Shown: piece by piece, positions 1 to 64,000 of the stretch
Position numbering within the stretch: position 1 is the first letter of the stretch
Layout of the letters: each line of letters begins with the position of its first letter
Source of the DNA: Piezodorus guildinii
Lineage: Eukaryota; Arthropoda; Insecta; Hemiptera; Pentatomidae
Direction: 5' to 3'
Assembly (NCBI GenBank): GCA_023052935.1
Contig: CM041294.1
Coordinates: 10,402,414 to 10,466,413, forward strand
DNA: 64,000 nt
Made by a program: the position numbers and the translations under genes
Notes under the pieces: model-generated
Told to the model about the DNA's origin: nothing
The model's database searches: none
What the model saw: only the letters and a program-made list of their open reading frames with translations

Positions 1-480
1 TGGTTATGTCAGATAGCTTCCGACATTTACGAATGAGATAATATGAAGAAAAAAAATGTGTATGGTTTGGTGAATATTTTAGAATGTTTGGACTCAGGTG
101 AACATAAAAATATGCAATTTATATAGGCAAGTGAAAGAAAAAATCAATTAAAAAAATTGAAATAATTTCAGACTGAAAGTATCTTTATAAGATTAAATCT
201 TAGCGTCTATCTAAACTAACTTGAGAGTGACCTTGAGCTAGGAAACATCTTCGATATTGTTGATTAGATTTTAAGTTGGTATTTATTAAAAAGAGATTTT
301 ATAATCTAGTTTAACCAATTTTCTCACCTAAAGTTTCCGAACGAGATTTTTTCTTCCTAAGTTCTTAAACATTATCGAGACCTTATCGCGTCTGGTAAAG
401 ATCAGTTAAACTACCGATAAAGTTAAAAAAATAAATTGTTATACTTATCGGATATCGATGCAGTCATCAAGATTTAGGTT
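1..480. other. AT-rich stretch without recognisable gene
   Basis: No ORF, splice-bounded exon or known repeat family is recognised here. The sequence is AT-rich with short homopolymer runs. Confidence 0.5.
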
Positions 481-579
481 GACTTTATTAAATGGAGAGT
501 ATCGGATTTAAACTCCTCCGGGATTATTATATATATATCTATTTGCACATTATATATATTTTGCACTGCATAATGCTAC

Positions 580-830
580 CCTGGTCAGGACTCTGTTTCC
601 ATACACACGCTCCAGGCGGGCATGCACGCTCCGCCATTTACAGAATTTACTTCTGTGGGGCTCCCCCGGAGTTTCTTTCTTCCTCGTCTAACAGCCGCTC
701 TGAACGGATCTTCATCCCGGCCAGACACAGCAGCCGCTGCATCCAGAACAGGCAGAGTCCGGAGCGAGGACCGAAGGTTTCCGGGAGGACGAGATTGAGC
801 AGGCTGCCCGCCCGCCGTAAATATTAATAG
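580..830. other. GC-rich island, possible exon
   Basis: A sharp island of about 250 bases is far richer in G+C and CpG than its surroundings. It is open in more than one frame. The minus strand reads about 80 codons without a stop, ending near 583, with Arg/Pro/Ala-rich content; the plus strand is open from 492 to 827. I recognise no protein family on either strand. It could be a coding exon, a promoter-associated island of a gene outside the window, or foreign DNA. Nothing decides the strand. Confidence 0.3.
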
Positions 831-1880
831 GGACCTGACTTATTAATCATATATTGTTAATTAATAAACACTTTAAAACGAACTCAGCTATTTTTTTTAG
901 TCAAGGCACAATAAAGGGCTCTGGGTGATAAAACACTTACCGGGCCCCCAAATTGTACAGAGAGAAAGAATTGAATTAGTAAAATTAATAAAAAAAAAAA
1001 AAAAAAAAAAAAAAGAACCTCTATGATTTGCAGATTTGATCATCTTTATCTTTTACAATTTATAACATTCTGACTTTGCTGTCTATCGTAACCAATTATC
1101 TTTTTCTAAACAATATTTTAAAGATGTGTTTGTATATGAAACCTTTAAGAAGGATCAAAATTTTTACAATTAAACCCACATCAAATCAAAGGACATCATG
1201 TTGAACCATAGTGCCTTACAGGAAACTTCTAACATAGAAATTCTGTGTTTATTTTCGTTTATTTCTTGTTATTCTCCCTTACATTGTAGGTGTGGTGTAT
1301 GCCATTTATTTTTTTTTTTTTTTAACTACTAAAACATTTTTTTTTACGAAATTTTTAAGTAGTATTTGTCTTAACTGATATTGAAAATTAACTAATTTAC
1401 GACAAAATAACATATCGTTAGAATGTTATTTATCAGCTTGTTATTTTATAGTGGAAATTGACCATGAAAGTGAAAAAATAAAGAATGTGTCTGTCTTGAT
1501 CCATGGTTGGCCGCATTTAATAAAGTTATGTTTTGTATTTGTGTAGCAAAATTCTACATTAATCATAAAATTTTGTATGAAACAATTATATTTCTATTAA
1601 TTGAATCTTATTAATTTTTTCATCTAAGTTAAAAATATAATTTATAAATTGTTTTTAATAATTATCAGTAGTTCAAAAGAAATTCGTAATAAAAATATTG
1701 TGGATAAACGTTAAAAAAACAAAACAAACACCAACTTTTTGAGCTTTCTCTTGAGGTCACCTTACATTACAGAGTGATCGGGAAAGGACTGACATTGGGC
1801 TAATGCACCTTTCTGAATCTCTCTGATGGAGACCTAGCATGTGGGTAGGAACGTTGATAATCGAAAAATTGATAAGAATG
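831..1880. other. AT-rich spacer with poly-A tract
   Basis: No gene is seen. It contains a long A tract at about 990-1014 and several shorter T runs; the A tract may be the tail of an old retroelement whose body I do not recognise. Confidence 0.4.
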
Positions 1881-1894
1881 TATTGTTACTTTCA

Positions 1895-3032
1895 CGTTCC
1901 TATATATGAAATATATAGTAAGGGAAAGAAAGTATTGCTATCATGAATATTTCAGAATTCCAGTTTTCACCAGAAATACGTCCAAATGGCCGAGCAAAAA
2001 GGTCTGTATGTGTGTAGTAATTAAAGATCTAAATTAGGAATTTCATATTTAGGAAGAGGATATGCCTAAAACGTTAAAGCAACTTTTTCATCCAAATCGG
2101 CGAACTAAAAAAGCCACTTTTTATCATGCATTTTGCTGTGTTTTACGATTTTCTCAAAATTGACCGTTACGATCTTGATTTAACTCCCTGTGTCTATTTA
2201 AAATTTAATGTTTTTTTAACATCATGTAAGAGGTTTCATTCTGATAGAAATAGTTTTGCAGAGCTCTTAAATGCCGAATTATATTTCTCTTAAGTACCTT
2301 TAATTTTGTACATTCCAAAAAAAAATTAACATATAGTCTTATTAGCATTGATAAAAATTGAACGAATTCCATAACCAAAAAAGGAGAAAAGGGCAAAAAT
2401 ATATATTTTTTTATTGTTTTTTCCCGAACAGTAATAGTTATTTATACAATACCGGTCAAAAGTTTAAAGCCAGATATACTTCACATCAACACTCTTTGAA
2501 TTTTTTTGGTGGACGGGAATTTGGCGTTCGAATTTTTTCTTTTTGTGTATTATGTGGGTAGCACTATGCAATTCAATGGAAAATATAAGGAAATTTGTTC
2601 TAAACACAAATAATAATAATAAGATACCTATATTTTTTTTTTATTTAGGTATTCATAGAGGTTATTCATGACTGTTATTCATGATTATTTCATGATCATG
2701 ATTTATGATGAGTTATCATGATTATTGGTAGTGTATAGTTTTTAAGCGGCAGTATAATATACCGTTGAAAAGTTAAATATTTTAGAAAAAATCTTCTTAT
2801 CTATGAATTTCTGGTGATAATTTAAAGTGACTAATAGTGATTAAAAATGATTATTATATATAAAGATTTTATATTGTTATGTTATTTAATCTTAAACATA
2901 CGTTTTCCAACAAAGCTGAACATAATTCTATAAACTTTTTCACCTCTGACTTTATTTAATAGTTGTTAAGTTGGTTTTAACAACTGAGGTAAGTGAGAGT
3001 CGTGTGTTGTATGCACCAGATTTTTATTTTCT
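1895..3032 (-). repeat. Rep-A copy 1 (unclassified interspersed repeat)
   Basis: This is a diverged copy of a repeat seen at least ten times in the window. One end is the palindromic start with TATATAGTAAGGGAAAG near 1910. The other is a conserved tail reading GAGGTAAGTGAGAG then GCACCAGATTTTT near 2988-3030. The family carries subterminal inverted repeats ACTTTCACTTACCT / AGGTAAGTGAAAGT and, in most copies, a (CA)n tract near one end. No coding capacity is seen. The layout resembles non-autonomous Helentron-like elements, but I cannot prove the class. Confidence 0.6.
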
Positions 3033-3580
3033 AGACCATCATCTTTCTTCTCGATTCAATGTATATAATAATCAATTTAATTTTATTCAAGAAGACTGAA
3101 TTTATATTCAATAAAATAAAATAATTTTGTATTTGAACATCGGGACAGCTGCTGATGATGAGTAAATGCATAATGTTATAAAATAAATAACCATGAGGAC
3201 ATATACTTTAACTAAGCGCCTGCTAAGCTAACACCTTCAGTTCTGTAACGCTGTTAAGTATTGCGGGTTGCCTACACGGACCGCCGTAGAGCCCCAATCC
3301 AGGGAGCTAGCCACCTTTAAGGACATCTTTTAGTATTGTACACGTATTAAGTGGAAGCCAGTACGAGCGGGTTTAGTTTCACAAAAATAAATATAATTTT
3401 TTTTATTTACAATTACTTACAAACGACTGTATTAAATATAATGAATAAAAGAAACGTATTTGGAAGGACCCAACCACGGTTAGGCATAAGGAAATCATAT
3501 GCATTTACTGGAGTGGAAATATATATGGCTGTAAAAAATCACTTAATAGTCCTACAAAATTTGTACTCTCTTCAAACTTA
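3033..3580. other. Unassigned segment upstream of a LINE 3' end
   Basis: This contains a short higher-GC patch at about 3220-3320 and an ORF of 76 codons at 3351-3581 that resembles no family I know. It may be degraded LINE sequence leading into the following element. Confidence 0.3.
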
Positions 3581-4325
3581 AAATTCCATTTAATCATTCT
3601 GTGGGGGACAGCTAAACGTTCTAACATCAAACGCATTCAATCCTTTCAATCCAAAGTCCTCCGAACAATAGTAAATGCTCCTTATTATGTCTCCAACTAT
3701 ACCTTACACCACGACCTTAATGTTCCATTTATTTCAGACCTGATTCCATCCAAAATTTCCAAATTCCACTAGAACCTCATTCATCATCCTAATCCTCTAG
3801 CACAATCCCTATCCAGCTCTACTCATCCATACAATCCTCCTAGAAGGTTGAAACGGCAGTGGCCCCGAGACATATTGTAAACATCTATTCTGGAGTTCTG
3901 ACACTGGTCAGATTCTCCTCTCATGTGCGGTGTGATTGTGGCTGTGGCGCCCTCACTTAGCTTCCGCTGGCTCTCACCAGTGATGCGGCTGAGAGGGAGG
4001 CGCTGGGATCCTTTGGACTCTGCTTGTCCTTCCACAAGTGGGGGACAAGCCCGTCCGGGGTTCCCGAGCTGATTGTAAATATTGTACATAATTATGAATG
4101 TGACATGTTTTGTTTATTTATTTTGTTTACTTCATTTATTTTTATTTATTTTTTTGTATTGTATACGTTTATTTATTTTGTTTTTCATTTTATGTAATTT
4201 GACTTTATTTTTTGTTTATATTGTAAATATTGTATGAATGAGATCCTGTAGCACTATTATTATTGTGTATTATGACAAATTGTAATATATACGAATAAAA
4301 AAAAAAATAAAAATAAAAAAAAATT
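3580..4325 (+). mobile_element. Jockey-like LINE, 3' end and UTR
   Basis: Broken reading frames encode the C-terminal tail of a jockey-type reverse transcriptase polyprotein, with LQSLQSK-like and LHHDLNVPF-like segments and an ending like RRLKRQWPRDIL near 3840-3880. A GC-richer 3' UTR and an A-rich tail at about 4295-4325 follow. Copies of the same 3' region occur at 7725-8090, 9535-9775 and 47230-47790. It is strongly 5'-truncated and inactive. Confidence 0.6.
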
Positions 4326-4334
4326 ATAAGTCAA

Positions 4335-4800
4335 AACATTTAACGTTCATAATCAACCAGCGAATGAAAGTACTTTATTCTCTTCTATCTAAATCATCAA
4401 AATTAAAAACTAGATAGAATACTGAATAGATACAAATACCTACTTAAATCCATATGAACCTAGGCCTCAGAGATTTATAGCTCATGAAAAAAGATTAACA
4501 TACAAAAACTGCAATTATTTTAATAAAAAGAATTAAATACTCATAACGACAGTTCCTTTGTTCGAATCAACAAAATCCTACACACGGACTTAGATAAGAA
4601 CTCTCTACTCACGTTTTTATAGCAAACTGTACGGACACGACCGTAGACTTATATCAATAGCTGAAATCCTGTCAGCAGAAGGCTGAAGAAAAGCTGGATG
4701 AGAGACCTCCTCTAGTAAATTAAATCCTATAAAGAGGTCCTGCTGGGCACTTTCCTTACCCATGCCTATCATGCTGCTGCTTACTTTTCATACAGCACAT
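4335..4800 (+). mobile_element. Jockey-like LINE fragment
   Basis: Degenerate frames read as the thumb and C-terminal part of a jockey-type reverse transcriptase (LLSKSSKLKT-like near 4380, then IQKLQL-like). A related but different relic is at 26395-27200. There are many stops; it is a dead fragment. Confidence 0.45.
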
Positions 4801-5760
4801 TTGCTGATTGTCAGCTAGCTTCTAACAGGTGCGAATGCATAAATAAGAAAAACACACACGCACACACAATAAAAAATATATATAATATAATATAAAATAT
4901 ATATATATAGGAAAAATGATAATGATACAATATAAAAGATATTCTCATAGATGTTTCTTCCTTCCCTTTTGCTAAGGAATTTCGTACTTCGTACTTCTAC
5001 ATGAGGGCACAGGGGACAAAAATGAGGACTAAAGCTTTTAAGGTCACCAATTAAATGATTTTAATTAATTCGTATAATTTTTATTATTAAAATATACACA
5101 ATATTTTACAAAATATAATAAGAATAACATGAACAACAAAATATGTATGACACAATATTTAGTAGAGGATTGACCACCGTTCGTAGGCAGTAGCCTCATT
5201 TTTTTAAATATCATTACCAAATAATCTAAACTTTGACACTAGCTTGTCACAATAGTCCTTGTGCCTGGTATTATTAATTTTTTTCATGACGTCCGAAGCG
5301 TATTTGGGAAGATAAAGTTTTTTTAGAAGCTTAAGATATGTTTATGTCAAACTGAACGATTTTTTTCTCTCAGTATGTATATGGGTAACTATTTCCAAAC
5401 ACATATAAAAATGTTTGTTTAAAATGCATTAAAAAAAAATTGTTTGATAATGGGACTGAAATGTTGATAGTAATAGGTTTAGAAGAAAAAATTATGTATA
5501 AAAAAATTTAAATAAAAAACCACGCGTACTTGATAATTATTTTTTTCTTAGAAAATGGCACATTTTTCGAAAGTCTAATTTTTAAGCTCAAATGTGGACG
5601 TTCATTAAAATACGAATTCAAGTCAAAGAGAATTTAAAATAATATCTAACGGCACAAGAACATTGACAACCAAGTGTAATCAGTAATACTAAATTCTAGT
5701 AATACTAAAAATTTAATAATTCTGATATTGACTAAATTTCAATAAACATAAAACTGATGT
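4801..5760. other. AT-rich spacer
   Basis: No gene or clear mobile element is recognised. There is a short (CA)n and (AT)n patch at about 4850-4910. This lies just downstream of the 3' end of the minus-strand acidic gene. Confidence 0.4.
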
Positions 5761-5780
5761 AAACGAGGATAAAAAAGTAT

Positions 5781-5786
5781 TTTATT
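5781..5786 (-). promoter_or_regulatory. Candidate polyadenylation signal of the acidic-protein gene
   Basis: AATAAA on the minus strand, about 150 bases downstream of the stop codon at 5936-5938. Position and sequence fit a canonical poly(A) signal; there is no transcript evidence. Confidence 0.5.
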
Positions 5787-5935
5787 GACAACATTTTTCG
5801 TTTTTATTACATTAGGTACATCAGTGATTCTTACTAACTAAATAACAATAAAAAATATGGAGGCTATAAGTCTCAAAAATCGTTAAATTATTATTACAAA
5901 ATGTACACGCTTTCCCATTTCGGAAAAGATAATTT

Positions 5936-7549
5936 TCATAAAAATTTATAATTAAATTTCCAAAAGTTTTTGAAATTCTTCGGCATTTTGACTTTTGGGT
6001 TGCCGCTTGTGGAGTTGAATACTATGTTGGATATGCTGTCGAAATCAAAGAGGCCTTTGTTGTGGAATTTGTTCTTTTTTGAGACCGGAAGTTTGCCCGC
6101 GTCTAACTTTTCCTTTACTTCCCGTATTTTGGTCTCCTCCGCTGATTCGTCGACTTCGTAATCGTGAGTGATGTCCTGGTTGATCTGGGAGTCGTCGTAG
6201 TTCTTGTAAGCGTTTTCGATTTCCTTTTCCGATAGTTCGCCCTCTTCGTCGTAATTTGCTTCTTCTTCTGATTCCGTCATAGGTCTCTTCTTCTTCTTCT
6301 TCTTAGATCCTTTTTCCTTGGGCTTCTTGGAGTACTTTATGATTATGGGAGCGTCCTCGATGTGGTGGAAGTGCTTGTGCTTCTTGCTGTTCATGTTGGG
6401 GTGGTTGTGCTTGATGATGGAGGGAATGGTGAGCCGGAAGGACTCAGGGTCGAAGCCTTTCGGAGGGTTGTGGTGGACGTGCTTCAGCTGATCGTAGAAG
6501 TGGTGGTGGTGGTGTTCTTCTTCTTCCTCTTCTTCTGAAGATTCTTCCTCTTTGGACTTTTCCGGTGTTGTTCCGGCCGCTTCTCAGGTCGTTTCTCCGC
6601 ACTCGCTTCAGTAGAAGATCCAGGAAGTGCGTATCCTGGGAATTTATGCAACTCTTTTAATTTGAAAGTTTCTACTATTTTAGGTTTTTCTGTCGGTTTG
6701 AATGCATACTGGTTTGTGTGTAGTTCCTCTAATTGGAGTATAGTCGTGGTTTTTAGAAACTGCTAGGTTGTACGCAGGAGGTTTCGGTTTCACTGATCTC
6801 TCGTCTTCGGATGGGTCCCTGTAGCCGTGTATATCGTAGACGTCGTCCTCTTCGCTCTGCTCGGGCGATTTCTCTTTGGACTCGCTGTCGCTGTAGTCGG
6901 ATGAAGGGCTGGGGAAGTCTTCGCTGCTGAAGAAGGAGTCCATGAAGGACACGGGGACCAGCTTATCCTTCTCCTTGCTCTTGAAAAGCGGCTTGCTCAT
7001 CGGCTTGGCGATGTCGTCAAAGTCTTCGTCGAAAGGATCGATGTCAAGAAAGGAGTCCATTCCCCTCATGAGGAGGCTCAGCTCGTCACTTTTCACCTGC
7101 GGGATCTCCTTGCTCGAAGGATAATAATAATCCAGAAGAGGAGGAGGCGCAGGATGTGTCCTTATCAGGTAGTTGTAACTCGCAGGAGCTGCCACCAGGG
7201 GCGGAGCTCGCTTCTTCCTCGCCTTACGGAAGTCTTCTCGCCCTTGCTGAGAGAGTTCTTGGTCCTTCCGATTCCGATCGGGATGAGAGGTTTGTTAGTC
7301 CCGTTGACGATGTACTTGGAAATGTCCGGCCTCTTGATGACTATGTCGATAGGATTCTTCATGGTTTGCAAGGTATCGTTCCCAGGCGCCGGAGTCGAAC
7401 CCACATCCAGTTGAGTCTGATTACTGACAGGGTCGGTTCGTCACTGATGGGGACAGTCTTGTTTCCGAATTTCGTGACAGCAGTCACCGATGAAGTTTTC
7501 ATCTTTTTAGTTCTAGGGTCGATTAGCTGGAATTCATAGTCATTGGTTA
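5936..7549 (-). CDS. Acidic Ser/Lys/His-rich protein, 3'-terminal exon, frame-disrupted
   Basis: I do not recognise this protein. The exon carries about 535 codons of strongly protein-like sequence up to a TAA at 5936. It has a segment with IDIVIKRPDISKYIVNG, a Pro/Tyr stretch (HPAPPPLLDYYY), and an Asp/Glu/Ser-rich centre with MDSFFSSEDFPSPSSDYSDS. An acidic run with five histidines lies near 6510, followed by a Lys cluster near 6300 and an acidic C-terminus. The reading frame changes four times, near 7430, 7240, 6728 and 6585, while composition stays continuous. The upstream boundary is probably a splice acceptor near 7550, because the first in-frame Met lies well inside. Low complexity suggests a disordered secreted or matrix protein, but that is inference. 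The alternatives are a recent pseudogene or assembly indels in an intact gene. Confidence 0.6.
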
Positions 7550-7724
7550 CTTTGTTAAATTAAATTTTATAATTTAGCATTATAACATATTTATGGAGAG
7601 AAAGAAAAGTTTTTAAATCGAAATATACTTATATAAATAGATTTTTTGTAAGTTTTTTTGGTTGTAATCTTCAAGGAACAAACGATTCCTAACCCTCCCT
7701 CCCAACAAAAAAATATATAAATTG

Positions 7725-8090
7725 GGGTTCTGGCAACTGGTCAGATATTCAACTCAAGTGCTGCATGCTTGTGGCTATAGTACCTCTCTCAACTTCTGCT
7801 AGTTTTTAAACCAAAGAGGTGTTTTGATCTCTCGAATTCTGCCTTTCCCACGATATATGGGGAAACAAAGGTGGTATGGTCTTTTAAGGGCTCAGTGTAA
7901 ATATTGCGCACAGGTTTGAGTGCTTTATAAGTGCTTATTTAGGTGTTAACTTTATATTATTTATTTTATGTTCAGTATTTTACTATTATATAAATTATTT
8001 TATTTTATTATTTACTTTTTTTTTTAAATATTGTATGAATGTGATCTGGTAGCTTTATCAGAATTGTGTAATTTGAGACCAATCCTGATA
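7725..8090 (+). mobile_element. Jockey-like LINE 3' UTR, diverged copy
   Basis: The sequence parallels the 3' UTR of the LINE at 3580-4325: the TTCTGGCAACTGGTCAG start, a stretch of TTTATTTATTTTATG type, then ATTGTATGAATGTGATC. No coding part is retained. The strand is inferred from the better preserved copy. Confidence 0.5.
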
Positions 8091-8454
8091 ATTCTGGAAA
8101 CAACTTGTTAAATTGTTTAGTTTTATCAAAATCTGTTTTAATGTAAAGATTGGTCTTCAACATATATTTAACTCAATTTAATTGCTCATTAACTTGTCAA
8201 CTTTGTATATAATGTATATAAATGATTTTTCATTGTATATATTTTGTATCATTATTTCATATTTTTATAATTATCAGATTTCATGTAATTTTACATTAAA
8301 TATGTTTCTTTCTAAATATTATATCGATTCAGTATCAATGCACAATTCCTCATTGAGGAAAATTGTGATATTACTGAATAAAATTTGTCTTTGAATTAAA
8401 AATATAAATAAATAAATTTTTAAAAAATAGTTGACATTTCAGAAGGAGTAGGTT
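8091..8454. other. AT-rich spacer
   Basis: Nothing recognisable; a short plus-strand ORF at 8182-8394 is a composition artefact of AT-rich DNA. Confidence 0.4.
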
Positions 8455-8745
8455 TCAGAGATTACCTTAGGTGTAGAGGCTAGCATAACAACCTTCTATG
8501 GCCAAGGTTCTGGGTCAAACCGAGATACCTGTAGGAATCTATAAAGGGAGTAAAAACCCTTGTTTATACTTTCCTTTGGAGGGGACATAACATGTTGGTC
8601 CCAACCCTGGAGGTATCAGATAATATTTAAAGATCCCTATCCTGACTAAATCTAAATGGACCAAATTTAGGCTCCCATTGTTGTCATTGTTGGATTAGCT
8701 GACAGTAGCATAAAACTGAGGTCAGACAAATGTACAGGATTTAGT
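8455..8745 (+). mobile_element. tRNA-derived SINE, diverged copy
   Basis: This is an old member of the SINE family best preserved at 44291-44575 and 54604-54898. It retains the A-box region (GAGGCTAGCATAACA), the block GGGAGTAAAAACCC, the block AAAGATCCCTATCCT and the end TAGCATAAAACTGAGG. Confidence 0.6.
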
Positions 8746-9277
8746 ACTTACAGCCATTTTTACTGTTTGTAAGCCTAAAGTGTCTCACCAAAGATATCAT
8801 CATATAAGAAATTATTTGTTAGTAAATTTATAATTAAATATAAGTTTAAGAAAATTAAATAAATAAACAAATCAAAAGGCAGAAAATTTTATGCCAAAAT
8901 AATTTATCCAAAAGGTTCCAAAAAATTGTGAGATAGAACAAAACTCCTATATATTTAAAAGATGTAATATTTCCAACCCAATTTCTAAATATTCCAGATA
9001 TGTGCTTTTCCTCTGAGATTCTTCATAACTTTCTGTCTGGTTAGTAACTGTAATTGTTTAAATATTCTTAATTTTCTCTCCATAAATGAGTAATAATTGA
9101 ATCATTGAAATGCCATAACCATAATGTATATTATTTTTATAAGTATTTCGAAATGACACTTCTTCTATCGATGAAAACAGCAAAAAAAAAAAAAAAATTA
9201 TTTGAATAGTGAACATTACATAATATTTTATGTTTACTATAACACATTACAAAATCTTAATTTATTTTTTATTACAA
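8746..9277. other. AT-rich spacer
   Basis: No gene or repeat recognised; there is an A run near 9182-9196. Confidence 0.4.
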
Positions 9278-9422
9278 TGGATATAATTATTGGACCTTTG
9301 AGAATTACAGGAAGGAATTAATTCGGGTGGCAGTCAGTAAAAGGAACAATAGTTTTAACTATTTATTGTCTGCCAACATTTGTAGGTTCACATTGTGATA
9401 CAAGATACGAAAGGAATACAAA

Positions 9423-9446
9423 GTGTGTGTGTGTGTGTGTGTGTGT
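9423..9446. repeat. (GT)n microsatellite
   Basis: A run of twelve GT units. Confidence 0.9.
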
Positions 9447-9534
9447 ATTTTTATTTACTTTACTATATTATTATATATTAATAGTAAGTATTATTACTAT
9501 AATTTACTTTTATTATATTATTATATATGTGTTC

Positions 9535-9775
9535 CAAACTTCCTGCCCACTCAAACCCGCTAATCCGTGACCTTTCCTCAACAGTTATTCCTGACAATCC
9601 ACCGAGGCGACTGAAAAGAAGATGGCCAAGAGACCTCTTACCGTAAATTGGATATTGGAGTTCTACCAATGGGTAGTTTCTTCACAGGACAATCATGTGT
9701 CTTCATCTCATATCTATCCCATTTACTTGATGTATTGTATAAATACAGTTGTAAATTTCTTTAAATAAATAATAA
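9535..9775 (+). mobile_element. Jockey-like LINE 3' end
   Basis: It encodes the tail IPDNPPRRLKRRWPRDLLP (9585-9643) followed by TGGAGTTCTACCAATGGG and an AT-rich UTR, as in the copy at 47590-47790. It is 5'-truncated. Confidence 0.55.
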
Positions 9776-9834
9776 AAATAAAAAATATATGTGTAACTAT
9801 ACTGTTGTTGTATTTTCTTTGTATCTATTTGGCT

Positions 9835-9869
9835 CTGATGACTGACAATGTGGACCTACTAACGTTGAC
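9835..9869 (+). ncRNA. Hammerhead-like core, degenerate
   Basis: It has an exact CTGATGA. The homologous motif at 50060-50096 shows that the GAAAC box has decayed here to CTAAC and that stem II no longer closes. Probably inactive. Confidence 0.3.
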
Positions 9870-9955
9870 AGATAATAAATAGTTAAAAATCTCTAATTGT
9901 TTCTTTTATGGACCGCCACCCGGACTAATTCCTTCCTGTATTTTTAATTATATTA

Positions 9956-11055
9956 TTCATAACTCCCTCTTGAACATCTGAATAACATACCATAATTAAA
10001 ATAAGTTTTATTATAAAACATAATAAACATAGGGTTATATTAGGCATTTCAGTTCATCAATCCAATTTAAATCTAAATATCATAAAGACAATGCAATACA
10101 ATAAGAAAAGCCGATCGAACATACTTAGAAATAAAGTAAGAGGCAAAAGCGCTTCTAATCTACGTCAAGCGTGCACCAAATATTTCTTTTCTCTTTATAA
10201 TATCGGCATTTATTTTGCAATTGTAATATCTATGTACAGGGTATTATTGACTAATTTTACCTGCAACTGAAAAACAAAAATAAATTTATTTTTTTTTATT
10301 TATTACTATACAAAATAGTAAATAGAAAAATGAAATATTACTTACCATTGAAGAAATGACAGGATTCGATTTCACTGAAAAGCTAATATACATTATGTAC
10401 AATTTCAATTATTTTGTACATAATTTAATTTACAAATATTTGTAAAAGCAGTTCTTAATATATATCCATGAATACTTGGGTGTTGGAATGTTTGTAGGTA
10501 GTTTATTGAAATTATTTACAATGACTATCGACTAATATTAAGAAAGAAACTAACCAATAATCCATTAAACAAAGTTTTACACATTCTAAGAAATATATGT
10601 TGAAATTTTGTGAAATAATATGCCATATTTTTTCACACTTAATACTGTTAAAGTGAGATGTGCATGTAGATAACCTTGTGAGATAACTAATATAATAAGT
10701 ATCATTTTGTCTTGATGGTCCATGAATTTTGAAAGTAAAATAATGCCAGATATATACCAGTATTTAGAGACTTAAGGCTGTGTTTTATAGATTAAAGTAA
10801 TAATTTAATTATTATTATTTATGCATTTCTTTTAGTTTTTGCCAGTCTAAAGGCTGTGCAAATGGGTGATTAAACTAAAAAGAATAATGTAGGCTACCCA
10901 CTTTAAAGAGGCTGAATGAGCTCCATGAAGGTTTTTTAAGCTAGAGCACACCTCTCAGTAATAATAATTACAATATAAAACAATAAAAAAATGGAATTTT
11001 AATTCAACTGAATTGAATATTTTTTTATTGTAATTTAAAACTGTATTATACAACA
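9956..11055. other. AT-rich spacer
   Basis: No gene recognised. Short inverted AT-rich segments occur, but I could not assign a repeat family. Confidence 0.4.
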
Positions 11056-11745
11056 GAATAAGTAAATATTCAGGGTGAAGAAAAGTCATGAAAATGTCTT
11101 GAGAAAGTACTACCCAGTGGTAGCACTTCACTAACTATTTTAAGGCAGTAGTTCCCGAGGCCACCTTCTTTTTAATCACCTCGGAGGGTTATCAAGAATA
11201 TCTAAGGAAGATAAATTATGGACAGAAGGTTTGAGTTGGCAGGGAGTTTGGAATGAAAAGAAGTATATCTATCATGTACTAGATCTGCAACAAATGGGAT
11301 GTTGAGATCATTATGGAGGAGTTGACTTGTGACAAAACAAGGGAAATTCAAGATTTTGCAAAGGATTTGATGTGAGTGGCATTAGATGGTTTAGTAGAGC
11401 CCTAAAGCTCGATTCCATTTGTCCAAATAGATTTGATAATTGTGGGGTAAACAAGCTTATTGTAGTAGACTGGAAGTTTTGGCTGTGATTTGGGACTGAA
11501 GGGTTTTGGATGCAGTAGTTGGATCATTATGGACGATTAAGATGATCGTGTCATAAGCATAAGTATTGGGGACAGTATGAGGATGGAGTGGAATGTCAGC
11601 TGTATAATGAGAGTAGAGGATAGGACCTAAGATACTACCTTGAGGCACTCCAGCAGATTGGGAAAATATGGATGAGTAGGAAAAGTTATGGTATACCTTA
11701 AAGGTTCTGCCAGTAACGTAGGAAGAGTTTAATTTAAAATTAGTA
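11056..11745 (-). mobile_element. Jockey-like LINE, reverse transcriptase fragment
   Basis: Minus-strand frames encode the RT palm with GVPQGSILGPILYSHYTADI at about 11590-11650, followed by a degenerate catalytic box in which the expected A-D-D has become A-Y-D. Stops and frame changes show it is dead. The downstream part (11200-11450) continues as degraded RT. Confidence 0.7.
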
Positions 11746-12189
11746 ATATTTCACATATTGTTTTAAAGCATATGTGATCCCCATATTTTATATAAATTCT
11801 CATACTTTTAGAATTTCACCACATCTTCAAGTTGATAACATATTATTTGTTGATTCACTTGCAATATCTTCAACGTTACCATCAATTTCCTCTTCATTTT
11901 GTTAAAGAAGATAATTTTTCATACATGGTTAATAAAAATACCAATTAACGTTGTATTGTATATTAACTATGAAAGTAATATATTATCGACTATCATAAAA
12001 AAAATACAAATAGAATTGAAAAATCCAACTGAAAGTTTCAGCATTCACTTCTTATCCATTATTTTAAACTATTGAGTACAGTACTCGTATTTTTTTTTTT
12101 TTTTTTTTTTTTTTGTATTTTTCCATCAATAATATTTACTAGCCACAATTTATTGTCAGCTTAATTTTTTAGGAAATTGTTTGTTACTA
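11746..12189. other. AT-rich spacer with poly-T
   Basis: Nothing recognisable except a T tract at about 12090-12114. Confidence 0.4.
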
Positions 12190-12410
12190 AGGGGAACCTG
12201 TGGCAGAGTGGCTAGCACGCTAGTCTCTCGTGCTATAGGTTGTGAGTTTGAGACCCGTCAGCCAAATGGTGGCCAATCACAAAATTAGGCGTAAGGAGTG
12301 ATGACCCTACACTACAAAATGTATCAAGATGAATGTAATCTCCCAGGCGATTACACCACAAGGCCCAGGGCCTATCGCGCCCCTGGAACTTTGTTATTAA
12401 GCCCAACATC
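12190..12410 (+). mobile_element. tRNA-headed SINE, second family
   Basis: The head has an A-box-like TGGCAGAGTGGCTAGCACG and a B-box-like GAGTTTGAGACCC at tRNA spacing. A non-tRNA body with TCCCAGGCGATTACACC follows. It is not a functional tRNA, because it lacks an acceptor stem match. Confidence 0.5.
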
Positions 12411-12499
12411 TTTTCAATTACAACTTTTATGGTAAGAGCTGAAAGTTAAGTAATTTTGAACTAAAATGTAAGCAGCATATTTTGCTTTTATTTTTCATT

Positions 12500-12575
12500 T
12501 TGTTTATTCTAGGAGAGCGGCATGGTCTAGTGGGTAGAGCACAAGTGGGTTCAAATCCCGGCTGTGGCGGAATAT
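12500..12575 (+). mobile_element. tRNA-like SINE head
   Basis: GGTCTAGTGGGTAGAGCA and GTGGGTTCAAATCCC are spaced like Pol III A and B boxes. The SINE body of 13250-13520 lies on the other side of the palindromic element at 12619-13242, so that element may have inserted into one SINE, or the two parts may be separate. Confidence 0.45.
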
Positions 12576-12711
12576 TATTTATTATCTTTTCTTTTTTAAT
12601 TTTTGTGAAAGTTTTCTTAATTGGAATATTCAATAAAGCACCCACTACCTTCCATTCATCATCCAATCACTTTATTTCCTAAGTCTTTTAACACCTTTTT
12701 TTTCCATCTTA

Positions 12712-12745
12712 GTCGACGTTTCGGGGTTGTTTCCCCATTTTCAAG
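12712..12745 (-). ncRNA. Hammerhead-like motif, left arm
   Basis: Mirror of the motif at 13116-13149, with the same stem I (AGTC/GACT), stem II (GGGG/CCCC) and GAAACGTC. Confidence 0.5.
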
Positions 12746-13115
12746 ACTGAAACTATTTTTTATACTTACATTATTGAATAAAATTACATTGTTTAAATAT
12801 TTTTCTTTGAAAAATGAAGCTTAGCAATTTGTCAAAACTATTTTAAACTAACTAACTTTAATTACCTTATTCCTTGCTACAACATTTTTCATTCTTCATT
12901 ACATCTTATAGCACACTGCTACTTGTCTATTGAAAGTCTTACTACACTGCTATAAGATGTAATGAAGAATGAAAAATGTTGTAGCAAGGAATAAGGTAAT
13001 TAAAGTTAGTTAGTTTAAAATAGTTTTGACAAATTGCTAAGCTTCATTTTTCAAAGAAAAATATTTAAACAATGTAATTTTATTCAATAATGTAAGTATA
13101 AAAAATAGTTTCAGT

Positions 13116-13149
13116 CTTGAAAATGGGGAAACAACCCCGAAACGTCGAC
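13116..13149 (+). ncRNA. Hammerhead-like motif, right arm
   Basis: In order: stem I arm AGTC, core TTGAAAA (two changes from CTGANGA), stem II TGGGG with CCCC, the box GAAACGTC, and the complementary stem I arm GACT. The helices are intact, but the changed core argues against efficient cleavage. Confidence 0.5.
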
Positions 13150-13249
13150 TAAGATGGAAAAAAAAGGTGTTAAAAGACTTAGGAAATAAAGTAATTGGAT
13201 GATGAATGGAAGGTAGTGGGTGCTTTATTGAATGTTCCAATTATTTATT

Positions 13250-13460
13250 ATGTTATTTCGGCCAGGGGGGCGATCCTGGGGTATGGAGACCCTCCTGAGG
13301 CACACCCAGCCTCAATTAAGTGGGTACCCGAAAATGGGGAAAAGACCTGGTGGCTGAGCGTGATCTCGGCCGAATCACCTAATTGCACTGCCGTTGGACT
13401 AGAAACAGTACAAATCTCTATATGTACTGAGCCCAAAACTCTTCATGGGTTGTAGTGGTA

Positions 13461-13520
<60 letters not shown>
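13250..13520 (+). mobile_element. SINE body ending in long poly-T
   Basis: It contains GGGGTATGGAGACCCTCCTG and TGGTGGCTGAGCGTGATCTC and ends in about 53 T at 13467-13519. A related but rearranged copy is at 57715-57865. Confidence 0.4.
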
Positions 13521-13526
<6 letters not shown>

Positions 13527-14727
13527 CATAAAAAATGTAATTTAAAATATAATAAAGTGGAGAATGGTTATCATAAAACCCAAATATTTAAAGTTCTCAA
13601 CAAGTTAAAACTAATTCATGTAGTAATACCTATTTATCACAATATATTTTGTCTTATCTATAGTTATTTCCCAACCTAACACTTTACTGGATTTCATCAA
13701 AATAACTGTTAATACTTCAATTATTTCCACATTGTTCCTTAACATTAAAAAATCATTAAAGATATTTCACAATCCAGACTTAAACGCTGTTAGGTTAGTT
13801 AAGGCATTATAATGAAATATCCTTAGTAAAAGGATATTAAAGAAGCTGAAAGAAAATTAAATTAAGATAAAAAATAAAATAAAAGCTGCTGATCTATATC
13901 TTACAAAACCTATACCTTTAAAAAAAAAAAAAATACGGACTAAAACCATGTTTAAGAATTTTTTTTATTTTATTCAATTTTTTGTTTAGTTGAAAAATTT
14001 GACTTATAAACATCACAAACACTTCAAATTAATACTGCTTTTGTTTTATAAACAGTTTAATTTACAAGTCTGTAGGAATCTAAAGATTTTTCTAATGGAT
14101 CAAGCAATTCAAATACTACACGCAATAGTTGTAATTGTTTTATTGAGCATATACAACATGCATTTAATTTACAGGCCTATGGTAATAAAAAATAATAGAA
14201 TAAACTAATTTTAATTTATTCATAAACATTTATAAAATAATAAATATTACAGTAGACAATAAGGGATTTAAATTACTATATGGTATAAATCCTCAGAAGT
14301 AAACTATCGTATGATTTTTTTTTTTTTTTTTTTTCAATAACGTTTTTATCATAACATGAATTATTATAAATTTATTATTCTGTAATCACAAAATATTATG
14401 AGAAAATTATCAATCATGATAGTGGTAAAGTTTATTTCATGTAATCCAAAAAGCAAAATTTACTTCATAAATTGAAATACATAACAATAATTTAACTCTG
14501 AGGAGCAGAAATGTTGAATTCCAACCATAAAATCTGGCATATCTGAATGTATCTTTAGGCTTTTTTAATCGCTAAGTATCTAGATAATACTTCGCTTCCA
14601 AATTTTTTCAAATATTAAGCATTATATGTGCTTTAGGGAATTTTCGAATCATGTTAAACAGAATGTGATACAGGCAATTATTTTTTAAACAATAAGTATG
14701 GTGTCAAGACTTTAATTAAGTTACAGG
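13521..14727. other. AT-rich spacer
   Basis: No gene recognised; poly-A near 13920 and poly-T near 14317. The ORF at 13990-14208 has no recognisable features. Confidence 0.4.
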
Positions 14728-14770
14728 TGGATAATCAGGAGTCAGTCTTTTTCTAAATATTTTTAATTTT

Positions 14771-14809
14771 GCCAATGTTTCGGCTCAAGCTTGTGAGCCA
14801 TCACCAGGG
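14771..14809 (-). ncRNA. Hammerhead-like motif, left arm
   Basis: Core CTGGTGA, stem II GGCTC/GAGCC, box GAAACATT, stem I TGCC/GGCA. One core base is changed (A6). Confidence 0.5.
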
Positions 14810-14873
14810 CATTACTGAACCATGTCCAAGCATAAATTCAAGTCAGTTTATGCTTGGACATGATTCAGTAATG

Positions 14874-14911
14874 CCCCGATGATGGCTCACAAGCTTGAGC
14901 GAAACGTTGGC
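14874..14911 (+). ncRNA. Hammerhead-like motif, right arm
   Basis: Stem I TGCC, core CCGATGA (one change from CTGATGA), stem II GGCTC/GAGC with loop ACAAGCTT, box GAAACGTT, stem I GGCA. All helices pair. Confidence 0.6.
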
Positions 14912-15019
14912 AAAATTAAAAATATTTAAAAAAAGACTGACTTCTGATTATTCTCCCTATAATAATTTGTACATTCTCAATACGACTTTGATTAAGATTA
15001 TAATATTGTACATTCAGTT

Positions 15020-15600
15020 AACTATATATGAAATATATGGTAAGGGAAAGTATTTCCATTGTGAAAATATTCGAACTCGAGTTTTCACAATAAATATATG
15101 TTTTAGGTTCCAAATGACCAAGTCCGGCAAGAGGTCTGTGTGTGTGTGGGTGTCTGTGTATTTGTCTATGAGTCTGTGTATATGTGGTAAGTCTAGTTCA
15201 ACAACAAAAAGTTTGTTGTTTGTTGTCCAACCTTTAACTTTGGAAAGCTAAAGATTTGAGAAAACAATGTTATCTTATATAAGAAGTTGTGAAAGGTAAT
15301 GTAAAGTGATAAGTAGGGCATAGACTTAAGTAATTATAGTCATCCTATTACAATCCTATTGTTATATTATTTAATATAAAGCATAGTACATATAATTATA
15401 ATAATAATTATTATAATATAATTATATAATTATAGTACATAACAATCCTATTGTTATATTATTTAATATAAAGCATTCTAATAATATTTAATATAATTCT
15501 TTAAAATTTTATCAACTCTAACTTTATTTAATAGTTCCTACATTGATTTTAAGAACAGAGGTAAGTGAAAGTCGTGTGTTGCCTGCACCAGATTTTTTTG
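15020..15600 (-). repeat. Rep-A copy 2, internally deleted
   Basis: It begins with the GGTAAGGGAAAGTATT end and the GT-rich segment at 15130-15190, and finishes with GAGGTAAGTGAAAGTCGTG and GCACCAGATTTTT at 15560-15600. The middle is missing compared with 42885-43899. Confidence 0.6.
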
Positions 15601-15859
15601 TCACTATATTCAATTGATGTTTGGAAAAAATGGATACCAGATCAGAGTTCATATTTTATCAATGGAAGTACTTCTTTATTTATGTGAGTGATCTATATGA
15701 ATTGAGACGTTGAGCTCCAAAGACATTTTTTATAAAATTCATATTCTGACACATTTTTATTCTACATGTCTAGTGCTATAAAACTCTGGCAATAAATTTA
15801 ATCAAAACGAAATAAAAGTCCTTTAAAAAACGGATTTGAAAACTGTAGATATGTAATTT

Positions 15860-15960
15860 AACATGTTCAGACCGGGGTGACCCACCGGTGGGTCATGCTT
15901 AACTATACTGTTGGGTGATGTGCATCACAGGTGAGTCACTTGTTTTTATAAATTAAGTTT
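15860..15960. repeat. Palindrome cluster, possible piggyBac-like end
   Basis: The perfect 18-base palindrome TGACCCACCGGTGGGTCA (15878-15895) lies close after TTAA (15857-15860), and a second imperfect dyad is near 15912-15930. TTAA plus a palindromic end recalls piggyBac-type MITEs. No partner terminus was found. Confidence 0.35.
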
Positions 15961-16049
15961 ATTTTATTTTTCTCAACATTATATGTTTTATTTATTAATA
16001 AAATTGGAGGCTGATGTCTACTTCACCACTATTTTGTTGAAAAAAATCG

Positions 16050-16083
16050 CACTACGTTCCGGCTACAATGCCATCTTCAGGTG
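16050..16083 (-). ncRNA. Hammerhead-like motif, left arm
   Basis: Same as the right-arm motif except GGAAC for GAAAC. Stem I GCAC/GTGC and stem II TGGC/GCC are intact. Confidence 0.55.
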
Positions 16084-16156
16084 CAGTGGAACAATTTAGA
16101 TTTAATGTGAGTAGCTGCTTTCAAGTCAAAGCCTCATGTCTAAAATTGTTCCACTG

Positions 16157-16190
16157 CACCTGAAGATGGCATTGTAGCCGAAACGTAGTG
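16157..16190 (+). ncRNA. Hammerhead ribozyme motif, fully consensus
   Basis: In order: stem I arm GCAC, core CTGAAGA (matches CUGANGA), stem II TGGC with loop ATTGTA and GCC, box GAAACGTA, and the complementary stem I arm GTGC. The ACGT after GAA allows only a minimal stem III, as in the hammerheads known from Penelope-like elements, which are thought to act as dimers. Predicted cleavage would follow the A of GTA. Activity is untested. Confidence 0.75.
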
Positions 16191-16246
16191 CGATTTTTTT
16201 CAATAAAATAGTGGTGAAGTAGACATCAGCCTCCAATTTTATTGAT

Positions 16247-18759
16247 AGAAATTTGACCTTCATCTAAAAGAATCTACACCTTATATTTTATTTATTAAAT
16301 ATTTTATAACTGTCAACATCATCCCCCTCAAAGGACTCTTAACGGTAATTTCACATTATTACTCTTCTTTAAGAATTTTATTTCGCTGTGCGTGATTTCT
16401 TATCATATTTTTATTCCCATAATATGATGTAAGAATATAATATATAATAATAATATAAAATCATTTTTAATAATATAAGAATCTGTTTTTCAAGTATTTC
16501 CATAATTACTCCATCAAGTCATTAGTGTATGTGAAAACTGTTACAATCTCGCATTTACCGCATTGGAAGCCTGAAACTGTTGTGATCTCTCATTAAATAC
16601 GTTGGAACTTGGAACAGTCCTTCCCCGCCCCACGAAGCAAAATGAGCTAACTAATTTATAGAAAAGAATCAAATACATTGGTTTAATAATAAATTTTCAG
16701 GCTACTTAGAATAAATAGAGTACCTATAAGCTTTTGGAGTACCTTTTGAAAATCAAAGTCTCAATCGTGCGAGAGGTCTTATCTGATATTTAGTGACTTG
16801 CTGCTTTTTTGGATCATAGGGATCCAAATATTAAAATTGATGGCACTTGAAATTTTGGGTGAAGCCTTTCTCATTCCAATTTCATTTCATTTGTTGAATG
16901 ATTCGTCTGATAGATATTAATTCACATTATAAAGAAACACCAGGATTAAATGATTGGTCTTCAACATATATTTAACTAATTCTAATAATACTCATCAAAT
17001 AATTGAGATTTTATAAAATAACAATAGTTTTATTTTGATGTAATTCATTAAATATAATCAGGTATTTTAGTTCATATAACTAAAATTTAAAAAATATAAC
17101 CGAGCAGTCGATATGGTAACTTCAGTTATCAGAAATTTCATCTTTCATTTTGATTTTGAATTTTTAAAAAAAATTTAAACATAAAAAAACAAAAGAATAT
17201 ATACAATTTACATGCTCATTTCTAAAATAGAAGGCCTGTACATTAGCGTGAGGGCAGATAGTTGATATTCATGTACTGTCGTCATCTTGGACAAAATATT
17301 TATATTTCAAAAAAGTTATAAGAAAATAAAATGTTTCATGAAGCTAATCAGTTGACTGATAATGTAATCACAGAGAGATAAATAAAGCATTATTCAAAAT
17401 GTTTTGCTAATTATTTTAATTGTTTATAACAATGCAGGAAGTTTCTATAAGAACTCAGGTGCCCTAATTAACACTGAATTAATACTACTTTTTGACTGAT
17501 TCCAGATAATTGTCATAAGAAAGTTTTTTTCATATTCATAGATATCAGCACAGCCTAAATCTTAGGCTATCTTCAGGGCTAACAAGTTAACAAAGTCTTT
17601 TTAAATATACTATAATTATGTACAATAATAGAATTGGTTTTTCATAATTTTGCATTGCTTTATTATAAATATTTGTTTTGTTTTTCCATATTATTTGTTT
17701 TATCGTAATTCAATTATTATAATATCGTAATTCTGTTCAATATTCAATAACGACTGTGCAAATATAATGTCTTAGCTGTCTCAGCAATGTCCCTTTTTAA
17801 ATAAAAGCAAAAAGAATTTGCGCTACCCACACCTTGAACACAATAAAGGGCCATCGAATAAAGATAATCCCACTGCCAGTTATTAGGCACTTGTGAGAAC
17901 AGGAATGATTCACTCATTTATTATTTATTTGTAACAACAGTATTTTATCCTATGTATTTTTTTTTTTTTTTTCAGAGAAAAACTATTATCATAGCACATT
18001 TTTTTATGTCTTGTGGAGTGAAAGCAGGTCCTATAATCCTAATTCCTTCGAGAATATAATTTTATATTAAAATTCCTCATGCTTGTCATAGCTTGGGAAG
18101 AGACTTTAGGATTCCGAAATTTTTCATTATTCTAAAGAATTCAGGACAATCTTAAAAATGTATGCCAATTTCATAACTGTGACATAGTTGATAAAGAAGT
18201 GTACATTTTGTATTTTATATATAATTATTTTATTTAAATTTAAAAAAAAAACAACTAATTTGATGATATGAAATAAAAACGTCTTAGACCAATTATTTCA
18301 AATTATGACGAAATAATTACATTGTTAACATGACATACATACAACAAATATTATCAGTTTCATGAAAACTATATCCTACTATAATTTATGTACCTTTGGA
18401 TAATACAGTTATTTGATAGAAGGAAATATTACTTCATGCATGTATTAAATACAAATATCTTAACCAATTCTCAACTGTTTTATTTTGATTACTGTTTACT
18501 ATAGTTTATACCTTACTGCATTTTATAGCTTGTTGTTTATTTTTTTTCTTGTTTCTTTGTTTTGTTTTTAAGCCCTAAAAATGTCCTAGAATTTAAGCTT
18601 AAATTCTGCACACAATAAAATAAGTACCTTTATTTAAGAGTGGTCTCTATAATCACCACAACATCAACCAAATTCTCAAGTAGATGAGTGCTTTAAAAAA
18701 AAGAATTAAGGAGAAATTGAGCATAACGAAACTTCCTAAAATTATATCCCTATCATTAG
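16247..18759. other. Gene-poor AT-rich spacer downstream of the peroxidase
   Basis: No convincing ORF or repeat family. A decayed hammerhead-like remnant occurs near 17548-17575 (CTGAAGA and a good stem II, GAAAC lost). Confidence 0.4.
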
Positions 18760-18764
18760 TCTTT

Positions 18765-18798
<34 letters not shown>

Positions 18799-18802
18799 AT
18801 AT

Positions 18803-18834
<32 letters not shown>

Positions 18835-18860
18835 AATATTATTAATATAATTATAATATA
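18765..18860. repeat. (AT)n microsatellite
   Basis: Interrupted TA/AT dinucleotide tract. Confidence 0.85.
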
Positions 18861-18979
18861 TATCAAAATTGAGTCTAATAGATTAAAAATTAATAAAGAA
18901 TATCAAATTTCGGCCCTCAATACATCAATTTTTTAAAAAAGAAATAATTAATAAATTATAAAAAAAAACTTATTGGCAC

Positions 18980-18985
18980 TTTATT
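18980..18985 (-). promoter_or_regulatory. Candidate polyadenylation signal of the peroxidase
   Basis: AATAAA on the minus strand, about 155 bases after the peroxidase stop codon. Confidence 0.5.
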
Positions 18986-19140
18986 TGATATGAAGGTAAC
19001 AAAAACTTAATCGAAGGGGTTGCAAATATTTACAAATAAGGAAACTGAGCAGTCCACCATCTTGTAAGATAAGTCGGTAACTATAGTAACTATATGGCAG
19101 CTGTATTATGGCAGTATTTACAAATGGCTGGTGCAGATTT

Positions 19141-19255
19141 CTACTTTTTTTTGCCAAAGAGTTGGTAACCTTGACTTACTTCGTTGCCGTAATCGGCCCA
19201 TTTTGTGAGGTCGATGCTCGGCAAGATCCCGCTTCTGCACGGGACTCTGGGGTTA
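19141..19255 (-). CDS. Peroxidase exon 14 (terminal)
   Basis: It encodes NPRVPCRSGILPSIDLTKW and ends in a short basic tail GKKK before TAG. Acceptor TTTTTAG. Confidence 0.9.
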
Positions 19256-20221
19256 CTAAAAATAAGAAACAAAATATATAATTAATATCTAAAAGTGATG
19301 GTAATAGTTTGGCTTTTTAATAACTTACATATTAATTTATATATAAGGATATATTTGTATTTATTATATATTTTTTATTTATTCATTCAAAGTCACTTCA
19401 TACTGCTGTGGCTAATCGGACGATGGATACAGTGGGAGTCCTAAATTTTGCATTTCCAGATTTAATTAATATAAGAGTACCTGACATTACACATGCTCCG
19501 GATCACCTTTTTATGTACCCCTCTGAAAGACAGCAAAACTAAGGATTTTTTACTCCATTAAGAAATAGGCCACCTGCAGGTTTAAACCCGTGAATTTAGA
19601 CATAAAAGGCTGTTCTGCTAGCCACTACACAACAGTTGATGATTAACCCTTCATATTTTATTCCTATATTTCATTTGTGATGTTTTGATCTATTATTGAT
19701 AATTGCGAAAGAGCTAAAAAGTTTACTATAAAATTTGTAATAAATTAAAAGTTTATTCATTAAACTACTGTCGTACGAATCAATAAAATCATGAATAAGT
19801 TAAATAAATAATAAAGTAAATCAATAATCAATCAGTCAAGTAAAAAAGAGGAAAACTAATTCAAAACTAACTTAACTATCATCTTATTTAAATTATTTAT
19901 TAATTAAATATTTCAATTCTCACATTTTTTTTTTTTTCTATTTGTATACCCTAATTCTAATCAATTTTATTTTTCCAAAAAAATTTTTAATAATTTGTTA
20001 ATTTTTACCTTTTTTAAATTTACTTCATAATTTATTCATGTTTTCATTTAAGGTTATATGACTTGTTTTACATACTTATAATGAAGTTATATAATGGACA
20101 AGAGATAATCTCAAATATCAGGTTGAAATAAAGAAATGGAATGTATAGAGTTAATCAAGCAAAGTAATTGTTAATTATTTAATCTTCAAAAGAAGAAACA
20201 TTAATACATAACTTTAATCAA

Positions 20222-20299
<78 letters not shown>

Positions 20300-23200
20300 A
20301 ATATACCCATTTTTTACAATTATAGTATTTATTATTTGATTATTGTTTTAGGCAGGCTAAAAATAGAATAAAAAGTGAAATTTAAATAGCAGCTCTTATT
20401 TGAATGTTTGTTTAAAAACATAGAATCCATTTTGGATACAGGAGTTTTATCAGGTACAAATTGGTAGGTATCTTTATACCTGGTCATAGTTAGTTTTCAG
20501 GGGAAACTTGTAAGAGGAGGAGCTGCTGTATGGATATGAAGAATCATTGTTAGCCTGGCTGCATATTGTTTGTGTTATTTTGTAAGTAATTATTATGAAT
20601 AAAAAGCTGTATAATACATTTGTGCCTGATTGTCAAGAACCCATATATGGTATGAGGGTATGCCCTCAGAGTAAAATGAATTTTAATTAAGTAAATAAGA
20701 GTATTAATTATTTTTTCCTTAAAAGAATATATTTTTAAAAATAATAATAATAATAATAGGCTTAGCGAACCCGAAGGTTCGATGCCGATACCACCAAATT
20801 CCGCCTACACAGTATTTTAAAAATAAGTATATTATAATATATATATATATATAAAATAATCTTGTTTTATCCCCAAATTTAGTGGGAAGTTCATTGTTGA
20901 TAAATAGAGGGGAATAGTGATTTTAATGAAATTTATTTATGATGTTCAAATAAAAGTATTAATTTTTTAAACAAATAATTCAAAGTGATGTCACCTGGGC
21001 ATGAGTAATAATTATATATTTTGCAATAGATGACTCATCTTGGAAAGGATTATTTTATACCTTTTTTCCATAAATGGTTGAAAGACTGTTACTTTAAGAT
21101 CAATTTAAGTATGTATTGTTTATTTATTTTATTTAATAATGCTGTGGCAAATCGGACGATGCTAACCTAAATTTTGCCTATCCAGGGTTAATTAGGATAG
21201 GGACCTTTAAAGAGTAACTGACATCGTACAGGCTCGGGACCTCCTTTTAAGGTCTCCTCCGAAGGACGGCATAACTAAGAATTTTTCACTCCTATTAAAA
21301 ACCCTAGGACCACCTGCGTGTTTGAACCCATGACCTTGGGCATTGAATTTATTTATATAAATAACAAATAAATAAATTTCAAAAATACTTACATTTCATA
21401 ATCAGGAAGAACCATGGGATATACTTGAATTGAATCTATCAAATCTGTATTGTCACACAATATCCTCGACAATTTGATTTTCCTGATTTCTCGAAGTTGT
21501 TCTGTAAAATTTTATCAAATTGAAAAAAACAAAAAATCCTAATTTCCATCAATAAAAAGGCAGATTTATACAGAAAAAGTGTTAATTTTAAAATATTAAT
21601 ACATTTGAACTTTGAATTTATAAAATACCTGGAGTGAATGAAGATGGCTGATTTGGCAACTCATACCAGAACCTGTCTCCTCGCCTCAGGAAACTCATCT
21701 GAGTCGCGATGATGCAAGCAAAAGTGGGCCCGATCATACTTCCTGGGAGGGGCTTCTCGGAGACACCTCCGGACCACAAGTCAACATCCATTGTATGCCT
21801 GGGAATGTAAAACTTTAAAATAAAACAATACATTTCAAGATTTTAAACATAAATAACACTCTATAATTTATTTTCTTCAAGTACGATAACAAGTCTGTTT
21901 CCTCCTTTCTGATAAGGCAGGACATGATTGTAAATTTTTCATGTACCATCAGGTCCCGATCAGAAATTTAAAAAATACACTAGTCTAAAAAAATAAGTGA
22001 TGAGGGAACACAGTTGTTAATAATAACAATGAATTCAGCCGATCAAATTAAATCCAATGTAATTGCATATAAGTATTGGGTTGTGTCAGATGAAATGTCC
22101 GTTTTCAAGGTAAAGGATTTTTATTAAAAATACGATATGAAAACAAGATAATTTTATTCGAAGTATTTACCTTCGTTTTCTAAACATTTTTAACAACGTG
22201 GCGCCAACTTTTGTATCCCCGAACTGAAAACTCTGAGCTTTGAAGTGAAAAAAAATCTAAAAACGCACTTTTCATCATTTTTTGATCATCATTTTCAAAA
22301 AGTTTTCCTTTGACGAAGTTGTCTAAATTCCTGAACAGGTGGTAATCTGTTGGAGACAAGTCAGGAGAATATGGTGGGTGCGGAAGAACTTTGTAGCCCA
22401 GTTCTTTCAATTTTTGCACGGTATGTTTCGAAACATGGTGTCTTGCTGCCGTTCAGTGAGATCATGAGGTACCCTTGTATCGAGCATTTTTACTTTCCCA
22501 TTACACTTTAAGGCCCGGTTGCACCAACAGCCTGTGTTAAAGTTAACTTTTGCTGTTAACTAACCCGGGTTAAAAGCTAATCATGATTAAAGTTTTTGTC
22601 CATTTGCACCAACAAATTTTTAATTCGAGTTAGTTAACATGGGTTAGCGCGGGACGTCATCATATTCGTGACGTATTTAACAACTCCAAACCCTCTAGAC
22701 AGAGACAGTTAGCTTATATTGAAATGATTGTTTTACTCTGCCGATTAATATATATTAATACAATAATGGATATAATTAGTTGACCGTTGAGAATTAATAA
22801 TGAAACATTTTAAGATCTATTGAATATCAAGGAAGCTGGATTGTATTGTGAAACCAGACAGACAATGAGTATCTAAATGGAATAAAAACTATAGTATATA
22901 AAATGTTATTAGATGTATTCGAAAAAAATAATAAATTAAATTAAGTACAATGAAATTAAAAATGAACTCAGGACAAAAAACCTTAACATTAATAACAATA
23001 AATTGATCAATAATAAACCAAAAATTGATGACAATATGAACAATAAATAGTAAAACCTAAACAAAAAACTATAACAGATCTTTACCAGAATGAAAATAAT
23101 AAAAAAACAATTATAGGTAATATCAATAATGTGATAAATATAGAGATGATAAGTGGAAGAAATAGAAATATATACCATTATCAAAAAATGCAATTCATAC

Positions 23201-26200
23201 CTCATCTATCCAAAGAATTTAAGAGAACACTTGTTGAATTTAATTCACCACAGACAAAATTATGACTTTATAACCATAATAAACTAAGTAATCATTTATC
23301 AAACATTAAAGATTTTACCACTCGAAAAACTGAATGTTATTTATAAAATAAATTGTATAGATTGTGATAAGATATACATAGGAGAAACATCTAAAAAGAT
23401 CACAACTAGAGTCAAACAACACAGCAATAATTGTAAAAATATAAACACTACAGCATTTGCACAACACAGTCTTCAGCTTAATCACAATTTTGATTTTGAA
23501 AAACCTACAATATTGGATATAGAAAAACAATCGAATCTATATATAAACAAAAATATAAAAGATACCATAAATTATAAAACAGATTGAAAACACCTCTCAC
23601 AAGCAGTTCTTGCTACAATTGGGAAATTAAAATTTGTAAACCTTACCTTAGTGACCTATATTTAATAATAAATCAGTTTATACTTACTACAGTAAATAGT
23701 ATGACCCTAATTCATCAGGAGCCAAAGAATATGTCAGTTAAATGGGTATTTTTTCCTTAGTGTTAATTTAAAAAACAAACCAATTTTATGACATAAATTT
23801 TTGACAAAATTTTAATCAAAAATGGATAATTTTTTAAATTTTAAATGAATTTCGGGTAAATATAATTTTTTTGTAACATTGTTATGCATATTTTTGGTAA
23901 TGTTTTTAGTTAATATTTAAAAAGTTATTTTATAATGTTAATTGATAATTTTTTGATGTATTTTAGTGAGTCCTGATGATGGGGAAGGCCCTCGAAATGT
24001 TGGCTCGTTTTAAAGTTAATTGTAATAAACTGTATTTGGAAGATTTAGAAACCTACAAATTATTTATTATCATTTTTCATTCTTCCAATTAACCTATTTT
24101 TATTATTAATCAATTTACTAAATTAGAGGAAAAAAAAAATGTAAATAAAATACAAAAATCAGACTTTATTGATAAATATAAACAAATAAATTACCACTTG
24201 ACAACAAAAGAGGGAAAGGTTAATTGATTTAATAACACAGATTGCAATTTGTACAAAATTATGTCATTTCCTTTCATCTTGAAAAATTTGTGTCGACAAG
24301 TGCTCTGTGAAAAGCTATATCACTTTCACATATAATTTCTGATGGTGAAACAACATCAGGAAAGTAATCTTCTGGTTCTGGTACGTTGTAGATGTCCTGG
24401 GTTTCTATTGCAATGTTGTGGAGGACAGCTACAGCTACAATAATATTTAGGGCTTTTTTTGGATCCATTCGAATTCCATTGGCAAGGCAAGGAAATCTTC
24501 TTTCCATAAACCTGAACGCTCTCTCAATGATTGTTTGATTTTTGTGTGACAGTTGATTTTTCTTCAGCAGCATTTGTTGGGTTTAAAATTGGTGTCAGTA
24601 AATATTTTTTGCAGCCATAACTACTATCTCCTAGAAGCCAAAAATCTCCAAATTCTCTTGACTCAAATCTCACTCGTAATGCACTTTAATTGAAAATCCA
24701 ACTGTCATGCACAGAGTCAGGATTTTCAAGTTCCCATCGCACACTACTTGTATATTTAATGAAAACCACCCTTTTCTATTTCAAAATAGTTTTGTATTAG
24801 CTTCACTTAGAGACTGGATTTTAATATGAGTGCAGTCAATCGCACCAATTACTCAAAGAAAACATTTTATCCTGTAGAAATCTGACACTGTTTTGTTTTT
24901 ATCAACTTCTGTTACGGACATTTTAATTAAATCACTTGACTTCCTGGCTATTAATGCTGTTATGCGTGGAATAATTCTATAAACTGTAGATTTATCAATA
25001 TTAATGATGTCGCTAAGAACCTGCTGGTAACTACTAGTAGCATAATACCTCTTGAGGTTAAGTAGAATATGATGCAAAATCATTAATATTAAAAATGTCA
25101 ATCATATTTAGCACTGTTTCTTTTTGAAATCTATACCTTCTTATGAATTCCACATCATCCTAAATTTCAATGGGATTCCTCCTTACTTTGTAAAGCTTGT
25201 TCCTAGGAAGTATATATATCAGTAGCATTATATCTTCATCTGATGTTGAATATTTATCTGAAGAGATTGTGTTCACTTTTCCTCGGTGTATTGGGATAAA
25301 TGTTACGAAAATATTCAGAAAAAAACAAACTAAAACTGACACACAATGTTTCAAAGAGTAACTGGTTTGAAGGTGTTATGGATGTTCCTGTTTGTAGGAT
25401 ATGATTCAAAATCATTAATATTAAAATTGTCAATCATATTTAGCACTGTTTCTTTTCTAAATCTGTATCTTCTTATGAATTCCACATCATCATAAATTTC
25501 AAATGGATTCCTCCTTACTTTATAAAGCTTGTCCCTAGAAAGTACATTTACCAATAGTATTATATCTTTATCTGATGTTGAGTATTCATCTGAAGAGATT
25601 GTGTTCATTTTTCTTCGGTGTATTAGGATAAATATCACGAAAATATTCAGAAAAAAACAAACTGAAACTGACACAGACAATGTTTGAAAGCTAAAGTAAC
25701 AGTAGAAAGGTAACATTGACATCGGATAATCGAGGTAGGAAGGTGAATTAACTTAACACCATCACTTAACATAGAGTTAGGGCTAATTATGATTGGTGCA
25801 ATGGAATTTCTGCTAACCCGTGATTTACTTATCCAGATTAGTAAAGTTAAAGTTAAACACGGTAGGTGCAACCGGGCCTAAATGTCTGGAAACGGTAGAT
25901 GCACTTGCATTTAGTTGTGCTGAGAGTCCTTTAACTGTTTCGTAGGGGTTTCCTTCTACTGTATGTTTGAGGACATCGTTGTCTATTACGGACGGAGGTC
26001 TTCCTCGGGGCAAGTTTTCCAAGTCGGTATCCCCAGCTGAAAACTCAGCAAACCAACGGCAAATGGTCCGTTCATTAACACTCCCTTCCCAAACGCCTTG
26101 CAAATATTTCTAGTGGCCTCAGCTGCTGAATGGCCGAGTTTAAACTCGTACAAAAATATTACTCGAAAATGGCGTGTTTCCATGTTCATATTTGGAGGTA

Positions 26201-29200
26201 TACTAAAAAGTGGATAATTGATTGGGAAGCTAATGTTTATAATACAAAGGTAGAGGATTAGTAACTGTTTACTTTAAATATGTAAACATTCAGAAGAAAA
26301 CAACAGAGACCTGTAAAATCCTTTATGTATTTCAGAAACAATAAAAACGGACATTCCATGTGAAGCAACCTAATACATTGCTGGAGCACTAAAAAAAAAT
26401 AAATACGCAACTGGGTGGGATGTTGCCCAGGCGTTTGATAAAATCTGGCACGAGGGGCTTCTCTTTAAACTCAAGAACTCGCTACTTAACATGTAATATC
26501 TCATTCTTTAATCTTTTCTCTTTAATAAGTTCTCTCTTCGGCAGAACTCTGAAATATCTTTGATCCAACCAGTCTTTGGAGGAGTACTGCAAGGATCGAT
26601 ACTTGCTTCTCTTCTATTCATTGTATACACACATGACATACCAACTAACCCTGCCACACTGACTGCTACTTAGACGTTTGGTACTAAAATTTCAACACCA
26701 AAAAATGATCTTAAACTGGCCTCCCTGTCTGTACTAAATTACTTAATTCTACTACAAAATTGGTAATCTCTTTGTAAAATTTGATTGAATCATGACAAGT
26801 CAAAACATGTAACATTCACACTATGACAAAACTCTTGCCCACCAATTTTATGAGTGATGACCAAATTTCTCAGACCAACTCTGTACATTACCTAGGACTG
26901 ACACTCAACCGAAGGATGACTTGGGACCCACATTACAAAATAAAAAGAAAGACTATCAACCACTGACTGAGAGTACAATACTCACTTCTATCCAAAACAT
27001 CAAAATAAAAAATTAGACAGAAACTTAATACACAAACATACTTACTTAAGCCCAGATGGACTTACACTTCACAGATTTATGGCTAAACAAAAAAAAAAAA
27101 CCAACATACAAAAACTTCCAGACTTCCAGCAACCAATAGTTAAAGAACACATGAGAACTTTCCATTCTTGTTTTCATAGCAAACTACTGGGACGCGACAA
27201 AAGTGGTTATAAGTGGTTCATTTTTAATAGTCAAAAGAAATTATTTTGTTCAAAAAATCAATAGATATTTTTTAAATTTATACAACATTATTCATGATTA
27301 CTTAAACAGCTTAAATGATTCACAAAAATTATTATATTAACAACAGATCATGAAGATCAGTTACTAATGTTATTAAATTATAGTGGAATAAATTGAAATA
27401 ATTACTGGAATATCTGCATGTATCTGTGTACAGTAGTATTGGGCATTGAACCAAACAAGTCCTGGAAATCTTCTCCAGCCTGAAGTCCGCAGAACTTCCT
27501 ATAATACAATGCACAATTGTTAAAATATAAAAAATAATGAGGGTAAATAATAAAAAAACACTTATTATATTTTTACCTAAAAAACATGAATCCTGGTATT
27601 CCAAATTCTCTGCCCCTCTGCATGTTGAAGGCTACAAGATCTAATCCAAAATGATGACCAGGTTTTTTGAGCAGATGATTCGTCACCTATTGGTACCACA
27701 AGGAAGAAGGGATATATGTGTCCATTAAAATTGATAACAAATAAATTAACAATAATTAAAATAAATAAATAAAATACAAAATTTATAATTTAATATGGTC
27801 ATGAACAATAATTTATTTGTTTTTAATACAATACCTCTTGGGTTATTGAGTCGTCCATAGCTTGCGCTACCTGGTTCATCAGACCCATCAGGTACTCATC
27901 CATCACACCAGCTCTGTACAAGTCGTAAGGCCTCCTGATCAGGTCAGATAACCTTTTGGATGCTGAAAATATTTTTGATGCTCAACAGTTATGATTTTAA
28001 ATTAGGAAAGAAAGAAATTATAAGAATTTGGGATTTTATGTTCTGTATAGATTTATAGATGAGGAAGATGGTTGGGGATGCGGTCATTAAACAGAAACAC
28101 ACGTTAAAACTTGGTGATATTTTAATTATGTGCTGACATTTCGGCCTACTTTGTGGGCCTTCATCGGGGTTGACTCTGAGACGGGGTCTAAAGAAGTCGA
28201 CTTCTTATGATTGAAGCAAATAATTTGTTTTACAGCTTTTTTAAATAAATGAAGAAGGAAAATAAATAATTACGCAGATAAAAATCATTACATCTCTTCA
28301 ATAAAATTAAAGATGAAAAATTGGTTCTTCATTCTTCCCAAAATTTTTTTAATTTTTTTTTATGTGAAACGGCCTTAAAGACCAGGCAAATATCACTTCC
28401 TCCAGCTTTACACACACATTCCCCACTCTTCTTCTCTTCCCATCTCTTCTTCATTCTTTCAGACCGTACTCTTCTCCCTTCCTTGCTCCATACACTCTCC
28501 CCTTTCTCACCTCTTTGGCACCCACAAGACCTTTATCTTCCCTAATAATTCCTTTATTCTCCTCCTATTGAGACAATCCTGTGTTGAGATTCCCAACCTC
28601 ACTGTCTCTTTCTTTATCTGCTGAATGTATCCTCCGGCCCTTTATATCTCACATTTTTCAAAGATTTTCTTATTTGTTTGCTCAGGCTAATCCTTACCAT
28701 ATGCCCGTAGAAACGCAGCCTCCTTAACCTATCCATCTAATGCAGGTCATCCATTTCTTTGTACAGCTCCCTGGTAGACCTCAGCCTATATCCCTCTGGT
28801 AACTTTACTGGCTCATAAATCTTCCTCACAATTCCCAAAAGTTGCCTTAAGCTAGGAAACAAGCGGTCTCCATTCTATGCAGAACAACCAGTTTGACAAC
28901 CGTGTTATAGTGTATTATTTTGGCTCTTATTGAAAGACCCTTTTTACACTATAGGTGAAAAGATGAGTCTGATTCAATGAGGTGTAAAAGTATAGAGATT
29001 CTCAAACTTAATTGTTTTACAGATACTTGAAAATGGCCCTAGATGCTGAAACGTTGTAAGGTGCGAAAGTGAAATAAACTAATAAACTTCTTTTGGAAAC
29101 GCCAAATATATATCTTACAGATATTAGTAACCATTAATTGCTGCTAGTTAAATAGACTTCTTTGTAACATTATTGATTGTTAATGGTATAATTAGTTGAC

Positions 29201-32200
29201 CGTTAAGAATTATAGGAAGGAATTAGTCCGGGTTAGTTAAAAACTATTTAATTGTTTCATTTCCTGACCACCACCTAGACTGATTCTTCATATTATTGAT
29301 TGTTTCTAGTATGAATTTTTTAAATTGTATTTATTATCTAGTAATAAATAATTGGTATTAATTTTAATATATTGTAAATAGTCCTGAAGATGGGGAAAAT
29401 CCCTGAAACGTAGTCTCAAAATAATTATTGCAGTATAATAATTTTTTTAAGAAAAATTAAGAACCAATTTTTTGTCATCAATACATCTTTCTTCCAGAAA
29501 AATTAATTACAATAAAATTAAAGTTTTTTTAGCTTACCGATAAATTTATGTGCTTTACTCCATCTCTCGACAGCAGTTGGAAGAAGGGAATGTCCGAACC
29601 TAAAAGCAGCTGAAGCAAATGCATCAATAATATTTGGATTGATAGTTGGGTCGTAACCATCCCAATAACCCTAAAAAATAAAAAAATAAAATTATTTCAA
29701 CTATTTTAAACTTGCAAATGACAATATCAATTTAGTAATATCATACATCTTTCTCAAGTAAGATTCCGAACTTTTCCATAACTTCTTTACCGAGAATAAT
29801 TGGTAAAATTCATTGTAGGTTATGTGTTGTATTTCAGCTATGACTATCCTTCTCGCCTCCTAAGGTAATGACAAAGAAACAAAAATTAAAATTATTGAAT
29901 TACAATAATTTTTATCAAATATAAGACAGTTTTAAACAAAATTAACAAGATTAAATTAATTTGTTTTGTAATTACCTGATAAAGAGTCTCATCGTCCCAG
30001 TGTGGATTCACCTGGGCTAGAGCCCTCGCCAGTCCCGTTGTGTTCGCGAGCCATGATGGTGTGCATGCAAGCCAGAACCAGTTGTTCGTTAACTCTGATT
30101 TCACCTAAAATATAGAATAACATTATAATTTGAGATCTCTCAAGCCAAGACATAAGATATTTCAACAATCTTTGAAAAAATAAATATAAAAAAAACAACT
30201 TTTAGGGAAATTCAGAAGTAAGTATCCCAGGTGGGAATAAGGAAAAATATAATTGTCAACATTTGTTGCTCAATATTCTAGGTCTTCATGAGGGTATCTT
30301 AAGAGATAGAATGGCTATGTGACAATGATAACTAACTATTTCATTGTTTTTCTTAATCCTCCCCCAGATAATCTTCATTTTTAAGGGTATATTTTGGAAA
30401 AAGGGTGTCAGTGATTTCATGAATTACTGTATTTAATCTTAATAACTTGGTTCTATAAAATATGTTTAAATTGCAATAAACTTACTTAATTCCTCAATTT
30501 AGTTATAGTTTCAATTGTGATCTTTACTCGTACGCTATGAATATATTTCAGTTACGGGGCCATATCAGGACTTGAGATAATGCTCTAAGGTTTATACAAA
30601 TCAAAATGATCATAACTAGTGCAAAGGTTTGTTATGTATTTAGGATACTGAGGGTGTAAATTCATCATTGGATAATTATTATATTAAGTAAATAAATATT
30701 AATAAGCTTTGTCGGCAAAAGTTCAAAACCCATTTACCTTCCCCCCTTGGGTCCCCTGCGATAAACCTGGAAAATTTCTAGACCCCAGCTATTAGCCGAA
30801 TAGAATATTAAGGGTGGACTGCCGACTTCGGGCACTTCCCATATCGACCCCGCCTCCCTTTGTCATGACCAGCTATAAGAGATAGGAAATTTCCAAAATA
30901 TAGTATTTTTGAAAAGAAGAGGAAAGAGAGGTGACGAGGGTGAGAATTGAGAAGCAGAAAAGGTCAGTCGTGTTTCATCCACAAAAAGAGGAGAGTCGCT
31001 TCTGAGACACAGAAGAGAAAGAGATCCAAGAAAGGTCCGTCGGGGGTCTGAGAGCCGAGAAGGGATGCCTGAGACAATTTCCAACTCCGCCAGCTTAACT
31101 TCTTTGTAGTATTGTTTGGCAAAGCTACCTGTAAGATGTCCCTCAGTATTCTCATTCATAGTTCCAGGCATTGTGTAAATAGATTGTATATGTATCAGCT
31201 AATTTTAATAATAATGTCATTTATTGAAACCTGTTTAATTTAATATTCCTCTGCATGCCACCTATTAATATTGGTAAACACGATACTTTTGGAAAAGAAC
31301 TCCAACGGTTCCAAAAAGTATAGTCCTCAAATACATTAAATATATTAAGTAATCTAGTTTTAAAAGTTACCACTGAGTTAGAAAAGCTGACGGTCAAAAA
31401 CAGGAGGTTTGCAGCATAGGGCATCCCGTGAAGTTACTGCTTGCAGAAAACACTCCATCAAAGTGGTATCGTTACAAGGGAAATGTAGAACAAAGGTTGG
31501 TTTGTTACATGGAACATGGCTTAAGACCAGTCATCTGCCTTTAATGAAGTTTATATATTCCTGGTCACATGTATATGCTGTAATGTATTGAGGATACTGA
31601 GGGGAGTTCATAATTAAACAATTAATGATAACGAACCTTTGTCGGCAAAACATCAAAAGGTGTTTACCTAGCCCCCTAGATTTCCCATCGGTATGGGCTC
31701 CCCAGCGGTACCAGAAACCTCTGGTAGTTTCCCCCCAGCGGCGGCCAACAAGAATATTAAGATGGGTGGAAAGATAAGAATAATAGCACAAAGGCTATAC
31801 CGCCAACCGGGGCACTTCCCATCTCGGCCCACCCGAGGTGACAAGAATGAGAGAGAAGAACCGAAGAGTTAGTCAAGTTTTGTCCTCAAGAGGAGTGAGC
31901 GGGGTTCCACCTACAAGAAGAGGAGGTGGCCATCGGGGTTCTGAGAGCAGCTGGAGGATGATGACGAGAAAGGGGACCTAAGACTGTTTTCACCTTCGCC
32001 AGCCGGTTAAGGGTTTCAAAGGTATATTGTTATTTGTAATATTGTATGGCAAAGGTAGTAAAATATCCCTCAGTATTCTCAATCAGAGTTCTAGGCAAGG
32101 TGTTGATATAATTTATATGTGTAAATTAATAATTATAGTAATGTATTAATTGAATCTTATTTACTTTAATCTTACCCTGCATGCCACCTATTGGATTGGT

Positions 32201-35200
32201 AAACACGATACCTTTGGAAAGGAGATCCAATGGTATCATTAAATATAGTTTATATATTGACTAAATATAGTAAGTAAGCTAGTTTTTGAAGCTACCGCTG
32301 CCTTAGAAAAGCAGCCGGTCAAAAACATAGCAATGCAACAGTCAAGTTTTGTCTTAAGGAAATTGGCCTGGCATTTATAAATATATCCCCTGGAGAAGCA
32401 ATAGAGGATATAAACATTATGTAGTGAATCATTCCAAAAACTTGGTAGACATGACCACAGGTGCTCACACTCGGGGGTTTGAATCTTTTTTAGCTTTGGC
32501 TAAACGCAGAATCAAGAGAAAATGTGGGGCTAGTATGATCATGCTGGGTTCACATCTAAGCAAATTTACATCAAGGAGGAGGCGTGAGGAGGAGTGCTTA
32601 TTTGAGATTTTGGAGATTATCTTCCTGAGTATTAACTTGTTTTTATCAGAGTGTATTTATGTTTTGAAGTCATTTATAAAAATATGTATGTTTTCTAAAA
32701 TACGTTTTCTTTAATATACAGGGTGTTTCATAATTTCATGGCACTATTTTAAATACCTAAAATATGTGTTCAATAAAACAAAAAAAAAAAAGGAATAAGT
32801 TCATATTAACATATATCTCAAACTAATTTATTAAATAGATATCAAAGGTTAAAGATTTATTGTTTAATTTAATACATTAAGACTGATTGTACAAAGTTTA
32901 ATGTGTTTAATACTAAATGAAAGGTTTTAATCACCTGATAAACAAAGGAAGGATAAGCAAGGACAGTAGTTGCTCATCTGTTTGTCTAGTTCTGTGAGTT
33001 TTAGTGTGAGTGAATACTTTGGTACGGTTCAATTAACGATTACCATTTATGGGAGATACCATAAATTTATTAAATTCTGCAGAACAAACAGACATGCTTT
33101 TAACTTATGGCGAGGTACATAGAAACGGTGCTGCTGCTGTTTGAAGATATTGTGAAAAATTTCCGAAGAAGAACTTCAAAAGTTAATAAATTTATGGTGT
33201 ATACCATGATAATCATAAATTGAACTCTGTCATAATATTCACTTACACAAAACTAGACAAATGATAAATACAGCGGTGATACACTAAAACACAAAGAATT
33301 ATATAAACAAATGAGAAACTACTGTCAATGTTCATCGTTCATTTGTTTATCAGATGATTAAAACCTGTGACTTAGTTTTAAACACATTAAACTTTGTACA
33401 GTCAGTTTTAATGTAGAAAATAAATAATAAATCTTTAACCTTTGATATCTGTTAAATAAATGAGTTTGAGATATATGTTAATATGAACTTTTTCATTTAT
33501 TTTGTGTTAGTGAACACCTACCTAAAATAGTGTTGTGAAATTAATAAATACCATATATAATTATTACTGAACAAAATCACTGACACTCCCTTTCTTAAAA
33601 ATACCCTTCTTTTTTTAAATAATAGCTATGAGAATATGATAATAATTGTTCATTTGTGAGTTTATTATTGAGACTATATTTTCCAAAAAGTACTAAAGGA
33701 CATTTTTTTTATTGAATTGATGTTTTGGAATTATATTTCATGTTATACATTTTAATTTTGTTTCTATTATATTTTATTAAATATTGGGTTGTGTCAAATG
33801 AAATGTCCATTTTCAAGATAAAGGATTTTTATTAAAAATACGATATGAAAACAAGATAATTTTATTTGAAGTATTTACTTTCATTATATACACATTTTTC
33901 CCAACATTACACCAACTTTTTTATCCCCGAACCGAAAAACTCTGAGCTTTGAAGTGAAATAAAATCTGAAAACGCACTTTTCACTTGATCATCATTTTCA
34001 AAAAATTTTCCTTTGACGAAGTTGTCCAAATTCTTGAACTGGTGGTAATCTGTTGGAGACAAGTCGGGAGAATATGGTGGGTGCGGAAGAACTTCGTAGC
34101 CCAGTTCTTTCAATTTTTGCACGGTATGTTTTGAAACATGGGGTCTTGCTGCCGCTCAGTGAGATCATGAGGTACCCATTTATCAAGCTTTTTTACTTTG
34201 CCAATACACTTTAAATGTCTGGAAATGGTAGATGCACTTGCATTTAGTTGTGCTGAGAGTCCTTTAACTTTTTGGTAGGGGTTTCCTTCTACGATATGTT
34301 TGAGGACATCGTTGTCTATTACGGACGGAGGTCTTCCTCGGGGCAAGTTTTCCAAGTCGGTATCCCCAGGTGAAAACTTAGCAAACCAACGGTGAATGGT
34401 CCGTTCATTAACACTCCCTTCCCCAAACGCTTTGCAAATATTTCTAGCGGCTTCAGCTGCTGAATGGCCGAGTTTAAACTCGTACAAAAATATTACTCGA
34501 AAATCGTGTTTCCATGTTTATATTTGGAGGTATACTAAAAAGTGGGTAATTGATTGGGAAGCTAATGTTTATAATACAAAGGTAGAGGATTAGTAACTGT
34601 TTACTTTAAATATGTAAACATTCAGGAGAAAACAACAGAGACCTGCAAAATCCTTTATGTATTTCAGAAACTATAAAAACAGACATTTCATGTGAAACAA
34701 CCCAATACTAACATTTGAATACTATAATGATATTTAAGACAGAACAATTACCAGCTTCGAAACAGTATTCAGTATTGTTGGCCCTGGTGCATCCCTCTTC
34801 TGGAATATCCACTTTCAGAGGAAGAAGATCTTTCAGACCAAACTCTTGAAATGCTGGGTTCATCCTCAACAATCCTCCATAACCAGTACGTAAATGCCTA
34901 GAACAAATAAAATAAGTAAAAAAATCTGGTGCGGACAACACGACTTGCTCTTACATCGACTGTTAAAATCAATTTAAGTACTTATAAATAAACTTAAATT
35001 TAAAAAATTTCAAGTTAATTTAAATACAATATTAATTATGTTTAATTCATATGATTTAGATTAAATTATATAGCTATATTAAATTGTTACGTATAATTAT
35101 CAATAATGATTTGTCATATTACAGTGCCTTTTACAACTTAGTATATAAGATGACATTTTTTCAAAAAACTTTAGCTTTCCAATGGTACATTGTATATTTA

Positions 35201-38200
35201 TTGGCTGTGTTAATGTTCAAAAAAACAAAAATTGCGTTAAAAAATATTTTCGCTCTTTTTTCCTTTAGTTGGTTATCACATTTGCTCAACTTTTGTATTT
35301 AACCACTTTTTATCAACTATAATAAGAGGATATTGGTAATTGTTCTGAATCTATAAAATTAAAGGTACTTTAGAGGAAGAAAATTTTAAATATCGTATTT
35401 AATTGGTATGTCAGACTATTTCAGTCAGAACGAAACCTTCATGATATTAAATGAGGAAGATGGTTGGGGGTGCGGTCAACAAAAACTCCATCATTATGAA
35501 TCTTCATGATATTAAGGCCTATTAAATTTCACACTGATAGCAAGTTTAATCAAAATTGTTGGAGCTGTTTATAGGAAAAGCTTTAAAATGTGCCAAATGC
35601 ATAGTATAAAGTAGCACTTTCTGTTAACCAATTTTAGTAAAAAAAGTTGCAGTAACATATTGGGCATGTAGTTGTCTTAAATATGAAATTTCTGTTTCGT
35701 ACGACTTATTGTTTTCGTGCTAGACTAACCACACACACACACACACAGGGGATCACTTGTAGCTGGGTGGATAGCATAACAGCCTCCTATGCCAAAGGCC
35801 ATGGGTTCAAACCTGCAGGTGGTCCTAGGATTTTTTAATGGGGGTAAAAAATCCTTAGTTATGCCGTCTCCTTCGGAGGGAACATTAAAAGGTGGTTCCG
35901 AGTCTGTGCAATGTCAGGTACTCGTTAAAGATCCCTATCCTAATCAAACCTGGATAGGCAAAATTTAGGACTCCCATTGTAGCATCGTCCGATTAGCTAC
36001 AGTAGCATAAAGTTACGTTAAATAAAATAAACAAACACATACACACAGACCTTTTTTCAGGGCTTATGGTTAGATTCGGACCCTAAAACATGTATTTCCA
36101 TTGGAAACTGGAATTAGAAAATTTTAAGGATTGCAATACTTTCCCTTCATATATACTTCATATATAGGTAAGTGAAAGCAAAATTATAATATACTACAAT
36201 AATGAGGTTTTCATTATTTATAGTAATTAACAAATTGACATCAAACTTAATTATTAATCTGGAACATTTTCTTATTATTTGAAGCACTCAATCTAAAAAT
36301 ATGGTAAGTGAGGAAGCGCTAACTTCTAAAATGTATGAATTATTTTAACTAAGCTTCAACTTCATCTGTTTCTTAATATCAACCAACTTTATGCAATAAA
36401 AAAAATCATACTCTCTTTGAAAAACCAATAAAATCAGCTTTTAGGAATCTGGGGTTACCAAAAACTTCGAAATACAGAAAATATTAGATAACATGTTTTA
36501 CAACTGAGTAAGTTTTTTTTATTTATTTATTTTTTTCAAAGTTGATAAGAACTGAAAAAGTTAAGGACTTACTTCTTTAACCACAAAGTCCCAATTTTTA
36601 TCAATTTATAGCCAATTATCAAATTTCATCAAATAAAATTTGTGCATAACCATCCATGTATTAAAGTTGAACAAGTAAAAAATTAGATAATTTTACTTTT
36701 TATCTAATTATTTTAAGGTGAACTAAGTCAAAAGTTGAATTTTTAACAACAGTTAATTATGACTGTTTGTTTTTTGATATTTTTGAAATTATTGTTTATT
36801 TTAGCATTTGTTGATTAGAAGAGTAAATATTTATTTGAGAGGATAATTATGGCAGAGAAGTCTAAGTTTATAATAGAAATAAATATTATAATCAAAGAAA
36901 TGGTTTAAATATAGGTATTTTGGAAATATATCTTATTTATCTAATGCTATTATATCTGTTAAAGAATTTCAGAAATTACTTTACCTAGAGAATTCCTCAG
37001 TGACACCATAAACCGTGTTGCCATCAATGACTCCCGTCAGAGTGTTGAAAGGTACTCTTGATCCTAAAATAATAAAAATAAATAATCTAACAATAGAAAC
37101 TATTAACTACTAATCACCTTTTCACAATTCTCCATTACCTTTTGTAGCTTTCTATATAAGATAACATTTTTTCTAAAATGTTTAGCTTTCTAACGGTATA
37201 TAATTCTTATTATTTATTTTACAGCACTTCTTATAAAGGAATATTCCTGGAGAGGGGGAGATTAACTCCAACCACTTCAGGTGCTTTTAGTCAAATGATA
37301 TTATTGTATGTTCATGAAACTCCTAACAATTCTAGCTGTGTTCAGCAGGTCAGCTTTCTGGGTTTTGTTCATCACAGCTGTAGATATGCCCAACTGCCCA
37401 GTGGCTTCCCCGGTGGACTTTGGTATTAGACCATTGCTAAATATCAATACAATTAATGGATACAATCGCTCTCACAATAACACTATCCAGCCTGTACAGC
37501 TCCTTTAGCTTAGCTGCTAGAGCTTGATACTTGCAAATTTTTTTTGCACAGAGTGAACTTGTGTTGCCATCATTCGGGACAGCCATATCAATTAGCTCAG
37601 CATTTTCTTATTGGAGTCAATCAAAACGATGTCAGGCCGGTTGTGGATAACTGTGTGATCAGTTGTGAATGAACAGTTCCAATAAAATTGTATTCCTTGC
37701 TTTTGAATGAGATCTTTAGGTTTGTATTGATAACAACATTCTTTTTAAACCAATCACCTGGTGATAGACCTTTGCAACATCGTCATGCCCGTCCCGGTCA
37801 GCACGCCACATCCTCCAGTGATGTGCTGGTTTGATTCATAAGTGCTTGCGCAGAGTCTACATTTGCCTGATGTATTTTGTAATTTCAAGATGTGATGGCA
37901 GTAAGACCTTGTGGCTATCACTGTTATTATTATTATATTTAGAAAAAATTTACTTAAACATTTTTTTTTTCACTTTACCCCTTTAGTACGTTATCCAATT
38001 CTTTCAACTTGTATATATTTACCTATTTGTTATCAATTTTAACAAGTCGATATGGCTAATTTTCTGAATATACAAAATGAAAGAGGAAGTAAGTTTAAAA
38101 TGTCAGCATTTAATTAAGCCCTATCAAACTACGTGTATTTAAATCAGAATGAAACATACATGATATTAATCATCATTCAATTCTACAATACATTGATATA

Positions 38201-41200
38201 GCTAGTTAAATTAAAATCGTTAGAGCGGTTTTTAGAAAATCGGAAAAAGTTTCAAAATGCGCAGTATCAAGGGTCTCTTTAGGTGTGCCAATTTTAGTGA
38301 AAAGTTGCTGTAACAACTCAGGTAATGCTTCTAAAATATGAAATTATAACATCATTTTAAGCTAGACTTACCATACACACACACACCTTTTTTCAATCCT
38401 GGCAGGTGGCACTAAGATTTTTTAATGTTAGTAAAAAATCCTTAGTTGTGCTGTCCTTTGTAAGGGAAGTAAAAAGATGGTCCTGAGCCTATGTTATAAA
38501 CTCGTTAAAAATCCCTATTCTTATTAAACCTGGATAGGCAAAATTTAGGACTCCCACTGTAGCATCGTCCGATTAGCCACAACAGGTATAAAGTGATGTT
38601 AAAGTAATACACAAACTAACAAATACATTTTAGCAGGACTTGGTAATTTGGGTGCCTTCAACCCTAAAATGTATATTTTTGGTGAAAACTAAAATAGAAA
38701 ATCTTCTTTATCACAATTAGGAAAAGTAATATTTCATATATAGGTAGGTAGGTGAAAGTAATATCTATTACAGCTCATTTATCAATACTTACATTTCTTG
38801 TTTTGAAAAAAAAAAAAGAAGTGTTTAATCATTTTTAGATTCCGGAGATTGAAGCAAGAATGTGGTTTATTGAAGACATTTATTAATACTAACAATTAAT
38901 AGTAGTAAAAAGTTTCTTTACCGAGTCGACAGTTGGGCCTTACTGCAGGAAACGATCTAACAAAGTCTTGACACTTGACGCCGTGTTTAGCATAAAAGTA
39001 ATCATCGTCCGGAATGGTGATCTCCATACAATATGGATGTTTCAGGTGCGGGGGCCTGTTACAGCATTCCTCTGGCTCGTTCTTTGTAAAGCGATCTGAA
39101 AACAAGCATCAAATAATTTTATTTTTCAATATTTACTGCAGTATATTAAATGAAACACTATACATAATGGTATACCAAAAGAAGACTAGTCTCCTAATTA
39201 ACCACTTAGGATATAGAATTTAATAAATAAAAGAAAAAATAAATATGTAAACTTCCTCAATTTGAAAAATAAATAAATGTATCTTGCAGTAATATGTGTT
39301 TATTTTACGGACATCTTGTACTATTTTTTCAAATTTCCAATATTTTTTATAAGATAATTTCTGTTTGCTTTACATTTGAAAAAGAATTGTTTACTAAATC
39401 TGGTAATATATTCTTTAATAAGAGGGACTCTTAATTCTGAATGCATGGTTTACATTTTAGAATTGTATGGATAATTTTCATTGATTATTTAACATTTATT
39501 TTGTAGCTCTTACAATTTGTTATAGTTTTATTTACACATATAGCTGAATATTGGGCATGTAAAATTAAGGATCGACCTTAGGCAAGCTTTATTTAACAAT
39601 AATTTATTTGATACATTTAATTTAGATAGTCTGTTAAAATATGGATAAATATAGAAGAGAGAGCTCTGCTGGCTTTGTTACAAACATAATTTGTCTGCTC
39701 ACAAGGAGAAGATCCAAAATGTCTCACCGATATTGATTAAATTTTTTTAGGTGAAATCAGACATTAAACCATTAGCATCTGAAAAATATTAGGGGCTGAC
39801 ACTCCCCAAGGTTCTAGTGAAGGCAGACAAATAATTTTGATGCTATTTCAAAGCGGATTAATGGAAAAAAATAAGCTATAAAAATATTTAAGTTTTATGC
39901 TTGGTAATAATTCTAAAAATATAAATAATCTCATTGAAACAGTACTTTTTTTACCCAACAGAAATTAATTTTATTTTATAATTTACAACGTTTTGGTCTC
40001 TAGGGCCATCCTCAAGTATCTATCATGCGTATTTATTCTACTTATTATGTTTCACCGCTTCATCAGCAGCATCTTCTGTTTTCACTCATCTTCAAGAAGG
40101 TCTTCCGCGCACATTGTCCACATATGACGGCCAATGAGATGTAGAAGAGTGGAAACAGATGACACTGCAGATGAAGCAGTGAAACATTACATGTGGAATA
40201 ATTATGCATGATAGTCACTTGAATATGGCCCTAGTGGCTGCAATGTTGTAAAATATGAAATAAAATTAATTTCATTGGATCTTGTAATTGTAAAAGCAAA
40301 ACAAGTATTAGGATTATGATGAACAAAAACTATTAATTATGTTTTACCTAGAGGTGTTCCTGTCAGGGTGAAATCATGGTCCATGAACTGCCCCCAGGCT
40401 ACTACCATGACAGTGCCGGCGTGGTCGTGGAACCCTTCGTCAGGGTGGATTGTCCTTGAGACTATCCTCGGGAGGGGAAGTGGGGTTCCTAATATACTTT
40501 CTCTAGGAGCGCTCATACCGTCGGAGAACTGTGGAGCCATCAGTCTGAAATGAGATTTAAAATTATTAATAAGAGTCATTATGTTTCATCACTGTCATAA
40601 TAGTATCACAACTATAATACGCTGCTTCCAAAACTCAGGCCATTATGTTAAGGGTATCATTGGCTGGGTTCACTACTGTAATTTACATTGTATCTCAGCA
40701 TCAAGAGATATATAACATGTTATATATTAAGGACACTGAGATGTGTAGAATCATCATTTGATAATTATGATATTAATGAAATAAATGTTAATAAGCCTTT
40801 GTCGGCAAAATATCTAAAGGTGTTTACCCAAAACCATGGGGCGCCCCAGCAGCAGCCAACAAGAGTACTAGGCCTGTCCTAGAAATAGGCATACTTATGA
40901 TAAAGGTCTACAAAGGCTGGACTGCCAACCGGGGCACTTCCCATATCAACCCCCCCAATGTGACGAGGATGAGGAAGAGGATTTGAAGGGGTCCTTCTTA
41001 TTCCAGCCACAAGAGTTGAAGTTCCATCTACAAGAAGATGAGAGGTCCGTCGGGGTCAGCAGATAGGAGCTGGAGAATGAAGCCTAGAAGAGATGTCTAA
41101 GCCTGATTCCACCTTCGCCAGCCGACTAAGTGTTTAAAGGTATTTCTTAGGTTGTAACATTGTATTGCAAGGTTAACTGTAATGTCCCTCAGTATTCTCA

Positions 41201-42400
41201 GGCATTGTGTAAATAGATTGTATGTGTTTAAGTTGTTTTTAAATAATAATATAATTTATTGAAACTTGTCTAATTTAATCTTACTCTGCATGCCACCTAC
41301 TGGGATCGGTAAACATGATAACTTTGGAAAAGAATTCCAGTCGTTCTAAAAAGTATAGTAGATAAATAAATTAAATATATTAATTAATATTGTTTTTGAA
41401 GGTACCCCTGCCTTAAAAAAACAACCGGTCAAAATATAGCAAACACTAGGTTATAGGTTTATTGTGTTATAACACTTGGATTACCTGAGAAGTTGGGTAT
41501 ACCTAGTGGGAGTGACTGTGGAGAAACCTTCTTTGCCATGCCATCAGCCCTCTCATTACCAAATACATCTCAATGACCAGGCACCCAATGTTACCCAGAT
41601 CTTAATTAAACAAATTTAATAATTAATATTGGGATGCTGAATAAGTTTGTAGCGTTTTTTTACTGATGATTTCAATAAAAATTTCAGATTCTAGCAAATA
41701 TGTTTAATCAATTATATATAACCCATTTTGATTTATTGCATGTTGCCATCTTTCAGGTAACTTTTCGAATTTGGTCATGTATTATCAGGAATCGAAGAGG
41801 AAGAAAGGATTGAATGTAATGAGTCAGAGTGAGAGCACGGCTTGAGGATTTAATGAAAGATTTTGGATTGTAAGGATAATATACAAAAATAATAAGATGG
41901 TTTAGTAGAGTCTCATAGGTCTATTCTGTAAGTCCATGTGATGGTCGTGTTAATGAGACTTGTGTTGTTAAGTAGAAGGTTTGAGCGTTTTCCAGTAATT
42001 GATGAAGTAGTAGGGCAGTTTCTTGTCGGTTCAGTCGTCTATGAAGATTCCAAGTAGGGAATTTATCAAGGTGGAGTCCTAAGTATCGGATCTGTTCAAC
42101 TGGGTCTAGCAAAGTGTTATTAAAGGATACTATAAGGCACTAAGTATCAGGTTTATGACGATTATAAAATTGAAGTTTCAAGTTTTCAAGATAAGCCTCT
42201 ATAGATACCTCTGGAAGGGTGCGTTAGTGCCTCCCCAGGAAGGGTTGTTCATGTTGTTGCAGAGTCCATCGTGGCGGCGGTACTTGCCGGGATGGCAGGT
42301 CACTTCGGAGAGGTAGGCCGGGCACACCTCCTGGATCATCGTTCTCGAGGTGTCGATCTGCGGCAGTCCCTTCTCCACGTCCTCCACGCTCATGCCGTAC
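19141..42400 (-). CDS. Heme peroxidase (peroxidasin / chorion-peroxidase type), 14 visible exons, 5' incomplete
   Basis: Fourteen GT-AG exons with matching phases join into about 629 codons of an animal heme peroxidase (An_peroxidase fold), which oxidises substrates with hydrogen peroxide, usually outside the cell or in vesicles. Key residues are visible by comparison with myeloperoxidase. The distal His and heme-linked Asp are in WGQFMDHDFTLTG (exon 2). The catalytic Arg and heme-linked Glu are in GEIRVNEQ (exon 6). The proximal His is in FRFGHSLL (exon 8). The stop is TAG at 19141-19143. The first visible exon starts inside the mature enzyme, so a signal peptide and N-terminal exons must lie above 42400. 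A +1 in exon 6 and a -1 in exon 7 interrupt the frame. The family call is firm; subfamily and substrate are not. Confidence 0.9.
19386..19640 (-). mobile_element. tRNA-derived SINE
   Basis: Reverse-oriented member of the main SINE family (GTGGCTAATCGGACGATG at one end, B-box complement near 19585, GCTAGCCACTACACAAC near 19615). It lies in peroxidase intron 13. Confidence 0.7.
19645..20225. other. Intronic AT-rich DNA
   Basis: Nothing recognised. Confidence 0.4.
20226..20296. repeat. (AT)n microsatellite
   Basis: An almost pure tract of about 35 AT units in an intron. Confidence 0.95.
20297..20744. other. Intronic DNA, unassigned
   Basis: No gene or known repeat. Confidence 0.35.
20745..20815 (-). 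mobile_element. LINE 3' tail fragment
   Basis: (AAT)n followed by GGCTTAGCGAACCCGAAGG matches the 3' end of the LINE at 52871-53920, including its trinucleotide tail. It is an extreme 5'-truncated copy. Confidence 0.65.
21123..21345 (-). mobile_element. tRNA-derived SINE, truncated
   Basis: Contains GTGGCAAATCGGACGATGC, AATTAGGATAGGGACCTTTA and the B-box complement near 21325; the A-box end is missing. Confidence 0.65.
21393..21501 (-). CDS. Peroxidase exon 13
   Basis: It encodes EQLREIRKIKLSRILCDN and IQVYPMVLPDYE. Acceptor TTTACAG, donor GTAAGT. Confidence 0.9.
21629..21798 (-). CDS. Peroxidase exon 12
   Basis: It encodes MDVDLWSGGVSEKPLPGS, GPTFACIIATQ and RRGDRFWYELPNQPSSFTPG. Acceptor TTCCCAG, donor GTATTT. 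Confidence 0.93.
22755..24115 (+). mobile_element. Penelope-like retroelement fragment with GIY-YIG domain
   Basis: At about 23335-23520 the plus strand encodes YKINCIDCDKIYIGETSKK and TTRVKQHSNNC, a GIY-YIG endonuclease as in Penelope-like elements. There is no intact reverse transcriptase. A hammerhead-like motif follows at 23968-24007, then an AT-rich tail. The left end has ATAATTAGTTGACCGTTGAG, shared with 29178 and 50190. It lies inside the Harbinger element. Confidence 0.7.
23968..24007 (+). ncRNA. Hammerhead ribozyme motif in Penelope-like element
   Basis: Stem I GAGTC, core CTGATGA (exact), stem II GGGG/CCCT with loop AAGG, box GAAATGTT, stem I GGCTC. Stem I pairs over five positions with one G-U. 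Predicted cleavage after GTT. Confidence 0.7.
26395..27200 (+). mobile_element. Jockey-like LINE, reverse transcriptase relic
   Basis: Degenerate frames encode AFDKIWHEGLLFKL near 26433, QGSILASLLFIVYTHDIP near 26590 and LSPDGLTLHRFMAK near 27050. Many stops and a lost catalytic box. It directly abuts the mariner end at 26375, in peroxidase intron 11. Confidence 0.65.
27406..27498 (-). CDS. Peroxidase exon 11
   Basis: It encodes RKFCGLQAGEDFQDLFGS and TVHRYMQIF. Acceptor ATTATAG, donor GTAATT. The following intron (21799-27405) holds the nested mariner/Harbinger/Penelope cluster. Confidence 0.88.
27577..27686 (-). CDS. Peroxidase exon 10
   Basis: It encodes VTNHLLKKPGHHFGLDL and AFNMQRGREFGIPGFM, the conserved NxxRGRxHG-like motif of the family. 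Acceptor CAATAG, donor GTAAAA. Confidence 0.9.
27835..27962 (-). CDS. Peroxidase exon 9
   Basis: It encodes RRPYDLYRAGVMDEYLMG and QAMDDSITQE. Acceptor TTTCAG, donor GTATTG. Confidence 0.9.
28055..28205 (-). mobile_element. Hammerhead-bearing short retroelement, copy 1
   Basis: Shares its whole length with 48157-48300: the conserved end GAGGAAGATGGTTGGGG, GAAACACAC, the hammerhead-like motif, then GGGTTGACTCTGAGAC and GTCTAAAGAAGTC. The minus strand is the sense strand if the hammerhead precedes the 3' end. Confidence 0.6.
28133..28168 (-). ncRNA. Hammerhead-like motif
   Basis: Core CCGATGA, stem II AGGCC/GGCC, box GAAATGTC. Stem I does not pair convincingly, so it is probably decayed. Confidence 0.4.
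28560..28900 (-). mobile_element. Non-LTR retrotransposon C-terminal fragment
   Basis: The minus strand reads KIYEPVKLPEGYRLRSTREL and MDRLRRLRFYGHMVRI, a pattern seen at the C-terminus of reverse transcriptase polyproteins of RTE-like LINEs. No catalytic part is present. Confidence 0.5.
29026..29057 (+). ncRNA. Hammerhead-like motif, degenerate
   Basis: Stem I TAC/GTA, core TTGAAAA, box GAAACGTT; stem II is weak. Related to the pair at 39985 and 40218. Confidence 0.35.
29170..29510 (+). mobile_element. Penelope-like terminal fragments
   Basis: The first part (29178-29300) has ATAATTAGTTGACCGTTAAG and GGAAGGAATTAGTCCGGG; the second (29300-29510) has a hammerhead-like motif and an AT tail resembling the end of 22755-24115. 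Confidence 0.5.
29383..29415 (+). ncRNA. Hammerhead-like motif
   Basis: Core CTGAAGA (consensus), stem II GGG/CCC, box GAAACGTA. Stem I has one mismatch. Confidence 0.5.
29538..29670 (-). CDS. Peroxidase exon 8 (proximal His)
   Basis: It encodes GYWDGYDPTINPNIIDAFA and FRFGHSLLPTAVERW; His in FGHS is the proximal heme ligand by family comparison. Acceptor TTTTAG, donor GTAAGC. Confidence 0.92.
29747..29859 (-). CDS. Peroxidase exon 7, with -1 frameshift
   Basis: It encodes EARRIVIAEIQHITYNEF, then loses one base in a T run (A run 29805-29808 on the plus strand). After the shift it reads PIILGKEVMEKFGILLEKD in the conserved order. Acceptor CTTAG, donor GTATGA. Confidence 0.88.
29976..30104 (-). 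CDS. Peroxidase exon 6 (catalytic Arg), with +1 frameshift
   Basis: It encodes GEIRVNEQLVLACMHT and MAREHN in one frame, then LARALAQVNPHWDDETLYQ in the next. One extra base lies at about 30031-30036, where the family has N-R-L. Reading on without correction meets a stop after TLGR. Acceptor TTTTAG, donor GTAATT. Confidence 0.9.
30640..31410 (+). repeat. Rep-B copy 1
   Basis: First of three full copies of an unclassified repeat of about 0.75 kb. Landmarks: GGATACTGAGG start, TTTGTCGGCAAAA, CGGGCACTTCCCAT, CCCTCAGTATTCTCA, TGCATGCCACCTA, GGTAAACACGATAC and a final AAAAGC-GGTCAAAAAC block. The start is an inverted copy of the internal CCTCAGTATTCTCA. No coding capacity is recognised. Confidence 0.6.
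31575..32340 (+). repeat. Rep-B copy 2
   Basis: Direct repeat of copy 1 after a spacer of about 165 bases, with the same landmarks and better preserved GC-rich middle (ACCGGGGCACTTCCCATC). Confidence 0.65.
32718..33560. mobile_element. Palindromic DNA transposon with DUF4817-like remnant
   Basis: Starts at TACAGGGTGTTTCATAATTT. Long inverted arms (about 32740-33000 and 33290-33545) are recognisable by CATATTAACATATATCTCAA and its complement. Between them, 33050-33185 on the plus strand reads LLNSAEQTDMLLTYGEVHRN, resembling the DUF4817 helix-turn-helix found in many arthropod transposon proteins, broken by a stop. It is a non-autonomous derivative. Confidence 0.6.
33784..34705 (-). mobile_element. 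Mariner element, core-deleted, best preserved copy
   Basis: TIRs TTGGGTTGTGTCAAATGAAA and TTTCATGTGAAACAACCCAA are flanked by TA. The transposase N-terminal domain reads YEFKLGHSAAEAARNICKAF and ENLPRGRPPSVIDNDVLKH. After WVPHDLTERQQ the sequence jumps directly to a frame equivalent to HVSKHTVQKLKELGYEVLPH, skipping about 150 residues with the catalytic Asp residues. The stop/frame change at this joint makes it non-autonomous. Confidence 0.85.
34752..34897 (-). CDS. Peroxidase exon 5
   Basis: It encodes LRTGYGGLLRMN, GLKDLLPLKVDIPEEGCTR and NTEYCFEA. Acceptor GTTCTAG, donor GTAATT. A mariner copy ends only about 45 bases downstream, in the intron. Confidence 0.92.
35451..35501 (-). mobile_element. 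Minimal 5'-truncated retroelement with 14-base TSD
   Basis: The 3' end of the element seen at 28055-28205 and 48157-48300 (GAGGAAGATGGTTGGGGG) is flanked by CTTCATGATATTAA on both sides (35437-35450 and 35502-35515). This is a target-primed reverse transcription footprint. Confidence 0.65.
35748..36036 (+). mobile_element. tRNA-derived SINE
   Basis: A-box AGCTGGGTGGATAGCATAA and B-box GGGTTCAAACC at tRNA spacing, then the standard body (TTAGTTATGCCGTC, AAAGATCCCTATCCTAAT, TAGCATCGTCCGATTAGC) and an ATAAA-rich tail. Inserted in a (CA)n tract of Rep-A. Confidence 0.8.
36190..36980. other. Intronic AT-rich DNA
   Basis: No recognisable gene or repeat between Rep-A copy 3 and peroxidase exon 4. 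Confidence 0.4.
36985..37063 (-). CDS. Peroxidase exon 4
   Basis: A short exon encoding VPFNTLTGVIDGNTVYG and TEEFSR, the conserved segment before the active-site loop. Acceptor TTTTAG, donor GTAAAG. Too short to appear as a simple long ORF; found by phase and homology. Confidence 0.88.
37440..37940 (-). mobile_element. LINE C-terminal relic (zinc knuckle and restriction-like endonuclease region)
   Basis: Minus-strand frames read KCRLCASTYESNQHITGGC (C-x2-C, H, C knuckle) and later NRPDIVLIDSNKKM, then LIDMAVPNDGN, with a PD...D pattern typical of LINEs with a restriction-like endonuclease. Stops and frame shifts throughout. Confidence 0.55.
38398..38612 (+). mobile_element. tRNA-derived SINE, 5'-truncated
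   Basis: Lacks the A and B boxes; body blocks from GGCAGGTGGCACTAAG to TAGCATCGTCCGATTAGCC remain. Confidence 0.6.
38922..39095 (-). CDS. Peroxidase exon 3
   Basis: It encodes CCNRPPHLKHPYCMEI, PDDDYFYAKHGVKCQDF and VRPNCRLG. Conserved cysteines probably form disulfides. Acceptor TTTCAG, donor GTAAAG. Confidence 0.9.
39690..39955 (+). repeat. Rep-C copy 1
   Basis: Shares blocks with 58280-59350 (AGGAGAAGATCCAAAATGTC, CATTAG-CT-AAAATATTAGGG, CTAAAAATATAAATA). Unclassified; it shows what the second copy looked like without the mariner insert. Confidence 0.5.
39985..40016 (-). ncRNA. Hammerhead-like motif, decayed
   Basis: Stem I TAC/GTA, core TTGAGGA, box AAAACGTT. Confidence 0.3.
40218..40249 (+). 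ncRNA. Hammerhead-like motif, decayed
   Basis: Core TTGAATA, box GCAATGTT; recognisable only by its partner at 39985. Confidence 0.25.
40348..40544 (-). CDS. Peroxidase exon 2 (distal heme pocket)
   Basis: It encodes MAPQFSDGMSAPRES and WGQFMDHDFTLTG with the distal His and heme-linked Asp. Acceptor TTTCAG, donor GTAAAA. Confidence 0.92.
40725..41450 (+). repeat. Rep-B copy 3
   Basis: Same landmarks as copies 1 and 2 (GGACACTGAG start, TTTGTCGGCAAAA, ACCGGGGCACTTCCCAT, CCCTCAGTATTCTCA, TGCATGCCACCTAC). Located in peroxidase intron 1. Confidence 0.6.
41455..41620 (-). mobile_element. LINE RNase H fragment
   Basis: The minus strand reads VPGH-DVFGNERADGMAKK (one stop inside), the end of an RNase H domain of R1/jockey-type LINEs. 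Confidence 0.5.
41632..41795 (-). mobile_element. Mariner-type element, third family, terminal fragment
   Basis: Begins with TTGGGATGCTGAATAAGTT. On the minus strand it encodes TKFEKLPERWQHAINQNGLY before a stop, the C-terminus typical of mariner transposases. The rest is missing. Confidence 0.6.
41800..42195 (-). mobile_element. Jockey-like LINE fragment
   Basis: Minus strand reads DPVEQIRYLGLHLDKFPTWN and QETALLLHQLLE, the conserved segment after the RT catalytic core of jockey LINEs. It ends next to peroxidase exon 1. Confidence 0.65.
42209..42400 (-). CDS. Peroxidase exon 1 (first visible)
   Basis: It encodes YGMSVEDVEKGLPQID, then a Cys-containing stretch and HDGLCNNMNNPSWGG, the conserved entry to the peroxidase domain. 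Acceptor TTGGCAG at 42401-42407, donor GTATCT. The leading single base needs two bases from an unidentified upstream exon. Confidence 0.9.
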
Positions 42401-42884
42401 CTGCCAACGGAAACACAATATTCTGTTAATTTTATAAAAAATGAAATAAAATAATAATAATAATAACTGCTGTTTGGACGATACATCATGTAACCAGTGG
42501 CAGATACACCGGAAGGGAAGCCAAAAACAAAGCTCAACGCATAAATTGAAGTACTGCAGCATATACTAATACCAGTACCAGTGCCCTTCAGTTACGGAAA
42601 TGCAATATGCCAGTGGTACCTAAATAGTGTTCCGCAAGGTGTCATTTGTAAAATTGACTTGATGAAAAATATTTGCGAAACCTTAGCTTGTAACAAGAAT
42701 CACTCAACAATTTGACAGAAAAATAAAATTGCGGGTAGCAACTGATATTAAACTGAAAGCCCGTCGGAGAGCAATCAGAGGAGAGTTGAGCCAGATGCTG
42801 GGGGATCAAACCCAGAGAAGGGACACTTGAGACGAATTCCAGCTACTAGATACTTGTCAGACTAAAAATCAAGCAGCCCTTTTT

Positions 42885-43899
42885 ACTTTCACTTACTATA
42901 TATAGTAAGGGAAAGTATTGCGATCGTGAAAATATTCGAATTCCAGTTTTCGACGGAAATACACGTTTAAGGGTCTTCTGAGTCCAAATGACCAAGTCCC
43001 GCAAAAAGGTCTGTGTGTGTGTGTGTGTCAGTGGTAAGTCTAGCGCAAAAATCATAAGTCGTATGAAACTGAAATTTCATATTTACGACAACAATACGCC
43101 CGAGATGTAACAGAAACTTTTTCACTAAAATCGGCTGACCGGAAGTCCTACTTTATCCCATGCATTTAGCACCTTTTTACGATTTTCTCAAAAACGGCTC
43201 AAACGATTTTGATTAAACTCGCTTTATCGATGTAAAATTTAATAGGCTTTAATATCATGTAAGTTTAATTGCGATTGAAATAGTCTGACAGGGCTTAAAT
43301 ACCGATATTTTAAATTTTCTTCCCCTAAACTACCTTTAATTTTGTACATTCCAAAAAATGAACCATGTCATTTTAATAGCAATGATGAAGGACGGCTAAA
43401 TATCAAACTTGTGCAAATTTGACAACTGAAGCAGAAAAGTGCAAACATTTTTTATGCAATTTTTTTGTTGTTGAATATAATAATAGTAATATAGATGTAT
43501 AATATACCGTTGGATAGCTAAAGATTTTAGAATAAATATTATCTGATACAAGGAATTGTAATGGGTAATAGAGAGTGATGAAAAGCCGATAAAACTAACA
43601 GTTTCTGGTTTCTGAAAAGAGAAATTCATGTTGACCGTGCTGCAACTTGGCGGCAGGTCAAGGAAGCAGAGCCCCTTGTTGTGATCATCTTGACATTTGA
43701 GTCGGAGGTGATTACCCCAAACACTAACTGATTGTTGTAGATAAAAATATAATAGATTATTTAATAAAACACATGTTTCTATTGAAATTCGAAATAATTA
43801 ATTATTTAACCATTTATTTTTATCTCTACATGTATTTAAAAATTCTTAAATTGATTTTAACAATTGAGGTAAGTGAAAGTTGTGTGTTGCGCGCACCAG
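42885..43899 (-). repeat. Rep-A copy 5, nearly complete
   Basis: Runs from ACTTTCACTTACTATATATA with a short hairpin to GAGGTAAGTGAAAGTTGTG and GCGCACCAGA. A (GT)n tract lies at 43012-43026. It contains a 123-base insert at 43600-43722. Confidence 0.65.
43600..43722 (-). other. Coding-like insert within Rep-A
   Basis: Absent from the matching site of Rep-A copy 6 (near 45615) and flanked by ACTAAC on both sides. The minus strand is open and reads VWGNHLRLKCQDDHNKG and LCFLDLPPSCSTVNM, which looks protein-like (four Cys). I do not recognise it. Tested as an upstream peroxidase exon, its possible donors do not give the phase that exon 1 needs. Confidence 0.3.
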
Positions 43900-44225
43900 A
43901 GTTTTGTAGTATTGTTTTGCAAAGTTAATAGTAATTAGTCCCTCAGTATTCTCATTCACAATTTAATGAAAATAGAGCCTAAGTTTAATAGATATGTATT
44001 AGTTCTCTTTAGTAGCAACTGCTTTAATTAAAACCTGTAAGTTATTTAATCATCCCATGCCTGCCACCAAGTAATATAGTGAGATAGGTAAACACGACAC
44101 CCTTGGAAAGGAACTCCAGTCGTTTCAGAAAAAAGAGTACGTAACTACATTAAATATATAAGATAATGCAGTTTTTGAAGCTACCACTGCCCCTGAAAAG
44201 CAGCCTGTAAAAAATATAGCAAAAA
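43895..44225 (+). repeat. Rep-B copy 4, 5'-truncated
   Basis: Starts at GTAGTATTGTTTTGCAAAG and retains CCCTCAGTATTCTCATTC, GGTAAACACGACAC and the final block. It abuts the Rep-A end. Confidence 0.55.
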
Positions 44226-44290
44226 AACGTAACAAACATCGAACATATTTAAATCTACGATTCGACACAGTTAGGTATAGTAAGGTAACT

Positions 44291-44575
44291 GGGATCACTT
44301 GTAGCTGGGTGGCTAGCATAGCAGCCTGCTATGCCAAAGGTCACGGGTTCGAACCCGCAAGTGGTCCTAGGATTTTTTAATGGGAGTAAAAATCCTTAAT
44401 TATGCCGTCCTTCAGAGGGGACGTTAAAAGGCGGTCCCGACCCTGTGCGATGTCAGGTACTCGTTAAAGATCCCTATCCTAATAAAACCTGAATAGGCAA
44501 AATTTAGGACTCCTACTGTAGCATCGTCCGATTAGCCATAGTAGCATAAAGGGACGTTAAATAAATAAACAAACA
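44291..44575 (+). mobile_element. tRNA-derived SINE with 14-base TSD
   Basis: Intact A-box (AGCTGGGTGGCTAGCATAG) and B-box (GGGTTCGAACCC), full body and ATAAATAAACAAAC tail. ATAGTAAGGTAACT is duplicated at 44277-44290 and 44576-44589. This is the reference copy of the family. Confidence 0.9.
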
Positions 44576-44879
44576 ATAGTAAGGTAACTTGGAGTGTAAG
44601 CCACTGAAACCTAACTTGGATCTATGTTAGAGTTCGCCCAAGGAAGAAAAGGTATTCATCCAGCCGTGGACTGACTCCATGACCTGTATATTTGTGTGTA
44701 CCCTATCATTCATAGGATTGAGAAAAAATAGTACCCTAAGGTGTAGAAACATCACTTAGAAATCACTCAATTCTTTTACTTTTTTCGATAGAATTAGGTA
44801 AAATGAGTGGACACTCGAGACAAAACGATAGATCCATTTAATATTCACGGCAAATTATAATTTAACTAAACCGTTTACA

Positions 44880-45125
44880 CACCCGCTCGACCGGGACAAA
44901 ACGGACGCAAATGCACCCCGTCCCAGGGATTTTGGTCCGGAAAATAGGCGTTTGGAAACGGGAGCAGCGGATGTTAAACAAGCCATGGCTCCGTTGGCGA
45001 AACACTGTCTGGCCTCTGTCTGTGCCGTCGCTTCGGAACATCGCCCGGCGGAAAAATCGCTACCAAGGTTTCAAAATTAAAAATATCAAGAAGAAGAAAA
45101 TACTGCCAATGGTTGACGGTGGTCT
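44880..45125. other. GC-rich island, possible exon or promoter
   Basis: About 240 bases rich in CpG inside AT-rich DNA, open in two plus-strand frames and partly on the minus strand. One plus frame encodes a basic protein segment (MHPVPGILVRKIGVWKREQR). No family is recognised. It lies upstream of the visible peroxidase exons and could be its 5' region or an unrelated insertion. Confidence 0.3.
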
Positions 45126-45430
45126 ACAGTCCAAATAACAAAAACAATGATTTTTTTTTTATGTCTAATATAAATGAATGAATGAATGAAAAAAATAATT
45201 TTATTCTGGTACAAAGCCCCTTAAGAATAACATAAATGTACAAGAAAAATAAGAATAATAACTGACCAAAGAACACGAACACACACACACACGAAACAAA
45301 AATTAATAACATTAACGATTACAATAAATATATACAATTAATTTGAAATGATCAAAAGATGAAGAAAAAATGAAACAATATTTTGATGTAATATAAAATT
45401 AATAAAACAAAAAACAATAGTATAAATAAA

Positions 45431-46171
45431 AATCTGGAGCGGGCAACACACGATTTTCACTTACCTTCATTTTTTAAATCAATGAAGGAATTTTCAAATA
45501 CAGTTAGAGATAAAACTACGTGAAACTATTAAAGAATTAATTAAATCGAATATATATATAAGAAACATGTGTTTTATTAAAAAATCTATTATATTATTAT
45601 CTAAAATAATCAGTTAGTTTATCGGCTTTTCATTACTCTCTATTAACTTTTGAGAGTTTGTGTATGAGATAATATTTTTTCTACAATCTTTAGCTTTCCA
45701 ACGGTATATTACTGCTCTTATGTTCAAAAACGAAAAATTGCATAAAAAAAATATTTTTTCTGTTTTCTCCTTTAGTTGGGTATCGACTTTATTCAACTTA
45801 TATATCTAACTGTTCTTCATCTTTGGTAACAAGATAATATAGTTATTTTTATAAAATCAAAAAAACTAAAGGTACTTTAGAAGAAGAAAATTTAAAATAT
45901 CGGCATTTAAGCCCTGTCACACCATTTTAATCAGAATAAAACCTACATGATATTAAAGCCCATTAAATTTCACATCGATATAGCGAGTTTAATCAAAATT
46001 GTCGGAACCGTTTTCGAGAAAATCGAAAAAAGGTGCAAAATGCATGGTATACAGTGCCTCTTCTTATAAGCTCAATTTGATGAAAAAAGTTTTGTCGCGT
46101 CTAAGGCGTATAGTTATCTTAAATATGAAATTTCAGTTTCATAGGACTTACCGTTTTCGCCCGGGAGTTAC

Positions 46172-46206
<35 letters not shown>

Positions 46207-46338
46207 CACAGACCTTTTTGCGGGACTTGGTTATTTGGACTCAGGGGACCCTAAAACGTGTATTTCCGTTGAAAACTGGAATTCGAAAATTTTCACGATC
46301 GCAATACTTCCCCTTACTATATATAGTAAGTGAAAGTA
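45431..46338 (+). repeat. Rep-A copy 6
   Basis: Starts CTGGAGCGGGCAACACACG and ends ATATATAGTAAGTGAAAGTA, with (CA)n at 46174-46203. This is the clearest complete copy without a large insertion. Confidence 0.7.
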
Positions 46339-46507
46339 AAAATCCTTGCTTATGCCATCCTTCGGAGGGACGTAAAAAGGTGGTCCTGAGCCTGTGAGAT
46401 GTCAGGTACTCGTTAAAGACTATTAAACATAGATAGGCAAAATTTATAACTCCCACTGTAGTATCGTCTGATTAGCCACAGTAGCATAAAAGTAACATTA
46501 AACGAAT
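46336..46507 (+). mobile_element. tRNA-derived SINE, 5'-truncated
   Basis: Directly follows the Rep-A end; body blocks TTATGCCATCCTTCGGAGG to GTATCGTCTGATTAGCCACA. Confidence 0.65.
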
Positions 46508-46509
46508 GA

Positions 46510-46915
46510 ACAATCAACAGTGAAGGGTTGTTATAAAAAGTAAGATAGGTCGCGAATTGAGCAATGAAGTTACGACAGGCGCAGAGGTCTGCTAAAGGGA
46601 CCTGTCATTAGGTCGCTGTCTGTTAAATATTCAAATTAGATTTGAATATAATGGAAGGGCTGCTATCTCCATAGCAACTCTTGCGATACCTCTCAGCTTC
46701 TCTTACGTAACAATAGGTCCTTGATGAACGGCTTAGCAAAAATACAATTTGAAATTAGTTTTAGTCGAGCGGCAGAGTTATTGTAAACTCCAGCGCAATG
46801 ATGACAGCGGGGCATTTATTTCAACTGTGCAGCTCAAGTAATGAATGGAAAACTCCGATCATATATATAGTGGGCAAAAGCAGATGTCGACTAACTAAAT
46901 GATCATGAATGAAAA
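46510..46915. other. Low-copy segment, unassigned
   Basis: Moderate GC and no similarity to other parts of the window. No ORF of note. It may hold regulatory or untranslated sequence of the peroxidase, but nothing shows this. Confidence 0.3.
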
Positions 46916-46917
46916 AA

Positions 46918-47195
46918 ATCTCGTGCGGGCAACACACAGGTTTAACTTGCCTCAGATGTTAAAATCAAATTAACAACTTTATGTGCTTTCCAATGGTATG
47001 TTATACACCTACCTTACTGTTTATAAATTCAAAAACACAATGTTAAAGAAATGCTTTGGTTAATGTTTTCGAATCTAAAAAAATTAATAGTACTTTAGAG
47101 GAAGAAAATTTTAAAAATTGGCATCTGAACCCTGTCAGACTATTTCAATCAGAATATAACCTACATCATAACAAAGCCCATTATATTTTATTTAT
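46918..47195 (+). repeat. Rep-A copy 7, 3'-truncated
   Basis: Head CTCGTGCGGGCAACACACAG and the first 250 bases; cut off by the LINE fragment. Confidence 0.55.
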
Positions 47196-47229
47196 AAATT
47201 ATCTATTAATAATATTCCGCTTTTCTAAG

Positions 47230-47790
47230 TTGAACAGATGCGCTATCCAGGACCCCTATTTGACAAACGTCTAACATGGAACCCGCAAACTAGACTGAAA
47301 CGGCAAGAAACCGCACGCCGCTTTCGGTTACTTCAACGCTTACTGGACAGACGCTCTAACCTTCCACATTAATATAAAAGACTTATCTACATGACCATCA
47401 TAAGGGCCTATCTGGACATTCTGGTTTGGGGCTCTACTAAACCATCAAATTCTTCCCGTCTTCAATCCTTACAATCCAAAATCCTTCGAATAATCCTCAA
47501 TGCTTCATACTTTGTCACGAATCAACTCATTCATAAAGACCTTAATTTTCCATATCTAGCAAATTCGGCCCGAACTAGGTATGAATCCTTCTAAGAAAAA
47601 CTCCACTCCCACTCTGACCCATCAGTTTCAATCCTTGCCTCCTCTTCCATTCCTGATAATCCTCTGACGCGTCTGAAAACAATATGGCCCCTAGATCTTC
47701 TATTTTAGATTACCAACTGGAGTGCTGCCAATGAGCAATTTCTCTTCACGTTTTTAACCAACACAGTTGCAAATATCAAATAATACAAAT
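47230..47790 (+). mobile_element. Jockey-like LINE 3' end
   Basis: Encodes RAYLDILVWGSTKPSNSSRL, LQSLQSKILRIILNASY and IHKDLNFPYL, ending with IPDNPLTRLKTIWPLDLL-like sequence and a short UTR. Frame breaks; dead. Confidence 0.7.
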
Positions 47791-47819
47791 AAATAAATAA
47801 TTAAAATTCATCTATTTAA

Positions 47820-48150
47820 GCTCAAGAGTATTACAAAGACTCATTCAAGACATGCCTATGCGACTATAAACCGTCCCAACACCAATTAGCTCCCTATTTC
47901 CCTCACTCCCTCGGAGACTGCAAAACAATAAAGGAGACGAAGCCCTGCTCCTCCTCGGTCACAGGTGGCTGAGCAGGCTAAGTCTTCTGCACTGTTTGAG
48001 CAAGGATTGCCAAGCGGAGAGGATTGCTCCAAGCCGATCAGTCACGGGGTCGTCACCGACCGCAGCCCAAATACAACATTCTTCATCTTGGCTAGCAAAA
48101 GTTAGCCAAAGGCTTTGGAAAAAAAAATAAAATAAGCTAAAACAAATATT
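47820..48150 (-). other. Possible exon, unrecognised
   Basis: On the minus strand a pyrimidine tract ending TTTTGCTAG precedes an open stretch reading QDEECCIWAAVGDDPVTDR and ending in a stop at 47959. GC content is above the local background. No family match, and a link to the peroxidase cannot be shown. Confidence 0.25.
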
Positions 48151-48156
48151 ATTTAT

Positions 48157-48300
48157 ATGAGGAAGATGGTTGGGGGTGCGGTCATAAATTAGAAACACAC
48201 ATTTAAAACAAGTGCTATTTTAATGTTTCGTTTCGGCCTACAATGTGGGGCTTCATCAGGGTTGACTCTGAGACTGTGTCTAAAGAAGTCTTCTTAATAC
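48157..48300 (-). mobile_element. Hammerhead-bearing short retroelement, copy 2
   Basis: Full-length relative of 28055-28205 with the same conserved end (GAGGAAGATGGTTGGGGG). Confidence 0.6.
48229..48261 (-). ncRNA. Hammerhead-like motif
   Basis: Core CTGATGA (exact), stem II GCC/GGC, box GAAACGAA. The last bases and stem I deviate. Confidence 0.5.
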
Positions 48301-49633
48301 CGGCATTTAAGCCCTGTCAGGATATTTCAATCAGAATAAAACCTACATCATATTAAAGCCCATCAAATTTTACATCGGCATATAGAGTTTAATCCAAATC
48401 GTTAGAGCCGTTTTTTAGAAAATCGTAAAAAGGTGCAAAATGCATGGTATAAAGTTGATCTTCCGGTCAGCTGATTTTGTTAAAAAAGTTTTAGCAACAT
48501 CTCGGGCGTATAGTTGTGTTAAATATCAAATTTCAGTTTCATAGGACTTTTCGTTTTCGCGAGGGAGTCACCACACACACACAGACCTTTTTTCGGGACT
48601 TGTTTATTTGGACTTAGGGGACCCTAAAACATGTATTTCCATTGAAAACTAGAATTCAAAAATTTTCGCGATCGCAATACTTTGCCTTACTATATATTTC
48701 ATATATATTGGGTTGATGCAAAATTAATGCAGGTTTCCTCTATTGCAATATCTTAATTCCAATTGTGTAAACAAAGCTAATCCTAACATTGATCATTATT
48801 ATACCAAAACAAACCTTATCTAATACCCTCTCTTTCACCATGAATTTGTTTAGTAAAATCGTTTTGTTCAGTGTGTTCAAAGGTCTTGAATCGAAAATGT
48901 CAAAGTGCGATTTTCGTCAAATTTATTTTTACGAATTTAAATTAGGGCGCAGCGCTGCGCAAACGGCTCGTAATATTAATGAAGTGTGGGGTCAGGGGGC
49001 TATTCATGAGTGCACGGTGCAGCGTTGGTTCCAGAAGTTTCGCAGAGGAGATTTCGACCTCGAAGACAAGGAAGGTCGGGGCCGTCATCTTGCTCTGGAC
49101 AACGACCAGCTGAGGTCAAAAGTGGCAGAGGACCCAACCAAAATCACACGAGAAATGGCGGCGGAACTCGGTGTGAACTAATCCACAGTTGTACGCCACT
49201 TGGAAGCAATTGGTAAGGTAAAAAAGTTGGCCAAGTGGGTGCCAGTAGTAACGCCAGACCACACGTTGCACAACCAACGCTTCGACGACTGCACGAGTTG
49301 GGCTACGAAGTTCTCCAACATCCGCCTTATTCACCTGACCTCTCTCCTACAGACTTCCACTTTTTCAGGCATCTGGACAACTTTTTGAGGGAGAAAAATT
49401 TTCAAAACCAGGACGACATTGAAAATTCTTTTCGTGATTTCATTGAGTCCAGGGATTCGGATTTTTTTTCTGGTGGAATAAGAAAGCTTGTTGAACGTTG
49501 GCAAAAGTGCATTGATTCAGATGGAAATTATTTTGATTAAATATATATGGTTAAAGTAAAGATATGGCGTATTTACAATACCTACTAAAAACCTGCATTA
49601 ATTTTGCATCAACCCAATAGGTAAGTGAAAGTA
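48295..49633 (+). repeat. Rep-A copy 8, split by a mariner
   Basis: 5'-truncated Rep-A. Its tail TATA-GGTAAGTGAAAGTA is cut at a TA dinucleotide by the mariner at 48714-49617. Confidence 0.65.
48714..49617 (+). mobile_element. Mariner (Hsmar1/cecropia-like), core-deleted
   Basis: TIRs TTGGGTTGATGCAAAATTAA / TTAATTTTGCATCAACCCAA are flanked by TA. The transposase N-terminus reads IYFYEFKLGRSAAQTARNIN and the C-terminus LGYEVLQHPPYSPDLSPTDF to a normal stop at 49540. One internal stop follows AAELGVN, and the central catalytic part is deleted between KLAKWVP and the ARPHVAQPTL segment. Confidence 0.85.
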
Positions 49634-50059
49634 AAAAGAAATTTTATTCCCGTTTACGTTATTATTATCAAAACAATTATAGTGAAACCACAAAAAAATA
49701 TTAGGCGGAGTGGTACCAAAAGTGTTAGTCTCACGGATGTTGTGTTCTATTTTTGAGGTACATAGGTCACCCTGATCTATGCTATATATAACTCATCATT
49801 AACTTAATAACAATAATCAATATTACAATATCCTCATTAAGAGTACACAGTATCTACTTTGCCACGCGTATCATTCCTAGTTTTTTTTTTATTGTTTCCT
49901 GGCTATAATGTTTACATTTTTTCTCCCATCTCTCTCTTTCTGTTCCGAATAATCTTTTACATTATTTAGTCCGATAACTTTATCGAATATTTTATTGTTT
50001 CACCCATTCAGATCAATTCTTTTCATATACTTGAAAAATCTAGTACCCTCAGCACACGC

Positions 50060-50096
50060 CCTAATGATGACCCACAATGGGGGTCGAAACGTTGGC
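50060..50096 (+). ncRNA. Hammerhead-like motif
   Basis: Stem I GCC/GGC, core CTAATGA (G5 changed), stem II GACCC/GGGTC, box GAAACGTT. Confidence 0.5.
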
Positions 50097-50220
50097 AAAC
50101 AATAAAATAGTTGAAACTATTCAGTTGTTTCATTTAATGGCCGCCATCCGGACTAATTCCTTCCAGGATTTCTCAACGGTCAACTAATTATAGTCCACAA
50201 TAAATTTATTTTCGATACAA
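50060..50220 (+). mobile_element. Penelope-like terminal fragment
   Basis: Hammerhead-like motif followed by TGGCCGCCATCCGGACTAAT and the complement of the GACCGTTGAG end. Same module as 9278-9955 and 29170-29300. Confidence 0.55.
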
Positions 50221-50559
50221 ATATTTGTTTTATTAAATCTGTGGCGGTGAAAGAATATATAACTCGAGTTATATAAAAAATGAGTTAACTCCACGTATCG
50301 CTCCCTCAGACCGTCTCCCACGTCGTTTTAAATTGGTTAAAGAAATTTCTTGGTGGAAGAAATTTTAGGTGGAATGATAGCTGTACGTTATAACTCTATT
50401 TTGGGTATTACGTAAAGTTTAAGTCACTCACCTGTAAAATGAAAGATTTTGACTTAACCACTTATTCACGAACGCCACAGAAATAATCTATTATGTTATT
50501 ATGTACTGGAGTGTTAACAATGCTGACAAGTTGCTGATATGTAATATGGTTGATTTTAT

Positions 50560-51012
50560 TAATTTAAAAAATTGAAGGTACTTTGGAAAAGTAAATATAA
50601 ATATCGGCATTTAAGTCTTGTCAGAATATTTCAATCAGAATGAGAACCATATGATATTAAAAGCCATTGAATTACTACCGATAGCAAATTTAACTAAAAT
50701 CGTTCGTGCCGTTTTAGATAAAAGCTTAAAAAAGTGGAAAATGTATGGTATAAAGTAGCTCTTCTGGTTGGCCGATTTTGATGAAAAGTTGCTGTAACAT
50801 TTTGGGCATACAGTTGTCTCAAATTTGATATTTAAGTTTCGTACACCTCTTCGTTTTCGTTCAGAACTTACGACACACAGACCCACAAATATTTTTTTGC
50901 GGGAATTGGTTATTTGCATTTAGGGGACCCTAAAAAGTGTATTTCCGTTGAAAACTGAAATTCGAAAATTGTCACGATTGCAATACTTTCATTTCATAGG
51001 TAAGTGAAAGTA
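50560..51012 (+). repeat. Rep-A copy 9, 5'-truncated
   Basis: From ATTGAAGGTACTTTGGAAAA to AGGTAAGTGAAAGTAAA. Confidence 0.6.
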
Positions 51013-51082
51013 AATATAAAATAGGAAATAATGAAAATTATATTTAAATCAAAAATCATATTTGTATATTGTTTGCTTGTTT

Positions 51083-51345
51083 ATTCATTTAATGTCACTT
51101 TATACTGCTGTGGCTAATCGGACGATATACTACAGTGGGAGTTTGATTAATTATCCAGGTTTAATTAGGATAGGGATCTTTAACGAGTACCTGGCATTGC
51201 ACATGCTAGGGACCACCTTTTTACTCCTCCTTCCGAAGGACAGCATAGCTAAGATTTTTTTTACTTCCATTAAAAATCTCAGGACCTTTGACCTTGGGCA
51301 TAAAAGGCTGTTGTACTAGCCACTATGCTACAGGTGACCCCTGTA
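51083..51345 (-). mobile_element. tRNA-derived SINE
   Basis: Reverse copy: tail CATTTAATGTCACTTTATAC, body, and a damaged promoter end with GCTACAGGTGACCCCTG. Confidence 0.7.
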
Positions 51346-52665
51346 TTTGTGTATTGTTTTGAAATTCTCAGGGTAGGACGAGAAGATAAGTTGTTTTGAA
51401 TAAGGATTTAGCAATATCTAAATGTCACGGTGGCCGCAAGGCGACACAAACAGCCCCGCCCACAGAGGCTAAGACCGAACAAGCCACTTTGTCAATATTA
51501 CAACCTGGCTCATCGTATCCTTCCCAATCATGGATACGTAATCCGATCCTCTCCGAAATCCGCTACTCCTTTTGGTGGCGAGAGAAAACCCTACCCGCCG
51601 AGTCAGTGACAGTAATTGATCCCTAATGACTGGATAATGTCGGGCTAATCGCTAAGATCAAATCTAGTTCAGCAACGAGTTTTTTTTTTAATTAACGACC
51701 AATTTAAGGAGGAATTTTTTTTTTTTTTAAATGTCACATTTCAATGAACTTGTTTATAATTAATTAAAAATCTTGATTAAACTATTTACAAGTCATTAAT
51801 ACTTTAATCATGCAAGTCACAATACTGTGACATGGTCTTTTATAAAGAGCGTGTCATTATTAAGGGCATAACCATATTAGTAAAAAAAAAAAAAAATTAA
51901 AATTCAAGATTGCCGATAGAAGTGCAAACTTTTTTTAAATTCGCGATTTGCACCGGAATTTTGTTGGAAAGAAGAAAACGTTTGTGAAAGTAGGTTATGT
52001 TGAGAATGCATGCTTTGTTATTGTTGTTTCATTTAATTGTAAAACATCATCACCCTGTAGAGATGTATTATCTTGAAGTATGCCATCGTAATCTGAATGT
52101 GATTGTAGACTGTATGTATACTGGCGGTATACATAGCCCATTTTTTTATGAACCTGCCATTTATTTCACGGAAATTCCAAAATTCGGAAAGGAATATGCT
52201 TTATAACTGTTTCAAAAGATTGATCCATCTGAGAAAGAATCAAATTAATCTCTCTTTTCTTGCCTGTGTTGATATTGACGACCTTTAATTTTTTCTTCAT
52301 CTTGAATTTCGGCATTATAATTCGAATTATTCTCTGTTTTAGAAGACTGATCTATATTTGGAAAATTAAAATGGATGATTTTATTTCTTATATCTATACC
52401 GTCGTTTTTGTGATTTTTTATTTATTTATTTCTATAGGATGCTTAATCTTCTCTTCTCTTCAACCGTTTTTGTTAATTTGTTTGTTGATGTAGAAATTTC
52501 TTGATACTATTACATAATTTTTACTTAATTATCACTTAAACCTAATTTTATTTTTTTCCTTTGAATCGAAATTTGCAAATACAACAGGATTTTTGACTCA
52601 AAGAAGGAGATTTTATTTCTTATGTATAATTTAATGAAATGTGAAGATATTTAAAAATAAAATTT
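51346..52665. other. Unassigned segment
   Basis: A GC-richer patch at 51420-51625 has an open plus frame (76 codons) and an open minus frame, neither recognisable. The rest is AT-rich with a T run near 51720 and an A run near 51885. Confidence 0.3.
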
Positions 52666-52870
52666 TAGAAATTGAACAGGACGCTGCACATGCGCCAGAC
52701 TAGAGAGCATGTTGGTAACGTCCCCGTTGTTACGAAATAGATTATTTTACCCCATAACATAATAAACATAATACAATTTATTTTACTAATTCCTGAGTAT
52801 TGTAGGAATGTGGTCTCACATTCACTAATACTATTCTTCATTTTGAAACATATTGTAATATATCTTAATA

Positions 52871-53920
52871 ATATAATAATAATAATAATAATAGGCTTAC
52901 CGAACCCGAAGGTTCGATGCCGATACCACCAAACTTCGCCTGCACAGACTCGTCCAATTTTCACCGGTCAAGCCCAAGCCCCCAAGATCAGCCTTAATGC
53001 AATCCTCCCATCGACGCTTCGGCCTACCTTTCGGACGCCTACCAGTCGGTTCAGCGAATACCAACTTTCTCGGAATCCGTTCCTCACTAAGCCCAACAAC
53101 TTAACGCGCCCATTTGAGTCTCCGCGATGCTATCAACTAAATTATATTCACAGGGTACAAACTCCGCAATTCCGCGTTGTGCAACCTTCTAAACTCCCCA
53201 GTGGCCTCATCTCTCTTCGGACCAAATATTTTACTCAGTACCTTATTCTCGAAAACCTTAAGCCGTTGTTCATCCTTCAAAGTAAGCAGCTACGTTTCGC
53301 ATCCGTAAAGAACCGTTGGAAGAATAATAGTTTTATAAATTCTAATCTTTAAGTTTTTAAACAGAAGCCGCGAGCTAAGCGATTTAGCAACCGAATAATA
53401 ACACGCATTTCCCACCTTTAACCGGGACTTTATTTCTTCCTGGATTTCATTTTTTCTTGTTATCATTGAACCTAACAACTTGAATTTCTCAACATGTTCA
53501 AAAGTATGACCTGAAATATTAATATCATCAAGATCGCCACCATTTCTGCAATTAATCATATATTTCGTCTTATCGGTATTTAATTCGAGACCTATTTGTT
53601 TACCGGTTTTTATTAACACACTTGTATTTAGTTGTATAGTTTCCGTGTCTTCACCTAGTAGTACCAAATCATCGTCATACCCCAAAACCGGAATCTTGTC
53701 ACCCATATTTAAGCCTTCCTCGGTACACATCACCTTTTCTATGACATATTCTAAGGCTATATTAAACAAAACGGGTGAAAGGGAGTCACCCTGTTTCAAA
53801 CCCGATCGCACCTCAAATCTCTCGGAGTAATTATGACCGATTCTAACTTTATGAAATGTTTCCGACAAACACATCTCTACTAGGTTTACTAACTTTTTAG
53901 GTATCCCCTGTTCAATCATG
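52871..53920 (-). mobile_element. 5'-truncated LINE with reverse transcriptase and 14-base TSD
   Basis: The minus strand encodes RT: KQGDSLSPVLFNIALEYVIE, then GYDDDLVLLGED (catalytic box, first D changed from the usual A), LNTDKTKYM and KTIILPTVLYGCET. Beyond 53290 a frame change leads to a C-terminus with GRRPKGRPKRRWEDCIKADL. The 3' end is an (ATT)n tail. AATATATCTTAATA flanks it at 52857-52870 and 53921-53934. It is a young insertion by comparison with other LINEs here. Confidence 0.85.
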
Positions 53921-53939
53921 AATATATCTTAATAAATAA

Positions 53940-54602
53940 ATATATATAAATTCCTGAGTATTCTTTCTGTAATAATATCAAAGTTTAACTGCAATATAAT
54001 AGAATATACTCCTAATTTCCTGTAATTAGATTGAGCTGGCTATACTATTTGGGTATTACATAAAATATTTACCTAAGCAATCAACTATTCATTAAACCTA
54101 ATAGCTATATCAATTAGAGCCGATTGTAATTTGAAAGCTAACCGCAAGGCGGTCCAGTGACGGATCTGGAACAAGGAACGTAATGTTCCAAAGAGCTAAA
54201 ACATTAATTTGACGCCACACCCTCGGGCCTCGGCGAAAGTTATTGTGTCTCAACTGAACGAGTCAATCCTGAACGATACCCTTCTCGAAGTCGATTAATC
54301 ATTACTCACTCCATCCTAATTGATTTCTTCTCCTTTACGAAGGAAGTAGATCTTATAGAAGGATACTGTTCCAGTATAATGAGCCGGATAACAGAACCAA
54401 TACATTTGCCTCTTGTACTGGGATCGGTTAAGGTTGCCCATCGTCCTAATGTTTTTAGGCCCTCCACCCATCCCTAAAATCCCAAACCATTCCTACCATC
54501 CTGGAAGGTTTGAACAGCAGTGGTCCGGTCACCTTTTTTTTTTTTTTTTTTTTTAATACGTATATTGTAATCATATAACATAAAGTACTTTTAACTCTAT
54601 CT
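53940..54602. other. Unassigned segment with small LINE scrap
   Basis: Moderate-GC single-copy sequence at 54120-54440, a short jockey-like C-terminal scrap (HPGRFEQQWSGH-like) near 54495-54535, and a T run. Confidence 0.3.
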
Positions 54603-54603
54603 T

Positions 54604-54898
54604 GGGATTACTTGTAGCTGGGTGGTTAGCGTAACAGCCTCCTATGCCAAAGGTCAGGGGTTCAAACCCGCAGGTGGTCCTAGGATTTTTTAATGGGAGT
54701 AAAAAATCCTTAGTTACGCCGTCCTTCGGAGGGGACGTTAAAAGGTGGTCCCGAGCCTGTGCGATGTCAGGTACTCGTTAAAGATCCCTATCCTAATAAA
54801 ACCTGGATAGGCAAAATTTAGCACCCCACCGTAGCATCGTCCGATTAGCCATAGTAGCATAAAGTGACGTTAAATAAATAAACAAACAAACAACAAAC
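54604..54898 (+). mobile_element. tRNA-derived SINE with 11-base TSD
   Basis: Intact promoter boxes and body; AACTCTATCTT at 54593-54603 and 54899-54909. Confidence 0.9.
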
Positions 54899-54914
54899 AA
54901 CTCTATCTTAATTT

Positions 54915-55675
54915 CATAAATCTTAAATTAATTTATTAATTTTAAAAGTCTGTTTCGCTCACCAGATTTTTTTTTAGAATATATCCATTAGCATTATTCC
55001 AAATAATGAGGATTTGACCTGAATTACTCTGTTTCAAAGTATTACGCGTCTCTAGAGAACACTCTTACACTTTTTACATTAATACAATTACAACACTCTC
55101 AACGGATCAGAAATTAGTCCCACTTGAACAGTTTAAGGATGTTGAATAATTTTGGGAATCCAGGACTGGAAGGATCTACCCTGATTTAATTGCCAGCTCG
55201 GAGGACTGGATTGGAGGATTGGATGCTATTGGATAAGAGGACGCCCTACCCCGGCCCAGCAGCTCCTTCCATGCTAGTCGATCACCAATATCTCATCGCA
55301 ATTTCCTGACCAGGGGTCATTGCACTGTCCGAAACTGCCAAAAGTCTGACCAGGTATTTCCTTCTGAAAACGTATATCACCCTAAGAGTGACCACAACAG
55401 TGAGCGGAGCGTCGATGAGCGGCACTCAATAAAAAAAATCTCTCTAAAATTAAACTTTATCACATGCTTTAAAAAAATGCTGATTACACGAAAAAAACTA
55501 TATAGAAGCACATACACTGAGAAACAATTCTTTATTGAGTAATTTTACAATCAGTCCAATTTAGGACATTTTTAATAGTGATAAAGTGCAACATTCATAC
55601 TACATTCACACGATATATACAAAATAATAAATTTATATGATAATATGTGATACAATATACATATACATAAAGATC
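54915..55675. other. Unassigned segment
   Basis: A moderate-GC block at 55130-55430 without recognisable coding signal; AT-rich elsewhere. Confidence 0.3.
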
Positions 55676-55679
55676 AATA

Positions 55680-56795
55680 AAAAATATGTGGTGCGGGAAA
55701 CACATCTTTCAATTACCACGGTTTGTATTATTTATTTAACGTCACTTTATACTACTATGGCTAATCGGACGATGCTACAGTGGGAGTCCTAAATTTTGCC
55801 TATCCAGGTTTTATTAGGATAGGGATCTTTAACGAGTACCTGACATCGCACAAGCTCGGGACTACCTTTTAACGTCCCCTCCGAACGAAGGCATAACTAA
55901 GGATTTTTTACACCCATTAAACAAATTAAGAACCACCTGCAGGTTTGAACCCGTCACCTTTGGCATAGGGGGCTGTTATGCTAACCACCCAGCTACAAAT
56001 GATCCCTCCACGGTTTGTAAAATCAATTTAAGAATTATTACATAAATATTGTATGATTCAGTTTCGTTGGAAACATATGTTATTGATTAAATAGTACAAC
56101 AATATTTGAAATAATCACCTAATTCCATGTCGTTTTCATCTTTTAGCATTTTGTTTTACAGCTTTTTATATAAGATAACATTTTTTCTAAAATCTTTAGC
56201 TATCCAAAGGTATATTATGAATATATAATAAAGGTATGTTCAAAAACAAAACAAATTAACCTAACAAATTTTTTGGGTTCTTTTCTCCTTTAGTGTGTGT
56301 TATCAAAGTCAGTCACCTTTCTCAGCTTTGCTAAAAAAAACGCTGAATATAGATATGTTTAATTTGTTTATATCTAAAAAATTAAAGATACGTTAGAGGA
56401 AGAAAGTTTAAACTATCGGTATTTAATTCATGTCAGACTATTTCAATCAGAATGAAACTTATATCACATTAAAGTCCATTAAATTATAGATCTTTATAGC
56501 GAGTTAAATGAAAATCGTTAGAGTTGTTTTTCAGAAAATTGTAAAAAGGTGCAAATGCATGATTCCGGTCAGCCGACTTCGATGGAAAAGTTACTATAAC
56601 ATCTCGGGAGTAGAGTTGTCTTAAATATAAAATTTTAATTGAAAACACACATATACATCCAGAAATTTTTGCGAGACTTGGTTATTTGGACCCAGAAGAT
56701 CTTAAAACGTGTATTTTCGTTGAAATGTGGGATTCGAATATTTTCACGAACGCAATACTTTCCCTCATTATATATTTAATATATAGGCAAGTGAA
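55680..56795 (+). repeat. Rep-A copy 10, with SINE inserted
   Basis: Head GTGGTGCGGGAAACACATC and tail AGGCAAGTGAAAGTAAA. The SINE at 55728-56007 has inserted near the head. Confidence 0.65.
55728..56007 (-). mobile_element. tRNA-derived SINE with 12-base TSD
   Basis: CCACGGTTTGTA flanks it at 55716-55727 and 56008-56019, within Rep-A. Confidence 0.85.
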
Positions 56796-56934
56796 AGTAA
56801 AAATAAAGAAGTTTAATTTTCTCGTAAAATGAATTATTATTTTTTAGTATATGGATTTTCCAAACAATGACCAGTATTGTATTTTCTTGAAGGCTCTTCC
56901 ACTTGATACAACCTCTGTATCAGGTCCTGATATC

Positions 56935-57105
56935 CTGATACAGTAACGTCAGAAAGATCGCCACTCTTTCTGCTCCTAAATATATATTTTGTCTTATCCC
57001 TATTTATTTACCTTAAGCCCAACATGTTAACCCGTTTTCATTAACCTACTTGTATTTAGTTGTATAGTTTCCGTGTCTTCGCCTAGCAGTATCGAATCAT
57101 CGGCG
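56935..57105 (-). mobile_element. LINE reverse transcriptase scrap
   Basis: Matches the segment 53525-53690 of the LINE at 52871-53920 (GTATTTAGTTGTATAGTTTC and CGTGTCTTCGCCTAGCAGTA). Confidence 0.6.
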
Positions 57106-57109
57106 TATT

Positions 57110-57714
57110 TACATTATCACAGGTTGTCAGTAAGGCCTGTTTATACAGGAGGCGTTAATTGCATTTTAAGTGTTATCGAATCTTTGGATTGAGTTTGAAA
57201 TATATGGATTCTGGGAACCCGCTACCGCTTAAACCGCCCAAAACTCCTTCAGTATAAAACAACCCTAACTGTTAGCACGCATTTAACATTAGTTACGCTA
57301 ATATCTGCAAAATATACGAAATGAGTACTTCTAAACTTGCAGTGTATATCAATAAGTGTAGCATTGACCCATGCAGAGTGCTGACCACACCACACCCCTA
57401 GCCACACCACTAACCCAGATCCAGAGCTGGGCGGGCCCGGTCGCCCTTCGGGATATTATATAGTGGGTGTGTCCTCTTGCGCAACCCCTGCCTCTGGGAG
57501 GGAACCTTTAGGTTATTGGGACCAGATCTTCCCAAAGACGGCGGGTCGTTATTTAGCCATCATCTGGGCTCGAACGTCGCAATCCTTGGTTAATAGCAGT
57601 GCCGGGAGTGCCGTATGTATATCAAGGGTAGCCTCATCTGAACAAATTACAGCTAATAATACTAACCTTTTCTTTGATTAAAATAAAAATATTTAACACA
57701 TCAAAATATTCACT
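57110..57714. other. Unassigned moderate-GC segment
   Basis: No similarity to other parts of the window. An open plus frame at 57463-57681 is unrecognised and lacks supporting signals. Confidence 0.3.
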
Positions 57715-57865
57715 TCTTTGGAAGTTGGGAGGTCTAGAGGATAGAGCACTGGATTTGTGCTCACGTGACCCTGCGGTATGGATAGAGCACTGGACTACTG
57801 CTCACGTGACCCTAGGGTATGGCTACCCTCCTCGGGCACACTTACCCTCTGTAAACTGTTTTCTC
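57715..57865 (+). mobile_element. tRNA-headed SINE, rearranged copy
   Basis: GGTCTAGAGGATAGAGCACTG followed by a second copy of GGATAGAGCACTGGA and then TATGGCTACCCTCCTCGGGC, as in the SINE body at 13250. The head is duplicated. Confidence 0.45.
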
Positions 57866-58279
57866 CGATTCATTTCAAATTACAATCAGCTGTAATTGAT
57901 ATTGTTATAAACTTTAAATGATAATTGATTCCCATGGAAAATATTCCACTATAGCATCCCTTAAACTTAGTGGAAGCAAATTTGACTCCGATCTCAGGAG
58001 ACTGGAAGTCATAAGTGGAACAATACTCGCTACACTAGAAATAATGATTCTTCTCAAAATTGACTTGCTTTATTTTATTTCATCTAATTAATTATGCCTT
58101 TTATCAGTAATCGAACAAAATGTCTGCTAATCATGATCTATTTAAATTTGGATATTCGTCATAAATATCACATTGAGCATGGCAATACAACAGCACTTTG
58201 ACAATTTACAAAACTAGGGTAAGAAATGGAGATTAAAAATCAAGCATAGCAAGTCCATGTAGTGACTTACATTTACACT

Positions 58280-59350
58280 TACAGGAGAGGATCCCAAACG
58301 TGCCCCACCGGTCTTGATACAATTCTTTTTTGGCGAAACTAGACATCGAAGCATTAGACTTTGCAAAATATTAGGGACCAATGATACCATAGAGTCGCGC
58401 AAAAAATCGGAGAGTGTGCGTTAAAAACATATTATTTAATTTCTCTGGTTCCAATAAAGGTAAACAAATAATTTAGGTGTCAAAATTACCCGATTTCAAA
58501 GAGTAATTGGGTTGTTTCACATGAAATGTTCGTTTTTATAGTTTCTGAAATACATAAAGGATTTTTCAGGTCTCTGTTGTTTTCTTCCGAATGTTACATA
58601 TTTAAAGTAAACAGTTACTAATCCTCTACCTTTGTATTATGAACATTCGATTCTCAATCAATTACCCACTTTTTAGTATACCTCCAAAAATGAACATGGA
58701 AACACGCGATTTTCGAGTAATATTTTTGTACGAATTTAAACTCGGTCATTCAGCAGCTGAGGCCGCTAGAAATATTTGCAAGGCGTTTGGGGAAGGATTG
58801 TTAATGAACGGACCATACGCCGGTGGTTTGCTAAGTTTTCAGCTGGGGATACCGACTTGGAAAACTTGCCTCGAGGAAGATCTCCGTCCGTAATAGACAA
58901 AGATGTCCTCAAATATACAGTAGAAGAAATCCCTACCAAACAGTTAAAGGACTCACAGCAAAACTAAATGCATCTACCGTGTCTCCTTACAGTGCATGTC
59001 CGACTTGTCTCCAACAGATTACCACCTGTTCAGGAATTTAGACAACTTCGTAAAAGGAAAACTTTTTGGAAATGATGGTCAAGTGAAAAGTTGGTTTTCA
59101 GATTTTGTTTCACTTCAAAGCGCAGAGTTTTTCAGTTCGGGGATAAAAAAGTTGGTGTCACGTTGGGAAAAATGTGTAGAAAAGGTAAATACTTCTAATA
59201 AAATTATCTTGTTTTCATATCGTATTTTTAATAAAATCCTTTACCTTGAAAACGGACATTTCATGTGACACAACCCAATAATTCAAGTGTTATGTAAGCT
59301 TATAACCCTAAAAATATAAATAGTCGCGTTAAAACAGTTTTTTTTTTCAT
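58280..59350 (+). repeat. Rep-C copy 2, split by a mariner
   Basis: Blocks AGGAGAGGATCCCAAACGTG and CTAAAAATATAAATAGTCGC match 39690-39955; the mariner at 58507-59278 lies between them. Confidence 0.5.
58507..59278 (+). mobile_element. Mariner element, core-deleted, additional deletions
   Basis: Same family as 33784-34705 but on the plus strand, with TIRs TTGGGTTGTTTCACATGAAA / TTTCATGTGACACAACCCAA and TA duplication. N-terminal transposase (58692-58970) and C-terminal part (58996-59190) are joined by a larger deletion. Confidence 0.8.
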
Positions 59351-59689
59351 GAATCATTAAAATATTTTAGTTTAATAGTTTAGTACAGTTATAAGTTAAC
59401 ATAACACATAAATTTGTTAAAGGCTTATTTTTTTAATTATTTCACTTTTAAATAGGGTAATTTTGAAACTAAAATTATTTTTTTACCTTCGCTAGAAGTA
59501 GAGATATTAAATAAAATGTGGTTTTGGCTCACAAACTGTCCGATTTATTAACAAGACCCCTGGCAAGCGTTGGCTTCCAGATAGTATGCAGATCGGTTAA
59601 TGTATAGTTGCATTTAAAAACATTTCATAAAAATCGGTGATAAACATTTGGGATGCTCTTCTTATTAGACGCGCATCTGCCTTTCAGTT

Positions 59690-60245
59690 TACTTGGACAA
59701 TCACTCTATACCACAATCAAAAACTCTGACGTACTTGGGACTAATGTTTGACAAAGGGAGCACACATCAAGACAAAATGCAAAACTGTAAGCTCTCGACT
59801 ATGACTACTATATTCGATACTGTTATATAGGCACTATTATATTATATATATATTATATTGGATACTGTTATATAGGCACTATTATATTATATATATTATT
59901 ATATTGGATACTGTTATATAGGCACTCTGAATTACCCACCAGAAAGCTGCTTACGTATATATTTATTTATTAAAACCAATATGGACATATTCTGACCAAA
60001 TATACAGACCATCTAAAAAGACACATATAAACAAAAAAATTACAAACCTTTCATTCCAAATTTTTAAAACTAGCGACGAATCACCACCAAATATTTTAAA
60101 CGATACTCTTCATACCGACTTTGGCATTCCGACAAAGTACTTGGACACATTAACAAATTCGTTCGAAACATGGCTACAAATTACATCCCTGACATAACTC
60201 AGCGTAGGCTGAAAAGGTGTTGGATGAGGGACCTCTTAGCCTGAA
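59690..60245 (+). mobile_element. Jockey-like LINE fragment
   Basis: Reads SKTLTYLGLMFDKGSTHQDK near 59725 and LKPIWTYSDQIYRPSKKTH near 59970, interrupted by an AT-rich tandem array at 59818-59935. Confidence 0.55.
59815..59925. repeat. Short tandem repeat array
   Basis: About two and a half copies of a unit of roughly 52 bases containing TTATATAGGCACTATTATAT. Confidence 0.7.
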
Positions 60246-60357
60246 ATAATCGTCTCTTTTTGAGTGTTAGGAGGATGCACCACTGGGTTCTGTCTCCCTC
60301 ATGCCTAACCACGCCATGTTTCCTTGTTCGGAAAATCCCATTTCCTTATTAAATATA

Positions 60358-62535
60358 TTAGGTTGTGTCAGATGAAATGTTCAAGGTAAAGGATTTTTAT
60401 TAAAAATACGATATGAAGAGAGAGATACACTTTATTCATAAATAAATAAATAAACAAAATGATGCTGCCCAACTTAATTGGGTTGCTATGACACAGCATA
60501 CCAATTCTTTCCTACAGGAATATTCTTAATATTTTATCTAACTATAAATACAATTTTTTTTTCCTTTTTTACTCTTTTAAATTTTTTTTTTTCATCCCTA
60601 CTTATTTTATTTTTATTTTATTTATTTTTATTTTATTTTATTTTTATTTTCCTTCTCTACCGTTTTACATTTTAAATATATCTATACATATACATCGAAC
60701 ATTAAATTAAAAAAAAAAAAAAAAACAAATTATATATACATTTAACAACTACATACTAAAAAAATCACACTATCATAAATAAAAACAATACCAAAACATT
60801 CAGCACCCAAAATCAATATCTGTATATATATAAAAAAAAAAAAAAAGTTGTTAAAATTAAAATATAAGTGAACACAGATGCACATGCATGCCCCTCCAAT
60901 TATACCTGTTAGGAGTAGATGTGATAGTGTATGATTCCCAGACAGTCGAGAACCACACTTTCTGCTATCCTTGCTACGTCCTTTATATCGACACCTATGT
61001 CCTCCATGAAGCTCCTTGTTGAACCTGGCACAGCTCCGCGGGCTCCGAACCAAAGGCCTTTTACGTTGAAGTCTCTCTCGCCATGGCTCTCGCGGAACTT
61101 TTCCTTGAGGAAAGGGATACATTTTTCGTAGATTCCTCTCTTTTCCCTTTCCACTTTACTTGCCTGTTCAAGGTCGTTAGATTCATATCTCACGGTGGGA
61201 TCCAGAATGACAGCCGAATTTCCGGTCTTAGGAAATGCCACGATATCAGCATATCGCGTGGATCCATCCGTATCCACACAGTAAACTTCCTCGAAGCAGG
61301 CAAAATCTCGTTCTTTAAGGAGCCTCATCAACTCGTGCTTTACTCTATGGTGACGGCGTGTTATCAGGAGGGAGTTGTTGGGACATTTTCCCAGCACGTG
61401 AGCTGGTGTTTCTGGCTCTCTGTTGCATTTGCGACAGAGGGACCTAACATCTCTGACCTGTCCGCTGACACCTGGGACTCCACGCTTAAGCAAGCAAGAG
61501 GTGACTAACTTGTCCAGGTTCTTATTCAGCTTTGTCACCGCCTCCTCATTGAATCGTAGCTCCCCCGAGAATGAACATCCTAAGTACTTTATGGTTTCAC
61601 CATGCCTCAAAGTTTGGATGCTATCTCCATTCTCAAGGGAGAGCGTCGTTGCTTCCAGCTCTCCTTTGTTGAGCACTATACCCACACTTTTTCCCGAATT
61701 TATCGCTAAACCAATCTCCGCAAGGATCTTTTGTAAGATAATTTTATTCGAAGTATTTACCTTCTTTTTCTACACATTTTCCCCAACGTGACACCAACTT
61801 TTTTATCCCCGAACTGAAAAAACTTTGAGCTTTGAAGTGAAACAAAATCTGAAAATGCACTTTTCACTTGATCATAATTTTCAAAAAGTTTTCCTTTGAC
61901 GAAGTTGTCTAAATTCCTGAACAGGTGGTAATCTTTTGGAGAAAAGTCGGGAGAATATGGTGGGTGCGGAAGAACTTCGTAGCCCAGTGAGATCATGAGG
62001 TACCCATGTATCGAGCTTTTTTACTTTCCCAATACACTTTACATGTCTGGAAACGGTAGATGCACTTGCATTTAGTTGTGCTGAGAGTCCTTTAACTGTT
62101 TGGTAAGGGTTTCCTTCTACTGTATGTTTGAGGACATCGTTGTCTATTACGCACGGAGGTCTTCCTCGGGGCAAGTTTTCCAAGTCGGTATCCCCAGCTG
62201 AAAACTTAGCAAGCCTACGGCGAATGGTCCGTTCATTAACACTCCCTTCCCCAAACGCCTTGCAAATATTTCTAGCGGCCTCAGCTGCTGAATGGCCGAG
62301 TTTAAACTCGTACAAAAATATTACTCGAAAATCGCGTTTTTCCATGTTCATAATTAGAGGTATACTAAAAAGTGGGTAATTGAATGGGAAGCTAATGTTT
62401 ATAATACAAAGGTAATGTATTAGTAACTGTTTACTTTAAAAATGTAAACATTCGGAAGAAAACAAGAGAGACCTGCAAAATCCTTAATGTATTTCAGAAA
62501 CTATAAAAACGGACATTTCATGTAAAATAACCGAA
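60358..62535 (-). mobile_element. Mariner element split by an R2-like LINE
   Basis: Left end TTAGGTTGTGTCAGATGAAA and right end TTTCATGTAAAATAACCGAA, TA on both sides. N-terminal transposase at 62040-62351, C-terminal part at 61757-61996. The core deletion is slightly larger than in 33784-34705. The LINE occupies 60420-61734. Confidence 0.8.
60420..61734 (-). mobile_element. R2-like LINE (restriction-like endonuclease), 5'-truncated
   Basis: A 258-codon ORF (60909-61685) encodes the end of RT (TIKYLGCSFSGELRF), a zinc knuckle CRKCNREPETPAHVLGKC (C-x2-C-x8-H-x4-C) and a restriction-like endonuclease region with ILDPTVRYESND. About 200 residues between RT and knuckle appear deleted. The 3' UTR has AATAAA just before the junction. 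The insertion point is between ATATGAA and AAGATAATTT of the mariner. Confidence 0.75.
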
Positions 62536-62924
62536 TATTTTACAGGTGAAAACAAAAGAACAACTTCTGGACTTAGCACTGTCACCAAATAGCAAACACA
62601 CATACAAAGAAACCCAATAGCCAAATGTAAAAGTTTTTGGACTTTATTTGTACATATTAGTTGTGATCTTTATGAATAAAATAGCGATCTGTTGAGAATT
62701 GATAGCCGTTTCATTTCTTGAAGGCGGTTTTGAGGAAAGTATTCACACTAACACTTTCCCTGCCTTTGTCTTACTTTCTAGTCTGGGACCCTTGTTCATT
62801 TTATTTTTTAAAACATAAGAAATAAGTTACAAGAAATTATATTGTATACCATCTGAAATTGTTGTGGGTGCTTCTGAAAAATTGTTATTAACAGGGAATA
62901 ATCCGAATAAATAATTTTACCGCC
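62536..62924. other. Unassigned spacer
   Basis: A short segment at 62680-62750 (CTGTTGAGAATTGATAGCCG) resembles the Penelope-like terminal module; otherwise nothing. Confidence 0.3.
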
Positions 62925-63222
62925 ACTGCTTGGGTTCGAACCCGGGACCTCGAGAACTGTAGAATAGAATAGAATGAGTTTTTTTGTCTTTGGGGTTCCC
63001 CATACAAATAGAGCCTGGTCAGGCTATACATTACAAACAGCAATTAATAACAGTTATAAAAAGGAACAAATCACAATATGATAATAGATAAGTTTTAAAC
63101 AGCACAGTAGAATAAACAAAATAAACAGAAAGTAACAAATTATTTTTATACAGGTTTATATAAAAATCTTATATAGAAGTATTAAAGTATTTTAGATTTT
63201 AAATAGTCTTTGAAATACAAAG

Positions 63223-63293
<71 letters not shown>

Positions 63294-63385
63294 AATAAAT
63301 TGTAAATTAACATCGGAGAGAATGAATATTAAATATTAAGATTTTAAATGAGAACTGTAGTCCAGTGCTCTATTTTCGAATATTT
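62925..63385 (-). mobile_element. tRNA-headed SINE split by a retro-insert
   Basis: The minus strand reads TAGAGCACTGGACTACAG (63361-63376), then the insert, then GAGGTCCCGGGTTCGAACCC (62936-62956), that is, A-box-side and B-box of one tRNA-like head. Confidence 0.6.
62963..63349 (-). mobile_element. Retro-insert with 11-base TSD and pentanucleotide tail
   Basis: Flanked by GAGAACTGTAG at 62952-62962 and 63350-63360. The AATAGAATAG start is a tandem tail in minus orientation, suggesting a 5'-truncated LINE. It includes an (AT)n tract at 63223-63290. Family unknown. Confidence 0.65.
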
Positions 63386-63389
63386 GCAT

Positions 63390-64000
63390 CAGCAAAGTTA
63401 CATATTTGAGCCTTCTTAATATCAAAAGGTTAAACTTACATTACATAGTAATTAGCTTTTAAAAAACAAAACATTTATTATAACTCTTTAGAATTATATC
63501 TCAATTTATGCTTATTATATTTGCTCTTGAAGTCCTTTATGATATGATAATAATGTACTGATAAGTACACTGGAATATTATAATGATTTTGATTGGATTC
63601 CCAACAATGATATTCTTTATTAACATAACATGAATTTTTTTATAATTTTCCAATTTATTATCTTCTTTTTTTTTTAATTTCGGTTTTGTATTTTAGTATT
63701 GACATGCAAGAAAAGTTCTAGAAAGAAGTAGAAAAAAAAAACCGCCATATAAGCTCATAAAAGGTATAGTTAACTAAAGAATTGTAAAAAATCGTAAAAA
63801 CAAAATAAAAAAAAATTAAGTAATATTTCAAACGAGTAACTGACATGCTTCTCGACATATTCAGTTTTGAATTGATTTAAAACTGAATTTCCATAACTCC
63901 ATAGAAACCTGAGCGAACTACTTATGAAAAATCTAAAGCACCCAACTCACCTCCGTTGTAACAAAATCAATTAAAGAACTTTTAAATGAAGTTCGAGATG
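63390..64000. other. AT-rich spacer to window end
   Basis: No gene or repeat recognised. Confidence 0.4.

Follow-up and report, generated by a model that had tools for sequence, protein, structure and literature searches.

The question raised by this locus is whether the hammerhead-like motifs scattered along it are ribozymes of a recognizable kind and, if so, what carried them there. We analysed a stretch of 64,000 nucleotides from Piezodorus guildinii (positions 10,402,414 to 10,466,413 of contig CM041294.1), referred to here as the window, in which a sequence-only reading had listed about 15 such motifs, each with a CTGANGA-like core, a stem II and a GAAACGTH box. All 15 listed sites were read and then recounted letter by letter, and the observation was confirmed, although the consensus as worded holds only in part. 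Core and box are perfectly canonical at two sites, 16157 and 29383 (the latter with one mismatch in stem I), and three others (12712, 13116 and 29026) combine a TTGAAAA core (U3/A8) with a perfect box. The remaining 10 carry at least one other core or box substitution, and these differ between sites (for example GAAACGA at 48229, CTAATGA at 50060 and GCAATGT at 40218; at 23968 only a single letter, in the ACGT palindrome, is changed). At all seven sites with a GAAACGT box, H17 is T, A or C, as had been stated.

A strict descriptor, which allowed at most 2 core/box mismatches and required at least 3 bp in each of stems I and II, found 8 sites in the window, compared with 0.175 per shuffle in 40 dinucleotide shuffles. 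With a covariance model, R1, made from 16 copies that all lie outside the window, 13 of the 15 listed sites were recovered at E values from 1.5e-10 to 0.0044. Site 48229 reached only E 0.18, and site 9835, decayed beyond the reach of R1, gave no match in the window search; only two further window matches were seen at E<=1 (E 0.53 and 0.63). The Rfam covariance search that had been proposed as a check gave no hammerhead match in the window at the gathering thresholds or the thresholds used. The same Rfam models also missed intact copies elsewhere in the genome, both perfect tandem copies and an element that has an open frame, and the negative result therefore lacks power here; R1 finds such motifs where Rfam fails. 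The features of the window, in families F1 to F9, are as follows, with the strand in brackets where one applies.

9303..9943: F7, an old pair arranged head-to-head (arms 9303-9396 and 9845-9943), kin to F9, with the decayed motif at 9835
12574..12585: F1, left target-site duplication, ATTATTTATTAT, an exact 12-bp repeat of which lies at 13240-13251
12586..12617 (-): F1, one-sided 32-bp tail, outside the palindrome and inside the duplication
12618..13243: F1, head-to-head inverted pseudo-LTR (pLTR) pair, arms 12618-12913 and 12948-13243, 99% complementary
12706..12752 (-): F1, hammerhead motif, TTGAAAA (U3/A8), stem I AGTC/GACT, R1 E=1.5e-10
13109..13155 (+): F1, second copy of the hammerhead motif, TTGAAAA (U3/A8), R1 E=1.5e-10
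13240..13251: F1, right target-site duplication, repeat of the left copy
14731..14951: F2, older head-to-head pair, no target duplication found within the window
14765..14815 (-): F2, decayed hammerhead motif (CTGGTGA, box GAAACAT), R1 E=7.2e-07
14868..14917 (+): F2, decayed hammerhead motif (CCGATGA), R1 E=2e-05
15986..15998: F3, left target-site duplication, TTTTATTTATTAA, repeated at 16286-16298
15993..16247: F3, head-to-head pair with its arms at 15993-16097 and 16143-16247
16044..16088 (-): F3, hammerhead motif, single box substitution (GGAACGT), R1 E=8.8e-07
16152..16196 (+): F3, fully canonical hammerhead motif, stem I GCAC/GTGC, exact pattern match, R1 E=8.9e-09
16248..16285 (+): F3, one-sided 38-bp tail adjoining the pair
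16286..16298: F3, right target-site duplication, repeat of the left copy
23965..24010 (+): F4, hammerhead motif with an intact core, a GAAATGT box and stem I GAGTC/GGCTC, R1 E=1.2e-06
28126..28175 (-): F5, decayed hammerhead-derived motif, R1 E=9.2e-05
29019..29064 (+): F6, hammerhead motif, TTGAAAA (U3/A8), R1 E=1.1e-05
29376..29421 (+): F8, hammerhead motif, canonical in core and box, stem I with a single mismatch, R1 E=5.6e-09
39961..40273: F6, old head-to-head pair, 75% identity
39978..40023 (-): F6, decayed motif (TTGAGGA, box AAAACGT), R1 E=1.4e-05
40211..40256 (+): F6, decayed motif (TTGAATA, box GCAATGT), R1 E=0.0044
48218..48267 (-): F5, decayed motif (box GAAACGA), R1 E=0.18
50053..50102 (+): F9, motif with G5 changed to A, R1 E=1.9e-06

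Several of these copies have better-preserved relatives. Intact F2 copies are present elsewhere in the genome (stem II of the window copy at 14868..14917 is one letter shorter than in other copies), and locus L086 holds head-to-head F4 copies with canonical core and box. A U3/A8 copy similar to the F6 motif at 29019..29064 was found at L115:1551. Apart from its change at G5, the F9 motif shares stem II and loop with the motif of a tandem PLE (Penelope-like element) at locus L074. Within the window, the F5 segment 48151-48296 aligns with 28051-28207.

The stem I pairs named earlier (GCAC/GTGC, TGCC/GGCA, GAGTC/GGCTC, AGTC/GACT and TAC/GTA) are all present, and for the F1 motif at 13109..13155 both stems I and II were predicted by single-strand folding. 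In a swap test with 13 family representatives, 43 of 52 stem I pairs were formed, a total reached in 1 of 20,000 permutations, against a mean of 28.7 when arms were exchanged across families; for stem II the figures were 47 of 52 against 34.5 (0 of 20,000). Among 16 copies, 90.2% of 143 cells were paired, and the covariation value was 0.706 as compared with 0.256 after shuffling (0/500) and at most 0.192 when the alignment was slid. Two of five measures, both pair counts, lay within the shuffle range: both-sides-changed pairs (74/500) and further pair types (156/500). Stems I and II show compensatory change by the swap test and the pair counts, as the sequence-only reading had held for stem I.

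In the copies listed, helix III is missing: GAA-ACGU-H is followed directly by the stem I arm. The palindromic ACGU of the box could pair with that of a second copy and so would serve as stem III of a dimer. Twelve of the 15 sites have an ATG where stem II starts (9835, 28133 and 48229 do not). We identify the motifs as minimal type I hammerheads, lacking helix III, that belong to the pLTRs of Penelope-like elements (PLEs). Minimal type I hammerheads of PLEs were reportedly described by Cervera and de la Pena in 2014 and by Lunse et al. in 2017. As far as the account in PMC7761336 goes, the present motifs share with that class the core, the absent helix III, the pLTR location and a dispersal in thousands, and do not differ from it in kind; what stands out here is that one genome holds many families side by side and that whole families have a U3-A8 core. 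Passages of PMC11167929 on PAc, a Poseidon PLE of Anolis carolinensis, place a hammerhead where pLTR and ORF meet, its stem II coinciding with the start codon, and describe a tail and RT plus GIY-YIG.

Head-to-head inverted pairs account for nine of the 15 sites, an arrangement that the sequence-only reading did not mention. The F1 and F3 pairs are flanked by target duplications of 12-13 bp that also enclose a one-sided, PLE-like tail of 32-38 bp; the F3 duplication is weaker evidence than that of F1, because it is of low complexity. The F1 tail resembles the PLE tails described in parts of PMC3846280 and PMC11167929. Loci L080, L081, L083 and L093 also have a target duplication and a one-sided tail (26-38 bp, F1 and F3 included). 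Convincing duplications were looked for around F2, F6 and F7, and none was found. Among 12 genome loci, 4 had a 13-bp duplication, 4 only one of 7-8 bp and 4 none, counts that have no shuffle baseline. Penelope families of Adineta vaga, as described in passages of PMC3846280, also show inverted pLTRs, frequently head-to-head, and palindromes; their tail is 31 bp and their target duplications 8-10 bp, as against 12-13 bp where found here, and several copies here consist of the pLTR pair alone.

The inverted arms measure 44-296 nt, and several enclose short loops, which would also suit foldback or MITE-like DNA transposons whose likeness to hammerheads is incidental. We give that reading only a very small chance, since the same motif with covarying stems recurs across otherwise unlike families, the tail lies on one side, outside the palindrome yet inside the duplication, and direct tandem copies exist (296-bp arrays at locus L076). 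For families linked to PLE frames it is largely refuted, such elements themselves bearing the motif. At L074, the element of the family of site 50060, three motifs stand in direct repeat about 3.98 kb apart; one unit contains a broken frame matching RVT_1 (5.6e-9), and the following unit a broken frame matching GIY-YIG (1.3e-4, just at the cut-off). For the RT piece of L074, 463 of 7,990 scored candidates were homologues, and the organisms named among the 120 listed ones are presumably all insects. At L118 and L119, inverted pLTRs of a U3/A8 family bear the motif around open frames of 835 and 744 aa, respectively. The L118 frame is 32% identical over 677 aa to P0001, an RVT_1-labelled protein, and had no Pfam match at E<=0.01; by similarity to P0001, both elements are assigned a putative RT and GIY-YIG frame. 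These elements bear out the earlier attribution to the Penelope-like kind.

In the window itself, 22 frames reach 110 aa or more; the 8 of them that were scanned yielded no PLE reverse transcriptase, and F1-F8 showed no link to a PLE frame. That many copies lack a nearby reverse transcriptase had been called unusual, a judgement that does not stand: we counted 26,207 exact canonical motifs in the 1.2-Gb genome (0 with a reversed-pattern control), and PMC7761336 describes many metazoan genomes as holding minimal type I hammerheads by the thousand, for the most part scattered over non-coding regions. PLE hammerheads are already known in animals; here there are tens of thousands in one genome. 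In the window, no hammerhead-bearing units of a few hundred bp were seen in direct tandem. The L076 arrays recall the metazoan non-LTR retrozymes, short tandem monomers with a type I hammerhead that yield RNAs of 170-400 nt (parts of PMC7229834). In most invertebrates, according to passages of PMC7761336, retrozymes cleave themselves as monomers and have a stable helix III, which is absent here.

We therefore favour, at a probability of about 0.9, the reading that the 15 sites are hammerhead motifs of PLE pLTRs, many of them left as short head-to-head pairs, in several families of differing ages. On a tandem transcript, two motifs would pair through ACGU into a dimeric hammerhead that cuts after H17, and cleavage would yield unit-length RNA for the RT/endonuclease of the element; pairs without RT may have been inserted in trans by autonomous copies. 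In co-folding of six families, the expected double hammerhead was the best dimer in none; the best dimers were wholly or partly extended duplexes in 5 families, and F1 paired through another palindrome. For the one PLE assayed in vitro in the cited part of PMC11167929, the ribozyme required protein, and its loss did not block insertion; the review PMC7761336, where it touches on the point, terms the in vivo role of PLE hammerheads a mystery.

At the window loci, the two motifs of a head-to-head pair are mutually complementary, so that a read-through transcript should form a long hairpin and the ribozymes are probably idle relics; the core would be maintained through selection on mobile lineages, not via a local role. 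Domestication, with the motif retained locus by locus for a host function, is very improbable: some amniote hammerheads seem to act in mRNA (passages of PMC7229834), and at L148 the motif is intact though the protein match is only 69% identical with 29 stops, but 10 of the 15 copies in the window are altered, and the changes vary between sites.

Genome-wide, core positions 3 and 8 are C-G in 26,207 copies and U-A in 6,188, with 899 and 741 of the mixed forms (odds ratio 243). That the U3/A8 copies are merely decayed C3/G8 copies is consistent with both changes being transitions and with the scattered single mutants seen; it is nevertheless very unlikely, given about 25 doubles expected from single-change rates against the 6,188 observed. 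The U3/A8 copies are, moreover, spread over several stem II/loop types, and in one PLE family whose open frames are long, all 10 flanks sampled had U3-A8 and an identical motif. At position 17, G was found in 185 copies (0.7%), as against 26,207 with A, C or T. We advance tentatively, at somewhat less than even odds, that whole, recently mobile PLE lineages swapped C3-G8 for U3-A8, with half-way states, G3-C8 and G17 rare. If that is so and the switch recurred, it would be genome-scale natural evidence of selection on PLE hammerhead catalysis during retrotransposition; core covariation and G17 rarity are what selection for cleavage predicts, and the 26,207 canonical and 6,188 U3-A8 motifs form a natural mutational series. 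Since U3-A8 hammerheads were reported in 2011 and said to be active in vitro (PMC3088659, in part), this is a large natural case and not new chemistry. The same covariation is seen in several examples in the cited part of that report (Perreault et al. 2011); here it extends to thousands of copies, and one family has PLE frames. PAc has C3-G8, and an engineered C3G/G8C swap partly rescued it (cited part of PMC11167929), whereas U3-A8 occurs naturally here in a PLE family with open frames.

That the hairpins are microRNA precursors is scarcely credible: F3, F1 and F2 draw scores from the mir-624, mir-1 and mir-4659 models, respectively, and L081 and L086 from other mir models, but every score is below the curated gathering score, and differing models match the same palindromes, some on both strands, as long hairpins could.

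We inspected both strands at all 15 places in the window where the sequence-only reading had proposed hammerhead-like motifs, and recounted the core and box letters. The proposal was borne out at 13 of the 15, which were recovered at E-values (rough, by the tool's own statement) of 1.5e-10 to 0.0044 by R1, a covariance model trained on 16 motif copies that all lie outside the window, elsewhere in the same genome. In the same window search, site 48229 was matched at E 0.18 and site 9835 gave no match up to E=1; beyond the 15 places, only two further matches up to E=1 were observed, at E 0.53 and 0.63. A simple descriptor allowing at most 2 mismatches found 8 sites in the window vs 0.175 per dinucleotide shuffle. 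The Rfam covariance models, to which the sequence-only reading had looked for recognition of these motifs, returned no hammerhead match in the window at gathering or permissive thresholds, a result that is uninformative because intact copies fail Rfam too.

The copies in the window differ in their state of preservation. Core and box are both perfectly canonical at sites 16157 and 29383; at sites 12712, 13116 and 29026 the box is perfect too, and the core departs only in having U at position 3 and A at position 8. The remaining 10 of the 15 carry further substitutions, and several window copies are therefore relics; at site 23968 the sole change is one letter of the palindromic ACGU of the box. 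Intact versions of families F2, F3, F4 and F9 are present elsewhere in the genome, where we identified no full-length partner of F1. At 12 of the 15 sites an ATG stands at the start of stem II, the same place as is occupied by the start codon of an Anolis Penelope-like element (PLE) in the passages describing it in PMC11167929.

The suggestion that stem I had undergone compensatory change withstood an arm-swap test on 13 family representatives, of which 4 lie in the window and 9 outside it. Stem I was paired at 43 of 52 pairs vs 28.7 with arms swapped between families (1 of 20,000 permutations as high), and stem II at 47 of 52 vs 34.5 (reached by 0 of 20,000), figures which, because the families are related, are not strict probabilities. 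With the same reservation, a 16-copy alignment had 90.2% of 143 cells paired, 40 cells changed on both sides vs 14.3 in shuffles (0/500), and a covariation score of 0.706 vs 0.256 shuffled (0/500) and at most 0.192 when slid. Neither the pairs changed on both sides in this alignment (8 vs 6.4 shuffled, 74/500) nor the further pair types (17 vs 15.5 shuffled, 156/500) stood out.

The canonical pattern, with C3/G8 in the core, occurs 26,207 times in the 1,203,173,040 bases of the P. guildinii genome, and the reversed pattern 0 times. Genome-wide counts for the other core pairs, all of which are of copies and not of switch events, were 6,188 for U3/A8 (control 4), 899 for U3/G8 (control 1), 741 for C3/A8 (control 0) and 4 for G3/C8 (control 1); the odds ratio between positions 3 and 8 is 243, and the U3/A8 doubles expected from the single rates number 25. 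These counts supersede those from a smaller sample, 20 x 10 kb of one contig plus the window (C-G 5, U-A 4, U-G 1). G at position 17, the cleavage site (G17), which is expected to be inactive, was found in 185 genome copies vs 26,207. In the portions of PMC11167929 that concern the Anolis PLE, single changes at the core pair abolished cleavage, which was partly restored by the C3G/G8C swap, and U3-A8 hammerheads are described in a section of Perreault et al. 2011 (PMC3088659) as a natural covariation that is active in vitro.

Many of the U3/A8 copies could descend from one founder; their stem II/loop types are several, including, among the matches listed, GGCAAAGAGCC, GGGGAAACAACCCC, GGGGAAAAGGCCCC and GGGGAAAGAACCCC. 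One such type flanks an 835-aa frame at locus L118 and a 744-aa frame at locus L119; over a 201-nt stretch that contains both motifs, the L119 arms show 100% complementarity. A Pfam search with the L118 frame gave 0 matches at E<=0.01. When 54 of 9,747 first-look candidates were scored against the L118 protein, 57 matches emerged, and six of these were free of stops across at least residues 14-835. The identical U3/A8 motif was present in 10 of 10 flanks, all chosen from L118-protein matches without stops, and in 3 of 4 flanks of copies at 69-89% identity. At another locus (G000:C7:115451500-115452500), an intact U3/A8 motif lies beside a protein match that is 69% identical and has 29 stops; this motif could belong to a younger insertion. 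A strong reading is opposed by the counts being of copies, by the possibility of a single founder, and by the old F6 copies at 39985 and 40218, which have other letters at position 8.

Coding members of the element class are found in the same genome, and the window copies that lack reverse transcriptase (RT) therefore look like its non-autonomous or leftover fraction. At locus L074, the motif of the site-50060 family stands in direct repeat at a spacing of about 3.98 kb; one unit contains an RVT_1 frame and the unit after it a GIY-YIG frame. Of 7,990 candidates scored against the RT piece, 463 were database homologues at E<=0.001, and a PDB search with the L074 frame gave 0 matches. Locus L076 (G000:C1:1193801-1198800) consists of 296-bp tandem monomers with the same family's motif, seven facing four on opposite strands, each containing an intact canonical motif; among the 300-nt windows compared, 6 of 7 and 4 of 4 were 100% identical to their reference. 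Judged by its sequence, L076 is a very young retrozyme-like array. Minimal type I hammerheads number thousands in many metazoan genomes and are mostly dispersed, as stated in part of PMC7761336. The hammerhead kind is already known, and U3-A8 in PLEs may already have been published; what merits recording is the number of copies, together with the families that have U3-A8.

Five families form head-to-head inverted pairs in the window:

12618-13243, F1, arms of 296 nt, 99%
14731-14951, F2
15993-16247, F3
39961-40273, F6
9303-9943, F7

F1 is flanked by 12-bp duplications (12574-12585 and 13240-13251) and extends by a further 32 bp on a single side; F3 is flanked by AT-rich 13-bp duplications and has an extension of 38 bp. 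Among 12 genome loci examined, four (L080, L081, L083 and L093) showed 13-bp duplications with one-sided extensions of 26-32 bp; four others had repeats of only 7-8 bp and four had none, some of the flanks being short. This combination of inverted pairs, tail and duplication is the arrangement described for Penelope elements, with their inverted pseudo-LTRs, optional 31-bp tail and target duplication, in passages of PMC3846280 and PMC11167929.

Viral contigs were searched for outside relatives. The general pattern was matched there by 73 stretches, none of which we took as a PLE; among the 73 rows listed, 7 have stem I pairing of at least 3 bp. With the U3/A8 pattern there were 0 matches. Applying R1 to 11 of the 73 loci yielded 9 matches at E-values no higher than 1, the best at 4.7e-05; this run is no negative control because the loci had been preselected for the core pattern. 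Several viral contigs (L030, L035, L040, L046, L059 and others) carry CTGATGA-stem II-GAAACGTC without stem I in type I order, and these sequences are possibly other hammerhead types. Readings of the window palindromes as DNA transposons or as microRNAs were considered and rejected. Several Rfam microRNA models gave sub-threshold scores on the foldbacks at 12880-12981, 14805-14879 and 16067-16173 and at loci L081 and L086, which might therefore be annotated wrongly as microRNAs.

Taking the anatomy together with published work, we infer that tandem transcripts would pair through the palindromic ACGU and be cut after H17, supplying the PLE protein with unit RNAs. In a head-to-head pair the two motifs would be complementary within a single transcript, an arrangement that should favour a long hairpin, and for this reason the window copies are probably silent. 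When motifs were folded singly, those of F1 and F3 formed both stem I and stem II. The expected double hammerhead was the best two-strand fold in 0 of 6 families tried; the dimer step therefore has no support from this analysis and depends on published work, cleavage of PLE motifs as dimers being reported in PMC7761336.

Other elements were also observed in the window. The Mos1 transposase HTH domain (PF17906) was found in three frames (34110-34517, 48771-49181 and 61881-62435), which are probably decayed mariner-like copies, and a reverse transcriptase fragment (RVT_1, 5.7e-14) lies at 53290-53928 and is probably of LINE type rather than PLE. At 42199-42591 lies the beginning of a match to animal haem peroxidase (PF03098, E 1.4e-05, 24.3 bits vs a cut-off of 25); by eye, the minus strand may hold other exons within 27500-40500, and F5, F6 and F8 copies would then be intronic. 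Also by eye, tRNA-like stretches resembling SINEs were seen at 12160-12400 and 12515-12575, the second directly adjoining the F1 insertion.
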